The position numbers and the translations under genes were made by a program. Below are positions 1 to 64,000 of a DNA stretch of 64,000 bases, piece after piece. The stretch's first letter is position 1, and the number at the start of each line of letters is the position of its first letter. The stretch lies in the NCBI RefSeq assembly GCF_000739995.1, contig NZ_BBJX01000007.1:1-64000 (forward strand), read 5' to 3'. Below the pieces are notes generated by a model. That model worked only from the letters and a program-made list of their open reading frames with translations. It searched no databases and had not been told where the DNA came from. This DNA is from Comamonas granuli NBRC 101663 (GTDB lineage Bacteria; Pseudomonadota; Gammaproteobacteria; Burkholderiales; Burkholderiaceae_C).

Positions 1-59
1 ATGCGAGGCAAAAAACAGGCTGCGGCCGAGAAGTCCCGGCATGCCCGGGAAGCCGCGCT

Positions 60-827
60 TCAATACGGCTGCAGCGCCCCATCCACAAATACCTTCAGGC
101 TGCGCGTCTCGAAGGCGTGCCAGGTTTCATTGAGGGTGAGGGGCGCTGTCACGATCACGGCCACGCGGTCGGTGGGTCGGGTCTGGGCGGCAAAATCCAC
201 CCGCAAGTCCTCATCGGCGAGATGGGCCTCGGAGAAGGGGTGGCGCCGTTCAATGTAGTAGAGCTGTGTGGATGCATGCGCCCAAAGCGCCTGCCCGTTG
301 GAGAGCAGGAAGTTGAACGTGCCGTGCGGCGCGATCTGCGCCGCCAGCGCGCGCAGGGTCAGCGTGAGTTCGGCGATGGAGGGCACGCCGGCATGGGCCT
401 TGGCCAGTTCCTGCATGATCCAGCAGAACGCGTGCTCGCTGTCCGTATGCCCTACCGGGCGGAAATGGCTGTGCAGGCGCGGGCGGAAATCCTTCAGGTC
501 GCCGTTGTGCGCGAACACCCAGTAGCGGCCCCAGAGTTCGCGCACGAAGGGGTGGCAGTTCTGCAGGCCGACGGCGCCCTGGGTGGCTTTGCGGATATGG
601 GCGATGACATTGCAACTGCGGATGGGGTAGTTGCGGATGAGGGCGGCAATGGGGGAGTCGGCAGCGCGCAGCGGATCCACGAACAGGCGCACGCCGCGGT
701 CCTCGAAGAATGCAATGCCCCAGCCATCGCTGTGGTCGCCCGTGTGGCCGGCGCGCTGGGAAAAACCGGTGAAGCTGAAGGTCACGTCCGTGGGCGTGTT
801 GCAGTTCATGCCGAGAAGCTGGCACAT
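60..827 (-). CDS. Class II glutamine amidotransferase (YafJ-like)
   Basis: 255 aa. The protein starts MCQLLGMNC, so removal of Met exposes Cys2 as the N-terminal nucleophile of the Ntn-type glutamine amidotransferase fold. DHSDGWGIAFFED, the HIRKAT segment and FAHNGDLKDF are the usual glutaminase motifs of the YafJ/EgtC group. No synthase domain is fused, so the enzyme would be a stand-alone glutaminase subunit whose acceptor cannot be told from sequence. It lies 16 nt after the MFS gene on the same strand and may be cotranscribed with it. The family call is firm and the substrate is unknown. Confidence 0.85.
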   Translation of the reverse strand: MCQLLGMNCNTPTDVTFSFTGFSQRAGHTGDHSDGWGIAFFEDRGVRLFVDPLRAADSPIAALIRNYPIRSCNVIAHIRKATQGAVGLQNCHPFVRELWGRYWVFAHNGDLKDFRPRLHSHFRPVGHTDSEHAFCWIMQELAKAHAGVPSIAELTLTLRALAAQIAPHGTFNFLLSNGQALWAHASTQLYYIERRHPFSEAHLADEDLRVDFAAQTRPTDRVAVIVTAPLTLNETWHAFETRSLKVFVDGALQPY

Positions 828-843
828 GGCGACCGATCGCGGT

Positions 844-2310
844 TCAGGGTTGCAGGGTGGGTGGAGGGGCCTCGCGCAATTGGGAGGCGGCCAGCAGGGC
901 CAGAACGCACAGGCCGGCGAGCATCAGAAAGGTGTCGCCAAAGGCCTGGAGCTGCGCCGGGCTCGCCTGCCCCTGGAGCAGCACGGCGCCATGGGCCGCC
1001 AGACGCCATTCCAGCACAATGGCACACAGGCTGACGCCGGCAGCGCCGCCGAGCATGCGCAGAAAGCTGATGGCGCTGGACCCCTGCGAGACCTGTGATT
1101 TGTCCAGGGTGCGCATGGCACCCAGGTTGAGCGAGGGCAGGATGAAGCCGAGGCCGATGCGCCCCAGAATGGAAAACAGCGCCAGCAGCCACAGCGGCGA
1201 CCCCACGCGCAGCAGCACCATGAGCGCGAAGGACACCGCCAGCAGGAACAGGCCGATGGCCACCAGTTGCCGCGTGGGGCGGTGATCGGCCAGACGCCCT
1301 GCCAGGGGGATGGTGACCGCCAGCACGATGCCTGCGGGCAGCAAGATGCTGCCCACATGGGCCGGGGCGATGTGCAGGCCCATTTGCATGTAGACCGGGA
1401 GCAGGTAGGTCGAGCCGAACAGGGCCGTGCCATAGATGAAGGCCACGACGGTGCCCATGGCATAAGGGCGGTGCCGGAACAGGGCCAAATCGAGCAGCGG
1501 TGTGCGTCCCTGCCGGGCCAGGCGGCGCTGCCACCACAGGAACAGCACGGTGCAGCCGGCGGACGCGGCGAGCAGAGCCGCGGAGGCCGCATCGAGCCCG
1601 TGGCGCAGCTCGACCAGGCCATTGAGCAGGCACAGCGTGCCGCTGCAGCACAGCAGCAGGCCGCGCCAATCCATGCCGGCGCCGCTGCGGCGCACCGGCT
1701 GCCCGCCCGGCGCAGCCACGGGCACGTAGCGGTAGGCCAGCCAGAACGACAGCAGGCAGAAGGGCACGACCATGAAGAAAATCGAGCGCCAGCCGAACCA
1801 CTCCACCAGCAGGCCCCCGATGCTGGGGCCCAGGGCGGGGGCAAGCACCACCCCCATGCCGAAAAAGCCGCTGGCGCGGCCCTGTTCGTGCGGCGCGAAG
1901 GCGTGCAGGATGATGATGGCGGGGATGGGCTGCACCACACCCGCGGCCAGGCCTTCGGCAATGCGTGCCAGCAGCACCACGGAAAAATGCGCGGCCAGGC
2001 CGCCGGTGAGTCCGCCGAGCAGCAAGAGCGCCATGGTGGCCACATACACGGTGCGGTAGCCGTAGCGCGCCAGCAGCCAGGGCGTGGTGAGCATGGACAC
2101 CGTCATGGCCACCATGAAACCCGAGGAGACCCACTGCGCGCGGTCCTGGCCGAGGGCGAAATGGTGGCTCATGTCTGGAATGGCCACGTTGACGATGGTG
2201 GACGACATGATGGAGGCCATGGTGCCGACCATCACGGCCAGCAGCACCAGCCAGCGGTAGCGTTCACCATAGCGGGCGCGCAGTGCCTGCACGCTGCTGG
2301 ACGTGTTCAT
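844..2310 (-). CDS. MFS transporter, DHA2 (EmrB/QacA) family
   Basis: 488 aa, strongly hydrophobic throughout, with the length expected of a drug:H+ antiporter-2 with about 14 membrane segments. The N-terminal part (YRWLVLLAVMVGTMASIMSS, then TIVNVAIPDM) matches helix 1 of EmrB-type exporters, and WVSSGFMVAMTVSMLTTPW covers helix 2. It should export small toxic compounds across the inner membrane by proton antiport. No EmrA-type adaptor or outer-membrane partner lies next to it, so it may act alone. The start is the ATG at 2310. The substrate is unknown. Confidence 0.85.
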   Translation of the reverse strand: MNTSSSVQALRARYGERYRWLVLLAVMVGTMASIMSSTIVNVAIPDMSHHFALGQDRAQWVSSGFMVAMTVSMLTTPWLLARYGYRTVYVATMALLLLGGLTGGLAAHFSVVLLARIAEGLAAGVVQPIPAIIILHAFAPHEQGRASGFFGMGVVLAPALGPSIGGLLVEWFGWRSIFFMVVPFCLLSFWLAYRYVPVAAPGGQPVRRSGAGMDWRGLLLCCSGTLCLLNGLVELRHGLDAASAALLAASAGCTVLFLWWQRRLARQGRTPLLDLALFRHRPYAMGTVVAFIYGTALFGSTYLLPVYMQMGLHIAPAHVGSILLPAGIVLAVTIPLAGRLADHRPTRQLVAIGLFLLAVSFALMVLLRVGSPLWLLALFSILGRIGLGFILPSLNLGAMRTLDKSQVSQGSSAISFLRMLGGAAGVSLCAIVLEWRLAAHGAVLLQGQASPAQLQAFGDTFLMLAGLCVLALLAASQLREAPPPTLQP

Positions 2311-2379
2311 GGGCAGCGGCCTACGGGTATGGCGATGGGACAGGTCGGCATGGGGCGCAGCCTCGGAGAGGCGGTCACA

Positions 2380-2631
2380 TCATAAGATGGGCCTGCGGTC
2401 CTGTGCAGAGCACGCGCCGGATGGCGCCGCAGCGCCCGCATCCGCCGCGCAGGCCGCGCACACGCAGCGCTGGCCGCGTTCGGCTGGGGGGAGGCGGGCC
2501 AGCACCGCTGCGGCGATGGGCGTGTCCATGCACCAGCAGCCCCGGGCGTCGCCGCCTGCGGCCATGCGGCAGGCGTTGGGTTGGCCACAGGCGGGGCACA
2601 GGTGCTGCGGGGCGGAAGGTGGTGCAGGCAT
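2380..2631 (-). CDS. Cysteine-rich CWC family protein
   Basis: 83 aa small soluble protein. It has a Cys pattern CPACGQPNAC, then GCWC, then RCVCAAC, which is the signature of the cysteine-rich CWC family named after its Cys-Trp-Cys motif. The Cys pairs suggest binding of one or two metal ions, probably zinc. No biochemical function is established for the family as far as I know. It is on the minus strand 69 nt upstream of the MFS gene and is separated from glcB by a terminator. No clear Shine-Dalgarno sequence was seen before the ATG. Confidence 0.75.
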   Translation of the reverse strand: MPAPPSAPQHLCPACGQPNACRMAAGGDARGCWCMDTPIAAAVLARLPPAERGQRCVCAACAADAGAAAPSGACSAQDRRPIL

Positions 2632-2681
2632 GGCGCGAGAAGGTGGGAGGGCCAGCCTGCGAGTGTAGGGCCAGTGCCATG

Positions 2682-2704
2682 AAAAACGGCACCCGAAGGT
2701 GCCG
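2682..2704 (-). terminator. Rho-independent terminator after glcB
   Basis: Read on the minus strand this is a perfect 7-bp stem CGGCACC/GGTGCCG closed by a TTCG tetraloop and followed directly by five T residues. It lies 76 nt beyond the glcB stop codon and before the CWC gene, so it ends the glcB transcript. UUCG-loop hairpins followed by a U run are the classical form of intrinsic terminators. Confidence 0.88.
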
Positions 2705-2713
2705 TGGATCAGA

Positions 2714-2771
2714 GGTCAAATCTGGCTCTGGCGCTTACTGGGTAAGCGCCAGCAGCTACTGATTCAATAGC
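2714..2771 (-). repeat. 58-bp palindromic repeat, copy A
   Basis: Copy A of the dispersed element, minus orientation. It starts GCTAT, has the core TAGCTGCTGGCGCTT, then AAGCGCC seven bases later, and ends ATTTGACC. The two core arms pair over about eight bases, so the RNA would fold into a hairpin. It lies between the glcB stop codon and the glcB terminator, inside the transcribed 3' region. Frame 1 of the element is open. It aligns without gaps to copies B-G in this window. Confidence 0.8.
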
Positions 2772-2779
2772 TTGCTATT

Positions 2780-4993
2780 TCAGGCCGCCTTGCGTGCGGC
2801 GGCCTTGACCTTGAGGCGCCAGGCGTGCAGCAGGGGCTCGGTGTAGCCGCTGGGCTGCTCCACGCCCTTGAACACCAGGTCGCAGGCGGCCTGGTAGGCC
2901 ATGGACTCGGCAAAGCGGCCGTGCATGCGCTGGTATAGCGGGTCGCCGCTGTTTTGCTGGTCCACCTTGGCGGCCATGCGCTCGAAGGTGGCGCGCACCT
3001 GGCCTTCGCTCACCACGCCGTGCAACAGCCAGTTGGCCATGTGCTGGCTGGAGATGCGCAGCGTGGCGCGGTCTTCCATCAGACCGATGTCGTTGATGTC
3101 GGGCACCTTGGAGCAGCCCACGCCCTGGTCCACCCAGCGCACCACGTAGCCGAGGATGCCCTGGGCGTTGTTGTCCAGTTCCTGCTGCTTTTCCACGTCG
3201 GTCCAGTTGGGCGACGCGGTGACCGGGATGGTCAGCAGGCCGGTGAGCAGGTTGTCGCGCTCGGCGTTGGCGTCGATCTTCTCCAGCTCGATCTGGATGT
3301 CGCTCACCTTGACCTGGTGGTAGTGCAGCGCGTGCAGCGTGGCGCCCGTGGGGCTGGGCACCCAGGCGGTGTTCGCGCCGGCCTTGGGGTGGCCGATCTT
3401 CTGCTTGAGCATCTCGGCCATCAGGTCGGGCATGGCCCACATGCCCTTGCCGATCTGCGCCTTGCCGCGCAGGCCGCAGGACAGGCCCACGAGCACGTTG
3501 TTGCGCTCATAGGCCTGGATCCAGGCGCTGGTCTTCATGTCGCCCTTGCGGATCATGGGGCCGGCCTGCATGGCGGTGTGCATCTCGTCGCCCGTGCGGT
3601 CGAGGAAGCCGGTGTTGATGAAGGCCACGCGGCTTTGCGCAGCGGCAATGCAGGCCTTGAGGTTGACGCTGGTGCGGCGCTCCTCGTCCATGATGCCCAG
3701 CTTGACGGTGCTGTCGGGCAAGCCCAGGAGCTGTTCCACGCGGCCGAACAGTTCGGCGGCAAAGCCCACCTCGGCGGGGCCGTGCATCTTGGGCTTGACG
3801 ATGTAAACCGAGCCCTTGCGCGAGTTGCGGATGCCGCCCGCACCATGGCCCTGCAGGTCGTGCAGCGCGATGGTGGTGGTGACCACGGCGTCCAGGATGC
3901 CTTCGGGGATCTCGCGCTGCTGGCCCTGGGCGTCCGTCCACAGGATGGCCGGGTTGGTCATCAGGTGGCCGACGTTGCGCACGAACATCAGGCTGCGGCC
4001 ATGCAGGCGCACTTCGCCGCCATTGGGGCCGGTGTAGACGCGGTCGGGGTTGAGGCCGCGCGTGAGCTGCTTGCCGCCCTTCTCGAACGACTCGGTCAGC
4101 GTGCCCTTGAGGATGCCCAGCCAGTTGCTGTAGCCCAGCACCTTGTCCTCGGCGTCCACGGCGGCCACGGAATCCTCCAGGTCGAGGATGGTGGAGAGCG
4201 CGGCTTCGAGCACCACGTCGCTCACGCCCGCGGCGTCGGACTGGCCGATGGGCGTGGCGCGATTGATCTGGATGTCGATGTGCAGGCCGTTGTGCTGCAG
4301 CAGCACCGACGAGGGGTTGGCCGCATCGCCCTGGTAGCCTTGGAACTGGCTGGGGTCCTTCAGGCCCGTGCTGCTGCTGCCCAACTGCACCACGAGCTGG
4401 CCGCCTTCCACGCGGTAACCGGTGGCGTCCTTGTGCGAGCCCGTGGCCAGGGGCGCGTTGTCGTCCAGCACCTGGCGGGCGAAGGCGATGACCTTGGCGC
4501 CGCGCACCGGGTTGTAGCCCTTGCCCTTTTCGGCGCCGCCCTCTTCGCTGATCGCGTCGGTGCCGTACAGCGCGTCGTACAGGGAGCCCCAGCGCGCGTT
4601 GGCGGCGTTGAGGGCGTAGCGCGCGTTCAGGATGGGCACCACGAGCTGCGGGCCGGCCTGCGTGGCCAGTTCATCGTCCACGTTGGCGGTGGTGACCTTC
4701 ACATCGGCCGGCTGGGGCACGAGGTAGCCGATCTTTTCCAGGAAGCCGCGGTAGGCCACCATGTCCTTGATCGGGCCGGGGTTGGCCTTGTGCCAGGTGT
4801 CCAGCTCGGTCTGCAGGCGGTCGCGCTCGGCCAGCAGGGCGATGTTGCGCGGCGCCAGGTCGGAGACGATGGCGTCGAAGCCCTTCCAGAACGTGGCGGC
4901 GTCGACGCCGGTGCCGGGCAGCACCTGGTCTTCGATGAAGCGGTACAGATTGGTGGCCACTTGCAGGCCGTGGACGGTGGTGCGATCGGTCAT
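2780..4993 (-). CDS. glcB: Malate synthase G
   Basis: 737 aa from the ATG at 4993, close to the usual ~720-730 aa of malate synthase G. The enzyme condenses glyoxylate with acetyl-CoA to malate in the glyoxylate and glycolate pathways. Recognisable segments are the N-terminal [33 protein letters not shown] in the catalytic barrel, [20 protein letters not shown] and [11 protein letters not shown]. An upstream in-frame ATG at 5026 is possible, but GGAAGAAGG lies at the right distance before 4993, so the shorter form is chosen. It is divergent from a LysR-type gene. No isocitrate lyase gene is in this window. Confidence 0.95.
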
Positions 4994-5046
4994 GGTGTGA
5001 AGCCTTCTTCCAGAGAAAACAGCCATTACGGCGATCGGAGCACTGT

Positions 5047-5063
5047 ATTACATATCGCGTAAT
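5047..5063. promoter_or_regulatory. Inverted repeat upstream of glcB
   Basis: The sequence ATTAC, seven bases, GTAAT forms a perfect 5-bp inverted repeat about 55-70 bp upstream of the glcB start and about 225 bp from the divergent LysR-type gene. Its size and position suit an operator for a dimeric regulator of glcB. Which protein would bind is not known. An interrupted palindrome of this kind could also be chance in this relatively AT-rich patch. Confidence 0.35.
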
Positions 5064-5159
5064 CCATAAAGAGCATGAAAATCTTGAAACCATTGACTTT
5101 TTTGCAAAAGTGACGGGGTGTGGAGGGCCACGGCCAGGGTGGGGTGCTGCCGGTCGTTT

Positions 5160-5217
5160 GCTATGACAATGAGAGCTGCTGGCGCTCGCTCCATAAGCGC
5201 TAGAGGCCTATTTGACC
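5160..5217 (+). repeat. 58-bp palindromic repeat, copy B
   Basis: Copy B, plus orientation, in the glcB/LysR divergent spacer about 70 bp before the LysR gene. It starts GCTAT, has the core GAGCTGCTGGCGCT, then AAGCGCT, AGGC, and ends ATTTGACC like copy A. The first reading frame is open, with the peptide pattern A-M-(3)-AAGA-(3)-SA-R-G. Here it is intergenic and could influence the 5' end of the LysR transcript. Confidence 0.8.
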
Positions 5218-5287
5218 TGGATGTGACCTGCGGCCGTGTGGGGGCGCAGGAAGCGCAGCGCGGCAGACCTCCCGATAATCCAGCCCC

Positions 5288-6268
5288 ATGGACAAACTCA
5301 AGGCCTTCGAGTCCTTCGTGTCGGTGGCCACGCGCGGCAGCCTGACGGCGGCCGCGCGCGCCGAGGGCGTGGCGCCGGCCATCATGGGCCGGCGGCTCGA
5401 TGCGCTGGAGGAGCACCTGGGCGTCAAGCTGCTGGTGCGTACCACGCGGCGCATCACGCTCACGCACGAGGGCAGCGCCTTTCTCGAAGACTGCCAGCGC
5501 CTGCTGGCCGACGTGGCCAATGCCGAGGCCAGCGTGTCGGCGGGCGGCGTCAAGGCCAGCGGGCATTTGCGCGTCACGGCGCCGGCGGGGTTCGGGCGGC
5601 GCCACGTGGCGCCGCTGGTGCCCTGTTTTCTCGCCGGGCATCCGGACGTGACGCTGTCGCTCAACCTCAGCGACCGCGTGGTCGACCTGGCGGCCGAGGG
5701 CTTCGACTGCGCCGTGCGCGTGGGCGACCTGCCCGACTCCTCGCTGGTGAGCGTGCGCATTGCCGACAACCGGCGCCTGTGCGTGGCCACGCCCGAGTAC
5801 CTGCGCCGCCACGGCACGCCGCGCCACCCCAGTGAACTGGCGCAGCACGACTGCCTGACATTGTCCAGCGAGGCTTCGCAGACGCGCGGCTGGGCTTTTT
5901 GCATGCCGGCCGAGGGCGGCGGGACCGAAGTGACCTACCTCAAGCCCGGCGGTCCCATGGACTGCTCGGACGGGCAGGTGCTGCATGACTGGTGCCTGGC
6001 GGGCCATGGCATCGCCTGGCGCAGCACCTGGGAGGTCGAGGGCGAGATCGCCGCGGGCCGCCTCATCCCCGTGCTGGAGGAGTTCGCCGCCCCGCCCAAC
6101 GGCATTTTTGTGCTGTTCCCCCAGCGCAAGCACCTGCCGCTGCGCGTGCGCCTGTGGATAGACTTTCTGCGCCACCATTACGCCCAGCCGGCGTTCTGGT
6201 CGCGGCCCGCCGCGGCGCCCGCTCAGGCCGCACCCCCTGTTTCAACCCCCAAGGACGACGCCCCGTGA
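5288..6268 (+). CDS. LysR-family transcriptional regulator
   Basis: 326 aa. The N-terminal winged helix-turn-helix (residues 1-60, MDKLKAFESFVSVATRGSLT then AAARAEGVAPAIMGRRLDAL) is followed by a LysR-substrate domain. The style (FVSVATRGSLTAAARAEGV, LTHEGSAFLEDCQRLL) fits the LysR branch that often regulates neighbouring genes of small-molecule metabolism. It is divergent from glcB, with a shared spacer that holds an inverted repeat and a palindromic repeat. It overlaps the next gene by a GTGA junction. The target is not known; glcB or the DUF2214 gene are the candidates from position. Confidence 0.9.
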   Translation: MDKLKAFESFVSVATRGSLTAAARAEGVAPAIMGRRLDALEEHLGVKLLVRTTRRITLTHEGSAFLEDCQRLLADVANAEASVSAGGVKASGHLRVTAPAGFGRRHVAPLVPCFLAGHPDVTLSLNLSDRVVDLAAEGFDCAVRVGDLPDSSLVSVRIADNRRLCVATPEYLRRHGTPRHPSELAQHDCLTLSSEASQTRGWAFCMPAEGGGTEVTYLKPGGPMDCSDGQVLHDWCLAGHGIAWRSTWEVEGEIAAGRLIPVLEEFAAPPNGIFVLFPQRKHLPLRVRLWIDFLRHHYAQPAFWSRPAAAPAQAAPPVSTPKDDAP

Positions 6269-6720
6269 TACTCGAAAGCTTGCTGGCCTACGCCCACATC
6301 ATGGCCTTTCTGATGCTGGCCACCTTCATGACCAGCGAAACCGCGCTGTGCCGCGTGGAATGGACCAACGCCGCCGTGCTGCGGCGGCTGGTGCGCGTGA
6401 ACGTGCTGAGCCTGGTCTCGGGCCTGCTGGTGCTGCTGACCGGCCTGGCGCGCAGCATCTGGGGCGTCAAGGGCGTGGGCTGGTACTGGTCCCAGCCCCT
6501 GCTGCACACCAAGATCTCGCTGCTGGTGGTGATGCTGGTGCTGCTGTGGCTGGCCGCCCGGCGCTACCGGGGCTGGCTGCGCACGCTGGAGGCCGACGGC
6601 AGCCTGCCCCCGGCCGAGGCCTTGCGCCGCACGCGCCTGCTGGTGATGTGGGCCGCGCACCTGATGGGCGTGGTCGTCCTGCTGGCGGTGTTCCTGGCGC
6701 GCGGCGTGGGCACGCGCTGA
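6265..6720 (+). CDS. DUF2214 family membrane protein
   Basis: 151 aa from a GTG start that overlaps the LysR stop codon (GTGA), so the two genes are translationally coupled. It has four predicted membrane helices: LLAYAHIMAFLMLATFM, VNVLSLVSGLLVLLTGLA, ISLLVVMLVLLWLAA and MWAAHLMGVVVLLAVFLA. The HIMAFLML start and the WYWSQPLLHTKI segment match the uncharacterised DUF2214 family. The function is unknown. Coupling to a regulator suggests it is that regulator's target or partner. Confidence 0.75.
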   Translation: MILESLLAYAHIMAFLMLATFMTSETALCRVEWTNAAVLRRLVRVNVLSLVSGLLVLLTGLARSIWGVKGVGWYWSQPLLHTKISLLVVMLVLLWLAARRYRGWLRTLEADGSLPPAEALRRTRLLVMWAAHLMGVVVLLAVFLARGVGTR

Positions 6721-6790
6721 GCGCCCCGCGCCAGAGCGGCCCAGCTCCGCCCGGCGGCAGCCCGGCGGGGTGGGGTGGCAGTGCCGGGGC

Positions 6791-7084
6791 TTATTTCTTC
6801 AGGCACTCGCTCATGAAGGCCTTGCGCTCGTCGCCCTTGAGATCCTTGGCCTTGGCGTCGGCGTTGCAGGTCTTCATCTTGTCCTGCTGGGTGGCCGGCT
6901 TGTTGCTCAGGCAGGTCTTCATGAAGGCCTTGCGCTCGTCGCCTTTGAGATCCTTGGTCTTGGCTTCGGCGTTGCAGGTGGTCATGCGGGTCTGCTGCTT
7001 GGTGGGCGCCTTCTCTTCGGCGGCGTGGGCGTTGCCCAGTGCCAGTGCCATGCCCAGGGTGGCGAGGGTCAGTAGCTGCTTCAT
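6791..7084 (-). CDS. PsiF-repeat exported protein
   Basis: 97 aa. A signal peptide (MKQLLTLATLGMALALGNAHA) is followed by two copies of a PsiF-type repeat: TCNAEAKTKDLKGDERKAFM with a following TCL, and TCNADAKAKDLKGDERKAFM with a following ECL. The repeat carries two conserved Cys each, which probably form disulfides in the periplasm. PsiF of E. coli is induced by phosphate starvation, but its function is unknown. No Pho box was recognised upstream. GGAG lies at a good distance before the ATG. Confidence 0.8.
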   Translation of the reverse strand: MKQLLTLATLGMALALGNAHAAEEKAPTKQQTRMTTCNAEAKTKDLKGDERKAFMKTCLSNKPATQQDKMKTCNADAKAKDLKGDERKAFMSECLKK

Positions 7085-7199
7085 GGTAACTCCTGTGGAG
7101 GGGGGGAAAGCTGGCGAAATTCCAACACACAACGCCGCGGCGCACAACGCGGCTGACAGCCGGCGTGGGCTGGGCGCCACGGCCTCGTAAAATCCCGCG

Positions 7200-8873
7200 A
7201 TGCTTTCTGTCAAGAACGAATTGCTCGCCGCGCTGGCCGCCGAGCTGGAACAACTGTCCCCCGGCGCGGGCGCCAAGGCCGCGTTCGAGTCGCCCAAGGT
7301 GGCGGCGCATGGCGACTTCGCCTGCACCGCGGCCATGCAACTGGCCAAGCCGCTCAAGCAGAACCCGCGCCAGGTGGCCGAAAACCTGCGCACCGCACTG
7401 CTGGCCACCCCGGCCTACCAGCGCTGGGTGTCCGCGATCGAGATCGCGGGGCCCGGCTTCATCAATATCCGCCTCCAGCCCGCCGCCAAGCAGGAGATCG
7501 TGCGCGAGGTGCTGGCCGCCGGCGAGCGCTTCGGCTTCCAGAGCCCGCGCGGCGAACGCGTGCTGGTCGAGTTCGTCTCGGCCAACCCCACCGGCCCGCT
7601 GCACGTGGGCCATGGCCGCCAGGCGGCCATCGGCGACGCCATCAGCAATCTGTTCGCCACGCAGGGCTGGAGCGTGCACCGCGAGTTCTATTACAACGAC
7701 GCGGGCGTGCAGATCCAGACCCTGGCCCTGAGCACCCAGATGCGCGCCAAGGGCTTCAAGCCCGGCGATGCCCAGTGGCCTGAGGCCGCCTACAACGGCG
7801 ACTACATCCAGGACATCGCCAACGACTTCCTGGCGAAGAAGACCGTCAAGGCCGACGACCGCGAATTCACCGCCAGCGGTGACGTGGACGATCTCGAATC
7901 CATCCGCCACTTCGCCGTGGCCTACCTGCGCCACGAGCAGGACAAGGACCTGCAGGCCTTCAACCTCAAGTTCGACGAGTACTACCTTGAATCGAGCCTG
8001 TACACCAGCGGCCGCGTCGAGCAGACGGTGAACAAGCTGATCGCCAACGGCAAGACCTACGAGCAGGACGGCGCCCTGTGGCTCAAGTCCACCGACTACG
8101 GTGACGACAAGGACCGTGTCATGCGCAAGAGCGATGGCAGCTACACCTACTTCGTGCCCGACGTGGCCTACCACATCACCAAGTGGGAGCGCGGCTACTC
8201 CAAGGTGGTGAACATCCAGGGCACGGACCACCACGGCACCATCGCGCGCGTGCGCGCCGGCCTGCAGGCGGCCGATGTGGGCATTCCGCAGGGCTACCCC
8301 GACTACGTGCTGCACACCATGGTGCGCGTGGTCAAGGGCGGCGAGGAGGTCAAGATCAGCAAGCGCGCGGGCAGCTACGTGACGCTGCGCGACCTGATCG
8401 AGTGGACCAGCAAGGACGCCGTGCGCTTCTTCCTGCTGAGCCGCAAGCCCGACACCGAATACACCTTCGACGTCGATCTGGCCGTGCAGCAGAACAACGA
8501 CAACCCGGTGTACTACGTGCAGTACGCGCATGCGCGCATCTGTTCGGTGCTGGCCGCCTGGGGCGGCGATGTGGCCTCCCTGCAGGGCGCCGACCTGGCC
8601 CCGCTCGACGGCCCCCAGGCCCAGGCGCTGATGCTGCAACTGGCCAAGTACCCCGAGATGCTGACGGCCGCCACCGAGGGCGAGGCGCCGCACGACGTCA
8701 CCTTCTACCTGCGCGACCTGGCAGCCAGCTACCACAGCTACTACGACGCCGAGCGCATCCTGGTGGACGACGACACCGTCAAGCGTGCGCGTCTGGCGCT
8801 CATCGCCGCCACCGCGCAGGTATTGCACAATGGACTGGCGGTGCTCGGCGTATCGGCACCCCGCAGAATGTAA
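7200..8873 (+). CDS. argS: Arginyl-tRNA synthetase
   Basis: 557 aa class I aminoacyl-tRNA synthetase that charges tRNA-Arg. The N-terminal additional domain is followed by [20 protein letters not shown], which carries the HIGH-type motif (HVGH). ISKRAG is the KMSKS counterpart. The C-terminal anticodon-binding DALR domain has [10 protein letters not shown] near its start. Length is normal. It is followed 14 nt later by a SPOR-domain gene, so the two are probably cotranscribed. Confidence 0.97.
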
Positions 8874-8887
8874 GTGGTAACTGACTT

Positions 8888-9541
8888 ATGAAACACCAAC
8901 ACCGGGGCGGAACCATCGTCGGGTTCATCGTCGGCCTGATCGTGGGCCTGGGTGCGGCGCTGGCAGTGGCGGTGTACGTCACCAAGGTGCCCGTGCCTTT
9001 CCTGAACAAGGGCGCCTTGCTCAGTGGCGACAGTGACGCCGCCGAGGCACGCAAGAACCGCGACTGGGACCCCAACGCGCCCCTGTACGGCAAGTCTCCG
9101 GCCAAGGCAGCGTCGGCCCCGGCATCCAGCCCGGCCCCCGCCCCGGCGGACGCCAAGGCCGACAGCAAGACCGACAGCAAGACCGACAGCAAGGCCACGG
9201 CCGATGCCGCCAAGCCCGCCGCGAGCAAAGCCGAGGGCAAGCCCGGAGCCGACCCGCTCGGCGACCTGGCCAACGCCAAGGCCGCGGCGGCCGGCCCGGT
9301 CGATCCGTTCGACTATTTCGTGCAGGCCGGCGCTTTCCGCAACCAGCAGGAGGCCGATGCGCAGCGCGCCAAGCTCGCCATGCTCGGCTGGGAGGCGCGG
9401 GTGAACGAACGCGAGCAGAACGGGCGCAACGTGTTCCGCGTGCGCATCGGGCCCTTTGGCAAGCGCGACGATGCCGAGCAAATCAAGGAAAAGCTGGCCG
9501 GCGCAGGCGTCGAGTCGGCCCTGGTGCGCGTGCAGCGCTGA
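8888..9541 (+). CDS. SPOR-domain cell-division protein (FtsN-like)
   Basis: 217 aa. A short cytoplasmic end is followed by one membrane helix (GGTIVGFIVGLIVGLGAALA), a low-complexity Ala/Pro/Lys/Asp periplasmic linker (residues ~60-135), and a C-terminal SPOR domain (FDYFVQAGAFRNQQEADAQR and FRVRIGPFGKRDDAEQIKEK). SPOR domains bind denuded septal peptidoglycan, so this is an FtsN-like or DedD-like division protein. The linker contains a 12-bp tandem repeat. It lies directly after argS and 53 nt before dsbA. Confidence 0.85.
   Translation: MKHQHRGGTIVGFIVGLIVGLGAALAVAVYVTKVPVPFLNKGALLSGDSDAAEARKNRDWDPNAPLYGKSPAKAASAPASSPAPAPADAKADSKTDSKTDSKATADAAKPAASKAEGKPGADPLGDLANAKAAAAGPVDPFDYFVQAGAFRNQQEADAQRAKLAMLGWEARVNEREQNGRNVFRVRIGPFGKRDDAEQIKEKLAGAGVESALVRVQR
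9161..9196 (+). repeat. 12-bp tandem repeat in SPOR linker
   Basis: Three adjacent copies of GACAGCAAGACC, the last with one change, encode DSKT-DSKT-DSKA in the flexible linker of the SPOR protein. Being a multiple of three, copy-number change would only alter linker length. Confidence 0.8.
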
Positions 9542-9594
9542 ACTTTCCCCCCGGTCCACCGCTCCCACGCAGACCCGAACAAGGAGAACCATTC

Positions 9595-10242
9595 ATGAAA
9601 CGACGCAGCTTCACCCTCTCTGCCGCAGCCGCCCTGGCGGGCTCCGGTCTGGCCCTGCCGCTCTGGGCGCAGGGCCTGCCCAAGGAGGGGAAGGACTACA
9701 ACCGTCTGGGCAAGCCCGTGAGCACCGATGCGCCCGCAGGCAAGGTCGAGGTGATCGAGTTCTTCTGGTACAACTGCGGCCACTGCCATACCTTCGAGCC
9801 CCTGTTCGAGTCCTGGGCCAAGGCGGCCGAGCCCAAGGGCATCGCCGTGCGCCGCGTGCCCGTGGCCTTCAATGCCAGCTTCGTGCCGCAGCAAAAGCTC
9901 TATTACGCGCTGCAGGGCCTGGGCAAGGTCGGCGAGCTGCACGCCCGCGTGTTCCGCGCCATCCACGTGGAGAAGGTCAACCTCTCCAAGGAAGACGCCA
10001 TCATGGCCTGGATGGCCAAGCAGCCGGGCATGGACCTGGCCAAGTTCAAGGAGATGTACGCCTCCTTCAACGTCGCCAGCCAGGTGCAGCGTGCCACGCA
10101 ATTGCAGGAAGCCTATGGCGTCGAGGGCACGCCGTCCATGGGCGTGGCGGGGCGCTTCTACACCGACGGCACCATGGCGGGCAGCCTGCCCGGCATGCTG
10201 CAGGTGGTGGACCAGCTCGTCGGCATCGCCCGCAAGGGCTGA
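9595..10242 (+). CDS. dsbA: Thiol:disulfide interchange protein DsbA
   Basis: 215 aa periplasmic oxidase that introduces disulfides into exported proteins. A signal peptide (MKRRSFTLSAAAALAGSGLA, cleaved near WAQG) precedes a thioredoxin fold with an inserted helical domain. The active site is C61-G-H-C64 in FFWYNCGHCHTFEP, and the cis-proline loop is VEGTPSMGVAG. E. coli DsbA has CPHC; the Gly variant occurs in betaproteobacterial DsbA. AAGGAG precedes the ATG, and a likely terminator follows the gene. Confidence 0.93.
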   Translation: MKRRSFTLSAAAALAGSGLALPLWAQGLPKEGKDYNRLGKPVSTDAPAGKVEVIEFFWYNCGHCHTFEPLFESWAKAAEPKGIAVRRVPVAFNASFVPQQKLYYALQGLGKVGELHARVFRAIHVEKVNLSKEDAIMAWMAKQPGMDLAKFKEMYASFNVASQVQRATQLQEAYGVEGTPSMGVAGRFYTDGTMAGSLPGMLQVVDQLVGIARKG

Positions 10243-10248
10243 TGCGCG

Positions 10249-10280
10249 CGCGGCGGTGCTCCGCCGCGGCGCGGTTTTTT
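10249..10280 (+). terminator. Probable intrinsic terminator after dsbA
   Basis: An 8-bp GC stem CGCGGCGG/CCGCCGCG with a TGCT loop begins seven nt after the dsbA stop codon and is followed, after six GC bases, by six T residues. The gap between stem and T run is longer than ideal, but the position directly after dsbA fits. Confidence 0.55.
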
Positions 10281-10367
10281 CCTGACGCCCCGTGTGCCGG
10301 GGGCTACAATGCTTGCAAGATTCGTGCCTTGCACGTTGGTGCCAGCCATGTCTGACAGGAAAGCCGC

Positions 10368-11057
10368 ATGGACCTCCGTTTTTTGACTTCCCCGGGCCGC
10401 CGCCCGGGCGCTGCACGGCAGCCCTGGTGCTGGGCGCTCCTGCTGGCCGTGCTGTGCGGGATCGGCCCGGCCTGGGCCGAGAAGGCCGACCGCAACAAGC
10501 CCATGAACATCGAGGCCGACGCGCTGCGCCACGACGACCTCAAGCAGACCAGCGTCTTCACCGGGCGCGTGGTCATGACCAAGGGCAGCATCGTGCTGCG
10601 CGGCGCGCGGCTGGAAGTGCGCCAGGACGCCGAGGGCTACCAGTTCGGCACCGTCACGGCCGAGGCCGGTCAGCGCGCCTTCTTCCGCCAGCGGCGTGAT
10701 GTGGCGCCCGGCGCCGCCGAGGAGTTCATGGAGGGCGAGGGCGAGCTCATCGAGTACGACGGCCGCAACGACACCGTGCGCTTCGTGCGCCACGCCGAGC
10801 TGCGCCGCCTGCGCGGGGCGGTGGTGAGCGACGAAATTTCGGGCGCCGTCATCGTCTACAACAACCTCACCGACGTGTTCACCGTCGACGGCCAGAAGAC
10901 CGCCCCTGGCGCGGCGGGCGACACCCCGGCCGGCAGCGGCGCTCGGGTGCGCGCCGTGCTTGCGCCCAAGGAGGCCCCGGCGAGCGCTGCGCCCCAGGAG
11001 CCCGCCGGCGGCAAGCCAGCCCTGCGGCCGAGCAGCACCCTGGGCGGTGTGCGGTGA
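10368..11057 (+). CDS. lptA: LPS transport periplasmic protein LptA
   Basis: 229 aa. The signal segment ([13 protein letters not shown]) is followed by an OstA-like beta-jellyroll that begins [20 protein letters not shown] and continues with [20 protein letters not shown]. LptA forms the periplasmic bridge carrying lipopolysaccharide from LptBFGC to LptDE. The C-terminal ~50 residues are Ala/Pro-rich and probably disordered. lptB follows 10 nt later. lptC and kdsC, which usually lie just upstream in this group, are absent here; dsbA is upstream instead. AGGAAAG precedes the ATG. Confidence 0.9.
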
Positions 11058-11067
11058 GGGGGGCGCC

Positions 11068-11835
11068 ATGAGCCACGCCCAGCCCACGGCGGCGTCCAGC
11101 CGCCTCGAAGTGCTGCACCTGGCCAAGGCCTATGGCAGCCGCAAGGTGGTCAAGGATGTCTCGCTGACGGTGGAAAAGGGCGAGGTCGTCGGCCTGCTCG
11201 GCCCCAATGGCGCGGGCAAGACCACGTCGTTCTACATGATCGTCGGTCTGGTGCGCAGCGACGCGGGGGACATCCGCATCGACGGCCAGTCGGTGGCGCA
11301 CATGCCCATCCACCGGCGCTCGCGCCTGGGCCTGTCCTACCTGCCGCAGGAGGCCTCGATCTTCCGCAAGCTCAGCGTGCAGGAAAACGTGCGCGCCGTG
11401 CTGGAGCTGCAGCGGGATGCGCAGGGCCAGCGCCTGCCCCAGGCGCAGATCGAGCAGCGCCTGACCGCGCTGCTGCAGGACCTGCGCGTGGAGCATCTGC
11501 GCGACTCGCCCGCGCTGGCCCTGTCGGGGGGCGAGCGCCGCCGCGTGGAGATTGCGCGCGCCCTGGCCACCCAGCCGCGCTTCATCCTGCTGGACGAGCC
11601 CTTCGCGGGCATCGATCCCATTGCCGTGATCGAGATCCAGCGCATCATCGGCTTCCTCAAGGAGCGCGGCATCGGCGTGCTCATCACCGACCACAACGTG
11701 CGCGAAACCCTGGGCATTTGCGACCACGCCTTCATCATCAGCGACGGGCGCCTGCTGGCCCAGGGCACGCCGTCCGAGATCGTGGACAACGCCGAAGTGC
11801 GCCGCGTGTACCTGGGCGAGCATTTCCGCATGTGA
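11068..11835 (+). CDS. lptB: LPS export ABC transporter ATPase LptB
   Basis: 255 aa ATPase that drives LPS extraction from the inner membrane. Walker A is [16 protein letters not shown], the signature is [15 protein letters not shown], Walker B is [13 protein letters not shown], and the switch His is in [17 protein letters not shown]. Sequence and length are typical LptB with a ~15-residue N-terminal tail. It lies between lptA and rpoN, the standard order in proteobacteria. Confidence 0.95.
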
Positions 11836-11857
11836 CCGGAATGGCTGCGCTCACGCC

Positions 11858-13423
11858 ATGAAGCCCGGGCTCTCCCTCCGCGTCTCACAGCACCTGGCGC
11901 TGACGCCGCAGTTGCAGCAGTCCATCCGCCTGCTGCAACTGTCCACGCAGGAGCTGTCGCAGGAGGTCGAGCAGATGCTCGACGACAACCCCTTCCTGGA
12001 GCGCGCCAGCGACGAGGCCGAGCGCGAGGCCTTTGGCCTGGCCCAGGCCGACGCCCCCGCCCAGCGGGACGATGCGGCAGCCGACCATGCTATTGTTTCA
12101 GGAGCTGCTGGCGCTGACACAGCAAGCGCTGAAGGCCAAAATGATGCAGAAACCGCCGTCCTGGGCGAAGAGCCCGGCTGGGAGGGCGACGGCAGCGCCG
12201 ACATGGCCCCCGACGACAGCGAGTGGGGCGGCGACGCCCCGGCGCGCCAGCACGGCGCGGCCGCTGACGAGGACAGCGACGCCAGCGAATGGCTGCACGC
12301 CCCGGAGTCGCTCACCGCGCACCTGCACCGCCAGGCCCTGGCGCTGCGCCTGTCCGACGTGGACATGGCGGCGCTGCGCTTTCTCATCGAATCGCTGAAC
12401 GAGGACGGCTACCTCGAAGACGCCATCGACGCCCTGGCCCAGGGCCTGGCGGGCACGGACGACCCCGCGCAGGTCGATGAACTGGTGCACCACTTCACCG
12501 TGGCGCTGCGCCTGCTGCAAAGCCTGGAGCCCACCGGCGTGGGCGCGCGCGACCTGGCCGAATGCCTGGGCCTGCAACTGCGTGCGCTGCAGCAGGAGGG
12601 CGCAGCCGACGCCGAGACCGTGCAGGCCGCGCTGTGCATCTGCGCGCAGCCGCTGGATCTGCTGGCGCGGCGCGATGTGCGCCGCCTGATGCAGGTGTGC
12701 GGCGGCAGCGAGGAGCGCACCCGCGCTGCCATGGCGCTGATCACCCGGCTGGAGCCGCGGCCGGGCCGGCGTTTTGCCGACGTGGAGCGCAACGCCGTGC
12801 GGCCCGACGTGCTCGTCACGCGCAGCGGGCGCGCAGGGCAGCAGTTTGTCGTGCAGCTCAACCCCGAGGTCATGCCCCGGCTGCGCGTGCACGACGCGTA
12901 TGCCGCCGCCCTGCGCGGCCACCGCGGGGGCGAGGGCCACCAGGCGCTGCAGCAGCGCCTGCAGGAGGCGCGCTGGTTCATCAAGAACATCCAGCAGCGC
13001 TTTGACACCATCCTGCGCGTTGCGCGCGCCATCGTCGAGCGGCAGAAGAACTTCTTCGTGCATGGCGAGCTGGCCATGCGCCCCCTGGTGCTGCGCGACA
13101 TCGCCGAAGAACTGGGCCTGCACGAATCGACCATCTCGCGCGTGACCACGGCCAAGTACATGGCCACGCCGCAGGGCACCTTCGAGCTCAAGTACTTCTT
13201 CGGCTCGGGCCTGGGCACCGACACGGGCGGCAACGCGTCGAGCACGGCCGTGCGCGCGCTCATCAAGCAGTTCATTGCTGCCGAAAACCCGGCCAAGCCC
13301 CTGTCGGACAGCCAGTTGGCGGACATGCTCAAGGAGCAGGGCATCGAGTGCGCGCGCCGCACCGTCGCCAAGTACCGCGAGGCGCTGCGCATTCCGGTCG
13401 CCACGCTGCGCAAGGCGTTGTAA
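11858..13423 (+). CDS. rpoN: RNA polymerase sigma-54 factor
   Basis: 521 aa. Region I is Gln/Leu-rich (QHLALTPQLQQSIRLLQLST). Acidic region II (~50-145) is variable. The core-binding domain follows, then a helix-turn-helix (LGLHESTISRVTTAKYM) and the RpoN box ARRTVAKYRE at residues 499-508, which reads the -24 element. It recognises -24/-12 promoters and needs an AAA+ activator. A 58-bp palindromic repeat (copy C) makes residues 78-97 of region II, in frame. The gene sits directly upstream of the hydrogenase maturation cluster; in Cupriavidus necator hydrogenase genes depend on sigma-54. Confidence 0.96.
   Translation: MKPGLSLRVSQHLALTPQLQQSIRLLQLSTQELSQEVEQMLDDNPFLERASDEAEREAFGLAQADAPAQRDDAAADHAIVSGAAGADTASAEGQNDAETAVLGEEPGWEGDGSADMAPDDSEWGGDAPARQHGAAADEDSDASEWLHAPESLTAHLHRQALALRLSDVDMAALRFLIESLNEDGYLEDAIDALAQGLAGTDDPAQVDELVHHFTVALRLLQSLEPTGVGARDLAECLGLQLRALQQEGAADAETVQAALCICAQPLDLLARRDVRRLMQVCGGSEERTRAAMALITRLEPRPGRRFADVERNAVRPDVLVTRSGRAGQQFVVQLNPEVMPRLRVHDAYAAALRGHRGGEGHQALQQRLQEARWFIKNIQQRFDTILRVARAIVERQKNFFVHGELAMRPLVLRDIAEELGLHESTISRVTTAKYMATPQGTFELKYFFGSGLGTDTGGNASSTAVRALIKQFIAAENPAKPLSDSQLADMLKEQGIECARRTVAKYREALRIPVATLRKAL
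12089..12146 (+). repeat. 58-bp palindromic repeat, copy C, inside rpoN
   Basis: Copy C, plus orientation, within rpoN. It starts GCTAT, has the core GAGCTGCTGGCGCT, then AAGCGCT and AGGC at the same spacing as copies A and B. Codon 1 of the element (GCT) is rpoN codon 78, so frame 1 is read. The encoded pattern is AI-(3)-AAGA-(3)-SAEG. It falls in the acidic, poorly conserved linker of region II, where extra residues are tolerated. Confidence 0.8.
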
Positions 13424-13447
13424 TCTTCGGTCCTGTGCCCCGCCGGT

Positions 13448-13463
13448 CGGCGCGGGCGCTGCA
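13448..13463 (+). promoter_or_regulatory. Weak sigma-54 (-24/-12) like site before hupE
   Basis: CGGCGCG, four bases, CTGCA keeps the invariant GG and GC doublets at the required spacing but differs from the TGGCACG-N4-TTGCA consensus at three positions. It lies 67 bp upstream of the hupE-like start, directly after rpoN. In such GC-rich DNA a match of this strength is expected by chance fairly often, so this is a weak candidate for driving the hup/hyp operon. Confidence 0.25.
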
Positions 13464-13514
13464 ACAACGCCGGGGTGTTCCCCGACCCCCGAGGGCCTCG
13501 GCCAGGAGATGGAC

Positions 13515-14120
13515 ATGCGACGCGACAGCCTGGGTGCCATGGTTTTGCCGATATGGGGGCTCTGCATGGCGGCGGGGTCCGCCCACGCCCATGTGGGCCT
13601 GGGGCCTGCCCAGGCCGCCACGTGGTTCAGCGGCCTGGTCCATCCGCTGCTGGGCGCCGACCATTTGCTGGCGATGCTGGCCGTGGGGCTGTGGTCCGCC
13701 GCGGCTCCCGCGCGGCGCCGCTGGCAGGCGCCCACCCTTTTCGTATCCACCATGCTGCTGGGCGCGCTGGCGGCGGGCTGGGGGGCCAGGGCGCCCGCCA
13801 GCGGGCTGGAGGCCGCCATCGCCGCGAGCGTCGCCGCGCTGGGCGCGCTGCTGCTGGGGCGCGCGGTGTTTCCCACCGCCTGGTGCATGGGCCTGGTCGC
13901 TGCCGCCGCGCTGCTGCATGGCATGGCGCATGGGCTGGAATGGGACCCTGCCACCCCCTGGTTGGCTTACGGCGCTGGCTTTACCCTGACGACGGCGCTG
14001 CTGCACCTCGGCGGCCTGGGGCTGGGCCTGGCGCTGCAGCGCATGCATGCGGCATGGCTGCGTGTGGCCGGAATGGCGATCGGCGGCGCCGGCCTGGCCA
14101 TGCTGCTGGCGCGCGCCTGA
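13515..14120 (+). CDS. hupE: HupE/UreJ family nickel permease
   Basis: 201 aa. A signal-like first helix ending in HAHVGLG is followed by HPLLGADHLLAMLAVGLWSA, the HPxxGxDH nickel-binding motif of HupE/UreJ proteins. About five further helices follow; AALLHGMAHGLEWDP carries the second His cluster. HupE-type proteins carry Ni2+ into the cell for hydrogenase or urease. The ATG at 13515 is chosen over 13509 because AGGAG lies six bases before it. It heads the hyp cluster, so nickel supply to the Hox hydrogenase is the likely role. Confidence 0.85.
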   Translation: MRRDSLGAMVLPIWGLCMAAGSAHAHVGLGPAQAATWFSGLVHPLLGADHLLAMLAVGLWSAAAPARRRWQAPTLFVSTMLLGALAAGWGARAPASGLEAAIAASVAALGALLLGRAVFPTAWCMGLVAAAALLHGMAHGLEWDPATPWLAYGAGFTLTTALLHLGGLGLGLALQRMHAAWLRVAGMAIGGAGLAMLLARA

Positions 14121-14197
14121 GCCATGTACGTCCCTGCACATGCCCCGGGTACGGTGCACAGGCGGCCTGGGCGGTGCGCAATGCGAGGAGCAGGTCC

Positions 14198-14539
14198 GTG
14201 CATGAGCTGAGCCTGGCCGGTGGCATCCTGCAGGTGGTGGAAGACGCGGCGGCGCGCGAGGCCTTTGCGCGCGTGCTGCAATTGCGGCTGGAAGTGGGCC
14301 GGCTCGCCGGGGTGGAAGTGCCGGCGCTGCGTTTTGCGCTGGACGCCATCGCCCCGGGCACCCTGCTCGAAGGGGCGCAAGTCCTCATCGACGAGCCGCC
14401 CGGCCGTGCGCGGTGCCCGGGCTGCGGTGCGGCGGTGGAGATCGTGCAGCATGGCGCTGCCTGCCCCGCCTGCGGCGGCTACGGGCTCAGCCCCCAGGGC
14501 GGGGACGCATTGCGCGTGGTGGAGATGCAGGTGGCATAG
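14198..14539 (+). CDS. hypA: Hydrogenase nickel incorporation protein HypA
   Basis: 113 aa from a GTG start that restores the invariant MHEL N-terminus (His2 is the nickel ligand). GAGGAG lies seven bases upstream. Two Cys pairs, CPGCGAA and CPACGGYG, form the structural zinc site. HypA delivers Ni2+ to the hydrogenase large subunit together with HypB. It lies 77 nt after hupE and 14 nt before hypB. Confidence 0.93.
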
Positions 14540-14553
14540 AAAGGAAGCCGAAC

Positions 14554-15498
<945 letters not shown>

Positions 15499-15511
15499 GG
15501 GGGGTTGCGCC

Positions 15512-16675
15512 ATGGCACGCATCCTGGCCTGCGGGGCCTTCCTGAAAAACAGCGCCTGCCTGTTCGACACGCAGGCACCCCAGGCGCCGCTGTGGTCCGC
15601 CGTGCACGGTGACCTCTCCGACCCGGCCGCCTGCGCGGCGCTGGAGCAGTCGGTGCAGGACCTGCTGGCGCGCTCCGGCGCTTCGCTGGACGCCGTGGCG
15701 CACGACCTGCACCCAGACTTCTTCAGCACCCGCCTGGCGCTGCGCCTGGCGGGGGAGCGCGGCATACCCGCCGTGGAGGTGCAGCACCACCATGCCCATG
15801 CGGCGGCGGTGCTGGCCGAGCACGGCGTGCAGGCGCCCGTCATCGCCCTCACGCTCGACGGCGTGGGCCTGGGGCTGGATGGCACTTCCTGGGGCGGCGA
15901 GCTGCTGTGGGTGCACGGCGCGCGTTGTGAGCGCGTGGGGCATTTGGCGCCGCTCGCACTGCCCGGCGGCGATGTGGCGGCGCGCGAGCCCTGGCGCATG
16001 GCGGCGGCCCTGCTGCACGCCAGCGGCCAGGCCGAGCAGATCGTGCCGCGCTTCGCGCCCGTGGTGGGCGAAACGGCGGCGCGCACCGTGCAGACCATGC
16101 TGGCACGCGGGCTGAACTGCCCGCAGACCACGGCGGCCGGGCGCTGGTTCGATGCCGTGGCGGGCCTGCTGGGTCTGTCGGTGCGCCAGGACATGGAGGC
16201 CCAGGCCGCCATCGCGCTGGAGCAGGTGGCCGCGCGCCACCTGCAGGCCCACGGCGGCGCCCTGGCGCAGCGCACCGACCCGGCCCTGGCGCCAGTGGAT
16301 GCCGCGGGCTGCATCGACCTGCGTCCGCTGTGTCGGCCCTGGGCGCAGTGGTCTTCACCCAGCCCGGCACAGATCGAGGCCGCCGCCGCGCAGTTCCACC
16401 TCACGTTGGCCGATGCCCTGGTGGCGCGGGCCGCGCAGGTGGCCAGCGCGCGCGGGGTGCGCAGCGTGGTGCTGGGCGGGGGGTGTTTTTTCAACCGCAT
16501 CCTGGCCGAGCGTTGCATCGCAGGCCTGCAGGCGCAGGGTCTGCGGGTGCATACGGCGCAGGCGCTGTCGTGCGGCGATGCCGGGCTCGCGCTGGGCCAG
16601 GCTTGGGTGGCTGCGCAGCAATTGGCGCAGGCACCGCAATCCATGGATTCAGAGGAGACGGCCGCATGTGCCTAG
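15512..16675 (+). CDS. hypF: Short HypF (Kae1-like domain only)
   Basis: 387 aa, about half the ~750 aa of full HypF. It begins MARILACGAFLKNS, which corresponds to the start of the Kae1-like domain. VAHDLHPDFFSTRLAL, QHHHAHAAAVLAEHG (metal-binding His) and LDGVGLGLDGTSWGGELLW follow, ending with VVLGGGCFFNRILAE and CGDAGLALGQAW. The acylphosphatase, zinc-finger and YrdC-like domains that make the carbamoyl-adenylate are missing. HypF transfers carbamoyl to the HypE C-terminal Cys. A similarly short HypF1 is known from Cupriavidus necator. It overlaps hypC by 10 nt. Confidence 0.88.
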   Translation: MARILACGAFLKNSACLFDTQAPQAPLWSAVHGDLSDPAACAALEQSVQDLLARSGASLDAVAHDLHPDFFSTRLALRLAGERGIPAVEVQHHHAHAAAVLAEHGVQAPVIALTLDGVGLGLDGTSWGGELLWVHGARCERVGHLAPLALPGGDVAAREPWRMAAALLHASGQAEQIVPRFAPVVGETAARTVQTMLARGLNCPQTTAAGRWFDAVAGLLGLSVRQDMEAQAAIALEQVAARHLQAHGGALAQRTDPALAPVDAAGCIDLRPLCRPWAQWSSPSPAQIEAAAAQFHLTLADALVARAAQVASARGVRSVVLGGGCFFNRILAERCIAGLQAQGLRVHTAQALSCGDAGLALGQAWVAAQQLAQAPQSMDSEETAACA

Positions 16676-16896
16676 CCATACCCGCCCGCGTGGTGGAACT
16701 GTTGCCCGGTCAGCAGGCCGTGGTGGACCTGTCCGGTGTGCGCAAGCAGGTGTCCATTGCCCTGGTGGACGATGCGCAACTGGGGGACTATGTGATCGTG
16801 CACGTGGGCTATGCCATCGGCAAGATCGACCCCGAGGAAGCCGAGCGCACCCTGGCGCTGTTTGCCGAGCTTGCCAGCGCGCAGGGGGACGCATGA
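16666..16896 (+). CDS. hypC: Hydrogenase maturation chaperone HypC
   Basis: 76 aa. MCLAIPARVV gives the essential Cys2 after Met removal, and GDYVIVHVGYAIGKIDPEEA is the conserved centre with the functional His. HypC binds HypD to carry the Fe(CN)2CO unit and chaperones the large-subunit precursor. The start lies inside the hypF end (10-nt overlap) and the stop overlaps hypD by ATGA, so translation is coupled on both sides. Confidence 0.94.
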   Translation: MCLAIPARVVELLPGQQAVVDLSGVRKQVSIALVDDAQLGDYVIVHVGYAIGKIDPEEAERTLALFAELASAQGDA

Positions 16897-18032
16897 AGTA
16901 CATCGACGAGTACCGCGACGGCGAGCAGGCGCGCCACATCGCGGCCAACATCGCCGCCGAGGTGCGGCCAGGGCACAGCTACCGCTTCATGGAGTTTTGC
17001 GGCGGCCACACCCACGCCATTGCGCGCTACGGCATCGCGGGCCTGTTGCCCGACAGTGTGCGCATGATCCACGGCCCGGGTTGCCCGGTGTGCGTGCTGC
17101 CCATCGGCCGCATCGACCTGGCGATCCGCCTGGCGCTGGAGCGTGGCGTGATGCTCTGCACCTACGGCGACACCATGCGCGTGCCCGCGTCGGAGGGACT
17201 GTCGCTCATCAAGGTCAAGGCGCGCGGCGCCGATGTGCGCATGGTCTATTCGGCGGCAGACGCCCTGGCGCTGGCCGACAAGCACCCGGACCGCGAGGTC
17301 GTCTTCCTGGCGATTGGTTTCGAGACCACCACGCCGCCCACGGCGCTGGTGCTGCGCGAGGCGCGCGAGCGGGCGGTGCCCAATTTCAGCGTGCTGTGCT
17401 GCCATGTGCTCACGCCGGCGGCCATCACGCACATCCTCGAATCGGCCGAGGTGCGGCAGCTGGGCACCGTGCCCATCGACGGGTTCATCGGCCCGGCGCA
17501 TGTGAGCATCGTGATCGGATCGCAGCCCTACGAGCACTTCGCCGAGGAATACCGCAAGCCCGTGGTGATCTCGGGCTTCGAGCCGCTCGATGTGATGCAG
17601 GGCATCCTCATGCTGGTGCGCCAGGTCAACGCGGGCCGCGCCGAGGTCGAGAACGAATTTTCCCGTGCCGTCACGCCCGAGGGCAACCTGGCCGCGCAGA
17701 ACCTGGTGTCGCAGGTGTTCGAGCTGCGCGAGAGCTTCGAGTGGCGCGGCCTGGGCGAGGTGCCCTACAGCGCGCTCCAAATCCGCCCGGCCTTTGCCGC
17801 CTGGGATGCTGAGCGCAAGTTCGACCTGCACTACGCCAGCGTGCCTGACCACAAGCAGTGCGAGTGCGGCGCCATCCTGCGCGGCGTCAAGCGGCCCACC
17901 GACTGCAAGTTGTTCGGCACCGTGTGCACGCCCGAAAGCCCCATGGGCTCGTGCATGGTGTCGAACGAGGGCGCCTGCGCCGCGCACTACGCCTACGGGC
18001 GGTTCAAAGACATTCCGGTGGTGTCCGCATGA
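16893..18032 (+). CDS. hypD: Hydrogenase maturation protein HypD
   Basis: 379 aa [4Fe-4S] scaffold protein on which the Fe(CN)2CO cofactor is assembled with HypC. Motifs seen are MEFCGGHTHAIARYG, MIHGPGCPVCVLP, LAIGFETTTPPTA, and the C-terminal cluster ligands CECGAILRGVKRPTDCKLFG with TVCTPE. Length and motifs are complete. It overlaps hypC and hypE by 4 nt each (ATGA). Confidence 0.96.
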   Translation: MKYIDEYRDGEQARHIAANIAAEVRPGHSYRFMEFCGGHTHAIARYGIAGLLPDSVRMIHGPGCPVCVLPIGRIDLAIRLALERGVMLCTYGDTMRVPASEGLSLIKVKARGADVRMVYSAADALALADKHPDREVVFLAIGFETTTPPTALVLREARERAVPNFSVLCCHVLTPAAITHILESAEVRQLGTVPIDGFIGPAHVSIVIGSQPYEHFAEEYRKPVVISGFEPLDVMQGILMLVRQVNAGRAEVENEFSRAVTPEGNLAAQNLVSQVFELRESFEWRGLGEVPYSALQIRPAFAAWDAERKFDLHYASVPDHKQCECGAILRGVKRPTDCKLFGTVCTPESPMGSCMVSNEGACAAHYAYGRFKDIPVVSA

Positions 18033-19087
18033 GCATCCGCAAAGACTACGTTCGCCCCATCGATTTCAAGCACGGCCGTGTGGACATGACGCACGGCGCC
18101 GGGGGGCGTGCCAGCGCGCAGCTCATCGACGAGCTGTTCGCCCGTGCCTTCGACAACGACTACCTGCGCCAGGGTCACGACGGCGCCTTGCTGCCGCTGC
18201 CGGGCAGCGGGCGCCTGGTGGTGGCGACCGACGGGCATGTGATCTCGCCGCTGTTCTTCCCCGGCGGCGACATCGGCGCGCTGGCGGTGCACGGCACGGT
18301 CAACGACGTGGCCATGGCGGGCGCCATGCCGCTGTACCTGACGGCCAGCTTCATCATCGAGGAGGGCTTTGCGCTAGCGGAGCTGCGGCGCATCGTCGAA
18401 TCCATGGCGGCGGCGGCGCGCGAGGCGGGTGTGCCCATCGTCACCGGCGACACCAAGGTGGTGGAGCAGGGCAAGGGCGACGGCGTGTTCATCAGCACCA
18501 CCGGCATTGGCGTGGCGCCGCCGGGCTTGACCATCGATGGACGGCAGGCGCGCGTGGGCGACGCGGTGCTGGTCTCGGGCACGTTGGGTGAGCATGGCGT
18601 GGCGGTGATGTCGCTGCGCGAATCGCTGGAATTTGAGACCGCCATCGTCTCGGACAGCGCGGCCCTGCACACCCTGGTGCAGGCCATGCTGCAGGCGCTG
18701 CCCAACCCTGCGCTGCTGCATGTCCTGCGCGACCCCACGCGCGGCGGCCTGGCCAGCACGCTCAACGAAATCACGCGCCAGTCGCAGGTGGGCATGCTGC
18801 TGCGCGAGGCCGACATTCCCGTGCAGCCCCAGGTGGCCGCCGCCTGCGAGCTGCTGGGGCTGGATCCGCTGTACGTGGCCAACGAGGGCAAGCTGGTGGC
18901 CATCTGTGCGCCCGAGGCCGCCGAGCCCCTGCTGGCCGCCATGCGCGCGCACCCGCTGGGTCAGGGCGCGCAGCGCATCGGCACCGTCATCGAGGATGTC
19001 AACGGCTTTGTGCAGATGGACACGCGCTTTGGCGGCCGCCGCGTGGTCGATTGGCTCAGCGGCGAGCAACTCCCCCGCATCTGCTGA
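18029..19087 (+). CDS. hypE: Hydrogenase maturation protein HypE
   Basis: 352 aa AIR-synthase-like ATPase that dehydrates the carbamoyl group on its C-terminal Cys to cyanide. MTHGAGGRASAQLIDELF, VATDGHVISPLFFPGGDIG and NDVAMAGAMPLYL are the nucleotide-binding segments, and DPTRGGLASTLNEI is typical. The chain ends PRIC, providing the acceptor Cys352. It is the last gene of the tight hyp operon; a 176-nt GC-rich spacer separates it from hoxX. Confidence 0.96.
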   Translation: MSIRKDYVRPIDFKHGRVDMTHGAGGRASAQLIDELFARAFDNDYLRQGHDGALLPLPGSGRLVVATDGHVISPLFFPGGDIGALAVHGTVNDVAMAGAMPLYLTASFIIEEGFALAELRRIVESMAAAAREAGVPIVTGDTKVVEQGKGDGVFISTTGIGVAPPGLTIDGRQARVGDAVLVSGTLGEHGVAVMSLRESLEFETAIVSDSAALHTLVQAMLQALPNPALLHVLRDPTRGGLASTLNEITRQSQVGMLLREADIPVQPQVAAACELLGLDPLYVANEGKLVAICAPEAAEPLLAAMRAHPLGQGAQRIGTVIEDVNGFVQMDTRFGGRRVVDWLSGEQLPRIC

Positions 19088-19092
19088 AGTGA

Positions 19093-19212
19093 AACACCCC
19101 CCTGAGTCGCCTTTGGCGCCTTCCCCCCGCTCTCGCAGCGCTGCGCGCTGCGGGCAGGGGGACGCCGCCGGTGCGGCGGGGCGGCCCTTGCACGGCGGCC
19201 CTGGCCTGAGGC
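19093..19212. repeat. GC-rich intergenic element between hypE and hoxX
   Basis: This spacer starts CACCCCCCTGAGTCGCC and runs through several short inverted repeats (for example GGCGCC, GCAGCGCTGC and GCCGCCGGTGCGGC) to CGGCCCTGGCCTGAGG. It has no credible start-to-stop reading frame. I recall very similar CCCCCTGAG...GGGGGAC...GGCGGCCC spacers in many Comamonadaceae genomes, so it is probably a dispersed element. No second copy is in this window, so the repeat status is inferred from memory, not shown. Confidence 0.4.
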
Positions 19213-19263
19213 GCGCCAGTTTCATGCGTCGCGGGTGCCGCGTTCGCGGAATAGATAACTGAG

Positions 19264-21072
19264 ATGGCCATGCGTGTTCTTTTGCTCACCCACAGTTTCA
19301 ACAGCCTGAGCCAGCGGCTCTTCGGCCTGCTGCGCGCGCAGGGGCACGAGGTGTCGGTGGAGCTGGACATTGCCGATGCGGTCACCGAGGAGGCCGTGGC
19401 GCTGTTCCGGCCTGACCTGGTGCTGGCGCCCTTCCTTAAGCGGCGCATCCCGGCATCGGTCTGGTCGCGCACCGTCTGCCTGGTGGTGCACCCTGGCGTG
19501 CCGGGCGACCAGGGGCCCAGCGCGCTGGACTGGATGCTCATGCGTGGCGACGCGCACTGGGGCGTGACTGTGCTGCAGGCCGTGCAGGACTACGACGCGG
19601 GCGAGGTCTGGGCCTGGGAGCCTTTCGACGTACGCCCAGGGGCCACCAAGTCCAGCGTGTACCGGCGCGAAGTCACGCAGGCGGCCGTGGTGGCGGTGCT
19701 GCGGGCGCTGCAGCGCTTCGTGCCCGGCCAGTGGCAGCCCGCGCCCGAGGGCGCGGTGGTGGCGCATGGGCCGGGCCGTTGGCTGCCGCTGATGCCCCAA
19801 GCCGAGCGCCGCATCGACTGGCAGCACGACGACACCGCCACGGTGCTGCGCAAGATCGCGGCGGCCGATGGCTTCCCGGGCGTGCTCGATGCCTTCTGGG
19901 GACAGCCCTGCCGCCTGTTCGACGCCCACGCCGCCAGCGGCGCTGTGCTGGCGCGCTGCGCGGTTGCGGCACCGGGCGCGCTGGTGGCGCGGCGCGGCCC
20001 GGCGCTGCTGCGCCGCACGGTCGATGGCGCGCTGTGGATCGGCCATGTGCGCCCCGACGACGGCCAGGCCGCGCGCGCCGATGGCGCGAGCGCGCTCAAG
20101 CTCGCCGCCACGCGCGTGTTTGCCGCGCAGGCCGCCGCGCTGCCCGCATGGGAGGTGCCGCTGATGCGGGATGACTATGAATGGGACGAACTGCGCTACC
20201 ACGAGTTCGGCCCCGAGGGCGCCCGCGTGGGCTGGCTGGACTTCGACTTTCACAACGGCGCCATGTCCGAGCGCCAGTGCCAGCGCCTGTGCGACGCGCT
20301 GCGCTGGGTGCGCTCGCGCAGCACCCAGGTGCTGGTGCTGGCCGGGGGGGCGGAGTTCTTTTCCAACGGCATCCACCTGCACGACATCGAGGCGGCGCAG
20401 CGCATCGACGGTGACAGCGCGGCCGATGCCTCGTGGCGCGCCATCAACGCCATCGACGATGTGGCGCTGGAGATCCTCACGCTCACCGACCGCATCACCG
20501 TGGCCGCGCTGCAGGGCAATGCGGGCGCGGGCGGTTGCTTTCTGGCGCTGGCGGCCGACGAGGTCTGGGCGCACGAGGGCGTGGTGCTCAACCCGCACTA
20601 CAAGAACATGGGCAACCTCTACGGCAGCGAGTACTGGACCTATTCGCTGCCGCGGCGCATCGGTGAGGCCGCCAGCCGCGCCGTCATGCAGCAGCGCCTG
20701 CCACTGGTGGCGCCGCTGGCGGTGCAGCGCGGCCTGCTCGACGCCTGCTTTGCCGGGGGGGCCGATGCCTTTGTGGCGCAGGCGCGCGCACGCGCGCTGG
20801 CCCTGGCCGCCGTGCCTGATCTGCCGCAGCGGCTGCAGCAAAAGGCCCGGCGCCGTGCCGCGGACGAGGCACGCAAGCCCCTGGCACGCTACCGCGAAGA
20901 AGAGCTGCAGCGCATGCAGCGCAATTTCTACGGCTTTGACCCCAGCTACCACGTGGCGCGGCACCATTTTGTCTACCGCAAGCCGCACGCCTGGACGCCG
21001 CGCCACCTGGCGCTGCACCGGGCGCTGGACTTCCACCCCCTGGAGCCGGGCCTGGGCGCCGAACTTACTTGA
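19264..21072 (+). CDS. hoxX: HoxX/HypX, CO-ligand synthesis for hydrogenase
   Basis: 602 aa with two domains. The N-terminal half (~1-280) resembles formyltransferases: VLLLTHSFNSLSQRLFGLLR, a Rossmann-like start, and VVHPGVPGDQGPSALDWMLM. The C-terminal half (~290-560) resembles enoyl-CoA hydratase/isomerase (VAALQGNAGAGGCFLALAAD and VLNPHYKNMGNLYGSEYWT). HoxX/HypX takes a formyl group from N10-formyl-tetrahydrofolate and releases CO for the NiFe active site, which allows hydrogenase maturation in air. It follows the hyp operon and is the last hydrogenase gene of this cluster. Confidence 0.93.
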   Translation: MAMRVLLLTHSFNSLSQRLFGLLRAQGHEVSVELDIADAVTEEAVALFRPDLVLAPFLKRRIPASVWSRTVCLVVHPGVPGDQGPSALDWMLMRGDAHWGVTVLQAVQDYDAGEVWAWEPFDVRPGATKSSVYRREVTQAAVVAVLRALQRFVPGQWQPAPEGAVVAHGPGRWLPLMPQAERRIDWQHDDTATVLRKIAAADGFPGVLDAFWGQPCRLFDAHAASGAVLARCAVAAPGALVARRGPALLRRTVDGALWIGHVRPDDGQAARADGASALKLAATRVFAAQAAALPAWEVPLMRDDYEWDELRYHEFGPEGARVGWLDFDFHNGAMSERQCQRLCDALRWVRSRSTQVLVLAGGAEFFSNGIHLHDIEAAQRIDGDSAADASWRAINAIDDVALEILTLTDRITVAALQGNAGAGGCFLALAADEVWAHEGVVLNPHYKNMGNLYGSEYWTYSLPRRIGEAASRAVMQQRLPLVAPLAVQRGLLDACFAGGADAFVAQARARALALAAVPDLPQRLQQKARRRAADEARKPLARYREEELQRMQRNFYGFDPSYHVARHHFVYRKPHAWTPRHLALHRALDFHPLEPGLGAELT

Positions 21073-21168
21073 CGCGCATCAAGCGGATGGGCCATGGCCC
21101 ACGCCCGATGCCCCTAGAATGCTGTGGCGCGGCCCATCGCGGTGGGCTCTGCCCTCCCGCCCTCTGCC

Positions 21169-21582
21169 ATGACCTCGCAGCCCGCCTTTGCAACCTTGCG
21201 CCACGCCCGGTGGGTCTGGTTGACCGTGCTGCTCGCCGTGCTGGGCGCCGTCATGCCTGCGATCTCGCACGCGCTGGCAGGCGACAAGACCGCCGCCGCG
21301 ATGGAGGTCTGCACCAGCACCGGCATGGCCTGGGTGGATGCGCATGGCGATGGGGCGGCAGCGTCCGGGCAGGATGCCGCCATGCTGTCCATGGAGTGCC
21401 CGTGGTGCCTGTGGAGCGTGGGCCCCCTGTTTCCCGTCCCGGTGGTCGAGGCCGGGTGGCGGGTGTCACCCAGTGCGCAGCCCGCGCCGGTGGCACGGCT
21501 GCCCTTTTTCCGTCTCGCGTTCGCGGCCCTTGCGCCACCGCCCCGGGGGCCTCCGCTGATTCCTAAGCTATTGAATTCATAG
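21169..21582 (+). CDS. DUF2946 protein, CruR-like copper-responsive upstream gene
   Basis: 137 aa. An N-terminal hydrophobic segment (WVWLTVLLAVLGAVMPAISH) is followed by MEVCTSTGMAW, then C77-P-W-C80 in MECPWCLWSVGP, and near the end PPPRGPP (R126-G-P-P129). In Bordetella pertussis the DUF2946 protein CruR heads a TonB-receptor operon. Copper sensed at CXXC of the nascent chain relieves arrest at a C-terminal RAPP motif and so triggers Rho-dependent termination before the receptor gene. Both elements are present here in order, upstream of a TonB receptor. The ATG at 21169 is preferred; 21124 is possible. The stop codon lies inside repeat copy F. Confidence 0.78.
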   Translation: MTSQPAFATLRHARWVWLTVLLAVLGAVMPAISHALAGDKTAAAMEVCTSTGMAWVDAHGDGAAASGQDAAMLSMECPWCLWSVGPLFPVPVVEAGWRVSPSAQPAPVARLPFFRLAFAALAPPPRGPPLIPKLLNS

Positions 21583-21624
21583 CGCCTGGCGCCCTGTTTG
21601 CGGGCGTTGGATGCCAATTTCATA
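21567..21624 (+). repeat. 58-bp palindromic repeat, copy F
   Basis: Copy F, plus orientation. It begins GCTAT in the last codons of the DUF2946 gene and ends 15 nt before the receptor start. It is the most diverged copy (core TAGCGCCTGGCGCC, then GGGCGTT), but the arms have changed together, so the hairpin is kept. The DUF2946 stop (TAG) is supplied by frame 2 of the element, while frame 1 is open. It fills most of the spacer in which copper-dependent termination would be expected. Confidence 0.72.
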
Positions 21625-21638
21625 CTTATGGAGTTTTT

Positions 21639-23957
21639 GTGCGGAACCACCGTCATTTGTCGGGCGCTGCCTTGCGCCTGCGCCCCCTTGCCGCGGCCCT
21701 GGCCCTGATACCCAGCATCGCTCTGGCCCAGGGCATCGCCACCGATGCCCAGCTGCAAGCCATCAGCGTCACCGAGACGCGCTCGCAGCTCGATCCCAAC
21801 CTGCCCAACAGCACCGCCAGCAAGACGGCGCGCGAGCTCGAAGAGCAGAACGTCTTCAACCCCGAGGATGCCGCCGCCCTGCTGCCCAGCACCACCATCC
21901 GCAAGCGCTACCTCGGCGACCGCAACGCCAACGTGGGCGGGCGCAGCTTCGGCACGCTGCAGCCGGGCCGCGCGCTGGTGTACCTCGACGGCTACCTGAT
22001 CTCGAACTTCCTGGGGCGCTTCGACGCGCCGCGCTGGAACATGATCAACGTCGAGGCCATCGAGCGTGTCGATGCCCTTTACGGCCCGTTCTCGGCCATC
22101 TACCCGGGCAACTCCATCGGCACCACCATGGTGGTGACCGAGCGCAAGCCCAAGGGGCTGGAGCTGTCGGCCGGCATCAAGTACAACCGGCAGTCGTTCG
22201 ATGAGTACGGCACGGACGAGTCCTTTGGCAGCAAGCAGCTGTCGGCGCGCATCGCCTCGCGCCTGGACTCCGGGCTCTGGTATGCCCTGGGCGTGCAGCA
22301 TCAGGACAGCCAGGGCCACCCCATGGGATACGCCAACGCCGTGCGCGGCGTGACGGCGGGCGGCTTCAAGCCCGTCGCGGGCACGCGTGTCTCGGGCATC
22401 CAGTACGACCGCGACCCGCAGGGGCGCGACCGGGCGATCTTCGGTGCCACCGGCATCGACCACAGCGTGCAGGACACGGTGAACCTGCGCCTGGGCTACG
22501 ACATCTCGGCGACGCAGGAGATCGAGGGCCGGGTGTCCTTCTGGCGCAGCGACAGCACCGTGCGCACCATGACCTACCTGCGCGACGCCACGGGCAAGCC
22601 GGTCTGGAGCGGCGTGGTGAACGATGGCACGAACAGCTTCACCCTGCCCGCCAACGCGTTCGCGCCCAGCCAGCGCGACGAGCTGCACCGCCAGCTCGGC
22701 GCCACCTGGAAGACGCGCAACGCCACGGGCTGGAATGCCTCGGTGATGCTGACGCAGTACCAGATGCTCCGGGACGCCGATCGCCAGGCCAGCACGGCGC
22801 CGCCGCTGGCCGCGCTGGGCGGCGCGGGCACCGTCACGCGGCGCGACGGCACGGGCTGGAACACGCTGGAGCTGCAGTCGACCTACACCCCCACCGCCGG
22901 GGACTGGGGTGGCGGCCGCCATGCGCTGGTGTTCGGCCTGCACCGCAACCAGTACCAGCTGGACAATATCGTGAACAACGCCAGCGACTGGCGCACCACC
23001 GAGACCACGCTCAACCAGAGCTACTACGGCACCACGACCATCACCGCGCTCTACGGCCAGGATGCCTGGAAGCTCACGCCCGACCTGGTGCTGACCTCGG
23101 GCCTGCGCTTCGAGACGTTCGAGGCGTCGGACGGTTCGCAGTATTTCGCCGGACCGCCCGTGGCCCAGGTGAGCTTCCCCCGGCGCACGCTGCACGCCAC
23201 CAGCCCCAAGCTGTCGCTGGCCTGGAGCGCCGTCGACGAACTGCTGCTGCGCGCCAGCTATGGGCGCGGCGTGCGCTTCCCCAACGTGGACGAGCTGTTC
23301 AACGGCACGCGCACGGGCAGCAGCATCACCACCAGCGACCCGAATCTGCGCCCCGAGGTGGCCAATGCGCTGGAGCTGGCGGTGGAGAAGTTCTGGGGTG
23401 AACACTGGCTGCGCGCCAGCTACTTCCGCGATGACGTGAAGGACACCATCCTGCGCCAGACCGACAGCACGGTCACGCCCTCGGTCACCCGCGTGAGCAA
23501 CGTGGACCGCGTGCTGACCCAGGGCATCGAGCTGGTCTGGCAGGCCCGTGATGTAGGCATCAAGGGCCTGGACATCGGCGGCAGCGCCACCTGGACCGAC
23601 GCCGTGGTCAAGGCCAACGCGGCCAACCCGGCGCAGGTGGGCAAACAGTGGCTGCGCATTCCCAAGCAGCGCTATGCCGTGCAGGCCAGCTACCGGCCCA
23701 ATGCCGAGTGGTTGTTCGGCGCCGCCTGGCGCTACGGTGGCCGCATGTACAACACCGAGCTGAATCTGGACACGAACCCCGATACCTATGGCGGCACGTC
23801 TCGGCTCAGCCAGATCGACCTCAAGGCCGTATGGAAGTTCGCGCGCCATTGGGAGTGGAGCCTGGGTGTCAACAACGTCACCAACCAGAAGGCGTGGCAG
23901 GCGCATAGCCTGCCACAACGTTCGGTGCAGACGGAGTTGCGTTACAGCATGAAGTGA
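21639..23957 (+). CDS. TonB-dependent outer-membrane receptor
   Basis: 772 aa from a GTG start with GGAG five bases upstream. A signal peptide ends at SIALAQG. AISVTET is a TonB-box-like segment. The plug (~50-165) has STTIRKRYLGDRNANVGGRS and VEAIERVDALYGPFSAIYPG. The rest is a 22-strand type barrel (SYGRGVRFPNVDELFNGT, LRPEVANALELAVEKFW, NNVTNQKAW). The chain ends ELRYSMK rather than in the usual terminal Phe. It would import a chelate across the outer membrane with TonB energy. The DUF2946 gene upstream suggests a copper-related substrate, which is inference. Confidence 0.88.
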   Translation: MRNHRHLSGAALRLRPLAAALALIPSIALAQGIATDAQLQAISVTETRSQLDPNLPNSTASKTARELEEQNVFNPEDAAALLPSTTIRKRYLGDRNANVGGRSFGTLQPGRALVYLDGYLISNFLGRFDAPRWNMINVEAIERVDALYGPFSAIYPGNSIGTTMVVTERKPKGLELSAGIKYNRQSFDEYGTDESFGSKQLSARIASRLDSGLWYALGVQHQDSQGHPMGYANAVRGVTAGGFKPVAGTRVSGIQYDRDPQGRDRAIFGATGIDHSVQDTVNLRLGYDISATQEIEGRVSFWRSDSTVRTMTYLRDATGKPVWSGVVNDGTNSFTLPANAFAPSQRDELHRQLGATWKTRNATGWNASVMLTQYQMLRDADRQASTAPPLAALGGAGTVTRRDGTGWNTLELQSTYTPTAGDWGGGRHALVFGLHRNQYQLDNIVNNASDWRTTETTLNQSYYGTTTITALYGQDAWKLTPDLVLTSGLRFETFEASDGSQYFAGPPVAQVSFPRRTLHATSPKLSLAWSAVDELLLRASYGRGVRFPNVDELFNGTRTGSSITTSDPNLRPEVANALELAVEKFWGEHWLRASYFRDDVKDTILRQTDSTVTPSVTRVSNVDRVLTQGIELVWQARDVGIKGLDIGGSATWTDAVVKANAANPAQVGKQWLRIPKQRYAVQASYRPNAEWLFGAAWRYGGRMYNTELNLDTNPDTYGGTSRLSQIDLKAVWKFARHWEWSLGVNNVTNQKAWQAHSLPQRSVQTELRYSMK

Positions 23958-24029
23958 GCCCTGGTGCCCCACCTCCCCTCGGAAAAGCCGAGGCGGTGGT
24001 GGAGCGCCGCTTCATCAACGAGGAAGCCA

Positions 24030-25310
24030 ATGACATCTTTCCAAGGAAACACCCCCCTGCGGGCCTTGCTGGCGCTGGGCACGGCCCTGGCACTGAGCTG
24101 CGCCGCTGCCTCGGCGCAGCAGGTTCACGATGCGCCGGTCAAGGGGGGGCATGGCGCCCATGCCGCGCCAGCCAAATCCCCCGCCGCCGTACGCAAAGGC
24201 CGGCCGCAACTGGGAACCGGTGTGGCATTCGCGCCCGATGGCGCGCTGTGGATGGTGGGCGTCGATCCCCAGGGTCGGCTGTTCGTCCAGGCGGCAGCGC
24301 TGGGCGAGGCCGGTGCACGGTGGTCGGCGCCGCGCCTGCTGGACACCGGCGGTGATCCGATCTCTGCTGATGGCGAAAACCGTCCCAAGCTCGTTTTCGG
24401 ACCGCAGGGCACGGTGCTCATCGCCTATACCCAGCCACTGGCCAAGCCCAATACGGGCCAGGTGCGCCTGTTGCGCTCGACCGACGGCGGACGAACGTTC
24501 GCCGCTCCAGTCACGGTGCATGCCGACCGGCAGGTCATCACCCATCGGTTCGAGTCACTGGGCTTCGACGCACGGGGCGTGCTGCACACGGTCTGGATTG
24601 ACAAGCGTGACCTGGAGGCCGCGCCCAAGGTGGGCAACAAGTCCAGCTACCGTGGTGCAGCCATCTACCGCAATACCTCCAGTGACGGCGGTGCCACCTT
24701 CGGACCAGACATCAAGGTGGCCGACCATTCCTGCGAATGCTGCCGCATCGCCTTGGGCCGGGGCGCCGATGGCGACCTGCGCGCCCTGTGGCGCCACGTG
24801 TTCCTGCCCAATGTGCGCGACCATGCCATTGCCGTGCTGCGCGCCGATGCCTCCGCGGAGCCCGTGCGCGCCACCTACGACGACTGGCGCGTGGACGCCT
24901 GTCCCCACCACGGGCCCGGCCTGGCGGGGGCCGAGGACGGCTTCCACGCCGTCTGGTTCGGCATCCGCCAACAGGGCGAGGAGAAGGTGCCGGGCGTGCG
25001 CTATGGTCGGCTCCAGCCGGATGGCACGCCCAGGCCCGACACGGTGCGCATGCTGCCCGACGAGCGCGCCGAGCATGCCGATGTGGCGGCGCAGGGGCAG
25101 CGCGTCGCCGTGGTGTGGCGCAGCACCGACGGCATGACCAGCACACTCAAGGCCTGGCTGTCCACCGACGGAGGGCAGACGTTCCAGCTGCGTACCCTCG
25201 GTACCGTGCAAGGGGACAATGATTTTCCGCGCCTGGTACAGAAGGACCAGCGCATGGTGGTGGTCTGGCGCAATGTGGAAGGGGTGAAAGTCCATGAACT
25301 CGATTTTTAG
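24030..25310 (+). CDS. Exported BNR-repeat (sialidase-like) protein with CECC motif
   Basis: 426 aa. The signal peptide is LRALLALGTALALSCAAASA, with a mature start near QQVHD. Three Asp-box motifs, STDGGRTF, SSDGGATF and STDGGQTF, mark a beta-propeller of the sialidase/BNR type, but I see no evidence for sialidase catalysis. Two Cys/His clusters are notable: H233-S-C235-E-C237-C238 and C291-P-H293-H294, possible metal ligands. It lies 72 nt after the receptor gene and overlaps the next gene by 17 nt. A periplasmic or surface metal-binding partner of the receptor is a reasonable guess, not shown. Confidence 0.7.
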   Translation: MTSFQGNTPLRALLALGTALALSCAAASAQQVHDAPVKGGHGAHAAPAKSPAAVRKGRPQLGTGVAFAPDGALWMVGVDPQGRLFVQAAALGEAGARWSAPRLLDTGGDPISADGENRPKLVFGPQGTVLIAYTQPLAKPNTGQVRLLRSTDGGRTFAAPVTVHADRQVITHRFESLGFDARGVLHTVWIDKRDLEAAPKVGNKSSYRGAAIYRNTSSDGGATFGPDIKVADHSCECCRIALGRGADGDLRALWRHVFLPNVRDHAIAVLRADASAEPVRATYDDWRVDACPHHGPGLAGAEDGFHAVWFGIRQQGEEKVPGVRYGRLQPDGTPRPDTVRMLPDERAEHADVAAQGQRVAVVWRSTDGMTSTLKAWLSTDGGQTFQLRTLGTVQGDNDFPRLVQKDQRMVVVWRNVEGVKVHELDF

Positions 25311-25818
25311 ATCGCAGCGGTCCATGGGGCGCCGCAGGGTGCTGGCGGCCTCGGTGGCGGCGCTGGCGTGGGCGGTATGCGCGCAGCCCGTGCTGGCGCA
25401 GCCGGCCGGAAGGCAGCGTGCCCTGCATTCCATCGTGGACTTCGACGAGGCGACCTGGGCGCGACTGGTGGAAAAAGGCCCCCGACCGGCAGCCTACGTG
25501 TTCACGGCCTCGTACTGCCCCAATTGCCCCGATGCCTTCGAGAAGCTGCGCGCCTTCGTCACGGAGGCACGCCGGCCGGTGGAGCTGGGGGTGGTGCTGA
25601 TGGACGTGGAAGGAGCGAAGGCCCTGGCACATGCGCGCCACTACGCGGGGGCCACCCGGCTCTATGCATTCCATGGCTTCGAGCCCGCTATCCGCCAGAG
25701 CGTGGACCCGAAGTGGCCCAACGTGACGCCCTATATCGTGCTGCTGGGGCGTGATGGCTCGGTGCAGCGCAGCATTGGCGCGCCGGAGGAGGCCGTGCTG
25801 AGAAAGTGGCTGCCCTGA
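25294..25818 (+). CDS. Exported thioredoxin-fold protein with CPNC motif
   Basis: 174 aa. An arginine-rich signal sequence (MGRRRVLAASVAALAWAV, possibly Tat-type) is followed by a thioredoxin-like domain with RPAAYVFTASYCPNCPDAF. The redox pair is C75/C78. VVLMDVEGAKALAHARHY and YIVLLGRDGSVQRSIGAPE complete the fold. It overlaps the BNR gene by 17 nt and is followed 53 nt later by a paralogue of the same length. It may reduce or metallate Cys sites in the BNR protein, but this is only suggested by the operon. Confidence 0.68.
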   Translation: MNSIFRSQRSMGRRRVLAASVAALAWAVCAQPVLAQPAGRQRALHSIVDFDEATWARLVEKGPRPAAYVFTASYCPNCPDAFEKLRAFVTEARRPVELGVVLMDVEGAKALAHARHYAGATRLYAFHGFEPAIRQSVDPKWPNVTPYIVLLGRDGSVQRSIGAPEEAVLRKWLP

Positions 25819-25871
25819 AGCGGCCCGGTACACCGGGGAGGGCAGAATCCAGCGTAAGGAGAACAACGACC

Positions 25872-26396
25872 ATGCCCAGCCATTCCGAATTTCTGGCTCG
25901 TATACCGGCGCGGCGCCGGGTGCTGGCCGCCGCCAGCGCCTGGGCGCTGGCGGCCTGGACGGGAGAGACCCTGGCGCAGATGAGCCGCCCCCAGGTCACG
26001 CTCAATTCCGTGGCGCCATTCGACACCCACACCTGGCAGCGACTGGTGGAGCAGGGACCGCGCCCGGCGGCCTATATTTTTGCCACCACGAATTGCGCCG
26101 CATGCACGGAGGCATTCGACGCACTGTTTGCGTACATCCGGGGTTCGCGCAAGATCGCGGAACTGGTCATCGTGCTCATGGATGTGCACGGCGTGGAGGC
26201 GCTGGCGCACGCACGCTTCTACATCGGAGCGACGCGCATGTATGGCTTCAGCGGACCCGAGGCGGAGATACGGCGCAGCATCAGTGCGCAGTGGCCGTCC
26301 GCCTTGCCCTATGTGGTGCTCCTGGGGCGCGATGGTTCGGCGCGCCAGATCCACGGCACGCCGCCCGCCGAGGTGCTGCGCCAGTGGCTGAGTTGA
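25872..26396 (+). CDS. Exported thioredoxin-fold protein with CAAC motif (paralogue)
   Basis: 174 aa, the same length as the preceding protein and alignable almost without gaps (RPAAYIFATTNCAACTEAFD against its CPNC segment; VIVLMDVHGVEALAHARFY; YVVLLGRDGSARQIHG). The Cys pair is again C75/C78, but the motif is CAAC, which should shift the redox potential or favour metal binding. The export signal is ARRRVLAAASAWALAAW. AAGGAG precedes the ATG. It arose by tandem duplication and divergence and is probably the last gene of the CruR-headed operon. Confidence 0.68.
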   Translation: MPSHSEFLARIPARRRVLAAASAWALAAWTGETLAQMSRPQVTLNSVAPFDTHTWQRLVEQGPRPAAYIFATTNCAACTEAFDALFAYIRGSRKIAELVIVLMDVHGVEALAHARFYIGATRMYGFSGPEAEIRRSISAQWPSALPYVVLLGRDGSARQIHGTPPAEVLRQWLS

Positions 26397-26499
26397 GCGC
26401 CGGGGCATTGGTATGCCCCAAAAAAGCGCGGTACAGTAGTTTCGGGCGCAGGGACTGTGGTCTGCAGATCCTGTATTCCTTCTTCTCCAAAGGCACAGC

Positions 26500-26715
26500 A
26501 TGTTTCCTGAATACCGTGACCTGATCACCCAGCTCAAGACGACCGACCGGCATTTTTTGCGCCTGTTCGACCAGCACAACGAGCTCGACCAGAAGATCAA
26601 GAACATGGAATCGCAGATCAGCCCTGCCACGCACGAGCAGATCGAAACGCTGAAAAAGGAAAAACTCGCTCTCAAGGACCAGATCTACGTGATCCTGAAA
26701 AAGGCAGCTGCCTGA
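26500..26715 (+). CDS. YdcH family (DUF465) small coiled-coil protein
   Basis: 71 aa, highly charged and helical. YRDLITQLKTTDRHFLRLFD, then HNELDQKIKNME and KKEKLALKDQIYVILKK, match the DUF465/YdcH family of unknown function. AAAGG precedes the ATG. TTGGTA and TACAGT, 18 bases apart at 26409-26438, could be its promoter. It is monocistronic between the thioredoxin pair and a convergent receiver gene. Confidence 0.85.
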   Translation: MFPEYRDLITQLKTTDRHFLRLFDQHNELDQKIKNMESQISPATHEQIETLKKEKLALKDQIYVILKKAAA

Positions 26716-26741
26716 GCCCAGGGACGTCCGTCCGTGCGCGC

Positions 26742-27323
26742 CTATGGCACGGGCGGGGTGGCCGCTGCCGCTAGCGGCGCGGTTGGCCCTGGTGCAGGCG
26801 CCGCCCCCGTGTCGCTTCTGCGCCGGGGCACGAACTGCGCGTCGAGCAAGGTCTCGATGCGGGCAAAGATTTCGTGGCGCGAGAAAGGCTTTTTCATGAA
26901 GTCGTCTGCGCCGATGCGGTTGGCATAGAACTGCTCGGTGGCGTGTTCGTTGCCACTGATCATGATCACCGGGATGTGCTGCGTGGCCGGAGTCTTGCGG
27001 ATCATGCGCAGCGCGTTGAAGCCGTTCATGCCTGGCAGGATGATGTCGAGAAAGATCAGCTCCGGCGGTTCCTGAGCGATCAGGGTCAGGCCATGTTCGG
27101 CGTCGAGGGCTTCGCGGGTTTCGTAGCCCGCCGAGCGCAGCACCTTGCGCAGCGCAGCGACGACCGTCGGTGAGTCGTCAATGATCAGCGCCTTGGTCCC
27201 CGGGCGCGCATTGACGCGCGTACGCTTGCGCCGCTCCGCAGGGGCGGCTGCCTGCGCCGGGCTGGGCTCGGGCCGGGCTGCCGGCTTGCGTGCGCCGCCC
27301 AAAAACCGGTCGAAGATGCTCAT
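26742..27323 (-). CDS. PilG-like single response regulator
   Basis: 193 aa. A ~40-residue basic, Ala/Pro-rich N-terminal tail precedes one receiver domain: ALIIDDSPTVVAALRKVL (acidic pair), ELIFLDIILPGMNG (phosphorylated Asp), VIMISGNE and DDFMKKPFSRHEIF (conserved Lys). The C-terminal tail is Pro/Ala-rich, with no output domain. The receiver is closest in style to PilG/TsrA regulators of twitching motility, but no pil genes are nearby. The partner kinase is unknown. Confidence 0.82.
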   Translation of the reverse strand: MSIFDRFLGGARKPAARPEPSPAQAAAPAERRKRTRVNARPGTKALIIDDSPTVVAALRKVLRSAGYETREALDAEHGLTLIAQEPPELIFLDIILPGMNGFNALRMIRKTPATQHIPVIMISGNEHATEQFYANRIGADDFMKKPFSRHEIFARIETLLDAQFVPRRRSDTGAAPAPGPTAPLAAAATPPVP

Positions 27324-27405
27324 GGTGCGTGTCTCGCTTCCTGCGGGGCGTCTGTTCTGCAGGGTGCAAGTATCCCAGATACGGCACCGCCCCCCGGCCA
27401 GCAGA

Positions 27406-27849
27406 TCACCCCAGGGCGTCGTTCACCTGGTCATTGAATTCCGCCAGGCTCACGGCGTCGCCGATTTCGCGCGGCAAGGCATCGCGCATCGAGAGCACGC
27501 CAAGGATGGTGCCTGCCGCCGACACGATGGGCAGGTGCCGGAAGCCCTGCTCCAGCATGGTCAGCACGGCCTGCGCCACGGGGGTGTCCGGTGGCACCGT
27601 CCGGGGCGCGGGCGTCATGACCTGTTCGGTGCGGGTGGTCTGCGGGTCGAGGTCGCGCGCCAGTACCCGCACCATGAGATCGCGTTCGGTGAGTATGCCC
27701 AGAAGCGTGCCGCTGGCCGTATCGAGGATGAGCACGCTGCCGCACTGGGCACCTGCCATGGCACGCGCTGCGTCGCGCACGCTGGCCTGCGGCCCCAGGC
27801 TGACCAGATGGCGCTGGGTGATCGACTGGAGGACGGTGCGTGCGGCCAT
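27406..27849 (-). CDS. CBS-domain pair protein
   Basis: 147 aa made of two CBS domains: VSLGPQASVRDAARAM to GILTERDLMVRVLA, and VPPDTPVAQAVLTMLEQGF to GVLSMRDALP. CBS pairs usually bind adenine nucleotides and sense energy state. It follows the 2-oxoacid oxidoreductase beta subunit by 27 nt on the same strand and is likely the last gene of that operon, where it could report ATP/AMP or NAD status to the complex. That role is inferred. Confidence 0.85.
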   Translation of the reverse strand: MAARTVLQSITQRHLVSLGPQASVRDAARAMAGAQCGSVLILDTASGTLLGILTERDLMVRVLARDLDPQTTRTEQVMTPAPRTVPPDTPVAQAVLTMLEQGFRHLPIVSAAGTILGVLSMRDALPREIGDAVSLAEFNDQVNDALG

Positions 27850-27876
27850 GGTGCGGCTCCGGGGAGGTGCGTGGTC

Positions 27877-28932
27877 TCAGCGCAGCGCGGCGTTGATCTT
27901 CTGCAGGGCCTCGGCGCCGGGGCACAGTGCGCGCTCGTCCAGTTGGTTGAGGGGCATGCTGCAGGTGTTGAGCGCGCCGTGCAGGTCCGTCGCGACCGGA
28001 TCGACGTACAGCAGCCCGGTGACGATTTCGCCCCGCGCCTGCTGGGTGTTGAGGTGACTGAGTGCGGCGTGGCGATCGGTGGGGTCGTAGCCGGCGTGCA
28101 GCTTGCGCAGGCGCAGCACGCTGCCATCGTGCTGCGGTACGTCGATGGCTTCGCCCGGGGCGTACCGGGCCGTGATCTCGCTGTGCGGGGGCAGAAAGTC
28201 GATGCGGCTCACGGCCTCGTTGTGCTGGCGCACATAGTCGTAGCTCTTGGTGCTGCCGGCGTGGTTGTTGAAGGTCACGCAGGGGCTGATGACGTCGATG
28301 AATGCCGCCCCGCCATGGCCCAGGGCGCCCTTGATGAGCGGGACGAGCTGCTCCTTGTCGCCCGAGAAGCTGCGTGCCACATAGGTGGCACCCAGTTGCA
28401 GTGCCAGGGCCACCAGGTCCACGGGGCTGTCGTTGTTGATCACGCCCTTCTTGCTGCGTGAGCCCCGGTCTGCCGTGGCCGAGAACTGGCCTTTGGTGAG
28501 GCCATAGACGCCGTTGTTCTCGACGATGTAGGCCATGCGCACGCCACGGCGCATGGCATTGGCGAACTGCCCCAGGCCGATGGAGGCCGAATCGCCGTCG
28601 CCCGAAACGCCCAGGTACAGCAGGTCGCGGTTGGCCAGGTTGGCGCCCGTCAGCACCGAGGGCATGCGCCCGTGGACGGTATTGAAGCCGTGCGCGGCAC
28701 CGAGAAAATAGTCCGGTGTCTTGGAACTGCAGCCTATGCCCGAGAGCTTGGCCACGCGGTGCGGCTCGATGTCGAGCTCCCAGCAGGCCTGGATGATGGC
28801 GGCTGAAATGGAGTCGTGCCCGCAGCCCGCGCACAGTGTGGAGATGCGGCCTTCGTAGTCGCGCCGGGTGTAGCCCACCTGGTTGCGCGTGAGCGAAGGA
28901 TGGTGCAGGCGGGGCTTGGCGAGGTAGGTCAT
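27877..28932 (-). CDS. 2-oxoacid:ferredoxin oxidoreductase beta subunit
   Basis: 351 aa from the ATG at 28932, which overlaps the alpha-subunit stop by 4 nt. It carries the TPP site (STLCAGCGHDSISAAIIQA; GVSGDGDSASIGLGQFANAM with GDG...N; NGVYGLTKGQ). Four Cys suited to one [4Fe-4S] cluster are CAGC, GIGCSSKTPDYF and SPCVTFNNHAGS. It oxidatively decarboxylates a 2-oxoacid to acyl-CoA and reduces ferredoxin. Sequence style points to 2-oxoglutarate (KorB type), but the substrate is not certain. Confidence 0.88.
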   Translation of the reverse strand: MTYLAKPRLHHPSLTRNQVGYTRRDYEGRISTLCAGCGHDSISAAIIQACWELDIEPHRVAKLSGIGCSSKTPDYFLGAAHGFNTVHGRMPSVLTGANLANRDLLYLGVSGDGDSASIGLGQFANAMRRGVRMAYIVENNGVYGLTKGQFSATADRGSRSKKGVINNDSPVDLVALALQLGATYVARSFSGDKEQLVPLIKGALGHGGAAFIDVISPCVTFNNHAGSTKSYDYVRQHNEAVSRIDFLPPHSEITARYAPGEAIDVPQHDGSVLRLRKLHAGYDPTDRHAALSHLNTQQARGEIVTGLLYVDPVATDLHGALNTCSMPLNQLDERALCPGAEALQKINAALR

Positions 28933-30761
28933 GCGGCTTCCTTGCACGCCACGGGGGCGCCCTGCAGGTGGTTCTGGATGGCCTGGGTGATGAAGCGCGC
29001 CGTGATGGGCGTGCCGTCGTAATGCAGCAGCTTGATCAGGCGTGCGGGATCGATCTCCAGTTCATTGATCAGCATGCGGCGCATCTGGGCGTCACGGTTC
29101 TGCTCGACGACGAACACCTGTTCGTGTGCGGCGATGAAATCCGCCACTGCGTCGGCAAACGGGAAGGCACGCAGGCGCAGCGCGTCCAGGTGGATGCCGT
29201 TTTCTGCGAGCACGTCCAGCGCTTCCTGCATGGCCGGGCTGGTGGAGCCGAAATAGATCACGCCCCGCGGCGTGGGCCGTGCGGCCGCGCGCAGCACCGG
29301 CCGGGGCACGAGGTCTGCGGCCGTGCGGAATTTGCGCTCCAGCCGCTCCATGTTGTAGATGTAATCGCCACCGCGCTCGGAGTAGCGGGCATAGGGGTCG
29401 CGCGTGGTGCCGCGCGTGAAGAAGCTTCCCTTGGTGGGGTGGGTGCCCGGGTAGGTGCGCCAGGGGATGCCGTCGCCGTCCACGTCCTTGTAGCGGCCGA
29501 AATCCTTGCCCGCTTCCAGCTCCTGGGCCGTCATGACCTTGCCGCGGTCATGGCGGCGGGCATCGTCCCACGCAAAGGGAGCGCACAGGCGCTGGTTCAT
29601 GCCGATGTCCAGGTCGGTCATCACGAACACGGGGGTTTGCAGGCGGTCGGCCAGGTCCAGCGCCGTGGCCGCGTGTTCAAAGCATTCGTGCGGGTCCTCG
29701 GGCAGCAGCAGCACGTGCTTGGTGTCTCCGTGCGAGGCATAGGCGCAGGCGAGCAGGTCGGACTGCTGCGTGCGCGTGGGCATGCCCGTGGAGGGCCCGC
29801 CGCGCTGCACGTTGATGATGGTGACCGGGATCTCGGCAAAGTAGGCCAGGCCGATGAATTCGGTCATCAGCGAAATGCCGGGCCCCGAGGTGGCCGTGAA
29901 GGCGCGTGCGCCGTTCCAGCCCGCACCCACGACCATGCCGATGGAGGCGAGTTCGTCTTCCGCCTGCACGATGGCGTAGCGGTGCTGCCCGGTCTGCGGG
30001 TCTACGCGGTACTGGCGGCAGTATTTCTGGAAGGCCTCGGGGATGGAGGACGAAGGCGTGATCGGGTACCACGCCGCCACAGTGGCGCCGCCATACAGGC
30101 AGCCCAGGGCTGCGGCGCTGTTGCCGTCCGTGAAGATGCGGTCACCGACGTGGTCGGCACGCTGCACGCGAATGCCCAGGGGCCAGGGCAGGTGCGCACG
30201 GGCATGGTCGCGCCCCAGGTGCAGGGCGCGCAGGTTGGCGTCCAGCAGCATTTCCTTGCCGCGGTACTGTTCGGCAAACAGGGCTTCGAAGACTTCGGCC
30301 TCCACGTCGAGCAGCACCGAGAGCGCCCCCACGTAGATGATGTTCTTGAACAATTGCCGTTGGCGCGGGTCGGTGTAGGTCTGGTTGCTGATCTCGGTCA
30401 GCGGCATGCCGATGACTTCGACGTCGTCCCGGAGCCCGTTTGCGGGCAGGTGGCGGGTGCTGTCGTAGAACAGGTAGCCGCCCGGCGCAATCTCGGCCAC
30501 GTCGGCGTCCCAGGTCTGGGGGTTCATGGCGACCATCATGTCCACGCCGCCGCGCCGCCCGAGATAGCCTTTGGCACACACCCGGGCCTCGTACCAAGTG
30601 GGCAGGCCCTGGATATTGCTGGGGAAGATATTGCGTGGGCTCACCGGCACGCCCATGCGCAGAATGGCCTTGGCAAACAGCTCGTTGGCCGATGCCGACC
30701 CCGAGCCGTTGACGTTGGCGAACTTGATGACGAAGTCGTTGACGGCGTGGATGCGCTTCAT
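28929..30761 (-). CDS. 2-oxoacid:ferredoxin oxidoreductase, fused gamma-alpha subunit
   Basis: 610 aa. The gamma domain is N-terminal (~1-195; VIKFANVNGSGSASANELFA then LFYDSTRHLPANG) and the alpha domain follows (DGNSAAALGCLYGGATVAAW, YPITPSSSIPEAFQ, TATSGPGISLMTEFIGLAYF, RGGPSTGMPTRTQQSDLL). Gamma-alpha fusion is the standard KorA form. The alpha and beta chains pair to bind TPP and CoA. It overlaps both neighbours by 4 nt, so flavoprotein, alpha and beta are translated as one coupled set. The gene set resembles oxoglutarate:ferredoxin oxidoreductases of aromatic-degrading betaproteobacteria. Confidence 0.88.
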   Translation of the reverse strand: MKRIHAVNDFVIKFANVNGSGSASANELFAKAILRMGVPVSPRNIFPSNIQGLPTWYEARVCAKGYLGRRGGVDMMVAMNPQTWDADVAEIAPGGYLFYDSTRHLPANGLRDDVEVIGMPLTEISNQTYTDPRQRQLFKNIIYVGALSVLLDVEAEVFEALFAEQYRGKEMLLDANLRALHLGRDHARAHLPWPLGIRVQRADHVGDRIFTDGNSAAALGCLYGGATVAAWYPITPSSSIPEAFQKYCRQYRVDPQTGQHRYAIVQAEDELASIGMVVGAGWNGARAFTATSGPGISLMTEFIGLAYFAEIPVTIINVQRGGPSTGMPTRTQQSDLLACAYASHGDTKHVLLLPEDPHECFEHAATALDLADRLQTPVFVMTDLDIGMNQRLCAPFAWDDARRHDRGKVMTAQELEAGKDFGRYKDVDGDGIPWRTYPGTHPTKGSFFTRGTTRDPYARYSERGGDYIYNMERLERKFRTAADLVPRPVLRAAARPTPRGVIYFGSTSPAMQEALDVLAENGIHLDALRLRAFPFADAVADFIAAHEQVFVVEQNRDAQMRRMLINELEIDPARLIKLLHYDGTPITARFITQAIQNHLQGAPVACKEAA

Positions 30762-32590
30762 GCGGCCTCCCGCGAGCAGGGGTGGGACTGGGGATCGTGG
30801 CAGGCGGCTCCCGCATGGGCGGGGACCAGGCGAAAGATCTGCATGTCCCAGGCACCGGTGGGGCAGCGCTCGGCGCACAGGCCGCAGTGCAGGCAGACGT
30901 CTTCGTCCTTGACCATCACGCGCCCGGTCTTGAGGGGGGGCGAGACCAGCAGGGCCTGCTCCAGGTTGCGCGCCGGCGCCTTGAGCCGGTCGCGCAGGTC
31001 CGCTTCTTCGCCGTTGGCCGTGAAGGTGATGCAGTCCATGGGGCAGATGTCCACGCAGCCGTCGCACTCGATGCAGGCAGGGGCGTCAAACACCGTTTGC
31101 ACGTCGCAATTCAGGCAGCGCGAGGCCTCCTTGACCGCCGTGGCGACGTCAAAGCCCAGCTCCACCTCCACGCGGATGTTGGCCAGCGCCTGCTCGGCCC
31201 GGACCCAAGGCACCTTGTAGCGCGCGTCATGGGAGACATCGTTGTCGTAACTCCACTCGTGGATGCCCATCTTGGCCGAGAGCAGGTGGGTGTGCGGCGC
31301 GGGGCGCTGGCGCACGTCCTCGCCGCGCAGGAAGCGGTCGATGGACACGGCCGCCTCGTGCCCCTGGGCCACGGCGGTGATGATGTTCTTCGGGCCGTAG
31401 GCGGCGTCGCCGCCGAAGAACACCTGCGGCAGCGTGGACTGGAAGCTGCCCTCCGTGAGCCGCGGCAGGCCCGAGCGGTCGAAGGCGATGCCCAGGTCCG
31501 GTTCGATCCAGGGAAAGGCGTTTTCCTGGCCCACGGCGATCAGCACCACGTCGCAGGGCACGAGCACGTCGGGCGCGCCCGTGGGCACCAGGCTGCGCCG
31601 GCCCTGGGCGTCGTACTCGGCGCGCACGATCTCGAAGGTCATGCCCGTCAGGCGCCCCTGGTCGTGCACGAAGGACTTGGGCACGTGGTAGTTGAGGATG
31701 GGGATGCCCTCGTGCAGCGCGTCCTCCTTCTCCCAGGGCGAGGCCTTCATCTCGTCAAAGCCGCTGCGCACGATGACCTGGACGTCAGTGCCGCCCAGGC
31801 GGCGTGCCGAGCGGCAGCAGTCCATGGCTGTGTTGCCGCCGCCGAGCACGATGACGCGCGGCGCAATGTGGGTGATGTGGCCGAAGGACACTCCAGCCAG
31901 CCAATCGATACCGATGTGGATGTTCTCGGCGATTGCGCGCCGCCCGGGGATGTCCAGGTCGCGCCCGCGCGGTGCGCCGCTGCCCACGAACACCGCGTCA
32001 TAGCCCTGCGCGAGCAGGTCGCGCAGGGAAGCCACGCGCTGGCCGCCCTGGAACTGCACGCCCATGTTGAGGATGTAGCCGGTTTCCTCGTCGATCACCG
32101 ATTCCGGCAGGCGAAAGCGCGGGATCTGGCTGCGCATGAAGCCGCCTGCCTGCGCCTCGGCGTCGAACACGGTCACGGCGTAGCCCAGAGGCGCGAGGTC
32201 GCGCGCCACGGTCAGGGACGAGGGGCCGGCGCCCACGCAGGCCACGCGCCTGCCGTTGGGTGGCGCGATGGCGGGCATGCGCGCGCGCACGTCGGCTTTG
32301 TGGTCGGCCGCCACGCGCTTCAAGCGGCAGATGGCCACGGGCTCGGGGTGCGCGCCGTTGCTCTGCTCGACCCGACCGCGCCGGCAGGCGGGCTCGCAGG
32401 GGCGGTCGCAGGTGCGGCCCAGCACGCCGGGGAACACATTGGCCGCCCAGTTGACCATGTAGGCGTCGGTGTAGCGGCCCTGGGCGATGAGGCGGATGTA
32501 TTCCGGTACCGGCGTGTGCGCCGGGCAGGCCCATTGGCAATCCACCACCTTGTGGTAGTAGCCGGGGTGGGTGGTGTTGGTCGGCTGCAA
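30758..32590 (-). CDS. GltD-like NAD(P)H:ferredoxin flavoprotein with 4Fe-4S domains
   Basis: 610 aa from a TTG start with GGGAG seven bases upstream. The N-terminal GltD-type Fe-S domain has CQWACPAHTPVPEYIRL and CDRPCEPACRRG. The FAD site is VACVGAGPSSLTVARDLAPLG and the NAD(P) site is VIVLGGGNTAMDCCRSARRL. The C-terminal half has ferredoxin-type motifs CIECDGCVDICPMDC and CLHCGLCAERCP. It should move electrons between NAD(P)H and the ferredoxin-type acceptor of the downstream oxidoreductase. It is the first gene of the operon. Confidence 0.87.
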   Translation of the reverse strand: MQPTNTTHPGYYHKVVDCQWACPAHTPVPEYIRLIAQGRYTDAYMVNWAANVFPGVLGRTCDRPCEPACRRGRVEQSNGAHPEPVAICRLKRVAADHKADVRARMPAIAPPNGRRVACVGAGPSSLTVARDLAPLGYAVTVFDAEAQAGGFMRSQIPRFRLPESVIDEETGYILNMGVQFQGGQRVASLRDLLAQGYDAVFVGSGAPRGRDLDIPGRRAIAENIHIGIDWLAGVSFGHITHIAPRVIVLGGGNTAMDCCRSARRLGGTDVQVIVRSGFDEMKASPWEKEDALHEGIPILNYHVPKSFVHDQGRLTGMTFEIVRAEYDAQGRRSLVPTGAPDVLVPCDVVLIAVGQENAFPWIEPDLGIAFDRSGLPRLTEGSFQSTLPQVFFGGDAAYGPKNIITAVAQGHEAAVSIDRFLRGEDVRQRPAPHTHLLSAKMGIHEWSYDNDVSHDARYKVPWVRAEQALANIRVEVELGFDVATAVKEASRCLNCDVQTVFDAPACIECDGCVDICPMDCITFTANGEEADLRDRLKAPARNLEQALLVSPPLKTGRVMVKDEDVCLHCGLCAERCPTGAWDMQIFRLVPAHAGAACHDPQSHPCSREAA

Positions 32591-32855
32591 GGCAATCTCC
32601 CGTCCACGGGCCTGCGGCCACCGTGGCGCAGGTCAGAAACAGTCTAGGGGCGGCGCCTGCGGGCGCGGCCTCGGGTGAATCCCTGGGACGGCGGGCTGGT
32701 TCGCCGGATGTTGATGCGGATCAGTAAATGCGTGTTTCCATGGAGGCTCCCGGCCCGCGCGTGCACCGCGCAGCCTGCACGGGGCCCGCGTATCATGTCC
32801 TGTCACTGCCGCACGAGCAGCAGGTGAGCCATCATCCGCCGAGGAGGACCGTGCC

Positions 32856-35105
32856 ATGCAGTTTCCATGCCGGGCTTTGAGGGGCTTGCGCGCCGCTGGC
32901 GCAGCAGGGCGCATGCTTGCTCTGTGTCTTCTGGCGCTGCTGCTGGGCCTGCCCGCCTGGGGGGCGGAGAGGGTGCGCGTGGGCGTCTACCAGAACAGTC
33001 CCAAGGTGGGCTTGTCTGCTGCCGGCAAGGCCGAGGGCATCTTCGTGGACCTGGTGGAGGGCATCGCCGCCAGGGAAGGCTGGACCATTGAGTACGTCCC
33101 GGGCACCTGGGCCGAAGGCCTGGAGCGCCTGGCCCGCGGGGACATCGATCTGATGCCCGACGTGGCACGCACCCCGGAGCGCGAGGCACTCTACGCATTT
33201 CACCAGGAGCCGGTGCTGTCGAGCTGGAACCAGGTCTACGCCCGCCGCGGTTCGGGCGTGCGCTCGATGCTGGACCTGGAAGGTCGCCGCGTGGCAGTGC
33301 TGGCAGGCTCGGTGCAGGAGCGCCAGTTCGAGCAAATGGCCGAGAGCTTCAGCCTGGTCGTGGACTGGGTGCCGCAGCCGGACTACGACGCTGCCTTTGC
33401 CGCGGTGGCCCAGGGGCGCGCTGATGCCGTGGTGACCAACCGGTTTTTCGGCGTACGCAACGCGCTGCGCTACGGCCTGGAGGACACGGCCATCATCTTC
33501 AGCCCGTCCAAACTGTACTTTGCCGCCCCGCTGGAGGGCAGGCCGGAGTTGCTCCGGGCGATCGACCGGCAGCTCTCCGCCCTCAAGAAGGACTCCGGTT
33601 CGCTCTATTACCAGTCTCTGCGGCGCTGGTCGGTCGATGAGGTGCGTGCGGCGACGCCGGCCTGGCTGCTGCCGGTCTCGGTCGCGTTCACGGCCCTTCT
33701 GCTGGCCGCGGTGGCGGGTGTGCTGCTGCTGCGGCGCCAGGTGGCGCTGCGCACCCGGGAGTTGCGCCAGCGCAACCAGGAGATGCAGACCATCAACGAT
33801 ACCCTGCGTGCCATCGGTGCACGCCGTGACCTCGATGGCGTGCTGCAGGAGGCGACGCGCGGCGCGCTCGCATTGTCCGGATTCGACGCCGGCGTGCTCT
33901 GCCTGCGCGATACCGCTTCAGGCCTGCTGCGTGCGGGCGCCTGGCAGCAGGCGCTGCCCGGGGTGCTCCAGGGGCCGGGAGCGCCGTCCTCGTGCCCTGA
34001 GGGCAGCACGGCCTTGCGCGAGGTGCTGGAGGGTGCGAAGCGCCACGCCCTGGTCCGTGCCGACGACCCGGGGGAGCGCGCTGCTCCTGGCCACGGGCGC
34101 GTTGCCGGTGCGCGCTGGAATGCCTACTTCGCGCTGCAGGTGCAGGAGCGCACCCTCGGTGTACTGTGCCTGTCCTCCGGCCAGGCCGAGCCGCCAGCGC
34201 CGGCCGGCCTGCGGCTGGTGGCCGACCTGTGCGGCCCGGTGGGGCTGGCCGTCGAGAATGCCCGCCTGTACCAGCAGGCGCAGGAACATGCCCAGGAACT
34301 GGAACAAAGGGTGAAAGAGCGCACGCACGCACTGGCCCAGGCCATGCACCGTGCGGAAGACGCCGACCGCATCAAGTCGGCCTTCCTGGCCACCATGAGC
34401 CATGAGCTGCGCACGCCGCTCAACTCCATCATCGGTTTCACCGGCATCCTGCTGCAGGGTCTGGCCGGGCCGCTGAACGCCGAGCAGGGCAAGCAACTGG
34501 GCATGGTGCGCGACAGCGCCCGCCACTTGCTGGCGCTGATCAACGATGTGCTCGACATTTCCAAGATCGAAGCGGGCGAACTGCACGTGGGCTGCGCGCC
34601 CTTCGACCTGGCGCGCTCCATCGAGAAGGTGACGGCTCTCATCTCCCCTCTGGCAGAGAAAAAGCACCTGGCACTGGAGATCAGCGCTGCGCCTGGCCTG
34701 GGGGCGATGGTGAGCGATGAGCGCCGGGTCGAGCAGGTGCTGCTGAACCTGCTGAGCAACGCCGTCAAGTTCACGGACCATGGCACCGTTGCACTGCGCG
34801 CCGAACGGATCGATGATTTCCGGCCTGCGGGTGCTCCCCTGCCGCAGGCGGCCGTACGCCTGAGTGTCTCGGACACCGGCCCAGGCATCAAGCCCGAGGA
34901 CATGGGCCTGCTGTTCCAGCCGTTTCGGCAGGTGGATTCGACACTGGCGCGCAAGCACGAGGGCACGGGCCTGGGCCTGACCATCTGCCAGCGCATGGTG
35001 GGCCTGATGGGAGGGACGATAGAAGTGCGCAGCACCTGGGGGCAGGGCAGCACCTTCACCGTGACCCTGCCCCTGCAGGCCGTACCCATGAAGGAAGCCG
35101 CATGA
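32856..35105 (+). CDS. Sensor histidine kinase with periplasmic solute-binding domain
   Basis: 749 aa. A signal/first helix (MLALCLLALLLGLPAWG) leads to a periplasmic SBP-type (family 3) domain, ~30-255 (VRVGVYQNSPKVGLSAAGKA). A transmembrane helix follows at ~272-292 (LLPVSVAFTALLLAAVAGVL), a GAF domain (~310-470), a coiled coil, HisKA with H516 in MSHELRTPLNSIIGF, and HATPase (NLLSNAVKFTDHG, DTGPGIKPEDMG, GTGLGL). GAGGAGG precedes the ATG. It overlaps the next receiver gene by 4 nt. It should sense an amino-acid-like ligand; the ligand is unknown. Confidence 0.9.
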   Translation: MQFPCRALRGLRAAGAAGRMLALCLLALLLGLPAWGAERVRVGVYQNSPKVGLSAAGKAEGIFVDLVEGIAAREGWTIEYVPGTWAEGLERLARGDIDLMPDVARTPEREALYAFHQEPVLSSWNQVYARRGSGVRSMLDLEGRRVAVLAGSVQERQFEQMAESFSLVVDWVPQPDYDAAFAAVAQGRADAVVTNRFFGVRNALRYGLEDTAIIFSPSKLYFAAPLEGRPELLRAIDRQLSALKKDSGSLYYQSLRRWSVDEVRAATPAWLLPVSVAFTALLLAAVAGVLLLRRQVALRTRELRQRNQEMQTINDTLRAIGARRDLDGVLQEATRGALALSGFDAGVLCLRDTASGLLRAGAWQQALPGVLQGPGAPSSCPEGSTALREVLEGAKRHALVRADDPGERAAPGHGRVAGARWNAYFALQVQERTLGVLCLSSGQAEPPAPAGLRLVADLCGPVGLAVENARLYQQAQEHAQELEQRVKERTHALAQAMHRAEDADRIKSAFLATMSHELRTPLNSIIGFTGILLQGLAGPLNAEQGKQLGMVRDSARHLLALINDVLDISKIEAGELHVGCAPFDLARSIEKVTALISPLAEKKHLALEISAAPGLGAMVSDERRVEQVLLNLLSNAVKFTDHGTVALRAERIDDFRPAGAPLPQAAVRLSVSDTGPGIKPEDMGLLFQPFRQVDSTLARKHEGTGLGLTICQRMVGLMGGTIEVRSTWGQGSTFTVTLPLQAVPMKEAA

Positions 35106-35476
35106 ACAAACGCATCTTGCTGATCGAGGACAACGCGCAAAACCGCTACCTTGCCAATTTCCTGCTTGAATCGCGCGGCTGGGACATGGTGCATGCCGAG
35201 GATGGGCCCACCGGCGTGGCCCTGGCGGCCCGGACCGATCCGGTGTTGATCCTGCTCGACATCCAGTTGCCCGGCATGGATGGCTATGCCGTGGCCCAGG
35301 CCCTGCGGGCCGACCCCCAATTGCGCCGCATCCCCATCGTGGCGGTCACCTCGTACGCCATGGCCGGTGACCGTGAGCGCTGCCTGGCGGCCGGCTGCAA
35401 TGGCTACATCGAAAAACCCATAGACCCGCAGACCTTTGCCGACGAGGTGGAGCGCTACATCGAAGGAGCCGCCTGA
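35102..35476 (+). CDS. Single-domain response regulator
   Basis: 124 aa CheY-like receiver with no output domain: [20 protein letters not shown] (acidic residues), [12 protein letters not shown] with the phosphorylated D53, VTSYAM and [11 protein letters not shown] with the conserved Lys. It sits between the histidine kinase (ATGA overlap) and the GGDEF-EAL protein (TGATG overlap), so the three form a coupled operon. It probably relays or buffers phosphate from the kinase. Confidence 0.93.
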
Positions 35477-38217
35477 TGCTGGCCCTGATCGTCGACGACC
35501 GCGAGGACAACCGCTACCTGCTGCGCATGCTGCTGCAGGGCCATGGCTTCGAGGTGCAGGAGGCACTGCACGGCCAGCAGGCGCTGGAGCTGGCCCGGAG
35601 GCGGGCGCCCGACCTGGTCGTCAGCGATCTGCTGATGCCGGTCATGGACGGCTTCTCGCTGCTGCGGGAATGGAAGGCCGATGCGGCGCTGCGCGGCATC
35701 CCGTTCATGGTCTACACCGCCACTTACACCGAATCGCAGGACCGCAGGCTGGCGCTGGACATGGGGGCCGATGCCTTCCTGGTCAAGCCCTCCGAGCCCG
35801 AAGCCTTCATGGAAAGCCTGCACGGCATGCTGGCCACGGCCGCCCGGCAGAGCCCCGAGGCACGCACGCCCCTGCTGTCGGAACCGTCCATGCTCAAGAT
35901 GTACAGCGAGGTGCTGGTGCACAAGCTGGAGCAGCGCAGCCTGGAGCTGGAGCGGCGCCTGCAGGAGCTCGATGCCGCGCAGCAGCGCATCCTGCGGCTC
36001 AATCGGCTCTATGCAGCGCTGAGCGAAACCAACCAGGCCATCGTCCATGCCAGTGGCCGCGACGAACTTTTCGAGCGCCTGTGCCGCGTGGCCGTGGAAC
36101 GCGGCGGGCTGCGCATGGCCTGGGTGGGCTGGATCGATGGGCAGACCGGGCGCATGGTTCCCGTGGCGCACTGCACCGCACCCTGCGCAGAGCACCGGGA
36201 CGCGGTGCCCGTCAGCATCCTTGACCATGCGTGCGCACTGCTGGTGCCTTTCGTGTGCAACGATTTGCTGGCCGAACCGGCGCTCGCGCACCTGCATGGC
36301 GCATTGCAGCGCCAGGGATTCGGCTCCGGGGCCTGCCTGCCGCTGTGCATTGATGCGCGGGTGGTGGGCAGCTTCACGCTGTTCGCTGGCGAGGCCGGCT
36401 TCTTCGACGGCGAGCTGCAGGACCTCGTAGCCGAGATGGCCAGCGACGTGGGTTTCGCCCTGTCCAATTTCGAGAAGGAGGCCTTGCGCCGGCAGGCCGA
36501 AGAGCGCCTGCGGGCCAGCGAGGAATCCTGCCGCCTCAATGCCAGCGCGGTCGCGGCCTCGGCCAACGGCATCATGATCATCGCGCGCCAGCCCGAAGGC
36601 GAGCGCATCATCTATGTGAACCCGGCGTTCGAGCGCATCACGGGCTACGCTGCCCCGCAGGCGCTCGGGCAGGGCACCGACCTGCTGCTGGGCAGCGACC
36701 GCCACCAATCGGGGGTGCACGAGCTGGCGGGCGCCATGCGCGCGCTGCGTGAGGGCCATGCCACGCTGCGCAATTACCGCAAGGACGGTTCGCTGTTCTG
36801 GAACGAGCTGTCGATCGCGCCCGTGCGCGATGCGCGGGGCGAGGTCACCCACTTCGTCGGCATTCTCAACGACATCACGGAGCGCAAGCGCTACGAGGAG
36901 CAGTTGGAGCGGCAGAGCAACCAGGACGACCTCACCGGCCTGGCCAACCGCAACCGCCTGCGCGAACGCACGGACCTGGCCATCGCCTTTGCGCGGCGCC
37001 ACCAAGGGGCGGTGGCCGTGCTGTACCTGGATCTGGACCATTTCAAGCGCATCAACGACAGCCTGGGACACGACTTTGGCGACGACATCCTGCGCGTCGT
37101 GGCGCAGCGCCTGGCAGGCCAATTGCGCGAGCGCGACACGGCGGCGCGCATGGGTGGGGACGACTTCGTGGTGGTCCTGGCCGACCTGGCCGGGCCGCAG
37201 GAGGTCATGCTGCGCGCGGACCGGCTGTTGCACGACATCGCACGCCCCATACCGCTGCACAACCGCGAGGTCAATCTGTCGGTGAGCATCGGCGTGAGTC
37301 TGTATCCGTCCGACGGCAACGATTGCGACACCCTGCTGCGCAACGCCGATGCGGCCATGTACCGCGCCAAGGAGAGCGGGCGCAATGCCTTCTGCTTCTA
37401 CACCGCCGACATGAATACCCAGGCGCTGCGCAAGCTGGAAATGGAGGCACGCCTGCGCCACGCGCTCGAGCGCGGAGAGCTGCTGCTGCACTACCAGCCC
37501 CTGCTGAATCTGGCCACCGATGCGGTGACGGATGTGGAGGCGCTGCTGCGCTGGCGCATGGATGACGGCACCCTGGTCTCGCCGGCCGATTTCATCCCCC
37601 TGGCCGAGGAGACGGGACTCATCGTCCCCATCGGCCAGTGGGTGCTGCGCACCGCCTGCCAGCAGGCGCGCCAGTGGCAGCGTGCGGGGCTGGAGCTGCG
37701 CGTGGCGGTGAACCTCTCGGCACGGCAGTTCCGGGACGACCAGCTCGTGGCCAGCGTGCAGCAGGCGCTGCAGGAGGCCGGGCTGGAGGCGCGCCAGCTC
37801 AAGCTGGAGATCACCGAAAGCACCGTCATGCAGAACGCCGACCAGGCCGCGCGCGTGCTGGCCGCCTTGAAGGCCCTGGGCGTCGACCTGTCGGTGGATG
37901 ATTTCGGCACCGGCTATTCCTCGCTGGCCTATCTGCGCCGCTTCCCCATCGACCAGCTCAAGATCGACCGCTCGTTCGTCCAGGACATGATAGAGCACCA
38001 GGACAGCGCCGCCATCGTGCACAGCATCATCGGCCTGGCGCGCAGCCTGCGCATGCAGACCGTGGCCGAAGGCGTCGAGACGACTGCGCAGCGCGCCTTT
38101 CTGCACCAGGCCGGCTGCGACCTGATGCAGGGCTATCTGTTCAGCCGTCCTCTGCCCGCACAGGCACTGTACGAGCGCATCCGCCAGCACCAGGGGCAGG
38201 GGGCGGTGTCGCCCTGA
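35476..38217 (+). CDS. REC-GAF-PAS-GGDEF-EAL cyclic-di-GMP protein
   Basis: 913 aa. An N-terminal receiver ([10 protein letters not shown]51) is followed by a coiled region, GAF (~180-335), PAS (~350-470), GGDEF and EAL. The diguanylate cyclase motif is G560-G-D-D-F with the inhibitory RxxD site five residues before it (RERD). The phosphodiesterase domain has E688-[27 protein letters not shown] and EGVET. Both halves keep their main catalytic residues, so either activity may dominate. Phosphorylation from the upstream kinase is the likely input. It is a soluble protein whose 3' end overlaps hoxW on the other strand. Confidence 0.92.
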
Positions 38218-38707
38218 GCGATTCTGGCCGTGCGGTCGCGGGCGCCATCTCGGCGCGGCGCGCCTGTACCCAGGCCTGTACCTGCGGCAGGGCCTGGGCC
38301 AGGTGCTCGCGGGCGGCCGGGCTCAGGCCGGCACCCAGGGCGAAGCACTGGCCCTCCAGGGCCAGTTGCCAGGCGGCGGGCAGGGCCAGGCCCAGGCTCT
38401 GGGCCACCTGCAGCACTTCGGGGGCGGACAGCGCGTGGCTGTGCCTGGGCGCCTGCAGGGCGGCCAGCAGCGGGTACAGCGCCACCCCGTCCACCGCGCC
38501 CGGGTGCGCGGCATCGGCGAACAGCACGGCGTGGCGGTCGGCCAGGTCGAGGGCATGCTCCACCTGGAGCTGGAAGTCGCTGAGCAACTCCACATCGCCC
38601 TGGGCGGGCAGGCCGCAGGCCTCGAGCTGCTGCAGCAGCTCCGGACCCAGGGCGTCGTCCCCGCGGCTCGGGTTGCCCACCGCCAGCACGAGCAGGGGCG
38701 GGCGCAT
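38141..38707 (-). CDS. hoxW: Hydrogenase maturation protease HoxW
   Basis: 188 aa. [20 protein letters not shown] is the opening motif of HybD/HoxW-type endopeptidases, with acidic residues that recognise bound Ni. [20 protein letters not shown] follows. It removes the C-terminal peptide from HoxH after nickel insertion. The start overlaps the hoxH stop by 1 nt (TGATG). The C-terminal ~35 residues are Pro/Ala-rich, look unconserved, and run 77 nt into the convergent GGDEF-EAL gene. Confidence 0.87.
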
Positions 38708-40224
38708 CAGGCCGTACCTGGCCCGGGCAGGCGGGCGATGCGTTCGGTGCGGCCGTCGCCATGGCGCAGTGCGGCATCGAGCACCTGCCCCGCAGCATCG
38801 AGCACCTGCACCTGCAGGGGCATGCGGCCCAGGGCGTGGGTGGCGCAGCTCAGGCAGGGGTCGTAGGCGCGGATGGCCACCTCGATGCGGTTGAGCAGGC
38901 CCTCGGTGATGGCACGCCCATCGAAATAGGTCCGCGCGACCGCGCGTACCGACTCGTTCATGGCCTGGTTGTTGTGCGTGGTGCTGACGATGAGATTGCA
39001 CCAGCGCACCAGGTCGTCGTCGCCGAGCGTGTAGTGGTGGATCAGCGTGCCGCGCGGCGCCTCGATCACACCCACGCCGCTGCGTTCGCCGCCGGGCTGC
39101 GGCGGCAGGGGGGCGGTCAGCGCACCGCCGAGCAAGGCCTCGTCCTGCAGCAGGTCGGCGATCACCTCCATGGCGTGCAGCATCTCGATCATGCGCGCCC
39201 AATGCGTGGCCAGCAGTGCGTGCACCGGGCCGTGCGCCAGCAGGCGCTGGCGGGCGTGTTCGGCGCGCGGCGTGGGGATGCGGCTGCAGGTGTGCATGCG
39301 GGCCAGCGGGCCCACGCGGTACCAGCCGGCCTCGCGTCCGAGCGCACGCAGGTAGGGGAACTTCATGTAGGTCCAGGGCTCGGCGGCCTCTTCGATCAGG
39401 CCCAGGTAGTCCTGCACGTCCACGCCGTCGTGCAGGACGGTGCCGTCGGCCTCGCACACGCGCAGGTGGCCGTCGTAGAGATCCATCGCACCGCCCGCGC
39501 CCACGATGGACATCCAGCGCGAGCGCACGTGGCCGAACTGCGCATACAGCTCCGGGTCCTGGGCGTGCAGGCGTGCGATCAGGGCCACGGCCTGCTCGCA
39601 CCAGTCCAGCATCTGCGGCACCTGGGCGGCCAGGGCGTCGCGTTCGGCGCGCGTGGGGTGGCGGTTCACCCCACCGGGGATGGAGCCCGTGCCATGCACC
39701 CGCTTGCCGCTGGTGATGCGGATCACCTCCTGGCCGAACTTGCGCAGCAGCACGCCCTGGCGCGCGATGTCCGGGTGCGCCGCGGCCACGCCGAGGATGT
39801 GGCGCTGAGTGGCGTCGCTGTCAAAGCCCAGCAGCAGATCGGGCGAGGCGAGGTGAAAGAAATGCAGGGCGTGCGATTGCAGGATTTGCCCGTGGTGCAT
39901 GAGCCGGCGCACGGCATCGGCCGTGGGCGGCACGGCGCGTATGCCCAGGGCCCGGTCCAGGGCCTTGCTCGCGGCCAGGTGGTGCGAGACCGGGCAGATG
40001 CCGCACAGGCGCTGCACCATGACCGGCACCTCCCAGTAGGGGCGCCCGGCGATGAAGCTCTCGAAGCCGCGGAACTCGACGATGTGCAGGCGCGCCTGCT
40101 GCACGCGGCCGTGCGCGTCCAGCAGCAGCGTGACCTTGCCATGGCCTTCCACGCGCGAGACCGGGTCGATGACCACGCGCCGGGGGGCAGGCGGGATGGG
40201 CGAGGGGGAGATGGGGGCGTTCAT
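38707..40224 (-). CDS. hoxH: NAD-reducing hydrogenase large subunit HoxH
   Basis: 505 aa catalytic subunit carrying the NiFe(CN)2CO site. Ni/Fe ligands are C74 and C77 in QRLCGICPVSHH, and C457 and C460 in DPCLSCATHALG. The protease site should be after H463, which would release about 42 residues, longer than the 24 known for Cupriavidus necator HoxH. VIDPVSRVEGHGKVTL is the conserved start. The gene overlaps hoxY and hoxW by 1 nt each. Group 3d bidirectional, oxygen-tolerant type is the expected class. Confidence 0.95.
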   Translation of the reverse strand: MNAPISPSPIPPAPRRVVIDPVSRVEGHGKVTLLLDAHGRVQQARLHIVEFRGFESFIAGRPYWEVPVMVQRLCGICPVSHHLAASKALDRALGIRAVPPTADAVRRLMHHGQILQSHALHFFHLASPDLLLGFDSDATQRHILGVAAAHPDIARQGVLLRKFGQEVIRITSGKRVHGTGSIPGGVNRHPTRAERDALAAQVPQMLDWCEQAVALIARLHAQDPELYAQFGHVRSRWMSIVGAGGAMDLYDGHLRVCEADGTVLHDGVDVQDYLGLIEEAAEPWTYMKFPYLRALGREAGWYRVGPLARMHTCSRIPTPRAEHARQRLLAHGPVHALLATHWARMIEMLHAMEVIADLLQDEALLGGALTAPLPPQPGGERSGVGVIEAPRGTLIHHYTLGDDDLVRWCNLIVSTTHNNQAMNESVRAVARTYFDGRAITEGLLNRIEVAIRAYDPCLSCATHALGRMPLQVQVLDAAGQVLDAALRHGDGRTERIARLPGPGTA

Positions 40225-40781
40225 CAGTCGAAACGGATCTCGGCCGGGTCGGCGTGCGGCGTGCGCCCCTCGATGAGCGCGGACAGCAAGGCATATATGG
40301 CGTCCGCGCTGGGCGGGCAGCCCGGCAGGTAGTGGTCTACATGCACCACCTCGTGCAGGGCGTGTACCTGGGCCAGCGGCAGGGGCAGTTCGGGGTCGCT
40401 GGGCATGCTGCTGTCCGCTGCCAGGCCCGGGCGGTTGCGATAGACCTCGACCAGGATCTGCCCTATGTCCAGTGCATTGCGCTGCGCCGGCAGGCCGCCG
40501 TTGATGGCACAGGCGCCCACGGCCACCAGCACCTTGCAGCGCGCGCGGAACAGGCGCAGCACCTGCACGTTCTCGCTATTGCACAGGCCGCCCTCGACGA
40601 GGCCGACGTCGCAGGGACCCAGCGCCTTGATGTCGGTGAACGGGGAGCGGTCGAACACCATGCGCTCGGCCAGGGGGAACAGGCGCTCGTCGATGTCCAG
40701 CAGCGACATGTGGCAGCCGAAACAGCCCGCCAGCGAGACCGTGGCCACGCGCAGGCGCCGGGGTTCTTCAATGGGCGTCAT
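40224..40781 (-). CDS. hoxY: NAD-reducing hydrogenase small subunit HoxY
   Basis: 185 aa small subunit that holds the [4Fe-4S] cluster next to the active site. Ligand Cys lie in SLAGCFGCHMSLLDI, VEGGLCNSENV, AVGACAINGGLP and LPGCPPSADAIY. It has no Tat signal, in line with a cytoplasmic enzyme. It overlaps hoxU by 14 nt and hoxH by 1 nt. Confidence 0.95.
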   Translation of the reverse strand: MTPIEEPRRLRVATVSLAGCFGCHMSLLDIDERLFPLAERMVFDRSPFTDIKALGPCDVGLVEGGLCNSENVQVLRLFRARCKVLVAVGACAINGGLPAQRNALDIGQILVEVYRNRPGLAADSSMPSDPELPLPLAQVHALHEVVHVDHYLPGCPPSADAIYALLSALIEGRTPHADPAEIRFD

Positions 40782-41487
40782 CGCGGTCCCCGGACGCGCT
40801 GGCCGGCGCCTCGGGTGGCGCTGCGCTGTCGTAGCGCCGTGCCCCCAGGGGCACGGCAAAGCCGCGCCGCTTGGGCAGGATGGCACCCACCGGGCAGATG
40901 CGTGCCGCCAGGTCGCTGGCCTGCAGGGCGCTGTCGCCCAGCCGCCCGCTGGGCGCGTTGACCAGCAGCCGCGTGCTGGCGCCGTAGCCGCCGATGGCAA
41001 ACACATTCTTGCCGTCGGCTTCGTGGCTGGCGCGCACGCACAGCTTGCACAGAATGCAGCGGTTATGGTCCAGCCAGAGGTCCGGGTGGCTGGCGTCCAC
41101 CGGGCGTTGCGGGGCCAGCAGCTCGAAGTGCATGTCCGCCATGCCCAGGGCGTAGGCCGTGGCCTGCAGATCGCAGTCGCCGCTTTTTTCGCAGCCGGGG
41201 CAGAAGTGGTTGCCCTCGACGAACAGCATCTGCGTGAGCCGCAGCCGCCGGGCGTCGAGTTCGGCCGTGCGGTTCTCGACCACCTGGCCGGCCTGCGCAT
41301 GCGTGGTGCAGGCGGCGGCCAGGCGGCCATCGACGCGCACTGTGCACAGGCGGCAGGCGCCGCTCGGGCCCAGGCGTGCATCCCAGCACAGGTGGGCGAT
41401 GGACTGGCCCGCGCGCTGGGCCGCGGCCATTAGCGTGTCGCCCGCGGCAAAGGGCACGGGGGTGCCGTCGAGCAGGAAGTGGCTCAT
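40768..41487 (-). CDS. hoxU: NAD-reducing hydrogenase diaphorase subunit HoxU
   Basis: 239 aa, homologous to the N-terminus of NuoG. A [2Fe-2S] site is in CWDARLGPSGACRLC, a His-Cys3 [4Fe-4S] site in HFCPGCEKSGDC, and a further [4Fe-4S] site in CILCKLC with ICPVGAILPK. It passes electrons from HoxYH to HoxF. ATGA overlap with hoxF upstream and 14-nt overlap with hoxY downstream. Confidence 0.95.
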   Translation of the reverse strand: MSHFLLDGTPVPFAAGDTLMAAAQRAGQSIAHLCWDARLGPSGACRLCTVRVDGRLAAACTTHAQAGQVVENRTAELDARRLRLTQMLFVEGNHFCPGCEKSGDCDLQATAYALGMADMHFELLAPQRPVDASHPDLWLDHNRCILCKLCVRASHEADGKNVFAIGGYGASTRLLVNAPSGRLGDSALQASDLAARICPVGAILPKRRGFAVPLGARRYDSAAPPEAPASASGDRDDAH

Positions 41488-43286
41488 TCGTGCTGCTCCA
41501 GGTGGGCGTGCGCATCGTCCCGGCCGGTGGCGCGCCGGGCGCTCTCGAGTTCGGCATCCAGGTCGAAGCCGGGGACGAAGCTGTGCTGGCGCAGGCGCCG
41601 GGCGTAGGCCGGACCAAAGCGCTGCAGCGTGTCGCGCAGCGCGCGCGTGCTGCTGGCGCCCAGGCCGCAGTGCGTGGTGCCCTGCATCAGGGCGTCCAGG
41701 CCGTCGAGTTCGGCGCGGTCCCAGACGGAGCCCAGGCCGGCGGCGAGCTTGTCCATGCGCCGCAGCACGAGCTGCGTGCCCACGCGGCACGGGGTGCAAA
41801 AACCGCAGCTCTCGTGCGCGAAGAACCGGGCAAAGCTGTGCGCCACCTCGAACATGTCGCGCGAGCGGTCGAACACCGTGAACGCGCCTGCCGTGGGCAG
41901 GTCTTCAAAGCACAGGCGGCGGTCGAATTCGGGCGCGGCAATGCAGGTGCCCGACGGGCCGCCCACCTGCACGGCCTGGGTCGCGTGCGCGCCGCAGTCG
42001 TGCAGCACCTGCGCCACGGACACGCCCAGGGGGTACTCGTAGATGCCGGGGCGCGCGCAGTCGCCGCTCACGGAGTGCAGGCGCGTGCCGCTGCTGTGCT
42101 GCGTGCCGCGCGCGCTCCACCAGGCGTCCCCGTGCTGGGCGATGCGGGCGGCCGCGCAGAAGGTCTCCACGTTGTTGACGATGGTGGGCTGCCCCAGGTA
42201 GCCCTGTTCGACCGGAAACGGCGGGCGGATGCGCGGCGTGCCGCGCTTGCCCTCCAGCGACTCGATGAGCGCGCTCTCCTCGCCGCAGACGTAGGCGCCC
42301 GCGCCCACATGGATGGCGATGTCGAAGTCGAAGCCCGCGCAGCCCAGGATGTGGCGGCCCAGCAGGCCCCGGGCGCGGCGGCGCGCGAGCACGGCCTGCA
42401 GCGATGCGAGCAGGAAGCGGTATTCGCCGCGCAGGTACATCAGGCCCTGGCGCGCGCCGAGCAGGCGGGCCGCGACGGTCATGCCCTCGAACACGGTATC
42501 GGCCTGGCGCTGCAGCAGCACCCGGTCCTTGAAGGTGCCGGGCTCGCCCTCGTCGGCGTTGCATACCACCACGCGCGTGGCGCCGGCAGCGAGCGGCGCC
42601 GCGCGGCACAGTGCCCACTTGCGCGCCGTGGCAAAGCCCGCGCCGCCGCGCCCGCGCAGCCGCGAGGCCTCCAGCGCGTCCAGCGTGGCCTGCGCGCCAC
42701 GCCCCACGGTGGCCTGCAAGGCCTCGCCCCGCAGGGGCGGACTGCCCAGCAGCACATCGGCCCGCTGGATGTTGTCGTCCACCTGCATCCACTCGGCCGG
42801 CCAGTCCGGCACGGGCACCTGGCCCAGCACCAGATCGGCCAACTGGCGCACGCGCTCGCCGTCCATGCGCGTGAGCACCTGGTGCTGGTTGACGAGCAGG
42901 GCCGGCCCCTGGTCCGCCAGGCCGGTGCAGGAAGTGGTGCCCACGCTGGCCAGAGCGTCGGCACGCACCTGGCCTGGGGCTAGCTCCAGGCGCGCGCACA
43001 AGGCCTGCGCCAGGGCGCGGCTGCCGCGCATGCGGTCGGTGATGTGGTCGCTCCACAACAGGTGGTAGCGGCCCACGGGCTGCAGGTGGAAAAAGCGGTA
43101 GAAGCTGGCGACGCCCTCGACGACGGCCGGCGTCAGGCCCAGGCCCTGCGCCACCTGGGCCAGCACCGGCCGCGGCAGCCAGCCGGTATGCTCTTGCACC
43201 GCGCGCAGGATTTGCACCAGCGCATCGCGCCGGTGGCGGTGCTGGCGCAAGGCGCGGGTGACGGCTGCGGCAGGGGTGGCGTGCAT
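41484..43286 (-). CDS. hoxF: NAD-reducing hydrogenase diaphorase subunit HoxF
   Basis: 600 aa from the ATG at 43286. An in-frame TTG at 43304 is possible; neither has a clear Shine-Dalgarno. The N-terminal ~150 residues are NuoE-like (SFYRFFHLQPVGRYHLLWSD), the rest NuoF-like with the NAD site RGRGGAGFATARKW, FMN site VVCNADEGEPGTFKDRVL and GAGAYVCGEESALIESLEGK, and the [4Fe-4S] ligands ESCGFCTPCRVGT and HCGLG. HoxF is where NAD+ is reduced. It is first in the hoxFUYHW operon, divergent from a GGDEF/EAL gene. Confidence 0.95.
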   Translation of the reverse strand: MHATPAAAVTRALRQHRHRRDALVQILRAVQEHTGWLPRPVLAQVAQGLGLTPAVVEGVASFYRFFHLQPVGRYHLLWSDHITDRMRGSRALAQALCARLELAPGQVRADALASVGTTSCTGLADQGPALLVNQHQVLTRMDGERVRQLADLVLGQVPVPDWPAEWMQVDDNIQRADVLLGSPPLRGEALQATVGRGAQATLDALEASRLRGRGGAGFATARKWALCRAAPLAAGATRVVVCNADEGEPGTFKDRVLLQRQADTVFEGMTVAARLLGARQGLMYLRGEYRFLLASLQAVLARRRARGLLGRHILGCAGFDFDIAIHVGAGAYVCGEESALIESLEGKRGTPRIRPPFPVEQGYLGQPTIVNNVETFCAAARIAQHGDAWWSARGTQHSSGTRLHSVSGDCARPGIYEYPLGVSVAQVLHDCGAHATQAVQVGGPSGTCIAAPEFDRRLCFEDLPTAGAFTVFDRSRDMFEVAHSFARFFAHESCGFCTPCRVGTQLVLRRMDKLAAGLGSVWDRAELDGLDALMQGTTHCGLGASSTRALRDTLQRFGPAYARRLRQHSFVPGFDLDAELESARRATGRDDAHAHLEQHE

Positions 43287-43355
43287 GGCGTGGTGCAGGC
43301 GCAATAGGGTGTGTTCTGCAGTGTAGGGGCGATTGTGCGCCCTGGGTAGACAGGA

Positions 43356-43383
43356 CGCATAATGCCTTTCGTCTCTGTGTCAA
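43356..43383 (-). promoter_or_regulatory. Sigma-70-like promoter candidate for hoxFUYHW
   Basis: On the minus strand, a perfect TTGACA (43383-43378) is followed after 16 bases by TATGCG (43361-43356), which would start transcription about 60 nt before hoxF. No -24/-12 site was found in the spacer. On the plus strand the same stretch contains CATAAT with a poor -35, which might serve the divergent GGDEF/EAL gene. Confidence 0.4.
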
Positions 43384-43411
43384 CGCCGCTCGCGACCCTC
43401 GCCGGCTACTT

Positions 43412-46400
43412 TTGTTCCGCATTCTGGGCCGTGATGTGAAACCATTGTTCGTGCACCAGCTTCCTATCGGCCAGCGCATTGCTCTTGCGCTGGCCCTGCC
43501 CATCGCGGGGTTGCTCTTCTTCGCCTTTTGGGTCTTGCTGGGCCAGCAGCGCGTGGCCGGGGAGATGCGCGCCTTGCGCGAAATGGCCGAACTGGCCACG
43601 GCCGTGAGCCGCCTGGTGCACGAGCTGCAGCGCGAGCGCGGTCTGTCGGCGGCCTTTCTGGGGACCCAGGGGAACGATTTCGCCGAGTGGCGTGCGGCGC
43701 AGCAAACGCAGACCGACGCCCAGTTGACCCAGTACGAGGAGGCCTTGCAGGCCGATGGCCTGGGCCGCTTCGATGCCTTGCTGGGCCCGCGCCTGGATCG
43801 GGCACGCGAGCAACTCACGCTGCTGGGGGCATGGCGTGCCCAGGCCGGACAGCTGCAGGTGAGTGACGAGGAGCAGACCGCGCGCTACAGCGCCGCCATC
43901 CATGAGCTCATTGCCATCGTGCGCGAAATGCACCTGGTGGGCGCGCTGCCCTGGGCGTCGCGCGCCATCGGCGCCTATGTGAGCCTCATGCAGGCCAAGG
44001 AACTCGCGGGCATGGAGCGTGCGGTCGGGGCCATGTACTTCGCTGCGCCCCGGGCGCAAGCCTCTGCGCGCGAGGCCTTCGTGGCCCTGGCCAGCCGCCA
44101 GTCCCTGTACCTGGAGCAGTTCCGCACCCAGGCCGATCCGCCGCAGGTGGCGCTGCTCGATACCTTGCTGGCCGATTTGCGGCTGGCCGAGATCGAGCGC
44201 ATGCGCGCCCAGGTGCATGTGCGTGCCCCGGCCGCGCAGCGTGCGGGCGGCAGCGCCGCGCTGCAGTGGTTCGATGCCATGACCTGGAAGATCGACCAGT
44301 TCCAGCAGGTCGAGGCCCGCGTGGCGCAGGACCTGGTGGCCGCCTCGCGCGAGGCGGAGCGCGCGGCGGGCCAGGCGGTGTTCTCCGCCGGCCTGGTGGT
44401 GCTGCTGGTGCTGGGCCTGGCGATGGTGCTGGCCGGCGCGCTGGCGCGCGGCATCATCCTGCCGATCCGCCGCATCACCGAGGCCATGAACCGCCTGGCC
44501 GCGCCCGATGCGCGCGATGCGCACGTGCCCATCCTGGACCAGGAGCGCGGCGACGAGATCGGCGACATGGCGCGTGCCACGCTGGTGTTCCGTGACAATG
44601 TGGCGCGCATCGCCCAGGCCGAGGAGCGGCTGCGCAGCGCCCTGGCCCTGCGCCTGCACCACGAGGCGCTGCAGGCCATCTCCCAGGGGGTGCTCATCGT
44701 GGACGCCCAGGGCCTGGTCACCTTCTGCAACCCTGCGCTGTGCGCCATCACGGGCCGTGCGCTGCAGGACATCGTGGGCCAGGCGCCCGATTTCCTCTGG
44801 GGCGATGAGCGTGCGCGTGCCCAGTTGTGGGAGGGGGCCGCAGGCCAGCCCTGCGTGGGCCAGGGCCAGCGCCGCGACGGCACGCCGTTCTGGTTCGAGG
44901 CGGTGGTCAACCCCGTGCAGGACGGCGAGGGCGGGGCCACGCACCGCGTCGTCGTGCTGCGCGACATCACCGAGAGCCGCCGCGTGGAGCAGGAAATGCG
45001 CATCGCCGCCACGGCGTTCGAGTCGCTGCACGGCATGATCGTCACCGATGCGCAGACCCACATCCTGCGCGTGAACCGCGCCTTCACCGCGATGACGGGC
45101 TACGGCGCCGAGGAAGTGGTGGGGCGCAAGCCGTCGATGTTCCAGTCCGGCCGCCACGATGCGCAGTTCTACGCCGACATGTGGCGCGCGCTCAAGGAGC
45201 GCGGCGCGTGGTTCGGCGAGATCTGGGACCGGCGCAAGGACGGCGCCATCTACCCGCTGCTGCAAAGCATTTCCGCCGTGCGCAACGACGAGGGACAGGT
45301 GACGCACTACGTGGCCGCCTTCGCCGACATCAGCGAGCGCAAGGAGGCCGAGGAAAAGATCCGCCACCTGGCGTTCTACGACCCGCTCACGCACCTGCCC
45401 AACCGGCGCCTGCTGCTCGACCGCCTGCAGCACGCCATGGCGCTGAGCGAGCGCATGGGCAGCCATGGGGCGCTGATGTTCATCGACCTGGACCAGTTCA
45501 AGTCGCTCAACGACACCCTGGGCCACGACGTGGGCGACCTGCTGCTGACCGAGGTGGCGCGGCGCCTGCAGGAGACCGTGCGCGCCAGCGACACGGCGGC
45601 GCGCCAGGGGGGCGACGAGTTCGTCGTCATGCTCGAAGACCTCGCCCCCGATGCGGTCGAGGCCGGCGCCCAGGCGCGCGCCGTGGCCGAGAAGCTGCTC
45701 GCCGTGCTCAACCAGCCCTACCAGCTCGCCGGCCGCGAACTGCGCAACACCCCGAGCATTGGCGTGACGCTGTTCCGCGGCCAGGAGACCAGCCTGGACG
45801 CCCTCATGCGCCAGGCCGACCTGGCCATGTACCAGTCCAAGACGGCCGGACGCAACATGCTGCATTTCTTCGACCCGCAGATGCAGGAGGCCGTCACCCA
45901 GCGCGTGCAGATGGACACCGAACTGCGTGCGGGCCTGGAGCGCGGCGAGTTCCGCCTGCACTACCAGCCCCAGGTCGATGCGCACGGGCGCATCCTGGGC
46001 GCCGAGGCCCTGCTGCGCTGGATGCACCCGCAGCGCGGCACCGTGCTGCCGGGCGAATTCATTGCCCTGGCCGAGGAGACGGGCCTGATCATTCCGCTGG
46101 GCCAGTGGGTGCTCGAGGAAGCCTGCAGGCAGCTGGCCCAATGGAGCGCCAGCGCAGCCACGGCGCCGCTGGTGCTGTCGGTGAACGTGAGCGCGCGCCA
46201 GTTCCATCAGCCCGATTTCATCGCCGGCGTGCTCCAGGCGCTGCAGCAGACGGGCGCCCCGGCCACGCGCCTGCGCCTGGAGCTGACCGAGAGCCTCATG
46301 CTGCACGACGTGGAGGGCGTGATCGCCAAGATGCAGGAACTGCGCGCCCATGGCGTCGGCTTTGCGCTCGACGACTTCGGCACGGGCTACTCGTCCCTGT

Positions 46401-46666
46401 CCTACCTGCGCCGCCTGCCGCTGGACGTGCTCAAGATCGACCGCGCCTTCGTGCGCGACATCGTTACCGAACCGAACGTGGCCTCCATCGCGCACGGCAT
46501 CGTGCGCCTGGGGCAGTCGCTGGGCCTGAGCGTGGTGGCCGAAGGGGTCGAGCAGCCCGGGCAGTTCGACGTACTGCAGCGCCAGGGCTGCACCGGCTAC
46601 CAGGGCTATTTGTTCGGCCGCCCCGTGCCCGCGCAGGAATTGCGCCTGCCCTCTGAGAACCTATGA
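43412..46666 (+). CDS. NIT-HAMP-PAS-PAS-GGDEF-EAL membrane sensor
   Basis: 1084 aa if the TTG at 43412 is used; GTG codons at 43436 and 43451 are alternatives. A first helix (IALALALPIAGLLFFAFWVL) is followed by a periplasmic NIT domain, nitrate/nitrite-sensing type (LVHELQRERGLSAAFLGTQG). A second helix (LVVLLVLGLAMVLAGAL), HAMP, PAS (~420-530), PAS (~535-650), GGDEF (G733-G-D-E-F, RASD inhibitory site) and EAL (E865-[19 protein letters not shown]) complete it. Both catalytic domains look intact. It may link nitrate or nitrite to cyclic-di-GMP. ATGA overlap with the next gene. Confidence 0.88.
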   Translation: MFRILGRDVKPLFVHQLPIGQRIALALALPIAGLLFFAFWVLLGQQRVAGEMRALREMAELATAVSRLVHELQRERGLSAAFLGTQGNDFAEWRAAQQTQTDAQLTQYEEALQADGLGRFDALLGPRLDRAREQLTLLGAWRAQAGQLQVSDEEQTARYSAAIHELIAIVREMHLVGALPWASRAIGAYVSLMQAKELAGMERAVGAMYFAAPRAQASAREAFVALASRQSLYLEQFRTQADPPQVALLDTLLADLRLAEIERMRAQVHVRAPAAQRAGGSAALQWFDAMTWKIDQFQQVEARVAQDLVAASREAERAAGQAVFSAGLVVLLVLGLAMVLAGALARGIILPIRRITEAMNRLAAPDARDAHVPILDQERGDEIGDMARATLVFRDNVARIAQAEERLRSALALRLHHEALQAISQGVLIVDAQGLVTFCNPALCAITGRALQDIVGQAPDFLWGDERARAQLWEGAAGQPCVGQGQRRDGTPFWFEAVVNPVQDGEGGATHRVVVLRDITESRRVEQEMRIAATAFESLHGMIVTDAQTHILRVNRAFTAMTGYGAEEVVGRKPSMFQSGRHDAQFYADMWRALKERGAWFGEIWDRRKDGAIYPLLQSISAVRNDEGQVTHYVAAFADISERKEAEEKIRHLAFYDPLTHLPNRRLLLDRLQHAMALSERMGSHGALMFIDLDQFKSLNDTLGHDVGDLLLTEVARRLQETVRASDTAARQGGDEFVVMLEDLAPDAVEAGAQARAVAEKLLAVLNQPYQLAGRELRNTPSIGVTLFRGQETSLDALMRQADLAMYQSKTAGRNMLHFFDPQMQEAVTQRVQMDTELRAGLERGEFRLHYQPQVDAHGRILGAEALLRWMHPQRGTVLPGEFIALAEETGLIIPLGQWVLEEACRQLAQWSASAATAPLVLSVNVSARQFHQPDFIAGVLQALQQTGAPATRLRLELTESLMLHDVEGVIAKMQELRAHGVGFALDDFGTGYSSLSYLRRLPLDVLKIDRAFVRDIVTEPNVASIAHGIVRLGQSLGLSVVAEGVEQPGQFDVLQRQGCTGYQGYLFGRPVPAQELRLPSENL

Positions 46667-47949
46667 ACCCATTGCATCTTTTTCTGCCCTGCGCCGCCGG
46701 CGTCGAGGGCTATCTGGCCGACGAGGCGCACCGCATCACCGGCCTGGCAGGCCAGGACCTGCTCACCGGTCGCGGCGGCGTGCTGCTGCGCGCCTCCTGG
46801 CGCGACGCCCTGCGGCTGAACCTGCACAGCCGCCTGGCGCAGCGCGTGCTGGTGCGCCTGGCCCAGCGCCCCTGCCAGCAGGAGAACGACATCTACGAAC
46901 TCGCCGCCGGCGTTGCCTGGGAGGCCTGGTTCACGCCGCGCCAGAGCTTTCGCGTCGAGGTCACGGCGCAGCACAGCCCGCTCAAGAGCCTGAACTTCGC
47001 CGCCCTGCGCGTCAAGGACGCCGTGGCCGACCGCTTCCGCGCCAAGGGCGGTGTGCGCCCGGACGTGGACACCCAGCGGCCCGACGTGCGCATCCACCTG
47101 CACCTCACGCGCGACGAGGCCACGGTCTACATCGACACCTCGGGCGAGCCCCTGTTCAAGCGCGGCTGGCGCGCCGACAAGGGCGATGCGCCGCTCAAGG
47201 AAACCCTGGCCGCGGCCATGCTCGCCGCCACGGGCTGGGACCCGCATGGCCCCGCGCCCCAGCCCCTGTACGACCCCTGCTGCGGCAGCGGCACCGTGGT
47301 CATCGAGGCGGCGCAGATTGCCTGCCGCATCGCCCCGGGCCTGCTGCGCCGCTTTGCCTTCGAGAAACTCCTGCCCTTCCAGGCGCATGTCTGGGATGCT
47401 ATGAAAACAGAAGCTGCTGGCGCACGCCAGGAAAGCCCCGTAGGCATATTTGGCAGTGATATTTCGCACCGCATGGTGGACTTCGCCCAGCGCAATGCCG
47501 AGCGCGCCGGCGTGGCGCAGGCCGTGCAGTTGCGCGGCGGCGACGCCCTGCAGCGCATGCCGCCCTGCGCCCAGCCCGGCGTGCTGCTGCTCAACCCGCC
47601 CTATGGCGAGCGCATCGCCGCCGCGGGCGCGGCGGGGCAGAACGCGGCAGAGCGCGCCGTGCTGCGCGCCCAGGGCGCCGCGCCCGGGCGCGAGACGGCG
47701 CAGACCGAGGACGGCGGCGAGTTCTTCAGCCAACTGGCCAGCCACTGGAAGAAGCACTACGCGGGCTGGACGGCCTGGATGCTCACGCCCGACCTCAAGC
47801 TGCCGGGCCGCATGCGCCTGAAGGAGTCGCGCCGCGTGCCGCTGTGGAACGGGCCCATCGAATGCCGCCTGTTCCGCTTCGACATGGTGCCGGGCGCCGC
47901 GCGCGCGCCGGCGCCGGGCGCGCAGGCGGGAGCGGCCGATGGCGCCTGA
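46663..47949 (+). CDS. rlmL: RlmL-type 23S rRNA guanine-N2 methyltransferase
   Basis: 428 aa. A THUMP domain (~45-160) is followed by a Rossmann methyltransferase domain: YDPCCGSGTVVIEAAQI (SAM motif I region), GSDISHRMVDFAQRNAERAG, and LLLNPPYGERI, the NPPY motif of N-methyltransferases. It matches the N-terminal RlmL half of E. coli RlmKL; the RlmK half is absent. Residues 246-265 are encoded by palindromic repeat copy D, between the helix after motif I and the GSDI strand. It overlaps the upstream gene by 4 nt and the PIN gene by 11 nt. Confidence 0.85.
   Translation: MNPLHLFLPCAAGVEGYLADEAHRITGLAGQDLLTGRGGVLLRASWRDALRLNLHSRLAQRVLVRLAQRPCQQENDIYELAAGVAWEAWFTPRQSFRVEVTAQHSPLKSLNFAALRVKDAVADRFRAKGGVRPDVDTQRPDVRIHLHLTRDEATVYIDTSGEPLFKRGWRADKGDAPLKETLAAAMLAATGWDPHGPAPQPLYDPCCGSGTVVIEAAQIACRIAPGLLRRFAFEKLLPFQAHVWDAMKTEAAGARQESPVGIFGSDISHRMVDFAQRNAERAGVAQAVQLRGGDALQRMPPCAQPGVLLLNPPYGERIAAAGAAGQNAAERAVLRAQGAAPGRETAQTEDGGEFFSQLASHWKKHYAGWTAWMLTPDLKLPGRMRLKESRRVPLWNGPIECRLFRFDMVPGAARAPAPGAQAGAADGA
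47398..47455 (+). repeat. 58-bp palindromic repeat, copy D, inside rlmL
   Basis: Copy D, plus orientation, within the methyltransferase gene. It starts GCTAT and has the core AAGCTGCTGGCGC, then AAGCCCC, AGGC and ATTTGGC at the standard spacing. GCT of the element is codon 246, so frame 1 is read, as in copies C and E. The encoded pattern is AM-(3)-AAGA-(3)-SP-(1)-GIF. It replaces a surface loop next to the SAM fold. Confidence 0.75.
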
Positions 47950-48382
47950 GCCTGCGCAGACCGCCGCCGGCGGGCAGAGCGTGGTGCTGGACACCAACAT
48001 CGTGCTCGACCTGCTGGTCTTTGCCGACGCGGCCACCCAGCCGCTGCAGCGCCTGCTGGCGGCGGGCGCGCTGTGCTGGATCGCCACGCCCGCCATGCGC
48101 GCCGAACTCGCGCGCGTGCTCGGCTACCCGCAGATCGCGCCGCGCCTGGCCTACTACGGCCTGAGCACCGCGCAGGTGCTGCAGGCCTTCGATGCGCAGG
48201 CCCGCACCGTGGCGCCGGCGCCGCGCGCCAGCGCCGTGTGCAAGGACCCGGACGACCAGCAGTTCATCGACCTGGCCGTGCAGCATGGCGCCCTGCTGCT
48301 GAGCAAGGACGGCGCCGTGCTGCGCCTGCGCAAGCGCCTGCAGGCCCTGGGGGTGGTGCTCAACCCGGCGCTGGCGGCCTAG
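47939..48382 (+). CDS. PIN-domain ribonuclease-like protein, orphan
   Basis: 147 aa. The PIN pattern is VVLDTNIVLDLLVF (first Asp), MRAELARVLGY (Glu), CKDPDDQQFIDLAV (second acidic pair) and GALLLSKD (last Asp). This is the COG1569-like PIN group often annotated as a VapC-type toxin. No antitoxin-like ORF is adjacent; instead it starts inside the end of the rRNA methyltransferase gene (11-nt overlap), suggesting an RNA-processing role coupled to it rather than a toxin pair. Function unproven. Confidence 0.75.
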   Translation: MAPEPAQTAAGGQSVVLDTNIVLDLLVFADAATQPLQRLLAAGALCWIATPAMRAELARVLGYPQIAPRLAYYGLSTAQVLQAFDAQARTVAPAPRASAVCKDPDDQQFIDLAVQHGALLLSKDGAVLRLRKRLQALGVVLNPALAA

Positions 48383-48396
48383 GCGGCACCCCGGCC

Positions 48397-49059
48397 TCAG
48401 TCAAAGCCGCGCATCTCGCCCCAGGCCTCGAAGGGATCGCGCTCGCTGCGCCACTGGTTGATGGGCGCACTCTCGTCGCGCCAGCCCAGCGCCAGGCCGG
48501 CAAACAGCATGCGCTCGGGCGGCAGGCCGAGGAAGTCACGCACGGGCTGGGCGCAAAACGCCCAGTATTCCTGCGCGCAGGTGTCCAGGCCCTGCGCGGT
48601 GGCCAGCAGCATCACGGTCTGCAGGTACATGCCCAGGTCGGCCCACTGCGGCGGGCCCATGCGGCGGTCCACGCTGAGGAAGATGCCCACCGGCGCGCCG
48701 AAGAAGGTGGCGTTCTTGGCCATCTGCTGCAGGCGCGCGGCCTTGTCCTCGCGCGGGATGCCGATGGCGGCATACAACTGCTCGGCATTGCGCCAGCGCC
48801 GCGTGCGGTAGGGCTCCCACAGCTCGGGCGGGTAGACGGCGTATTCGGGCGGCACCTGCAGCGGTGCGGCGGCCACGCGCTGCAGCAACTGCGCCAGCGG
48901 CGCGCCGGCCAGGGCGTGCACATGCCAGGGCTGCAGGTTGCCGCCCGAGGGCGCGCGCGCCGCGCCCTCCAGGATGGCGCGCACCACCGCGGCGCTCGGC
49001 GGGTCGGGCTTGAAGGCGCGCACCGAGGTGCGCCGCGCGACGGCTTCGCTCACATCCAT
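48397..49059 (-). CDS. Nitroreductase family oxidoreductase
   Basis: 220 aa FMN-dependent enzyme. VARRTSVRAFKPDPPSAAVV is the FMN-phosphate-binding start, ARAPSGGNLQPWHVHALAG the next, and YLQTVMLLATAQGLDTCAQE plus LGLPPERMLFAGLALGWRD the C-terminal half. Members reduce nitroaromatics or quinones with NAD(P)H. The ATG at 49059 has AGGAG upstream; an earlier ATG at 49083 is less likely. It converges on the PIN gene, with 14 nt between stops. Confidence 0.88.
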   Translation of the reverse strand: MDVSEAVARRTSVRAFKPDPPSAAVVRAILEGAARAPSGGNLQPWHVHALAGAPLAQLLQRVAAAPLQVPPEYAVYPPELWEPYRTRRWRNAEQLYAAIGIPREDKAARLQQMAKNATFFGAPVGIFLSVDRRMGPPQWADLGMYLQTVMLLATAQGLDTCAQEYWAFCAQPVRDFLGLPPERMLFAGLALGWRDESAPINQWRSERDPFEAWGEMRGFD

Positions 49060-49117
49060 GGCGGGTCTCCTGAAAATGGGCATGCGCCAGTGTGCCGCAG
49101 CGGGGTGCGCGGCGCTG

Positions 49118-49954
49118 TCACGCCGGCGGCGCGGGGGCGAGCAGGTCGTATGCGGCGCGTGCGCGCTGCAGGTCGCGGCCCAGGCGGCGGTCGGCCGGCA
49201 GGTGGCGCAGCCAGGCCAGGCGCGCGGCGCTGGCGGCCAGCACGGTGCGCACGGCCGGGCTGCGCTGGCCCAGCCAGGCGGCCCAGTGCGCGCGCGCGGC
49301 GTCCAGGGCGCCGCCCTCGCGCAGGTACAGCGCGCTGGAATGCGCGTAGCACAGCAGATCGCGCGCCTGGCACAGCGCCAGCGGCAGGCTGGCGGCGGGG
49401 TCGTCCTCGAAGTCGATGTAGCCGATCACCCCATCGGGGCAGCGCACCAGGTTGCGCGCAAAGGCCTGGCTCAGGCAGGTGCCGGCGGCGTGCACGCAGT
49501 CCAGCGCCTGCAGGCCCTGCAGCCACGGCGCCTGCACGGCAGCCGGGCCCTGGGCGGCGGCGGCGCGCAGCTCGTCGTCCAGCGTGGGCGTGGCCTCGCC
49601 GGCGTGCCCCAGGTGCAGCAGCAGCAGGCCGTCGGCCTCCTCGGCCAGCACCGCGGGTACGCGCAGGCCGCGCGCGCCCAGGTCGCGCAGGCGCCGCGCC
49701 TCGGTGGCGATGGCCGCGCGCCCGCCCAGGTTGGGCACGGGCCGCAGCACCTCCAGCCGGGTCAGCCAGGCGAGCAGGCCCAGCAGGCGGTAGCGCCCCA
49801 TGCCGTGGCGCGGGCCGGCCTTCTTGAGCCACACCTGCCCGTCGTCCAGGCGGTAGCTCTGCACATTGCCATGCTGCAGCGGCAACTGCGCGTGCAGGAA
49901 GCGGGCGTGGCCGCAGGCGGCGGACCATGCCGGGGGCGGGGCGGAGGCGTTCAT
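49118..49954 (-). CDS. Bud32/LPS-kinase-like protein
   Basis: 278 aa with a small kinase fold. HGNVQSYRLDDGQVWLKKAG would hold the ATP-binding Lys, LLLLHLGHAGE the hinge region, and VRCPDGVIGYIDFEDDP the metal-binding Asp, a DFE instead of DFG. The catalytic loop is unusual (HAAGTCLSQAFARNLV; no HxDxxxxN). It resembles Bud32- and WaaP-type kinases distantly. The substrate is unknown. It lies 58 nt upstream of the nitroreductase gene. Confidence 0.55.
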   Translation of the reverse strand: MNASAPPPAWSAACGHARFLHAQLPLQHGNVQSYRLDDGQVWLKKAGPRHGMGRYRLLGLLAWLTRLEVLRPVPNLGGRAAIATEARRLRDLGARGLRVPAVLAEEADGLLLLHLGHAGEATPTLDDELRAAAAQGPAAVQAPWLQGLQALDCVHAAGTCLSQAFARNLVRCPDGVIGYIDFEDDPAASLPLALCQARDLLCYAHSSALYLREGGALDAARAHWAAWLGQRSPAVRTVLAASAARLAWLRHLPADRRLGRDLQRARAAYDLLAPAPPA

Positions 49955-50094
49955 CGGGGCGCGGGGGCGGTGGCGGACAGCGGCGGGTGCGGACGGGCGT
50001 TGCCGCCCCGGGGGCTACACTTGCCGCCATGTGCGGACGCGCCCCCGGCGGGCATCATAAAAGCCTTTGCGCCGCACCGAACCGAAAGCTCTCC

Positions 50095-50913
50095 ATGACC
50101 CCTTCCACCGACGCCGGCAGCAGTGCTCCGGCTCTGAGCAGCGACGAGCTCGACGAACTCGACGCCATCCTGGACGACCTGCGCCAGCGCGGCGCGGGTG
50201 ACATTCCGCAGTGGGAATTCTGCGACGGCTTTCTCACGGCGCTGGTATGCATGCGCCGCGCTGTGCCGCCGTCCGAGTACCTGCCCGCACTGCTGGGCGA
50301 TGGCGCGCCGGCGGCGGATGCGCTCGCGCCCGAGGCCCTGGGCTTTGCCGATGCGGCGCAGCAGCAGCGCTTCATGGCGCTGTGGCAGCGGCGCTGGGAC
50401 GAGGTGACGCGCCAGCTCGACACCGAGGTCGACAGCCTGGACCAGGACGAGGCCCTGGTGCCGGCCACCTTCGACCTGCGCGGCGCCCTGGCCATGCTGC
50501 CCGAAGACCAGCGCGCCGAGGCGCAGGAGCAGGGGCCGGTGCCGGCCTTTGCGCAGATCTGGGCGCTGGGGTTTCTGTGCGCCGTGGACGTCTGGCCCGA
50601 GGAGTGGGCCGCGCCGCGCGACAAGGAGACTGCGCAGTGGCTGGACGAGGCCCTGGGCCACATCGAGGCGCTCACCCAGGACGACACCGGCGTGCCCGCG
50701 TACAGCATGTTCGACGACGACGCCCCGCCCAGCGTGAGCCAGGCGCGCCTGGACGCGTTTGGCGAGGCCATCTGGGCGGTGTACGACCTGCGCCAGCTCT
50801 GGCAAAGCCTGGGGCCGCGCCAGGAGCCCGTGGTCAAGCCGGCTGCGCCGGGGCGCAACGACCTGTGCTGGTGCGGCAGCGGCAAGAAGTTCAAGAAGTG
50901 CCATGGCGCCTGA
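50095..50913 (+). CDS. UPF0149 (YecA-like) protein with SEC-C zinc motif
   Basis: 272 aa. The UPF0149 helical domain (~15-210; IPQWEFCDGFLTALVCMRR and WALGFLCAVDVWPEEWA) is followed by a C-terminal SEC-C motif GRNDLCWCGSGKKFKKCHG, identical in form to the zinc-binding tail of SecA. SEC-C tails can bind SecB or ribosomes. The function of UPF0149 proteins is unclear. It is a single gene with only a weak Shine-Dalgarno. Confidence 0.85.
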   Translation: MTPSTDAGSSAPALSSDELDELDAILDDLRQRGAGDIPQWEFCDGFLTALVCMRRAVPPSEYLPALLGDGAPAADALAPEALGFADAAQQQRFMALWQRRWDEVTRQLDTEVDSLDQDEALVPATFDLRGALAMLPEDQRAEAQEQGPVPAFAQIWALGFLCAVDVWPEEWAAPRDKETAQWLDEALGHIEALTQDDTGVPAYSMFDDDAPPSVSQARLDAFGEAIWAVYDLRQLWQSLGPRQEPVVKPAAPGRNDLCWCGSGKKFKKCHGA

Positions 50914-50958
50914 GCGGCCACGCGCGGCCTGAGGCGCTGCGCAGGGCGGGTGCCGCCC

Positions 50959-51264
50959 TCAGGGCTGGCGCGCCCGGGCCAGGATGCGCCCGTGCACGAT
51001 GTCGCGCTCGGCCGGGTGGGCGTTGATGAGCTCCAGCAGGGCGTCCGGGGGCAGCTCCATGCACTTGCGCCGGTCCTTCTTGACCGGGATGGTGCGCCAA
51101 CCCGACAGCAGCATCCAGTTCCACAGATCGCGCGGGATGCGCTGGTTCACGAGCATGCGCACCTCGCCGCGGATCACGTAGGCCCCTTCGGGCGGCGTGG
51201 GGCCGGCCGGCGGACTGCGGCGCTTCTGGCGTATGGACAAAACCGTGCGTATCAGGTCTTTCAT
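50959..51264 (-). CDS. Conserved hypothetical 101-aa protein
   Basis: 101 aa, basic, no membrane segment. Recognisable stretches are GAYVIRGEVRMLVNQRIPRD and LWNWMLLSGWRTIPVKKDRR. I do not recognise a characterised family. Codon usage matches its neighbours and the frame is complete with a sensible ATG, so it is probably real. It lies between the UPF0149 gene (convergent) and srkA (same strand, upstream). Confidence 0.55.
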   Translation of the reverse strand: MKDLIRTVLSIRQKRRSPPAGPTPPEGAYVIRGEVRMLVNQRIPRDLWNWMLLSGWRTIPVKKDRRKCMELPPDALLELINAHPAERDIVHGRILARARQP

Positions 51265-51331
51265 GGCGGGAATCCGTTATTTTTTTGCCAATGAAGAAGG
51301 CCGCAGCATAGCCGAATGCCGCGGGCGCCGG

Positions 51332-52366
51332 TCAGGCCGCCAGGGGCGGCGCGCGCAGGGCGTCGATTTGTTCGCGCAGCAGGGCCACCTGGCCGCGCCA
51401 GTAGTCGGGCGTGCCGAACCACGGAAAGTGGATGGGAAACGCCGGGTCGCTCCAGCGGCGCGCGAGCCAGGCGCTGTAGTGGATGAGGCGCAGCGTGCGC
51501 AGGGGCTCGATGAGCGCGAGCTCGCGGCGGTCGAAGGCGCGCAACTGCTCGTAGCCGTCGAGCAGCGCGGCCAGTTGCTGCGTGCGCTGGTGCCGGTCGC
51601 CCGCGAGCAGCATCCACAAATCCTGCACGGCCGGGCCGGTGCGCGCGTCGTCCAGGTCCACGAAATGCGGCCCGCCCGGGTCGCTGTCGCCCGGCGGCGT
51701 CCACAGGATGTTGCCGGGGTGGCAGTCGCCGTGCAGGCGGATGGGGGTGGCATCTTCCAGGTGAAAAATGGCTCCATCACTTGTGCAGTAAGAGCCAGCA
51801 GCTATTAAATTGATAGCTTCGGTGCAGGCCTCGCGCCAGGCCGTGCGCACTTCGGGGGCGATGGCGCCGTGCGCCAGCAGTGCCTCGCGCGGCTCCACGC
51901 CCAGGTGCTGCACGTTCAGCGCGGGCCGGTGCACGAACGCCTGGCGCGCGCCCACGGTGTGCAGGCGCGCCAGGAAGCGGCCTATCCACTCCAGGGTCTG
52001 CGGGTCCTGCAGTTCGGGCGGGCGGCCGCCGCGCCAGGGGCTGACGGAAAACACGAAACCCGCGTGCGCATGCAGCGTGCGCCCCGCCAGCACCAGGGGC
52101 GCCACCACGGGCACCTCGGCGGCGTCGAGCTCGGCGGCGAAGGCGTGCTCCTCCAGGATCTGGGCCGTGCTCCAGCGTCCCGGCCGGTAGAACTTGGCGA
52201 CCACGCGGCGGCCGTCCTCCAGCACGGCCTGGTAGACGCGGTTTTCATAGGAGCCCAGCGCCATGAGGCGGCCGTCGCCGTGCAGGCCGGCGTGCGCCAG
52301 GGCGTCGAGGACCACGTCGGGCGTGAGGGCGGCGTAGGCGTGCGGGGCCGTATCGGGTGGGTGCAT
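51332..52366 (-). CDS. srkA: Stress response kinase SrkA (YihE-like)
   Basis: 344 aa aminoglycoside-phosphotransferase-like Ser/Thr kinase. SYENRVYQAVLEDGRRVVAK has the ATP-binding Lys, RLHGDCHPGNILW is the catalytic HGD loop, and FVDLDDARTGPAVQDLWMLL has the metal-binding Asp. SrkA protects E. coli from programmed death under stress and acts near Cpx. Residues 184-203, just before the catalytic loop, are encoded by palindromic repeat copy E in frame. No dsbA lies downstream, unlike E. coli. Confidence 0.9.
   Translation of the reverse strand: MHPPDTAPHAYAALTPDVVLDALAHAGLHGDGRLMALGSYENRVYQAVLEDGRRVVAKFYRPGRWSTAQILEEHAFAAELDAAEVPVVAPLVLAGRTLHAHAGFVFSVSPWRGGRPPELQDPQTLEWIGRFLARLHTVGARQAFVHRPALNVQHLGVEPREALLAHGAIAPEVRTAWREACTEAINLIAAGSYCTSDGAIFHLEDATPIRLHGDCHPGNILWTPPGDSDPGGPHFVDLDDARTGPAVQDLWMLLAGDRHQRTQQLAALLDGYEQLRAFDRRELALIEPLRTLRLIHYSAWLARRWSDPAFPIHFPWFGTPDYWRGQVALLREQIDALRAPPLAA
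51760..51817 (-). repeat. 58-bp palindromic repeat, copy E, inside srkA
   Basis: Copy E, minus orientation, in the coding sense of srkA. It starts GCTAT and has the core TAGCTGCTGGCTCTT, then AAGTGAT, AGCC and TTTTCACC, each at the same offset as in copy A. GCT is srkA codon 184, giving frame 1 again, with pattern AI-(3)-AAGS-(3)-S-(2)-AIF. Frames 2 and 3 contain stops here, so only frame 1 could be accepted. It lies in a linker before the catalytic loop. Confidence 0.75.
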
Positions 52367-52410
52367 GGGGCCGATTGTGGGGGAAGGCGGTGGTGCCCGG
52401 GGCGTGGCCC

Positions 52411-53337
52411 TCAGGGCGCGGCGCGCGCGAACAGCCTGCTGCGTGCGGCCGCGGTGATGGCGGCCACGGCCGGGTGGGTGATGCGCCGCTCGACGGAGAT
52501 CGCGTAGAACTCCTCCAGCAGGTCGTCCGCCGTGCCCAGCCACTGCACCTGGTATTGCTGCGCGACCTCCTCGGCCAGCACGGCGGGCGCGGCGAACACG
52601 CCCTGGCCTTCGCGGCCGAAGGCCTTGAGCAGGGCGCTGTCGTCGAACTCGGCCGCCACCGCGGGTGCCAGCGCGTGTTGGCGCAGCCAGGCGTCAAGGC
52701 GCGGGCGCAGCGCCGCCGGCGCGCTGGGCAGCAGCAGCGGCAGATCGGCCAGGCAGGCGGGAAAGCTCTGGCGCGCGCGCCGCACCGTCCAGCCGGTGGC
52801 GCGCAGCAGCCGGGGCGCCGCAAAAAACGCCACGCCCGAGCGCCCGAGCAGGTGGGTGTAGACGCGCACGCTCAGGCTGGCGGGCGCGGGCACGTCGGAG
52901 ACGACCAGGTCCAGCCGGTGCACCGCCAGCTCGCCCAGCAGACTGGTCAGTCCGCCCTCGTGGCAGGCCAGCCGGGGCGGCTCGGGCAGCGCCATGGCCG
53001 GCTCCAGCACGTGGAAGGCCACGGCCTTGGGCACCGGGTCGGCAATGCCCACGCGCAGCACCGCCGTGCGCCGCGCGTCGCGCCCCGTGGACAGGGCGTC
53101 CTGCAGCGCCGCGCCCAGGGCGAAGATCTCGTCGGCATAGCGCATGACCAGGCGGCCCGCATCGGTGGGCTCCACGCCACGCCCCGCCTTGCGCAGCAGC
53201 GGCTGGCCGACACGCTCCTCCAGCAGCTTGATCTGGCCGCTGAGGGTTTGCGGCGTGAGGTGCAGCTGCTCGCTGGCGCGCACGATGCCGCCGGCGCGCA
53301 GCACGGTCCAGAAGTAGTGCAGGTGTTTGTAGTTCAT
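52411..53337 (-). CDS. nhaR: LysR-family activator, NhaR-like
   Basis: 308 aa. The start NYKHLHYFWTVLRAGGIVRA and ASEQLHLTPQTLSGQIKLLE is diagnostic of NhaR, the LysR-type activator of the sodium/proton antiporter gene nhaA, which also activates pgaABCD in E. coli. LRVGIADPVPKAVAFHVLEP opens the effector domain. nhaA is not in this window. The divergent 107-bp spacer to the zinc-ribbon gene is unusually AT-rich and should hold the promoters. Confidence 0.82.
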   Translation of the reverse strand: MNYKHLHYFWTVLRAGGIVRASEQLHLTPQTLSGQIKLLEERVGQPLLRKAGRGVEPTDAGRLVMRYADEIFALGAALQDALSTGRDARRTAVLRVGIADPVPKAVAFHVLEPAMALPEPPRLACHEGGLTSLLGELAVHRLDLVVSDVPAPASLSVRVYTHLLGRSGVAFFAAPRLLRATGWTVRRARQSFPACLADLPLLLPSAPAALRPRLDAWLRQHALAPAVAAEFDDSALLKAFGREGQGVFAAPAVLAEEVAQQYQVQWLGTADDLLEEFYAISVERRITHPAVAAITAAARSRLFARAAP

Positions 53338-53444
53338 GGCGGAGACGTTGCGGTTTTATCGAAGTATCAAATGAATTTTCTGATTTTTTTCTGATCGATG
53401 CATGCCTACAGTGCACCCATGGCCACCGCTTTGAAGGAGTTCCC

Positions 53445-53675
53445 ATGAAATGCCCGCACTGCCCCAGCACCACGCTGGTCATCGCCGAGAGGAACGGCAT
53501 CGAGATCGACTACTGCCCGCAATGCCGCGGCGTCTGGCTCGATCGCGGCGAGCTGGACAAGCTGATCGAGCGCTCGCTGCGCGGCGCACCCCCGTCCCAC
53601 GGCAACCTGGGCTATGAGCACACCACGGCGCGCCGGCCGCGCAAGACGTCCTGGCTCAGCGACATCTTCGACTGA
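53445..53675 (+). CDS. TFIIB-type zinc-ribbon small protein
   Basis: 76 aa. MKCPHCPSTTLVIAERNGIE with DYCPQCRGVWLDRGELDKLI forms a complete CxxC...CxxC zinc ribbon of the zf-TFIIB family, followed by a basic tail. Such proteins are common in bacteria and their role is unknown. AAGGAG lies before the ATG. It precedes terC by 40 nt and may be cotranscribed. Confidence 0.85.
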   Translation: MKCPHCPSTTLVIAERNGIEIDYCPQCRGVWLDRGELDKLIERSLRGAPPSHGNLGYEHTTARRPRKTSWLSDIFD

Positions 53676-53715
53676 TGCCCCGACCTCTTTCCCCTGAGAC
53701 TCTGCTTTTTCCCTC

Positions 53716-54729
53716 ATGACTGCATTCCTGCTCACCCCCTTCCTGGGCCAGGCCGTCTGGCTCTGGCTGGTGTTTGCCGCCGTGGTGGTGGCGCTGCTGG
53801 CACTGGACCTGGGCGTGCTGCACCGCGACGACCACGAGATCGGCGTGCGCGAGAGCCTGTGGCTGTCGGGCGGCTACATCGGCGCGGCCACGCTGTTCGG
53901 CGGCTGGCTCTGGTGGCAGCTCGGCACGCAAAGCGGCATCGACTACTTCACGGGCTTCCTGATCGAGAAGTCGCTGTCCATGGACAACGTGTTCGTGATC
54001 GCGATGATCTTCTCGTTCTTCGCCATCCCGCGCCAGTATCAGCACCGCGTGCTGTTCTGGGGCATCCTGGGCGTGATCGTGCTGCGCGCGCTCATGATCG
54101 GCCTGGGCGCGGCGCTGGTGACGCAGTTCTCGTGGGTGCTGTACCTGTTCGGCGCCTTCCTGGTGGCGACGGGCATCAAGATGCTCTGGATGGCCGATCA
54201 CACGCCCGACCTGGAGAAGAACCCGCTGCTGCGCTGGCTGCGCGGCCACCTGCGCGTCACGCCCGGGCTGCACGGCAAGGCCTTCTTCGTGCGCGCACCG
54301 CACCCGGCCACCGGCCGCGCCGTGACCTGGGTGACGCCGCTGTTCCTCGCGCTGTGCATGGTGGAGTTCGCCGACCTGATCTTCGCCGTCGACTCCGTGC
54401 CCGCGATCTTCGCCATCACCACCGACCCGTTCATCGTCTACACGAGCAACATCTTCGCCATCCTGGGCCTGCGCGCGCTGTACTTCGCGCTGGCGGCCAT
54501 GATCCACCGCTTCGCCTACCTCAAGTACGCGCTGGCCCTGGTGCTGGTGTTCATCGGCGGCAAGATCTTCCTGGTCAACCTGGTGGGCAAGATTCCCTCG
54601 CTCGTGAGCCTGGGTGTCACGGTGGGCCTGATCGCGGGCGGCGTGCTCGTCTCGCTGTGGAAGACGCGCGGCGCGGCCGCCGGCACGCCGGAGGTGCAGG
54701 CCGGCACGCCGCACGCGCCGCGGCCTTGA
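53716..54729 (+). CDS. TerC/Alx family integral membrane protein
   Basis: 337 aa with about nine membrane helices. Acidic motifs within helices, FLIEKSLSMDNVFVIAMIFS and VEFADLIFAVDSVPAIFAIT, are hallmarks of TerC/Alx proteins. Recent work links this family to manganese export and metallation of exported enzymes. The last ~25 residues are Ala/Gly/Pro-rich. Alx is riboswitch-controlled in E. coli, but the 40-nt spacer here is too short for an yybP-ykoY type leader. Confidence 0.9.
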   Translation: MTAFLLTPFLGQAVWLWLVFAAVVVALLALDLGVLHRDDHEIGVRESLWLSGGYIGAATLFGGWLWWQLGTQSGIDYFTGFLIEKSLSMDNVFVIAMIFSFFAIPRQYQHRVLFWGILGVIVLRALMIGLGAALVTQFSWVLYLFGAFLVATGIKMLWMADHTPDLEKNPLLRWLRGHLRVTPGLHGKAFFVRAPHPATGRAVTWVTPLFLALCMVEFADLIFAVDSVPAIFAITTDPFIVYTSNIFAILGLRALYFALAAMIHRFAYLKYALALVLVFIGGKIFLVNLVGKIPSLVSLGVTVGLIAGGVLVSLWKTRGAAAGTPEVQAGTPHAPRP

Positions 54730-54771
54730 TGCCGGCCCTGGGGCGGGGCCCCGCTCGCGCTGGCGTGCGCG

Positions 54772-56211
54772 TCACTCGCCGCTGGCGTGGCCCTGCAACT
54801 GGTTGAAGGGCAATTGCTGCTTGACCAGGATGACCGTGCAGGGCGCGTCGCGCGCCACGCGGATGGGCACGGTGTCGATGAAGCGCTGCAACTGCAGCCC
54901 GTGCGTGGCGGCGCCCAGGATCATGAGGCCCACGCGGTTGCCCTCGGCATAGCGCACCAGGGCCTGGCCCACGTCGCCGGCCTCCAGCACGTGGTAGCTC
55001 ACGCTGTGGCCCGCCAGCGGCAGGGGCTGCGCCCACTGCTTGAGGCGCGCCAGGTGCATGCGGTGCAGGGTGGTCTCGCTGCGCTCGCTGTCCGAGGTGC
55101 TGCTGGCCGAGGGCGAGAGCACCGTCACGCAGGCCAGGCGCGCGCCCGGGCGTATGCCCAGCGAGCGTGCCACGGCCTCGCGCAGCGAGTACAGCGTGGC
55201 GTCCTGCACGTCCTCGTGCGGCACGGCCACCATGACGATGGGTGCCTGCTCGATCTGGTTCTTGGGCAGGGGGCTGGGCTGGTAGTGCATGCCCGCGGCC
55301 TTGACCCAGCGCTTGAGGTGCTTGCCCAGGCTGGGCCCCTGGGTGCGCTGGCCGCGCTCGGTGATGGCCACCTGCCCGGGGTTGGCCAGGTCGAAGGCCA
55401 GGTGTGCGGCCGAGGGGTAGCGATTGGCCGCCTCGGCCTCCAGGCAGCGCAGGATGATCTCCTGCAGCCATTCGGGCAGGTCCGGGCGGTGTGCGCGCGG
55501 CGGCGGGGGCGTCATCCACAGGCGCTGGCGCAGGCCGCCCTGCGTGGTGGGTGCGCCAAAGGGCAGTTCGCCCGTGGCGAGTTCGTAGAGCATCACGCCG
55601 ATGGCGAAGATGTCGCTGCGCAGGTCGCCGCGCACGCCCACCACCTGCTCGGGCGCGATCCAGGCGGGCGAGCCCACGGCCTTGCGCATCTCCTCGGCCA
55701 GCAGGTCGGGGTAGTGCGCGTGGCAGGAGAGGCCGAAGTCCAGCAGCACGGCGCCGCCGTCGGGCTTGATGAGCACGTTGCCCGGCTTGAGGTCGAGGTG
55801 GCAGCAGTTCTGCTGGTGCAGGCTGTGCGCGGCCAGCGCCATGGCGGCGCCCAGCTGTGCGATGCGGGCGGCGTCCGGGCGCTCGGGCAGGTCCAGCCAG
55901 TGCTGTAGCGTCTGGCCGTGCACGTACTCCATGACGATGTAGGGCAGGTGCAGCAGGTCGCCGGCGGCCACGAAGCGCGGTACATGCGGGCCGCTGAGCG
56001 CGGGCAGGATTTGCAGCTCCACCTCGAAGCTCACGATGTTCTCCGCGCCGTCGCCGGCCGTCATGCGCGGGATCTTCATGGCCAGCGGAAAGCCCGGGTC
56101 GCGCGCGCGGCTGGCGTATTCCACGGCGTAGATATGCGCCATGCCGCCGGCATGGATGCATTCGCGCACCACGAAGCCGTCGACCTCGGTGCCGGGTTCG
56201 AGCAGCTTCAC
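54772..56211 (-). CDS. Ser/Thr protein kinase fused to universal stress domain
   Basis: 479 aa from a GTG that overlaps the upstream stop (GTGA). The kinase domain (~8-280) has [19 protein letters not shown] (Lys), [28 protein letters not shown] and [20 protein letters not shown]. The catalytic Asp and Asn are present, but HRD reads HLD. A UspA-type domain follows (~335-475; [20 protein letters not shown] and [12 protein letters not shown]). The fusion suggests stress-state control of phosphorylation. It is coupled to the metallophosphatase gene, a kinase-phosphatase pair. Confidence 0.85.
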
Positions 56212-56966
56212 CGGCCGGCCTCCAGGCGGTCGGCGAAGAAGGCGGGCAGCGGCGTGCTGCGGATGGTGGCGGCCGCGGCCGCATGGTCGTAGGGCACGCG
56301 GTGGAAGGTGATGCTGCAGGCCTGCTCGTCGAACAGGGCGTACATGGCGCGCGCGTCGCGGTCGCGCGGCTGGCCCACCGAGCCGACGATGGCCAGCCAC
56401 TGCCGGTGCATGGGCACGGGCACGGGCACGCCGGGCTGTGGCGTAAAGCGCATGAGCTTGGCCGTGGGCGTGAGGAAGTACAGCGCCTGCTCGTGCACAT
56501 GGCCGCTGAACACGTAGCGGATGGACGGGTCCAGGATGCTCGCGGCCGACATGCTGCGCTCGGCGGCGCTGCCGTCCTCCACGTAGTACCAGCGCTCGGG
56601 CTGGTCGGCGCTGGCATGCACCAGCAGCGCGTAGGCCCCCAGGCGCGCCGTCAGCGGCTGGGCGGCGAGGAATTCGCGCTGCGCGGGGCTGAGCTGCTCG
56701 TGCGTCCAGAGCGCGCTTTGTTCGCCCAGGTGCGCTGCCTGCGCCGGCGGGGTGACGGCGGCCACGTCATGGTTGCCGCGCACGATGAGCGCGCCCTCGC
56801 GCGCCAGGGCCATGGCCTGCTCGACCACGGCCACGGGGTCGCCGCCGTAGCCGACCAGGTCGCCCAGCAGGGCGAATTGCTGCGCCCCGTGGGCGCGGGC
56901 GTGTTCGATGCAGGCGGCAAAGGCCTGGCGGTTGGCGTGGATGTCGGACAGCAGGGCGAATTTCAT
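56208..56966 (-). CDS. Calcineurin-like metallophosphoesterase
   Basis: 252 aa. [16 protein letters not shown] (DxH), [12 protein letters not shown] (GD), [10 protein letters not shown] (GNHD), LLVHAS and [13 protein letters not shown] (GHxH) form the full dinuclear metal site of YfcE/MPE-type phosphoesterases. It may act as the protein phosphatase opposing the downstream kinase, to which it is coupled by a 4-nt GTGA overlap. Phosphodiesterase activity on small substrates is also possible. Confidence 0.88.
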
Positions 56967-57079
56967 GATGGCTCCAGAGGCCCATCATCGCGTGCCAAGC
57001 TGAGGGCAAGCTTGCGCCGCAACCTAGGGAAAACCAGGAGATGCGCACGGCCCGCTGCCGTGCCCCGCCCGGACCGCGT

Positions 57080-57556
57080 TCAGGGCGGCGGTGCGCCGGC
57101 CTCCAGGCTGCGCCAGGCCGCTTCCTGCAGCGCCTGCGGCAGCTCCTGCGCCAGGGCCGAGTGCTCGCGCTCGTGGTGGTGCTCCAGCACGTGGCGCAGC
57201 GCGTGCACCGCGTCGAGCAGGAACAGCGCGGCGCGCCGCTGGGCCTGGGCGTCGCGCGGCGGCTGGGCGAGCACGGCCTGCAGGCGCTCGGCGTACTCGT
57301 CGGCCAGCAGGGCGATGCGCTCGTGCTCCAGCCGGTACACGCGCGCCGCCCAGCGCGCGCCCTCGGGCACGTGGGGCAGCAGCAGGGTGTCTTCCACCTC
57401 GATGTGCCGCGCCAGCCCGGCGCGCCAGCGCTGCAGGCCCTGCTGGGCGCTGGCAAAGTCGCAGCCCACCACGTCGAGCAGGTGGGCATGCAGTTGCGCA
57501 TCCAGCTGCTCGTGCTGGCGTGCGAAGTGGCGGGCCGGGTCGGCGCTGGTGGTCAT
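57080..57556 (-). CDS. Hemerythrin-like domain protein
   Basis: 158 aa four-helix protein. [40 protein letters not shown] and [20 protein letters not shown] supply the His/Glu ligands of a non-heme di-iron hemerythrin fold. Such proteins bind oxygen or NO or sense iron. Repeat copy G sits directly before its start codon, leaving no obvious Shine-Dalgarno. It follows ohr on the same strand. Confidence 0.82.
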
Positions 57557-57558
57557 AA

Positions 57559-57616
57559 GGCAAAAAAGAGCTGCAGCGCTCTTCCATCAAGCGCTGGCAG
57601 CTCCCATTTTAGTAGC
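57559..57616 (-). repeat. 58-bp palindromic repeat, copy G
   Basis: Copy G, minus orientation, fills the 70-nt spacer between the ohr stop and the hemerythrin start. It begins GCTAC, has the core GAGCTGCCAGCGCTT with GAGCGCT seven bases on, and ends TTTTTGCC. In the minus sense the stem is followed by six T residues, so this copy could act as an intrinsic terminator for ohrR-ohr. Frame 1 is closed by TGA in this copy, unlike the other six. Confidence 0.75.
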
Positions 57617-57626
57617 GATTGCGGGC

Positions 57627-58046
57627 TCAGGGCGCCAGGGTCAGCGTCACGTTGACGTTGCCGCGCGTGGCGTTGGAGTAGGGGCAGACCTGGTGCGCTG
57701 CGTCCACCAGGGCCTGGGCGGCGGCGCGCTCCATGCCGGGCAGGTGCACCTGCAGGCGCACGGCGATGCCATAGCCGCCGGTGATGGGGCCCAGGTCCAC
57801 TTCGGCGTCCACGGCCACGTCCTGCGGCACGGCGATCTTCTGCATGCCGCCCACGGCCTTGAGCGCGCCGATGAAGCAGGCGGAGTAGCCGGCGGCGAAC
57901 AACTGCTCGGGGTTGGTGCCGGTGCCCGAGGTGCCGGGCGAGGACAATTTCACGTCCAGACGCCCGTCGTCGGTGCGCGAGGCGCCGTCGCGTCCCCCGG
58001 TGGTGTGGGCGCGGGCGGTGTAGAGAACTTTGTCGAGGGTGGCCAT
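57627..58046 (-). CDS. ohr: Organic hydroperoxide resistance protein Ohr
   Basis: 139 aa OsmC-fold thiol peroxidase. C57 ([12 protein letters not shown]) and C121 ([11 protein letters not shown]) are the redox pair that reduces organic hydroperoxides, especially lipid peroxides. [16 protein letters not shown] is the typical Ohr start. The ATG at 58046 has AAAGGAAAG upstream; longer forms lack support. It lies 53 nt after ohrR and is probably in one transcript with it. Confidence 0.94.
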
Positions 58047-58099
58047 GGTGCTTTCCTTTGCGGGTGGTGCCCGGGGCGGGCGGGAGGGAATCGGTGGGT

Positions 58100-58564
58100 T
58101 CAGGCCTGGCCGAGCTGGGCGCGCAGGGCCTGGAGCTGGCGCGTCAGCGCCTGCAGTTCGGGCAGGGCGGTGCGGCTGCTGCGCAGCACGCAGGCGGGCA
58201 CGCTCTCGGCCTCGTCGCGCAGCGCGCGGCCCCGGGGGGTGAGGCGGATGCGCACGCGGCGCTCGTCCTGCGGGTCGCGCTGGCGCGCGACCAGGTCCGC
58301 GGCCTCCAGGCGCTTGAGCAGCGGCGTCAGCGTGCCCGAGTCGAGGAACAGGCGCTCGCCGAGCTCGGACACCGTGGGTCCGTCCTGCTCCCACAGCACC
58401 AGCATCACGAGGTACTGCGGGTAGGTCAGGCCGATGGCATCGAGCAGCGGCTTGTAGAGCTTGGTCATCGTCAGCGAGGTCGAATACAGCGCAAAGCACA
58501 CCTGGTTGTCGAGCCACAGGAGGGGGGGGCTGGGGCGGTCGGTGGCGTGTTCGGCGGTAGACAT
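58100..58564 (-). CDS. ohrR: MarR-family peroxide sensor OhrR
   Basis: 154 aa. The sensing residue is C23 in [33 protein letters not shown] and [20 protein letters not shown] form the DNA-binding core with [13 protein letters not shown] as the wing. Oxidation of the Cys by organic hydroperoxide releases DNA and derepresses ohr. The gene lies directly downstream of a double operator and should be autoregulated. Confidence 0.94.
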
Positions 58565-58580
58565 AAAAAAATTATCGCAA

Positions 58581-58608
58581 ACAATTAAATTGTGTGCAAT
58601 TAAATTGC
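58581..58608. promoter_or_regulatory. ohrR: Double OhrR operator
   Basis: Two perfect inverted repeats, ACAATT-A-AATTGT (58581-58593) and GCAATT-A-AATTGC (58596-58608), lie two bases apart, 17 nt upstream of the ohrR start. This is the same arrangement as the known Bacillus subtilis ohrA operator, two TACAATT-A-AATTGTA type repeats. The island is strongly AT-rich against a GC-rich background. Repression of the ohrR-ohr transcript is expected. Confidence 0.82.
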
Positions 58609-58684
58609 AAAAACTTTGTCAGCAGTGTGGAATTGGCGCCGGGGTGCGCGCCATGCGTGTGCATGGGCGCACCTGGGCGCGCGT

Positions 58685-59515
58685 TCAGCGGCCGCTGAAC
58701 TGCGCGGGCCGCCGTTCGACGAACGCGCGCACCCCTTCGGCGGCATCAGCGCTGTTGGCCAACTGCTTTTGCACGGGAACGAAGTCCGCCACCGCCGCCG
58801 CCTGGCCTTGCTCAATCGCCTTGAGCACATTGAGCCGGGTGGCCACCACCGCCAGCGGCGCCTGGGCGGCGATGCGCCGGGCAATGGCCAGCGCCTCGTC
58901 CAGCTCCTGGCCTGCAGGGACCACCTTCTGCACGAAATTCAGGCGCAAGGCCTCGGCGCTGTCGAACTCGTCGGCGGTCAGCAGGTGCAGCAGCGCATTG
59001 CCGGCGCCGGCACGCTCGGCCATGCGCAGCGTGGCGCCGCCCGTGGCCATGATGCCGCGCTGCACCTCCATCTGCGAGAAGCGGCAGTTGTCCGACGCAA
59101 CCACGATGTCTGCGCCCAGCATGAGCTCAATGCCCACCGTGAAGCAAATGCCCTTGACGGCCACCACCATGGGTTTGGTGCGGCGCCGGTAGCCGGGCTG
59201 GCCGAAGTCGTGTGGCTCCACCAGGCCTTCGGGAATGGCCTTTTCGCCGCGCTGCATATAGGCGGTGACGGCGGGCAGGTCCAGGCCGCCCGTGAAGTGA
59301 TCGCCAAACGCATGCAGCACACCCACGCGCAGCGCGGGATCGTCGTCCAGGCGCGTATAGGCCTCGGCCAGTTGGCGGAACATGGCCGGCGTCCAGCCGT
59401 TGCGCTTGGCCGGACGGTTGATGCCGATCAGCAGAATGTGCCCGAGCACTTGGGTGTCGATGCAGCCTTCGGGCGGTGGGACGGTGGGAGGGGCGATGGC
59501 CAAGGCGCAAGACAT
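58685..59515 (-). CDS. Enoyl-CoA hydratase/isomerase family protein
   Basis: 276 aa crotonase-fold enzyme. HILLIGINRPAKRNGWTPAM, HAFGDHFTGGLDLPAVTAYM and MVVAVKGICFTVGIELMLGA (oxyanion hole) are typical, and SQMEVQRGIMATGGATLR follows. It lacks the usual Glu-Glu catalytic pair in a clear form, so hydratase activity is uncertain. It is the last gene of a set with an acyl-CoA ligase and an ABC binding protein, suggesting catabolism of an organic acid. Confidence 0.85.
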   Translation of the reverse strand: MSCALAIAPPTVPPPEGCIDTQVLGHILLIGINRPAKRNGWTPAMFRQLAEAYTRLDDDPALRVGVLHAFGDHFTGGLDLPAVTAYMQRGEKAIPEGLVEPHDFGQPGYRRRTKPMVVAVKGICFTVGIELMLGADIVVASDNCRFSQMEVQRGIMATGGATLRMAERAGAGNALLHLLTADEFDSAEALRLNFVQKVVPAGQELDEALAIARRIAAQAPLAVVATRLNVLKAIEQGQAAAVADFVPVQKQLANSADAAEGVRAFVERRPAQFSGR

Positions 59516-59557
59516 GGTTCGGAATTCCTTTTCGTGCGGGAGGGCGGTGGGGCTGCG

Positions 59558-61222
59558 TCAGGCGGCGCCCAGCTCCTGGGTGTACAAATCCTTCTTCGAG
59601 AGCTTGCCGACGGCCGTCTTGGGCAGTTCGGCGCGCAGCTCCAGGGCATGCGGCATTTCGTGCTTGCCCAGGTACTCGCCAAGAAAGCCGCGCAGTTGCT
59701 CGAGCGTGAGCGGCGCGCTGCCCTCCTTGAGCTTGACGAAGGCCTTGGGCGACTGGCCGCGATAGGCATCGGGCACACCGATCACGATCACCTCCTCCAC
59801 GGCGGGATGGCGGTAGATGGCTTCCTCGATGTTGCGCGGGTAGACGTTGAAGCCGCCGCAGATGATCATGTCCTTGGTGCGGTCGACGATGTAGACGAAG
59901 CCTTCCTTCGTCATGTAGCCGATGTCGCCGGTGCGCAGATAGCCGTCGGCGGTCATGGCCTCGCGGGTCGCCTCGGGGTTGTTCCAGTAGCCCTTCATGA
60001 CATTGGGGCCGCGGATGCACAGCTCGCCGTGCGTGCCCAGCGGCACCTCGGCCTGCTGGTCGAGACTGATCACCTTGACCTCAACGCCCGGCACAGGAAT
60101 GCCACAGGAGCCCGCACGGTGCGAACCGACGCCGGGCGAGGCCGTGGCCATGGTGCACGACTCCGTCATGCCCCAGCCTTCCTGCAGCCGGCACTGCGCC
60201 AGGCGCACGAATTTCTGGAACACCTCGGCCGCGATGGGGGCGCCGCCCGAGTTGCAGAACTTGAGCGAGGACAGGTCTGTGCGGCCAATGTCCGGGTGGC
60301 CGGTGAAGGCCACGTACATGGTCGGCACGCCCAGAAAGACGCTGACCTTGCTGGCCACGATTTCGTCGAGCACCGCCTGCAGGTCAAAACGCTGGTGCAG
60401 GATCAGCTTGGCGCCGATGCTCAGACCGAACAGCATGTTCACGACCAGCGAATAGATGTGGAACAGCGGCAGGACCGAAAGAAACGTCTCCTCGCCCTCG
60501 GCAAGCGTGCCGGCGCCCACCAGCGTGTGCCACACCTGCGACACGGCCGAACTCAGGTTCGCATGCGTGAGCATGGCGCCCTTGGGGTGGCCGGTGGTTC
60601 CGCCGGTGTATTGCAGCACGGCCACGGCATCCAGGGCGGGCGGCTGGGGCAGCGCAGCCCCGGCGGCCGGCGGGGCCGTGAGCAGGTCGGCGAAGCGCAG
60701 GCGCTGCGCGTCCCAGGCCACGGCATGCGTCTCCTGCGGGGCGCTGGCGCCGCCGAACTCGTTCACCGAGCCGACGATCAGGCCGCGCAGCCGCGTCGTG
60801 CCCAGAAACCCGTTCATCTTTGCGAACAAGGCGGGGGTATCCAGCGTCACGATGAAGTCGGTTGTGCTGTCGCCGATCTTGTGCTCCAGCGCAGCGCCGG
60901 CGTCCAGCGGCGAGTAATTCACCACGGTCGCGCCCGCCTTGAGCACCGCAAAGAAGCTGATGATGTAGTGCGGCGTGTTCGGCAGATAGAGCCCGACATG
61001 GGAGCCGGGCCCTATGCCCAAGCGAAGCAGTCCCTGCGCCATGCGGTCCGACAGGTCGGCCAGTTCGGCGTAGCTGAAGCTGCGGCCCTCGAAATGCAGC
61101 GCGCAGCGCGCCGGCCAGCGCGCGGCAGCGCCGTCCAGCATCTGCGGGAGCGCCAGTGTGCGCAGCGGCGCATTCCAACGGGTGCCGGGCGGATAGGTCT
61201 TGATCCAGGGATGTTCGCTCAT
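59558..61222 (-). CDS. AMP-dependent acyl-CoA ligase
   Basis: 554 aa. The AMP-binding P-loop is YTGGTTGHPKGAMLTHANL. QEGWGMTESCTMA is motif A5, GELCIRGPNVMKGYWNNPEA the next, RTGDIGYMTKEGF and VDRTKDMIICGGFNVYP the hinge, and KTAVGKLSKKDL holds the C-terminal catalytic Lys. It activates a carboxylic acid, medium- or long-chain or aromatic, with ATP and CoA. The binding-protein gene lies 7 nt upstream, and the hydratase gene is 42 nt downstream. Confidence 0.9.
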   Translation of the reverse strand: MSEHPWIKTYPPGTRWNAPLRTLALPQMLDGAAARWPARCALHFEGRSFSYAELADLSDRMAQGLLRLGIGPGSHVGLYLPNTPHYIISFFAVLKAGATVVNYSPLDAGAALEHKIGDSTTDFIVTLDTPALFAKMNGFLGTTRLRGLIVGSVNEFGGASAPQETHAVAWDAQRLRFADLLTAPPAAGAALPQPPALDAVAVLQYTGGTTGHPKGAMLTHANLSSAVSQVWHTLVGAGTLAEGEETFLSVLPLFHIYSLVVNMLFGLSIGAKLILHQRFDLQAVLDEIVASKVSVFLGVPTMYVAFTGHPDIGRTDLSSLKFCNSGGAPIAAEVFQKFVRLAQCRLQEGWGMTESCTMATASPGVGSHRAGSCGIPVPGVEVKVISLDQQAEVPLGTHGELCIRGPNVMKGYWNNPEATREAMTADGYLRTGDIGYMTKEGFVYIVDRTKDMIICGGFNVYPRNIEEAIYRHPAVEEVIVIGVPDAYRGQSPKAFVKLKEGSAPLTLEQLRGFLGEYLGKHEMPHALELRAELPKTAVGKLSKKDLYTQELGAA

Positions 61223-61229
61223 GGCCGCC

Positions 61230-62465
61230 TCAAACGCCGTTGGGACGCTTCATGTCGCACTCATTGGGCAGCGTGAGCGACTGCGCCGACGATTCGGACT
61301 CCTTGATGAAGCCGTAGTCCGTGCCGTCAAAGCCCTTGGTGACGCGCTTGCCGTCGACCGGGTGGCTGGTGTAGATGATCTGCGGCGAAAGGAACTGGTG
61401 GTCGTCCTTGCGCATGGTCACGTCGCCCACCACGGACTTGTAGCTCAGGTTCTCCAGCGCCAGCGCGATCTTCAGCGGATCGGTGGACTTGGCCTTTTCG
61501 ATGCCCTTTTGCAGCAGCTCCGTGCCGACCGACAGGCGCGCCAGGTAGAAGGGCTCCTGGTATTTCGCCTCGAAGGCCGTGGCCTGGGCCGTGAGCTCCG
61601 GATTGTTCGCGCCGGGATACCAGTCGCCGACCATGCTGAGCTGGACGGTCTTGGCGGCGGACAGGGCGATCATGGTGGACTTGTTGGCGCTGGAGTGCGT
61701 CAGCACGCGCAGCTTGTAGCCCGATTCGCCGGCCGCACGGATCATCAGCGCCATGTCGTTGCCCCAGTTGCCGGAGACCACCGTGTCGGCACCGGCGGCG
61801 CGCATCTTGGCGATGTAGGGCGCAAAGTCCTTGACCATGCCGGTGGGAAAGAAGTCCTCGCCCACGAACTGGACGTCGGGGCGCGCGGCGCCGATCAGCT
61901 TCTTGCCGTAGGCGGTCCATTGGCGGCCGAAGCTGTAGTCGGGATTGAGGAAGTAGACCTTCTTGATGTCGGCCGACTTCTTCACGAACTCGCTCATCGC
62001 CTTCATGCGCATTTCCACCTGCGCATCCGTCAGGAAGTGCCAGAACGAGCATTGCTTGCCCACCAGGTCCGGGTCGTAGCCGCCATAGTTGAAGACCAGC
62101 ACCTGCTTGTCCGGATTGCGTGCGTTGTTGCGATTGGCGGCGGCGACCACGGCCGATGCTGCGGCCGATCCGCCGCCCACGAACACGGCCTTGACGCCGG
62201 CACCCACGGCGGCCTGCAGCGCCGCCTGGCTTTCTGCCGTCGAGAGCTTGTTGTCGTAGGCCAGCACCTCGAGCTTGATGCCGTTGATGCCGCCGCGCGC
62301 ATTGATCTGGTCGGCGGCGAAGCGCAGGTGGTTTTCAAAGATCTTGCCCACGTCGGCCATCGGTCCGCTCAGCGGATCGATCATGCCGATCTTGAATGTC
62401 TCCTCGGCGTGGGCGAACGTGCAAGCAGCAGCAACCATCAGCGCATACAACGCTTTCTTCTTCAT
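61230..62465 (-). CDS. ABC transporter substrate-binding protein (LivK family)
   Basis: 411 aa periplasmic protein. The signal peptide is MKKKALYALMVAAACTFAHA, and FKIGMIDPLSGPMADVGKIF opens a type-I periplasmic binding fold of the branched-chain amino acid/aromatic acid class. The ligand may be the acid that the adjacent ligase activates. No permease or ATPase genes are in this window, so the transporter must be encoded elsewhere. GGAG lies nine bases before the ATG. Confidence 0.88.
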   Translation of the reverse strand: MKKKALYALMVAAACTFAHAEETFKIGMIDPLSGPMADVGKIFENHLRFAADQINARGGINGIKLEVLAYDNKLSTAESQAALQAAVGAGVKAVFVGGGSAAASAVVAAANRNNARNPDKQVLVFNYGGYDPDLVGKQCSFWHFLTDAQVEMRMKAMSEFVKKSADIKKVYFLNPDYSFGRQWTAYGKKLIGAARPDVQFVGEDFFPTGMVKDFAPYIAKMRAAGADTVVSGNWGNDMALMIRAAGESGYKLRVLTHSSANKSTMIALSAAKTVQLSMVGDWYPGANNPELTAQATAFEAKYQEPFYLARLSVGTELLQKGIEKAKSTDPLKIALALENLSYKSVVGDVTMRKDDHQFLSPQIIYTSHPVDGKRVTKGFDGTDYGFIKESESSAQSLTLPNECDMKRPNGV

Positions 62466-62790
62466 CGAATGTCTCCGGCAGGTAGTGAATAAATCAGAAG
62501 CCGGGACGATTGAAGCATCGGCGGTCGCGGACGGTCAGTCATGCATGCGACTGGCGGTGCGCGCGCGCGGCGTGCTGCGGTCACCCAGGTGATTGACGCA
62601 TGGCGGCACGCCGGTACGGGTGCCGCTCGGGCGCGGCCTCGGGGGTGGGGGGAGCGCAGGCGCCGGGCAGCAGGCGCTGGTGTGACGCGCGCCGCGCAGC
62701 TCGGGCGCGGCGGGAGGGAGCCGGGTGCGGCGGGGCTGCGTGCTGCCGCGCCCTGCAGGGGCGCCCAAGCGCCGCCTGGAGGGAGTGCGA
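62466..62790. other. 325-bp spacer without a gene
   Basis: Nothing coding is supported here. The stretch is very GC-rich, with short inverted repeats (for example GGCAC...GTGCC near 62602-62622) but no T run after them. It must carry the promoter of the binding-protein operon near its left end, where TGAATAAATCAG at 62488-62499 is the only AT-rich patch. Confidence 0.5.
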
Positions 62791-63639
62791 TCAGTACTGG
62801 TAAACGCCCCGGCCCGTCTTGCGGCCCAGGCGGCCGGCGGCCACCATCTCGCGCAGCAGCAGGCAGGCGCGGTACTTGCTGTCGCCGAACTCGGCGAGGT
62901 ACACGTCCATCACGGCCAGGCACACGTCCAGGCCCACCATGTCGGCCAGGGCCAGCGGGCCGATGGGCTGGTTGCAGCCGAGCTTCATGCCGGCGTCGAT
63001 GTCCTCGGGCGTGGCCAGGCCTTCGGCGAGCACGAAGAAGGCCTCGTTGATCATGGGCACCAGGATGCGGTTGACCACGAAGCCGGGGGCGTTCTTCACG
63101 GTGATGGGGCTCTTGCCCAGCGCCACGGCGAGCTGCTTGACCGCCTCGTGCGTGGCATCGCTGGTCTGCAGGCCGCGGATGATTTCCACCAGCGCCATCA
63201 TGGGCACGGGGTTGAAGAAGTGCATGCCGATGAAGCGGTCGGCACGGCTGGTGGCGGCGGCCAGCTTGGTGATGGAGATCGACGAGGTGTTCGAGGCAAT
63301 GATGACCTCGGGCGCGACGATGCCGTCCACCTGCTGGAGGATTTTGAGCTTGAGTTCGTAGTTCTCGGTGGCCGCCTCGATGACGAGCTGGGCGGCCTGG
63401 AGGTCCTCGTAGCGGGTCGAGGTCTGGATGCGCGCCAGGGCTGCATCCTTGTCGGCCTGGGTGATCTTTTCCTTCTTGATCAGGCGGTCCAGGCTGCCGG
63501 CGACGGTGGCCAGCCCCTTCTGGACGGCCGCGTCGGAGATGTCGACCATGACGACGCGGATGCCGGAAACCGCGCAGGCCTGGGCAATGCCGTTGCCCAT
63601 GGTGCCGGCGCCGATGATGCCAACCGTGGTGATGCTCAT
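62791..63639 (-). CDS. hbd: 3-hydroxybutyryl-CoA dehydrogenase
   Basis: 282 aa. The N-terminal NAD site is TVGIIGAGTMGNGIAQACAV. IEAATENYELKLKILQQVD, ASNTSSISITKLAAAT, HFFNPVPMMALVEIIRGLQT (catalytic His) and PGFVVNRILVPMINEAFFVL complete the short-chain 3-hydroxyacyl-CoA dehydrogenase pattern. It interconverts acetoacetyl-CoA and 3-hydroxybutyryl-CoA in butyrate, PHB or phenylacetate metabolism. The ATG at 63639 is chosen because the Rossmann start follows at once. Confidence 0.93.
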   Translation of the reverse strand: MSITTVGIIGAGTMGNGIAQACAVSGIRVVMVDISDAAVQKGLATVAGSLDRLIKKEKITQADKDAALARIQTSTRYEDLQAAQLVIEAATENYELKLKILQQVDGIVAPEVIIASNTSSISITKLAAATSRADRFIGMHFFNPVPMMALVEIIRGLQTSDATHEAVKQLAVALGKSPITVKNAPGFVVNRILVPMINEAFFVLAEGLATPEDIDAGMKLGCNQPIGPLALADMVGLDVCLAVMDVYLAEFGDSKYRACLLLREMVAAGRLGRKTGRGVYQY

Positions 63640-63931
63640 AAGAAATGCTCTCGTAAAAGTGAAACAACAAGCGCCATCGTAGCGGCATTGGCCCCGCGGC
63701 CCGGCATGCACCCGTGGCAGGCGGCGGCGCGCGCCGGTGTGATGCATTTCACGAAATTGGCGGGCGAAGGCGTTTTTAAGAAATCGATAGGGTTCAGTTA
63801 AGGGATTTTTAGCAGCGCGGCGCGGCCCCGGTTCCTAGACTTTCCGGTATGGCTGCGGGTGCATGGGGCACCCGGCCTGGCGCGGCACCAGTCCGCGCCA
63901 CCGCAGGCCCGCAGGGCCAGGAAAGACACTG
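63640..63931. other. 292-bp divergent spacer
   Basis: No gene is supported. The middle (63745-63815) is AT-richer than its surroundings, with TTTTTAAGAAATCGATAGG and TTAAGGGATTTTTAG, and probably holds promoters for the truncated plus-strand gene and for hbd. No clear -35/-10 pair or known operator was recognised. Confidence 0.4.
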
Positions 63932-64000
63932 ATGAAAATCGATACCCGCGAAATTGCCGAAATCGCCGCCGCCCAACCCGCCGTGCCGCGCGAGAACCTG
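63932..64000 (+). CDS. Start of an unidentified gene, cut by the window end
   Basis: 23 codons beginning MKIDTREIAEIAAAQP and open to the window end. AGGAAAG lies nine bases before the ATG. The start looks genuine, but too little is present to name the protein. Confidence 0.45.
   Translation, partial: MKIDTREIAEIAAAQPAVPRENL

What the first reader, a model, noticed from the sequence alone, without database searches (positions are those of the whole stretch)
2714..57616. Seven gap-free copies of a 58-bp palindromic element with coding potential
Copies at 2714-2771(-), 5160-5217(+), 12089-12146(+), 21567-21624(+), 47398-47455(+), 51760-51817(-) and 57559-57616(-) align base for base with no indel. 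The shared frame is GCTAT, 8 variable bases, TAGCTGCTGGCGCTT, 7 variable bases, AAGCGCT, 2, AGGC, 2, ATTTGACC. The strict length despite substitutions, and arms that change together in copy F, point to selection on a folded RNA or on a mobile unit. Six of the seven are open in the same frame, giving a peptide pattern A-I/M-(3)-AAGA-(3)-SA-(1)-G-(1)-F-D. Rickettsia palindromic elements are the closest known analogue. I recall similar sequences in Comamonadaceae spacers but no description of them as coding inserts.
Basis: partly seen in the sequence, partly recalled or inferred. Interest (0 to 1): 0.85.

Follow-up and report, generated by a model that had tools for sequence, protein, structure and literature searches.

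The report
Likely DNA uptake signal in Comamonadaceae
The seven look-alike stretches are real members of a family of several hundred copies in this bacterium; they look less like a jumping or folded-RNA element than like a DNA 'self' tag kept in place in genes and spacers, perhaps so that cells prefer DNA from their own kind when they take it up.

Summary
Observation confirmed: a matrix of copies from outside the window scores exactly the seven reported places above 20 bits (52-70), and none in 30 randomised windows. The motif is about 65 rather than 58 bp. The genome has at least 150 copies (scoring cap); 131 lie in 864 kb sampled.

Arms do not covary in hairpin 1 and only weakly in hairpin 2. 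A/T tracts swap AAAA for TTTT. At 11 intragenic sites compared with relatives there was no clean element-sized insertion: rlmL and a SpoU-type methylase keep their length; SrkA, DapE and PepN gain 5-6 residues. Y1 (RAYT-type) transposases do not track the element.

Best explanation (0.55): a long DNA uptake signal maintained in place. Copies keep apart and are scarce in low-GC stretches. A ComP_DUS-family minor pilin shows a real but imperfect association. Some Acidovorax are naturally competent, and uptake in their relative Verminephrobacter is selective (PMC4212676). The motif is in print as an unexplained 'potential novel motif' (PMC5217627). Uptake itself is untested.

The parts
   Evidence: 69.8 bits
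5160..5224 (+). copy B (core 5160-5217), spacer between the divergent genes 2780-4993(-) and 5288-6268(+)
   Evidence: 67.7 bits
12089..12153 (+). copy C (core 12089-12146), inside rpoN, sense, in frame, between the AID and core-binding domains
   Evidence: 69.3 bits
21567..21631 (+). copy D (core 21567-21624), spacer before gene 21672-23957(+)
   Evidence: 51.7 bits
47398..47462 (+). copy E (core 47398-47455), inside rlmL, sense, in frame, segment not longer than in non-carriers of the genus
   Evidence: 54.5 bits
51753..51817 (-). copy F (core 51760-51817), inside a SrkA/YihE-like kinase gene, sense, in frame, 5 residues longer than in non-carriers G002 and G005
   Evidence: 64.4 bits
57552..57616 (-). 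copy G (core 57559-57616), short spacer between 57627-58046(-) and 57080-57556(-)
   Evidence: 63.5 bits
11858..13423 (+). rpoN (sigma-54), host gene of copy C
   Evidence: Pfam
46672..47949 (+). rlmL (THUMP + UPF0020), host gene of copy E
   Evidence: Pfam; PDB relatives 3v8v/3v97
51332..52366 (-). SrkA/YihE-like kinase, host gene of copy F
   Evidence: Pfam PF01636; PDB 1zyl YihE

Best explanation
The copies are sites of one DNA-level sequence signal of about 65 bp: GCT(A/C)Y-n2-WWW-n2-ATAGCTGCTnGCGCTT-n7-RAGCGCTGGAGGC-n2-WWWW-n6-AAAW. The signal has arisen and is held in place, in spacers and at protein-tolerant codons, in both orientations, rather than being inserted as a unit. Shown: copy number, extent, dependence on single and neighbouring bases, in-place overlay at two genes and partial overlay at three, wide spacing, scarcity in low-GC stretches, recurrence across many genera of the family. 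Inferred: it works as a DNA uptake signal; a type IV minor pilin of the ComP_DUS family, encoded after pilY1 in a run of minor-pilin genes, binds it on free DNA, so that fragments of kin are taken up and recombined more often, and alleles closer to the signal spread by that bias (molecular drive).
For: DNA-level signal: A and T swap as whole tracts at 51-54 (TTTT 38, AAAA 21, ATTT 19 of 97); the strongest dependencies are between neighbouring bases. In place: at rlmL 13 of 17 strict-pattern carriers fetched, in own and other genera, have element-like, A/T-ending codons (GC3 .21-.64 against .85-.95 in the rest of the gene), 11 of 13 strict non-carriers .71-1.00, at nearly equal segment length; the SpoU-type gene aligns without a gap to non-carriers. 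Spacing, best 115 copies: none of 106 gaps in C30 and C31 under 500 bp against 7.1 expected from uniform placement, CV .83 against 1.00, P .0175. Low-GC 5-kb windows: 1 element in 9 windows against 114 in 163, P .007 (cut-off chosen after seeing coarser bins). Receptor candidate: own ComP_DUS pilin, 85.6 bits, next to pilY1; in 80 family genomes a ComP-type score of 200 bits or more is met by 13 of 21 strict-pattern carriers and 1 of 59 others (Fisher 8e-9); at rlmL identity 70-84%, 11 of 18 against 0 of 23. Within the genus G002, G008 and G010 (0, 0, 2 copies) show only a PilE-type paralogue. Biology: A. temperans and A. facilis transform (A. defluvii and A. delafieldii did not), no tested Acidovorax did so with DNA of another Acidovorax species, and Verminephrobacter uptake is pilus-dependent and judged selective by its authors (PMC4212676); A. 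temperans carries the motif.
Against: No uptake or binding was measured. G005 has a ComP-type pilin and one hit at E below .01 in 400 kb; pilin scores are high but model hits few in G115 (227 bits, 2 hits), G098 (197, 0), G108 (165, 1) and G047 (157, 0). With the more sensitive model count (35 carriers of 80) the association weakens: 13 of 35 against 1 of 45 at 200 bits (P 5e-5); permutation within relatedness bins P .0096; at rlmL identity 66-84% P .037 at 200 bits and .13 at 150. Carriers G099, G068, G083, G049, G064, G076 and G176 have pilin scores below 100. 79 of 80 genomes have some match to this pilin model. Model carriers G099, G083, G056 and G071 show no clear overlay at rlmL (GC3 .71-.93). 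The motif is far longer than known uptake signals and its copies are degenerate. The palindromic core, with spacers close to their own reverse complements, suggests dyad-symmetric binding, not known for ComP (recalled). SrkA, DapE and PepN come with 5-6 extra residues and C30:173104 with 11. Copies are not always apart: one search lists two 12 bases apart at C30:413794-413951, outside the sample, and one weak hit lies 167 bp from another. No clear helical period of A/T tracts. Failure of cross-species transformation can also reflect sequence divergence.
Confidence: 0.55

Rival explanations
1. An old mobile palindromic element (REP- or MITE-like) spread in an ancestor, is now immobile, and survives as diverged copies where it did no harm.
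For: Hundreds of copies, spacer enrichment (59 of 131 in spacers that are 11.9% of the sequence by my gene calls), palindromic core, length gain of 5-6 residues at SrkA, DapE, PepN and 11 at C30:173104, a tandem pair at C30:413794-413951.
Against: No clean element-sized insertion among 11 compared sites; rlmL and SpoU unchanged in length; residues shared with non-carriers lie inside the footprint (KTxV of DapE); A/T-ending codons kept across species in genes with GC3 near .9. PF01797 transposases: none found in G003 with 34 strict copies, present in G002, G005 and G008 with none.
Confidence: 0.2
2. A DNA-level binding site for another chromosomal protein (nucleoid organiser, condensin loader, gyrase- or recombination-type site) kept by selection.
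For: Same DNA-level evidence as the uptake reading; palindromic core and spacers close to their own reverse complements fit a dimeric DNA binder.
Against: Gives no reason for the association with one minor pilin or for scarcity in low-GC stretches. Equal strands (58 of 115) exclude only strand-skewed signals.
Confidence: 0.18
3. A structured RNA or transcription terminator acting at gene ends.
For: Convergent spacers slightly favoured, divergent ones disfavoured (18 and 8 of 75, against 13.7% and 20.6% of the length of spacers of 50 bp or more); on the structure-fitted alignment an excess of paired cells (79.4 against 77.9%), two-sided changes (71 against 46) and covariation score (.154 against .134), none reached by 500 shuffles.
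Against: 28 of 48 intragenic copies are antisense; hairpin 1 pairs no more than independence predicts (4-14 .55 against .60, 5-13 .43 against .50); no excess on the unfitted alignment of 22 (243 of 500 shuffles reach the covariation score); no Rfam match at gathering score in the window; no T run after the hairpin.
Confidence: 0.05

Closest known systems
DNA uptake sequences (DUS) of Neisseriaceae with receptor ComP
   Same: Dispersed motif in genes and spacers in both orientations, variants across a family, a ComP_DUS-family minor pilin in the genome (PMC3630211 passages).
   Different: About 65 bp instead of 12, more degenerate, a few hundred instead of thousands of copies, palindromic core; uptake untested; pilin association imperfect.
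Uptake signal sequences (USS) of Pasteurellaceae (recalled)
   Same: Core plus flanking A/T tracts; copies inside genes.
   Different: Core unrelated; helical spacing of tracts not clearly shown here.
GCTTAT(N)5AAGCG of Acidovorax ebreus and ATAGCT(N)22CAAAAG of Polaromonas naphthalenivorans (PMC5217627, section 13 read)
   Same: Spacings fit core positions 25-40 and 13-46: judged the same element, 114 and 125 copies reported.
   Different: Reported as two separate unexplained motif pairs, mostly intergenic; no link to uptake in the section read. Identity rests on spacing; those genomes were not searched by name.
BRE of Bordetella and other Betaproteobacteria (PMC3110155, section 14 read)
   Same: Short dispersed repeat, reported also in Polaromonas, Delftia and Acidovorax, some copies inside coding sequences.
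   Different: About 90 bp, GC 69% in Bordetella, tandem arrays; its sequence is not in the text I could read, so identity is untested.
Enterobacterial RU elements and Rickettsia palindromic elements
   Same: Repeats with an open frame found in genes (RU: abstract of PMC2759123; RPE recalled).
   Different: Those are regarded as mobile insertions; no clean insertion was seen here.

Membership tests
DNA uptake signal (DUS/USS) | Strongly over-represented dispersed motif | tested here: met
   At least 150 copies, 131 in 864 kb; 7 of 7 window copies found with a matrix from outside the window, none in 30 Markov copies
DNA uptake signal (DUS/USS) | Copies arise in place, not by insertion | tested here: inconclusive
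   11 sites: 2 clean overlays, 3 partial with 5-6 extra residues, 5 in linkers, with larger length differences or poorly aligned, 1 without non-carrier alignment; no clean element-sized insertion
DNA uptake signal (DUS/USS) | Short core of about 9-12 bp | tested here: not met
   About 60 bits over 68 columns, 21 bits in a 17-column core
DNA uptake signal (DUS/USS) | Scarce in foreign DNA | tested here: inconclusive
   1 element in 9 low-GC windows against 114 in 163, P .007; low GC is only a proxy and the cut-off was chosen after seeing coarser bins
DNA uptake signal (DUS/USS) | Cognate receptor pilin present where the signal is | tested here: inconclusive
   strong for the strict pattern, weaker for the model count; exceptions G005, G115, G098 and carriers with weak scores
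DNA uptake signal (DUS/USS) | Motif raises DNA uptake or transformation | not testable with these tools
   Needs a bench assay
REP/REPIN with RAYT | RAYT-type Y1 transposase tracks the repeats | tested here: not met
   G003 34 copies and no PF01797 match; G002, G005, G008 PF01797 and no copies
MITE | Precise filled and empty sites with target duplication | tested here: not met
   None among 11 intragenic sites; intergenic sites not tested
Rickettsia-palindromic-element-like coding insert | In-frame insert absent from homologues | tested here: not met
   rlmL and SpoU keep length against non-carriers; the PDB RlmL 3v8v has the segment
Structured RNA | Covarying helices | tested here: inconclusive
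   None in hairpin 1, weak in hairpin 2; excess on the structure-fitted alignment, none on the unfitted one
BRE | Sequence identity with the Bordetella repeat | not tested
   BRE sequence is in a supplement and figures that I could not read

The most novel reading that the evidence does not exclude
Comamonadaceae have their own system of self-specific DNA uptake with the longest signal known, about 65 bp, read partly by DNA shape through A/T tracts and a palindromic core, with genus-level dialects and a ComP-type minor pilin as receptor; it would have evolved apart from the Neisseriaceae and Pasteurellaceae signals.
Probability: 0.42. Interest if true: 0.85.

Novelty: new variant of a known kind. 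Interest (0 to 1): 0.72.

Why it matters
Self-specific DNA uptake signals are well established in Neisseriaceae and Pasteurellaceae (so stated in PMC4212676). A third lineage with a much longer signal would allow an independent test of how uptake signals, their receptors and genome-wide drive evolve, and would explain an unexplained repeat seen in Acidovorax and Polaromonas and the selective uptake reported in Verminephrobacter. It would also warn that repeats inside genes with an open frame need not be mobile coding inserts.

Tried and rejected
Rejected: folded RNA (with the contrary result); RAYT/REPIN; coding insert or MITE at intragenic sites. Led nowhere: a rival dispersed motif in 400 kb each of non-carriers G002 and G005 (the G002 top words look like two CRISPR arrays, the G005 words are scattered). 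A helical A/T period was not clear. The palindrome spacer in both orientations suggested inversion by template switching; the copies pooled show the symmetry, but in the orthologous pairs I saw no flip by eye, so the cause is open. GC3 inside 36 of 36 intragenic copies is lower than in the rest of the gene (mean .46 against .92), but the preferred frame alone would give this, so I do not count it. Viral contigs hold 36 matching stretches and plasmids 3 of 72,556 records; I had no denominator of host plasmids or phages, so I draw nothing from them. Papers: one search found none, and three, pairing uptake sequence with Comamonadaceae or Acidovorax; of those three I read passages of one only. In the listed parts no title or abstract names an uptake signal in Comamonadaceae. 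The JS666 genome paper (Mattes 2008) is not held.

Limits of counts: one search gave 167 matches, 150 were aligned and 19 overlapping ones dropped, leaving 131; spacing and island work used the best 115, logo and pair work the 104 of them that were ungapped. Genes were called by my own script, which missed genes in low-GC stretches: 5 of the 59 spacer copies lie in gaps over 600 bp, and at least one of them (C31:49108-49180) lies inside a ribD-like gene. One search scored at most 61 candidates per genome with stricter filters. In some searches six genomes whose best pilin score was not printed (G051, G055, G066, G081, G116, G175) were entered as 55 bits and G058 (no match) as 30. The 59 non-carriers were chosen by list order and completeness, not at random. 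The pilin model came from carriers of the own genus, which favours near relatives; in the 70-84% rlmL stratum carriers are still somewhat nearer (mean 77.9 against 72.7).
Full report
What is there. The seven reported copies are real and exact. A matrix built from 97 copies elsewhere in the genome finds these seven and nothing else above 20 bits, and nothing in 30 order-2 Markov versions of the window; the 97 had been found with a model that included the seven among its 22 rows. That model found at least 150 copies in the 3.5-Mb genome, the number at which scoring stopped. In 864 kb (window plus 800 kb sampled) 131 non-overlapping copies remain, which would scale to about 530 (my extrapolation; the weakest are near chance level). 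Conservation starts one base before GCTAT and ends at an A/T tract at 61-64, so the unit is about 65 bp. AGC at 15-17 is invariant in the 104 copies used.

Where the copies are. Of 131, 59 are in spacers, 24 overlap a gene end, 20 are inside genes in sense and 28 in antisense; spacers make up 11.9% of the sequence. These are my own gene calls; 5 of the 59 lie in gaps over 600 bp, and at least one of those is inside a ribD-like gene that the script missed. Frames in genes are biased (15 of 20 sense, 21 of 28 antisense in one frame), which stops in other frames of the consensus would produce anyway. Among the best 115, no gap in C30 or C31 is under 500 bp where 7.1 are expected from uniform placement; against this, one search lists a pair 12 bases apart at C30:413794-413951, outside the sample, and a weak hit lies 167 bp from another. 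Low-GC 5-kb windows hold 1 copy in 9 windows against 114 in 163; the cut-off was chosen after seeing coarser bins. Spacers between convergent genes are somewhat favoured and between divergent ones disfavoured.

Probably not a folded RNA. On 104 ungapped copies, hairpin 1 pairs no more often than independent columns predict (4-14 .55 against .60; 5-13 .43 against .50); hairpin 2 shows a small excess at three pairs (27-37 .53 against .45; 28-36 .51 against .43; 20-44 .54 against .45). The unfitted alignment of 22 shows none. The structure-fitted alignment of 150 does: paired cells 79.4 against 77.9%, two-sided changes 71 against 46, covariation score .154 against .134, each above all 500 shuffles; it leans towards the structure by construction and holds 19 overlapping rows. 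The strongest dependencies are between neighbouring bases, and A/T tracts switch between TTTT and AAAA as wholes, which points to readout of double-stranded DNA.

Not a clean insert. In rlmL all 18 congener loci keep the segment at the same length (one locus is partial), and the PDB RlmL 3v8v has the same segment. Carriers of the genus have A/T-ending, element-like codons there, non-carriers G002, G005 and G008 do not. The contrast returns in other genera: 13 of 17 strict carriers have GC3 .21-.64 against .85-.95 in the rest of the gene; the other four are G117 (.93), G176 (.93), G157 (.80) and G124 (.71). Of 13 strict non-carriers 11 have .71-1.00; the two low ones, G076 (.29) and G064 (.28), turned out to hold 44 and 59 model hits, but G099 (59 hits.71), G083 (18.93), G056 (19.89) and G071 (9.93) hold hits without a clear overlay there. 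Segment lengths in other genera differ by 0 to 4 residues. In ten further genes the SpoU-type gene aligns without a gap; SrkA and DapE are 5 residues longer and PepN 6 in carriers than in G002 and G005; C30:173104 is 11 longer; rpoN, Lpd, AceF and C30:197350 lie in linkers or align poorly; XseA had no aligned non-carrier. PDB homologues of DapE, PepN and SrkA also lack several residues there. So sites look overlaid, at times with small insertions; none shows a 58-66 bp insert. Intergenic sites were not compared.

Distribution. The strict pattern is in 15 of 18 genomes of the genus and in 0 of 12 genomes of other families of the order, and in 21 of 150 family genomes, up to 237 matches. The model is more sensitive: in 80 family genomes, 35 have at least 9 hits (at most 61 scored per genome), among them 14 that the strict pattern missed. 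Non-carriers G002 and G005 gave 1 hit at E below .01 in 800 kb. Named genomes with a near-consensus copy are Acidovorax (including A. temperans DSM 7270), a Giesbergeria MAG and an unnamed Burkholderiales MAG.

A candidate receptor. The own genome encodes, in a same-strand run after GspH/FimT-, Tt1218-, PilW-, PilX- and PilY1-type proteins and before a ribD-like gene, a pilin that Pfam assigns to ComP_DUS (85.6 bits). Such a ComP-type pilin was found in 11 of 15 pattern-positive genomes of the genus; the four without it are G009 and G015 (incomplete), G016 (contaminated) and G010 (2 copies). Of three genomes with no copies, G002 and G008 have only a PilE-type paralogue, but G005 has the ComP-type. 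In the family the score of 200 bits or more is met by 13 of 21 strict carriers and 1 of 59 others, and by 11 of 18 against 0 of 23 at comparable rlmL identity. With the model-based definition the association is weaker: 13 of 35 against 1 of 45, permutation within relatedness bins P .0096, and P .037 or .13 at rlmL identity 66-84% depending on the score cut-off. Since 79 of 80 genomes have some match to the pilin model, only the degree of similarity discriminates.

Literature. PMC5217627 (section 13 read) lists GCTTAT(N)5AAGCG in A. ebreus (114 copies) and ATAGCT(N)22CAAAAG in P. naphthalenivorans (125 copies) as potential novel motifs without function; their spacings fit this element. PMC4212676 (passages, part 1 of the Discussion) reports natural transformation of A. 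temperans and A. facilis (not of A. defluvii and A. delafieldii), no transformation of the tested Acidovorax by DNA of another Acidovorax species, and pilus-dependent, selective uptake in Verminephrobacter, without a signal being named in what I read. PMC3630211 (passages) describes DUS dialects and their congruence with ComP in Neisseriaceae, with a CTG core; here C17, T18 and G19 are at 1.00.90 and .72, which I take as no more than a curiosity. My searches listed no paper that names an uptake signal in Comamonadaceae.

Judgement. The DNA-level, in-place nature of the element is well supported for genes. That its job is DNA uptake is an inference from spacing, scarcity in low-GC stretches, the competence of relatives and the pilin association, with named exceptions and no binding or uptake data. 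I give it 0.55.

Noticed in passing
window 2682-2704 (-): A terminator-like hairpin (CGGCACC TTCG GGTGCCG followed by T5) lies directly downstream of copy A, so the element there is probably not itself the terminator (read).
   Followed up: no
pooled element copies: The 7-bp spacers of the central palindrome (321 pooled copies) are closer to the reverse complements of other spacers (mean distance .98) than to other spacers as they stand (1.17), and far from reversed-only ones (2.70): dyad-symmetric readout or inversion.
   Followed up: partly
L244-L263 (G002:C14:1-400000): The most over-represented words in this non-carrier look like the repeats of two different CRISPR arrays.
   Followed up: no
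L089 (G000:C34:55302-55625): A Y1_Tnp-domain protein of about 235-270 aa recurs in most genomes of the genus regardless of the element.
   Followed up: no
G076 and G064: Strict-pattern non-carriers with element-like rlmL codons turned out to hold 44 and 59 model hits, which points to dialects that the strict pattern misses.
   Followed up: partly
NZ_CP080763.1:12424-12467: One of the only three plasmid matches lies under lpdA of a Diaphorobacter plasmid; the own genome also has a copy in a dihydrolipoyl-dehydrogenase-like gene (gene name by my reading).
   Followed up: no
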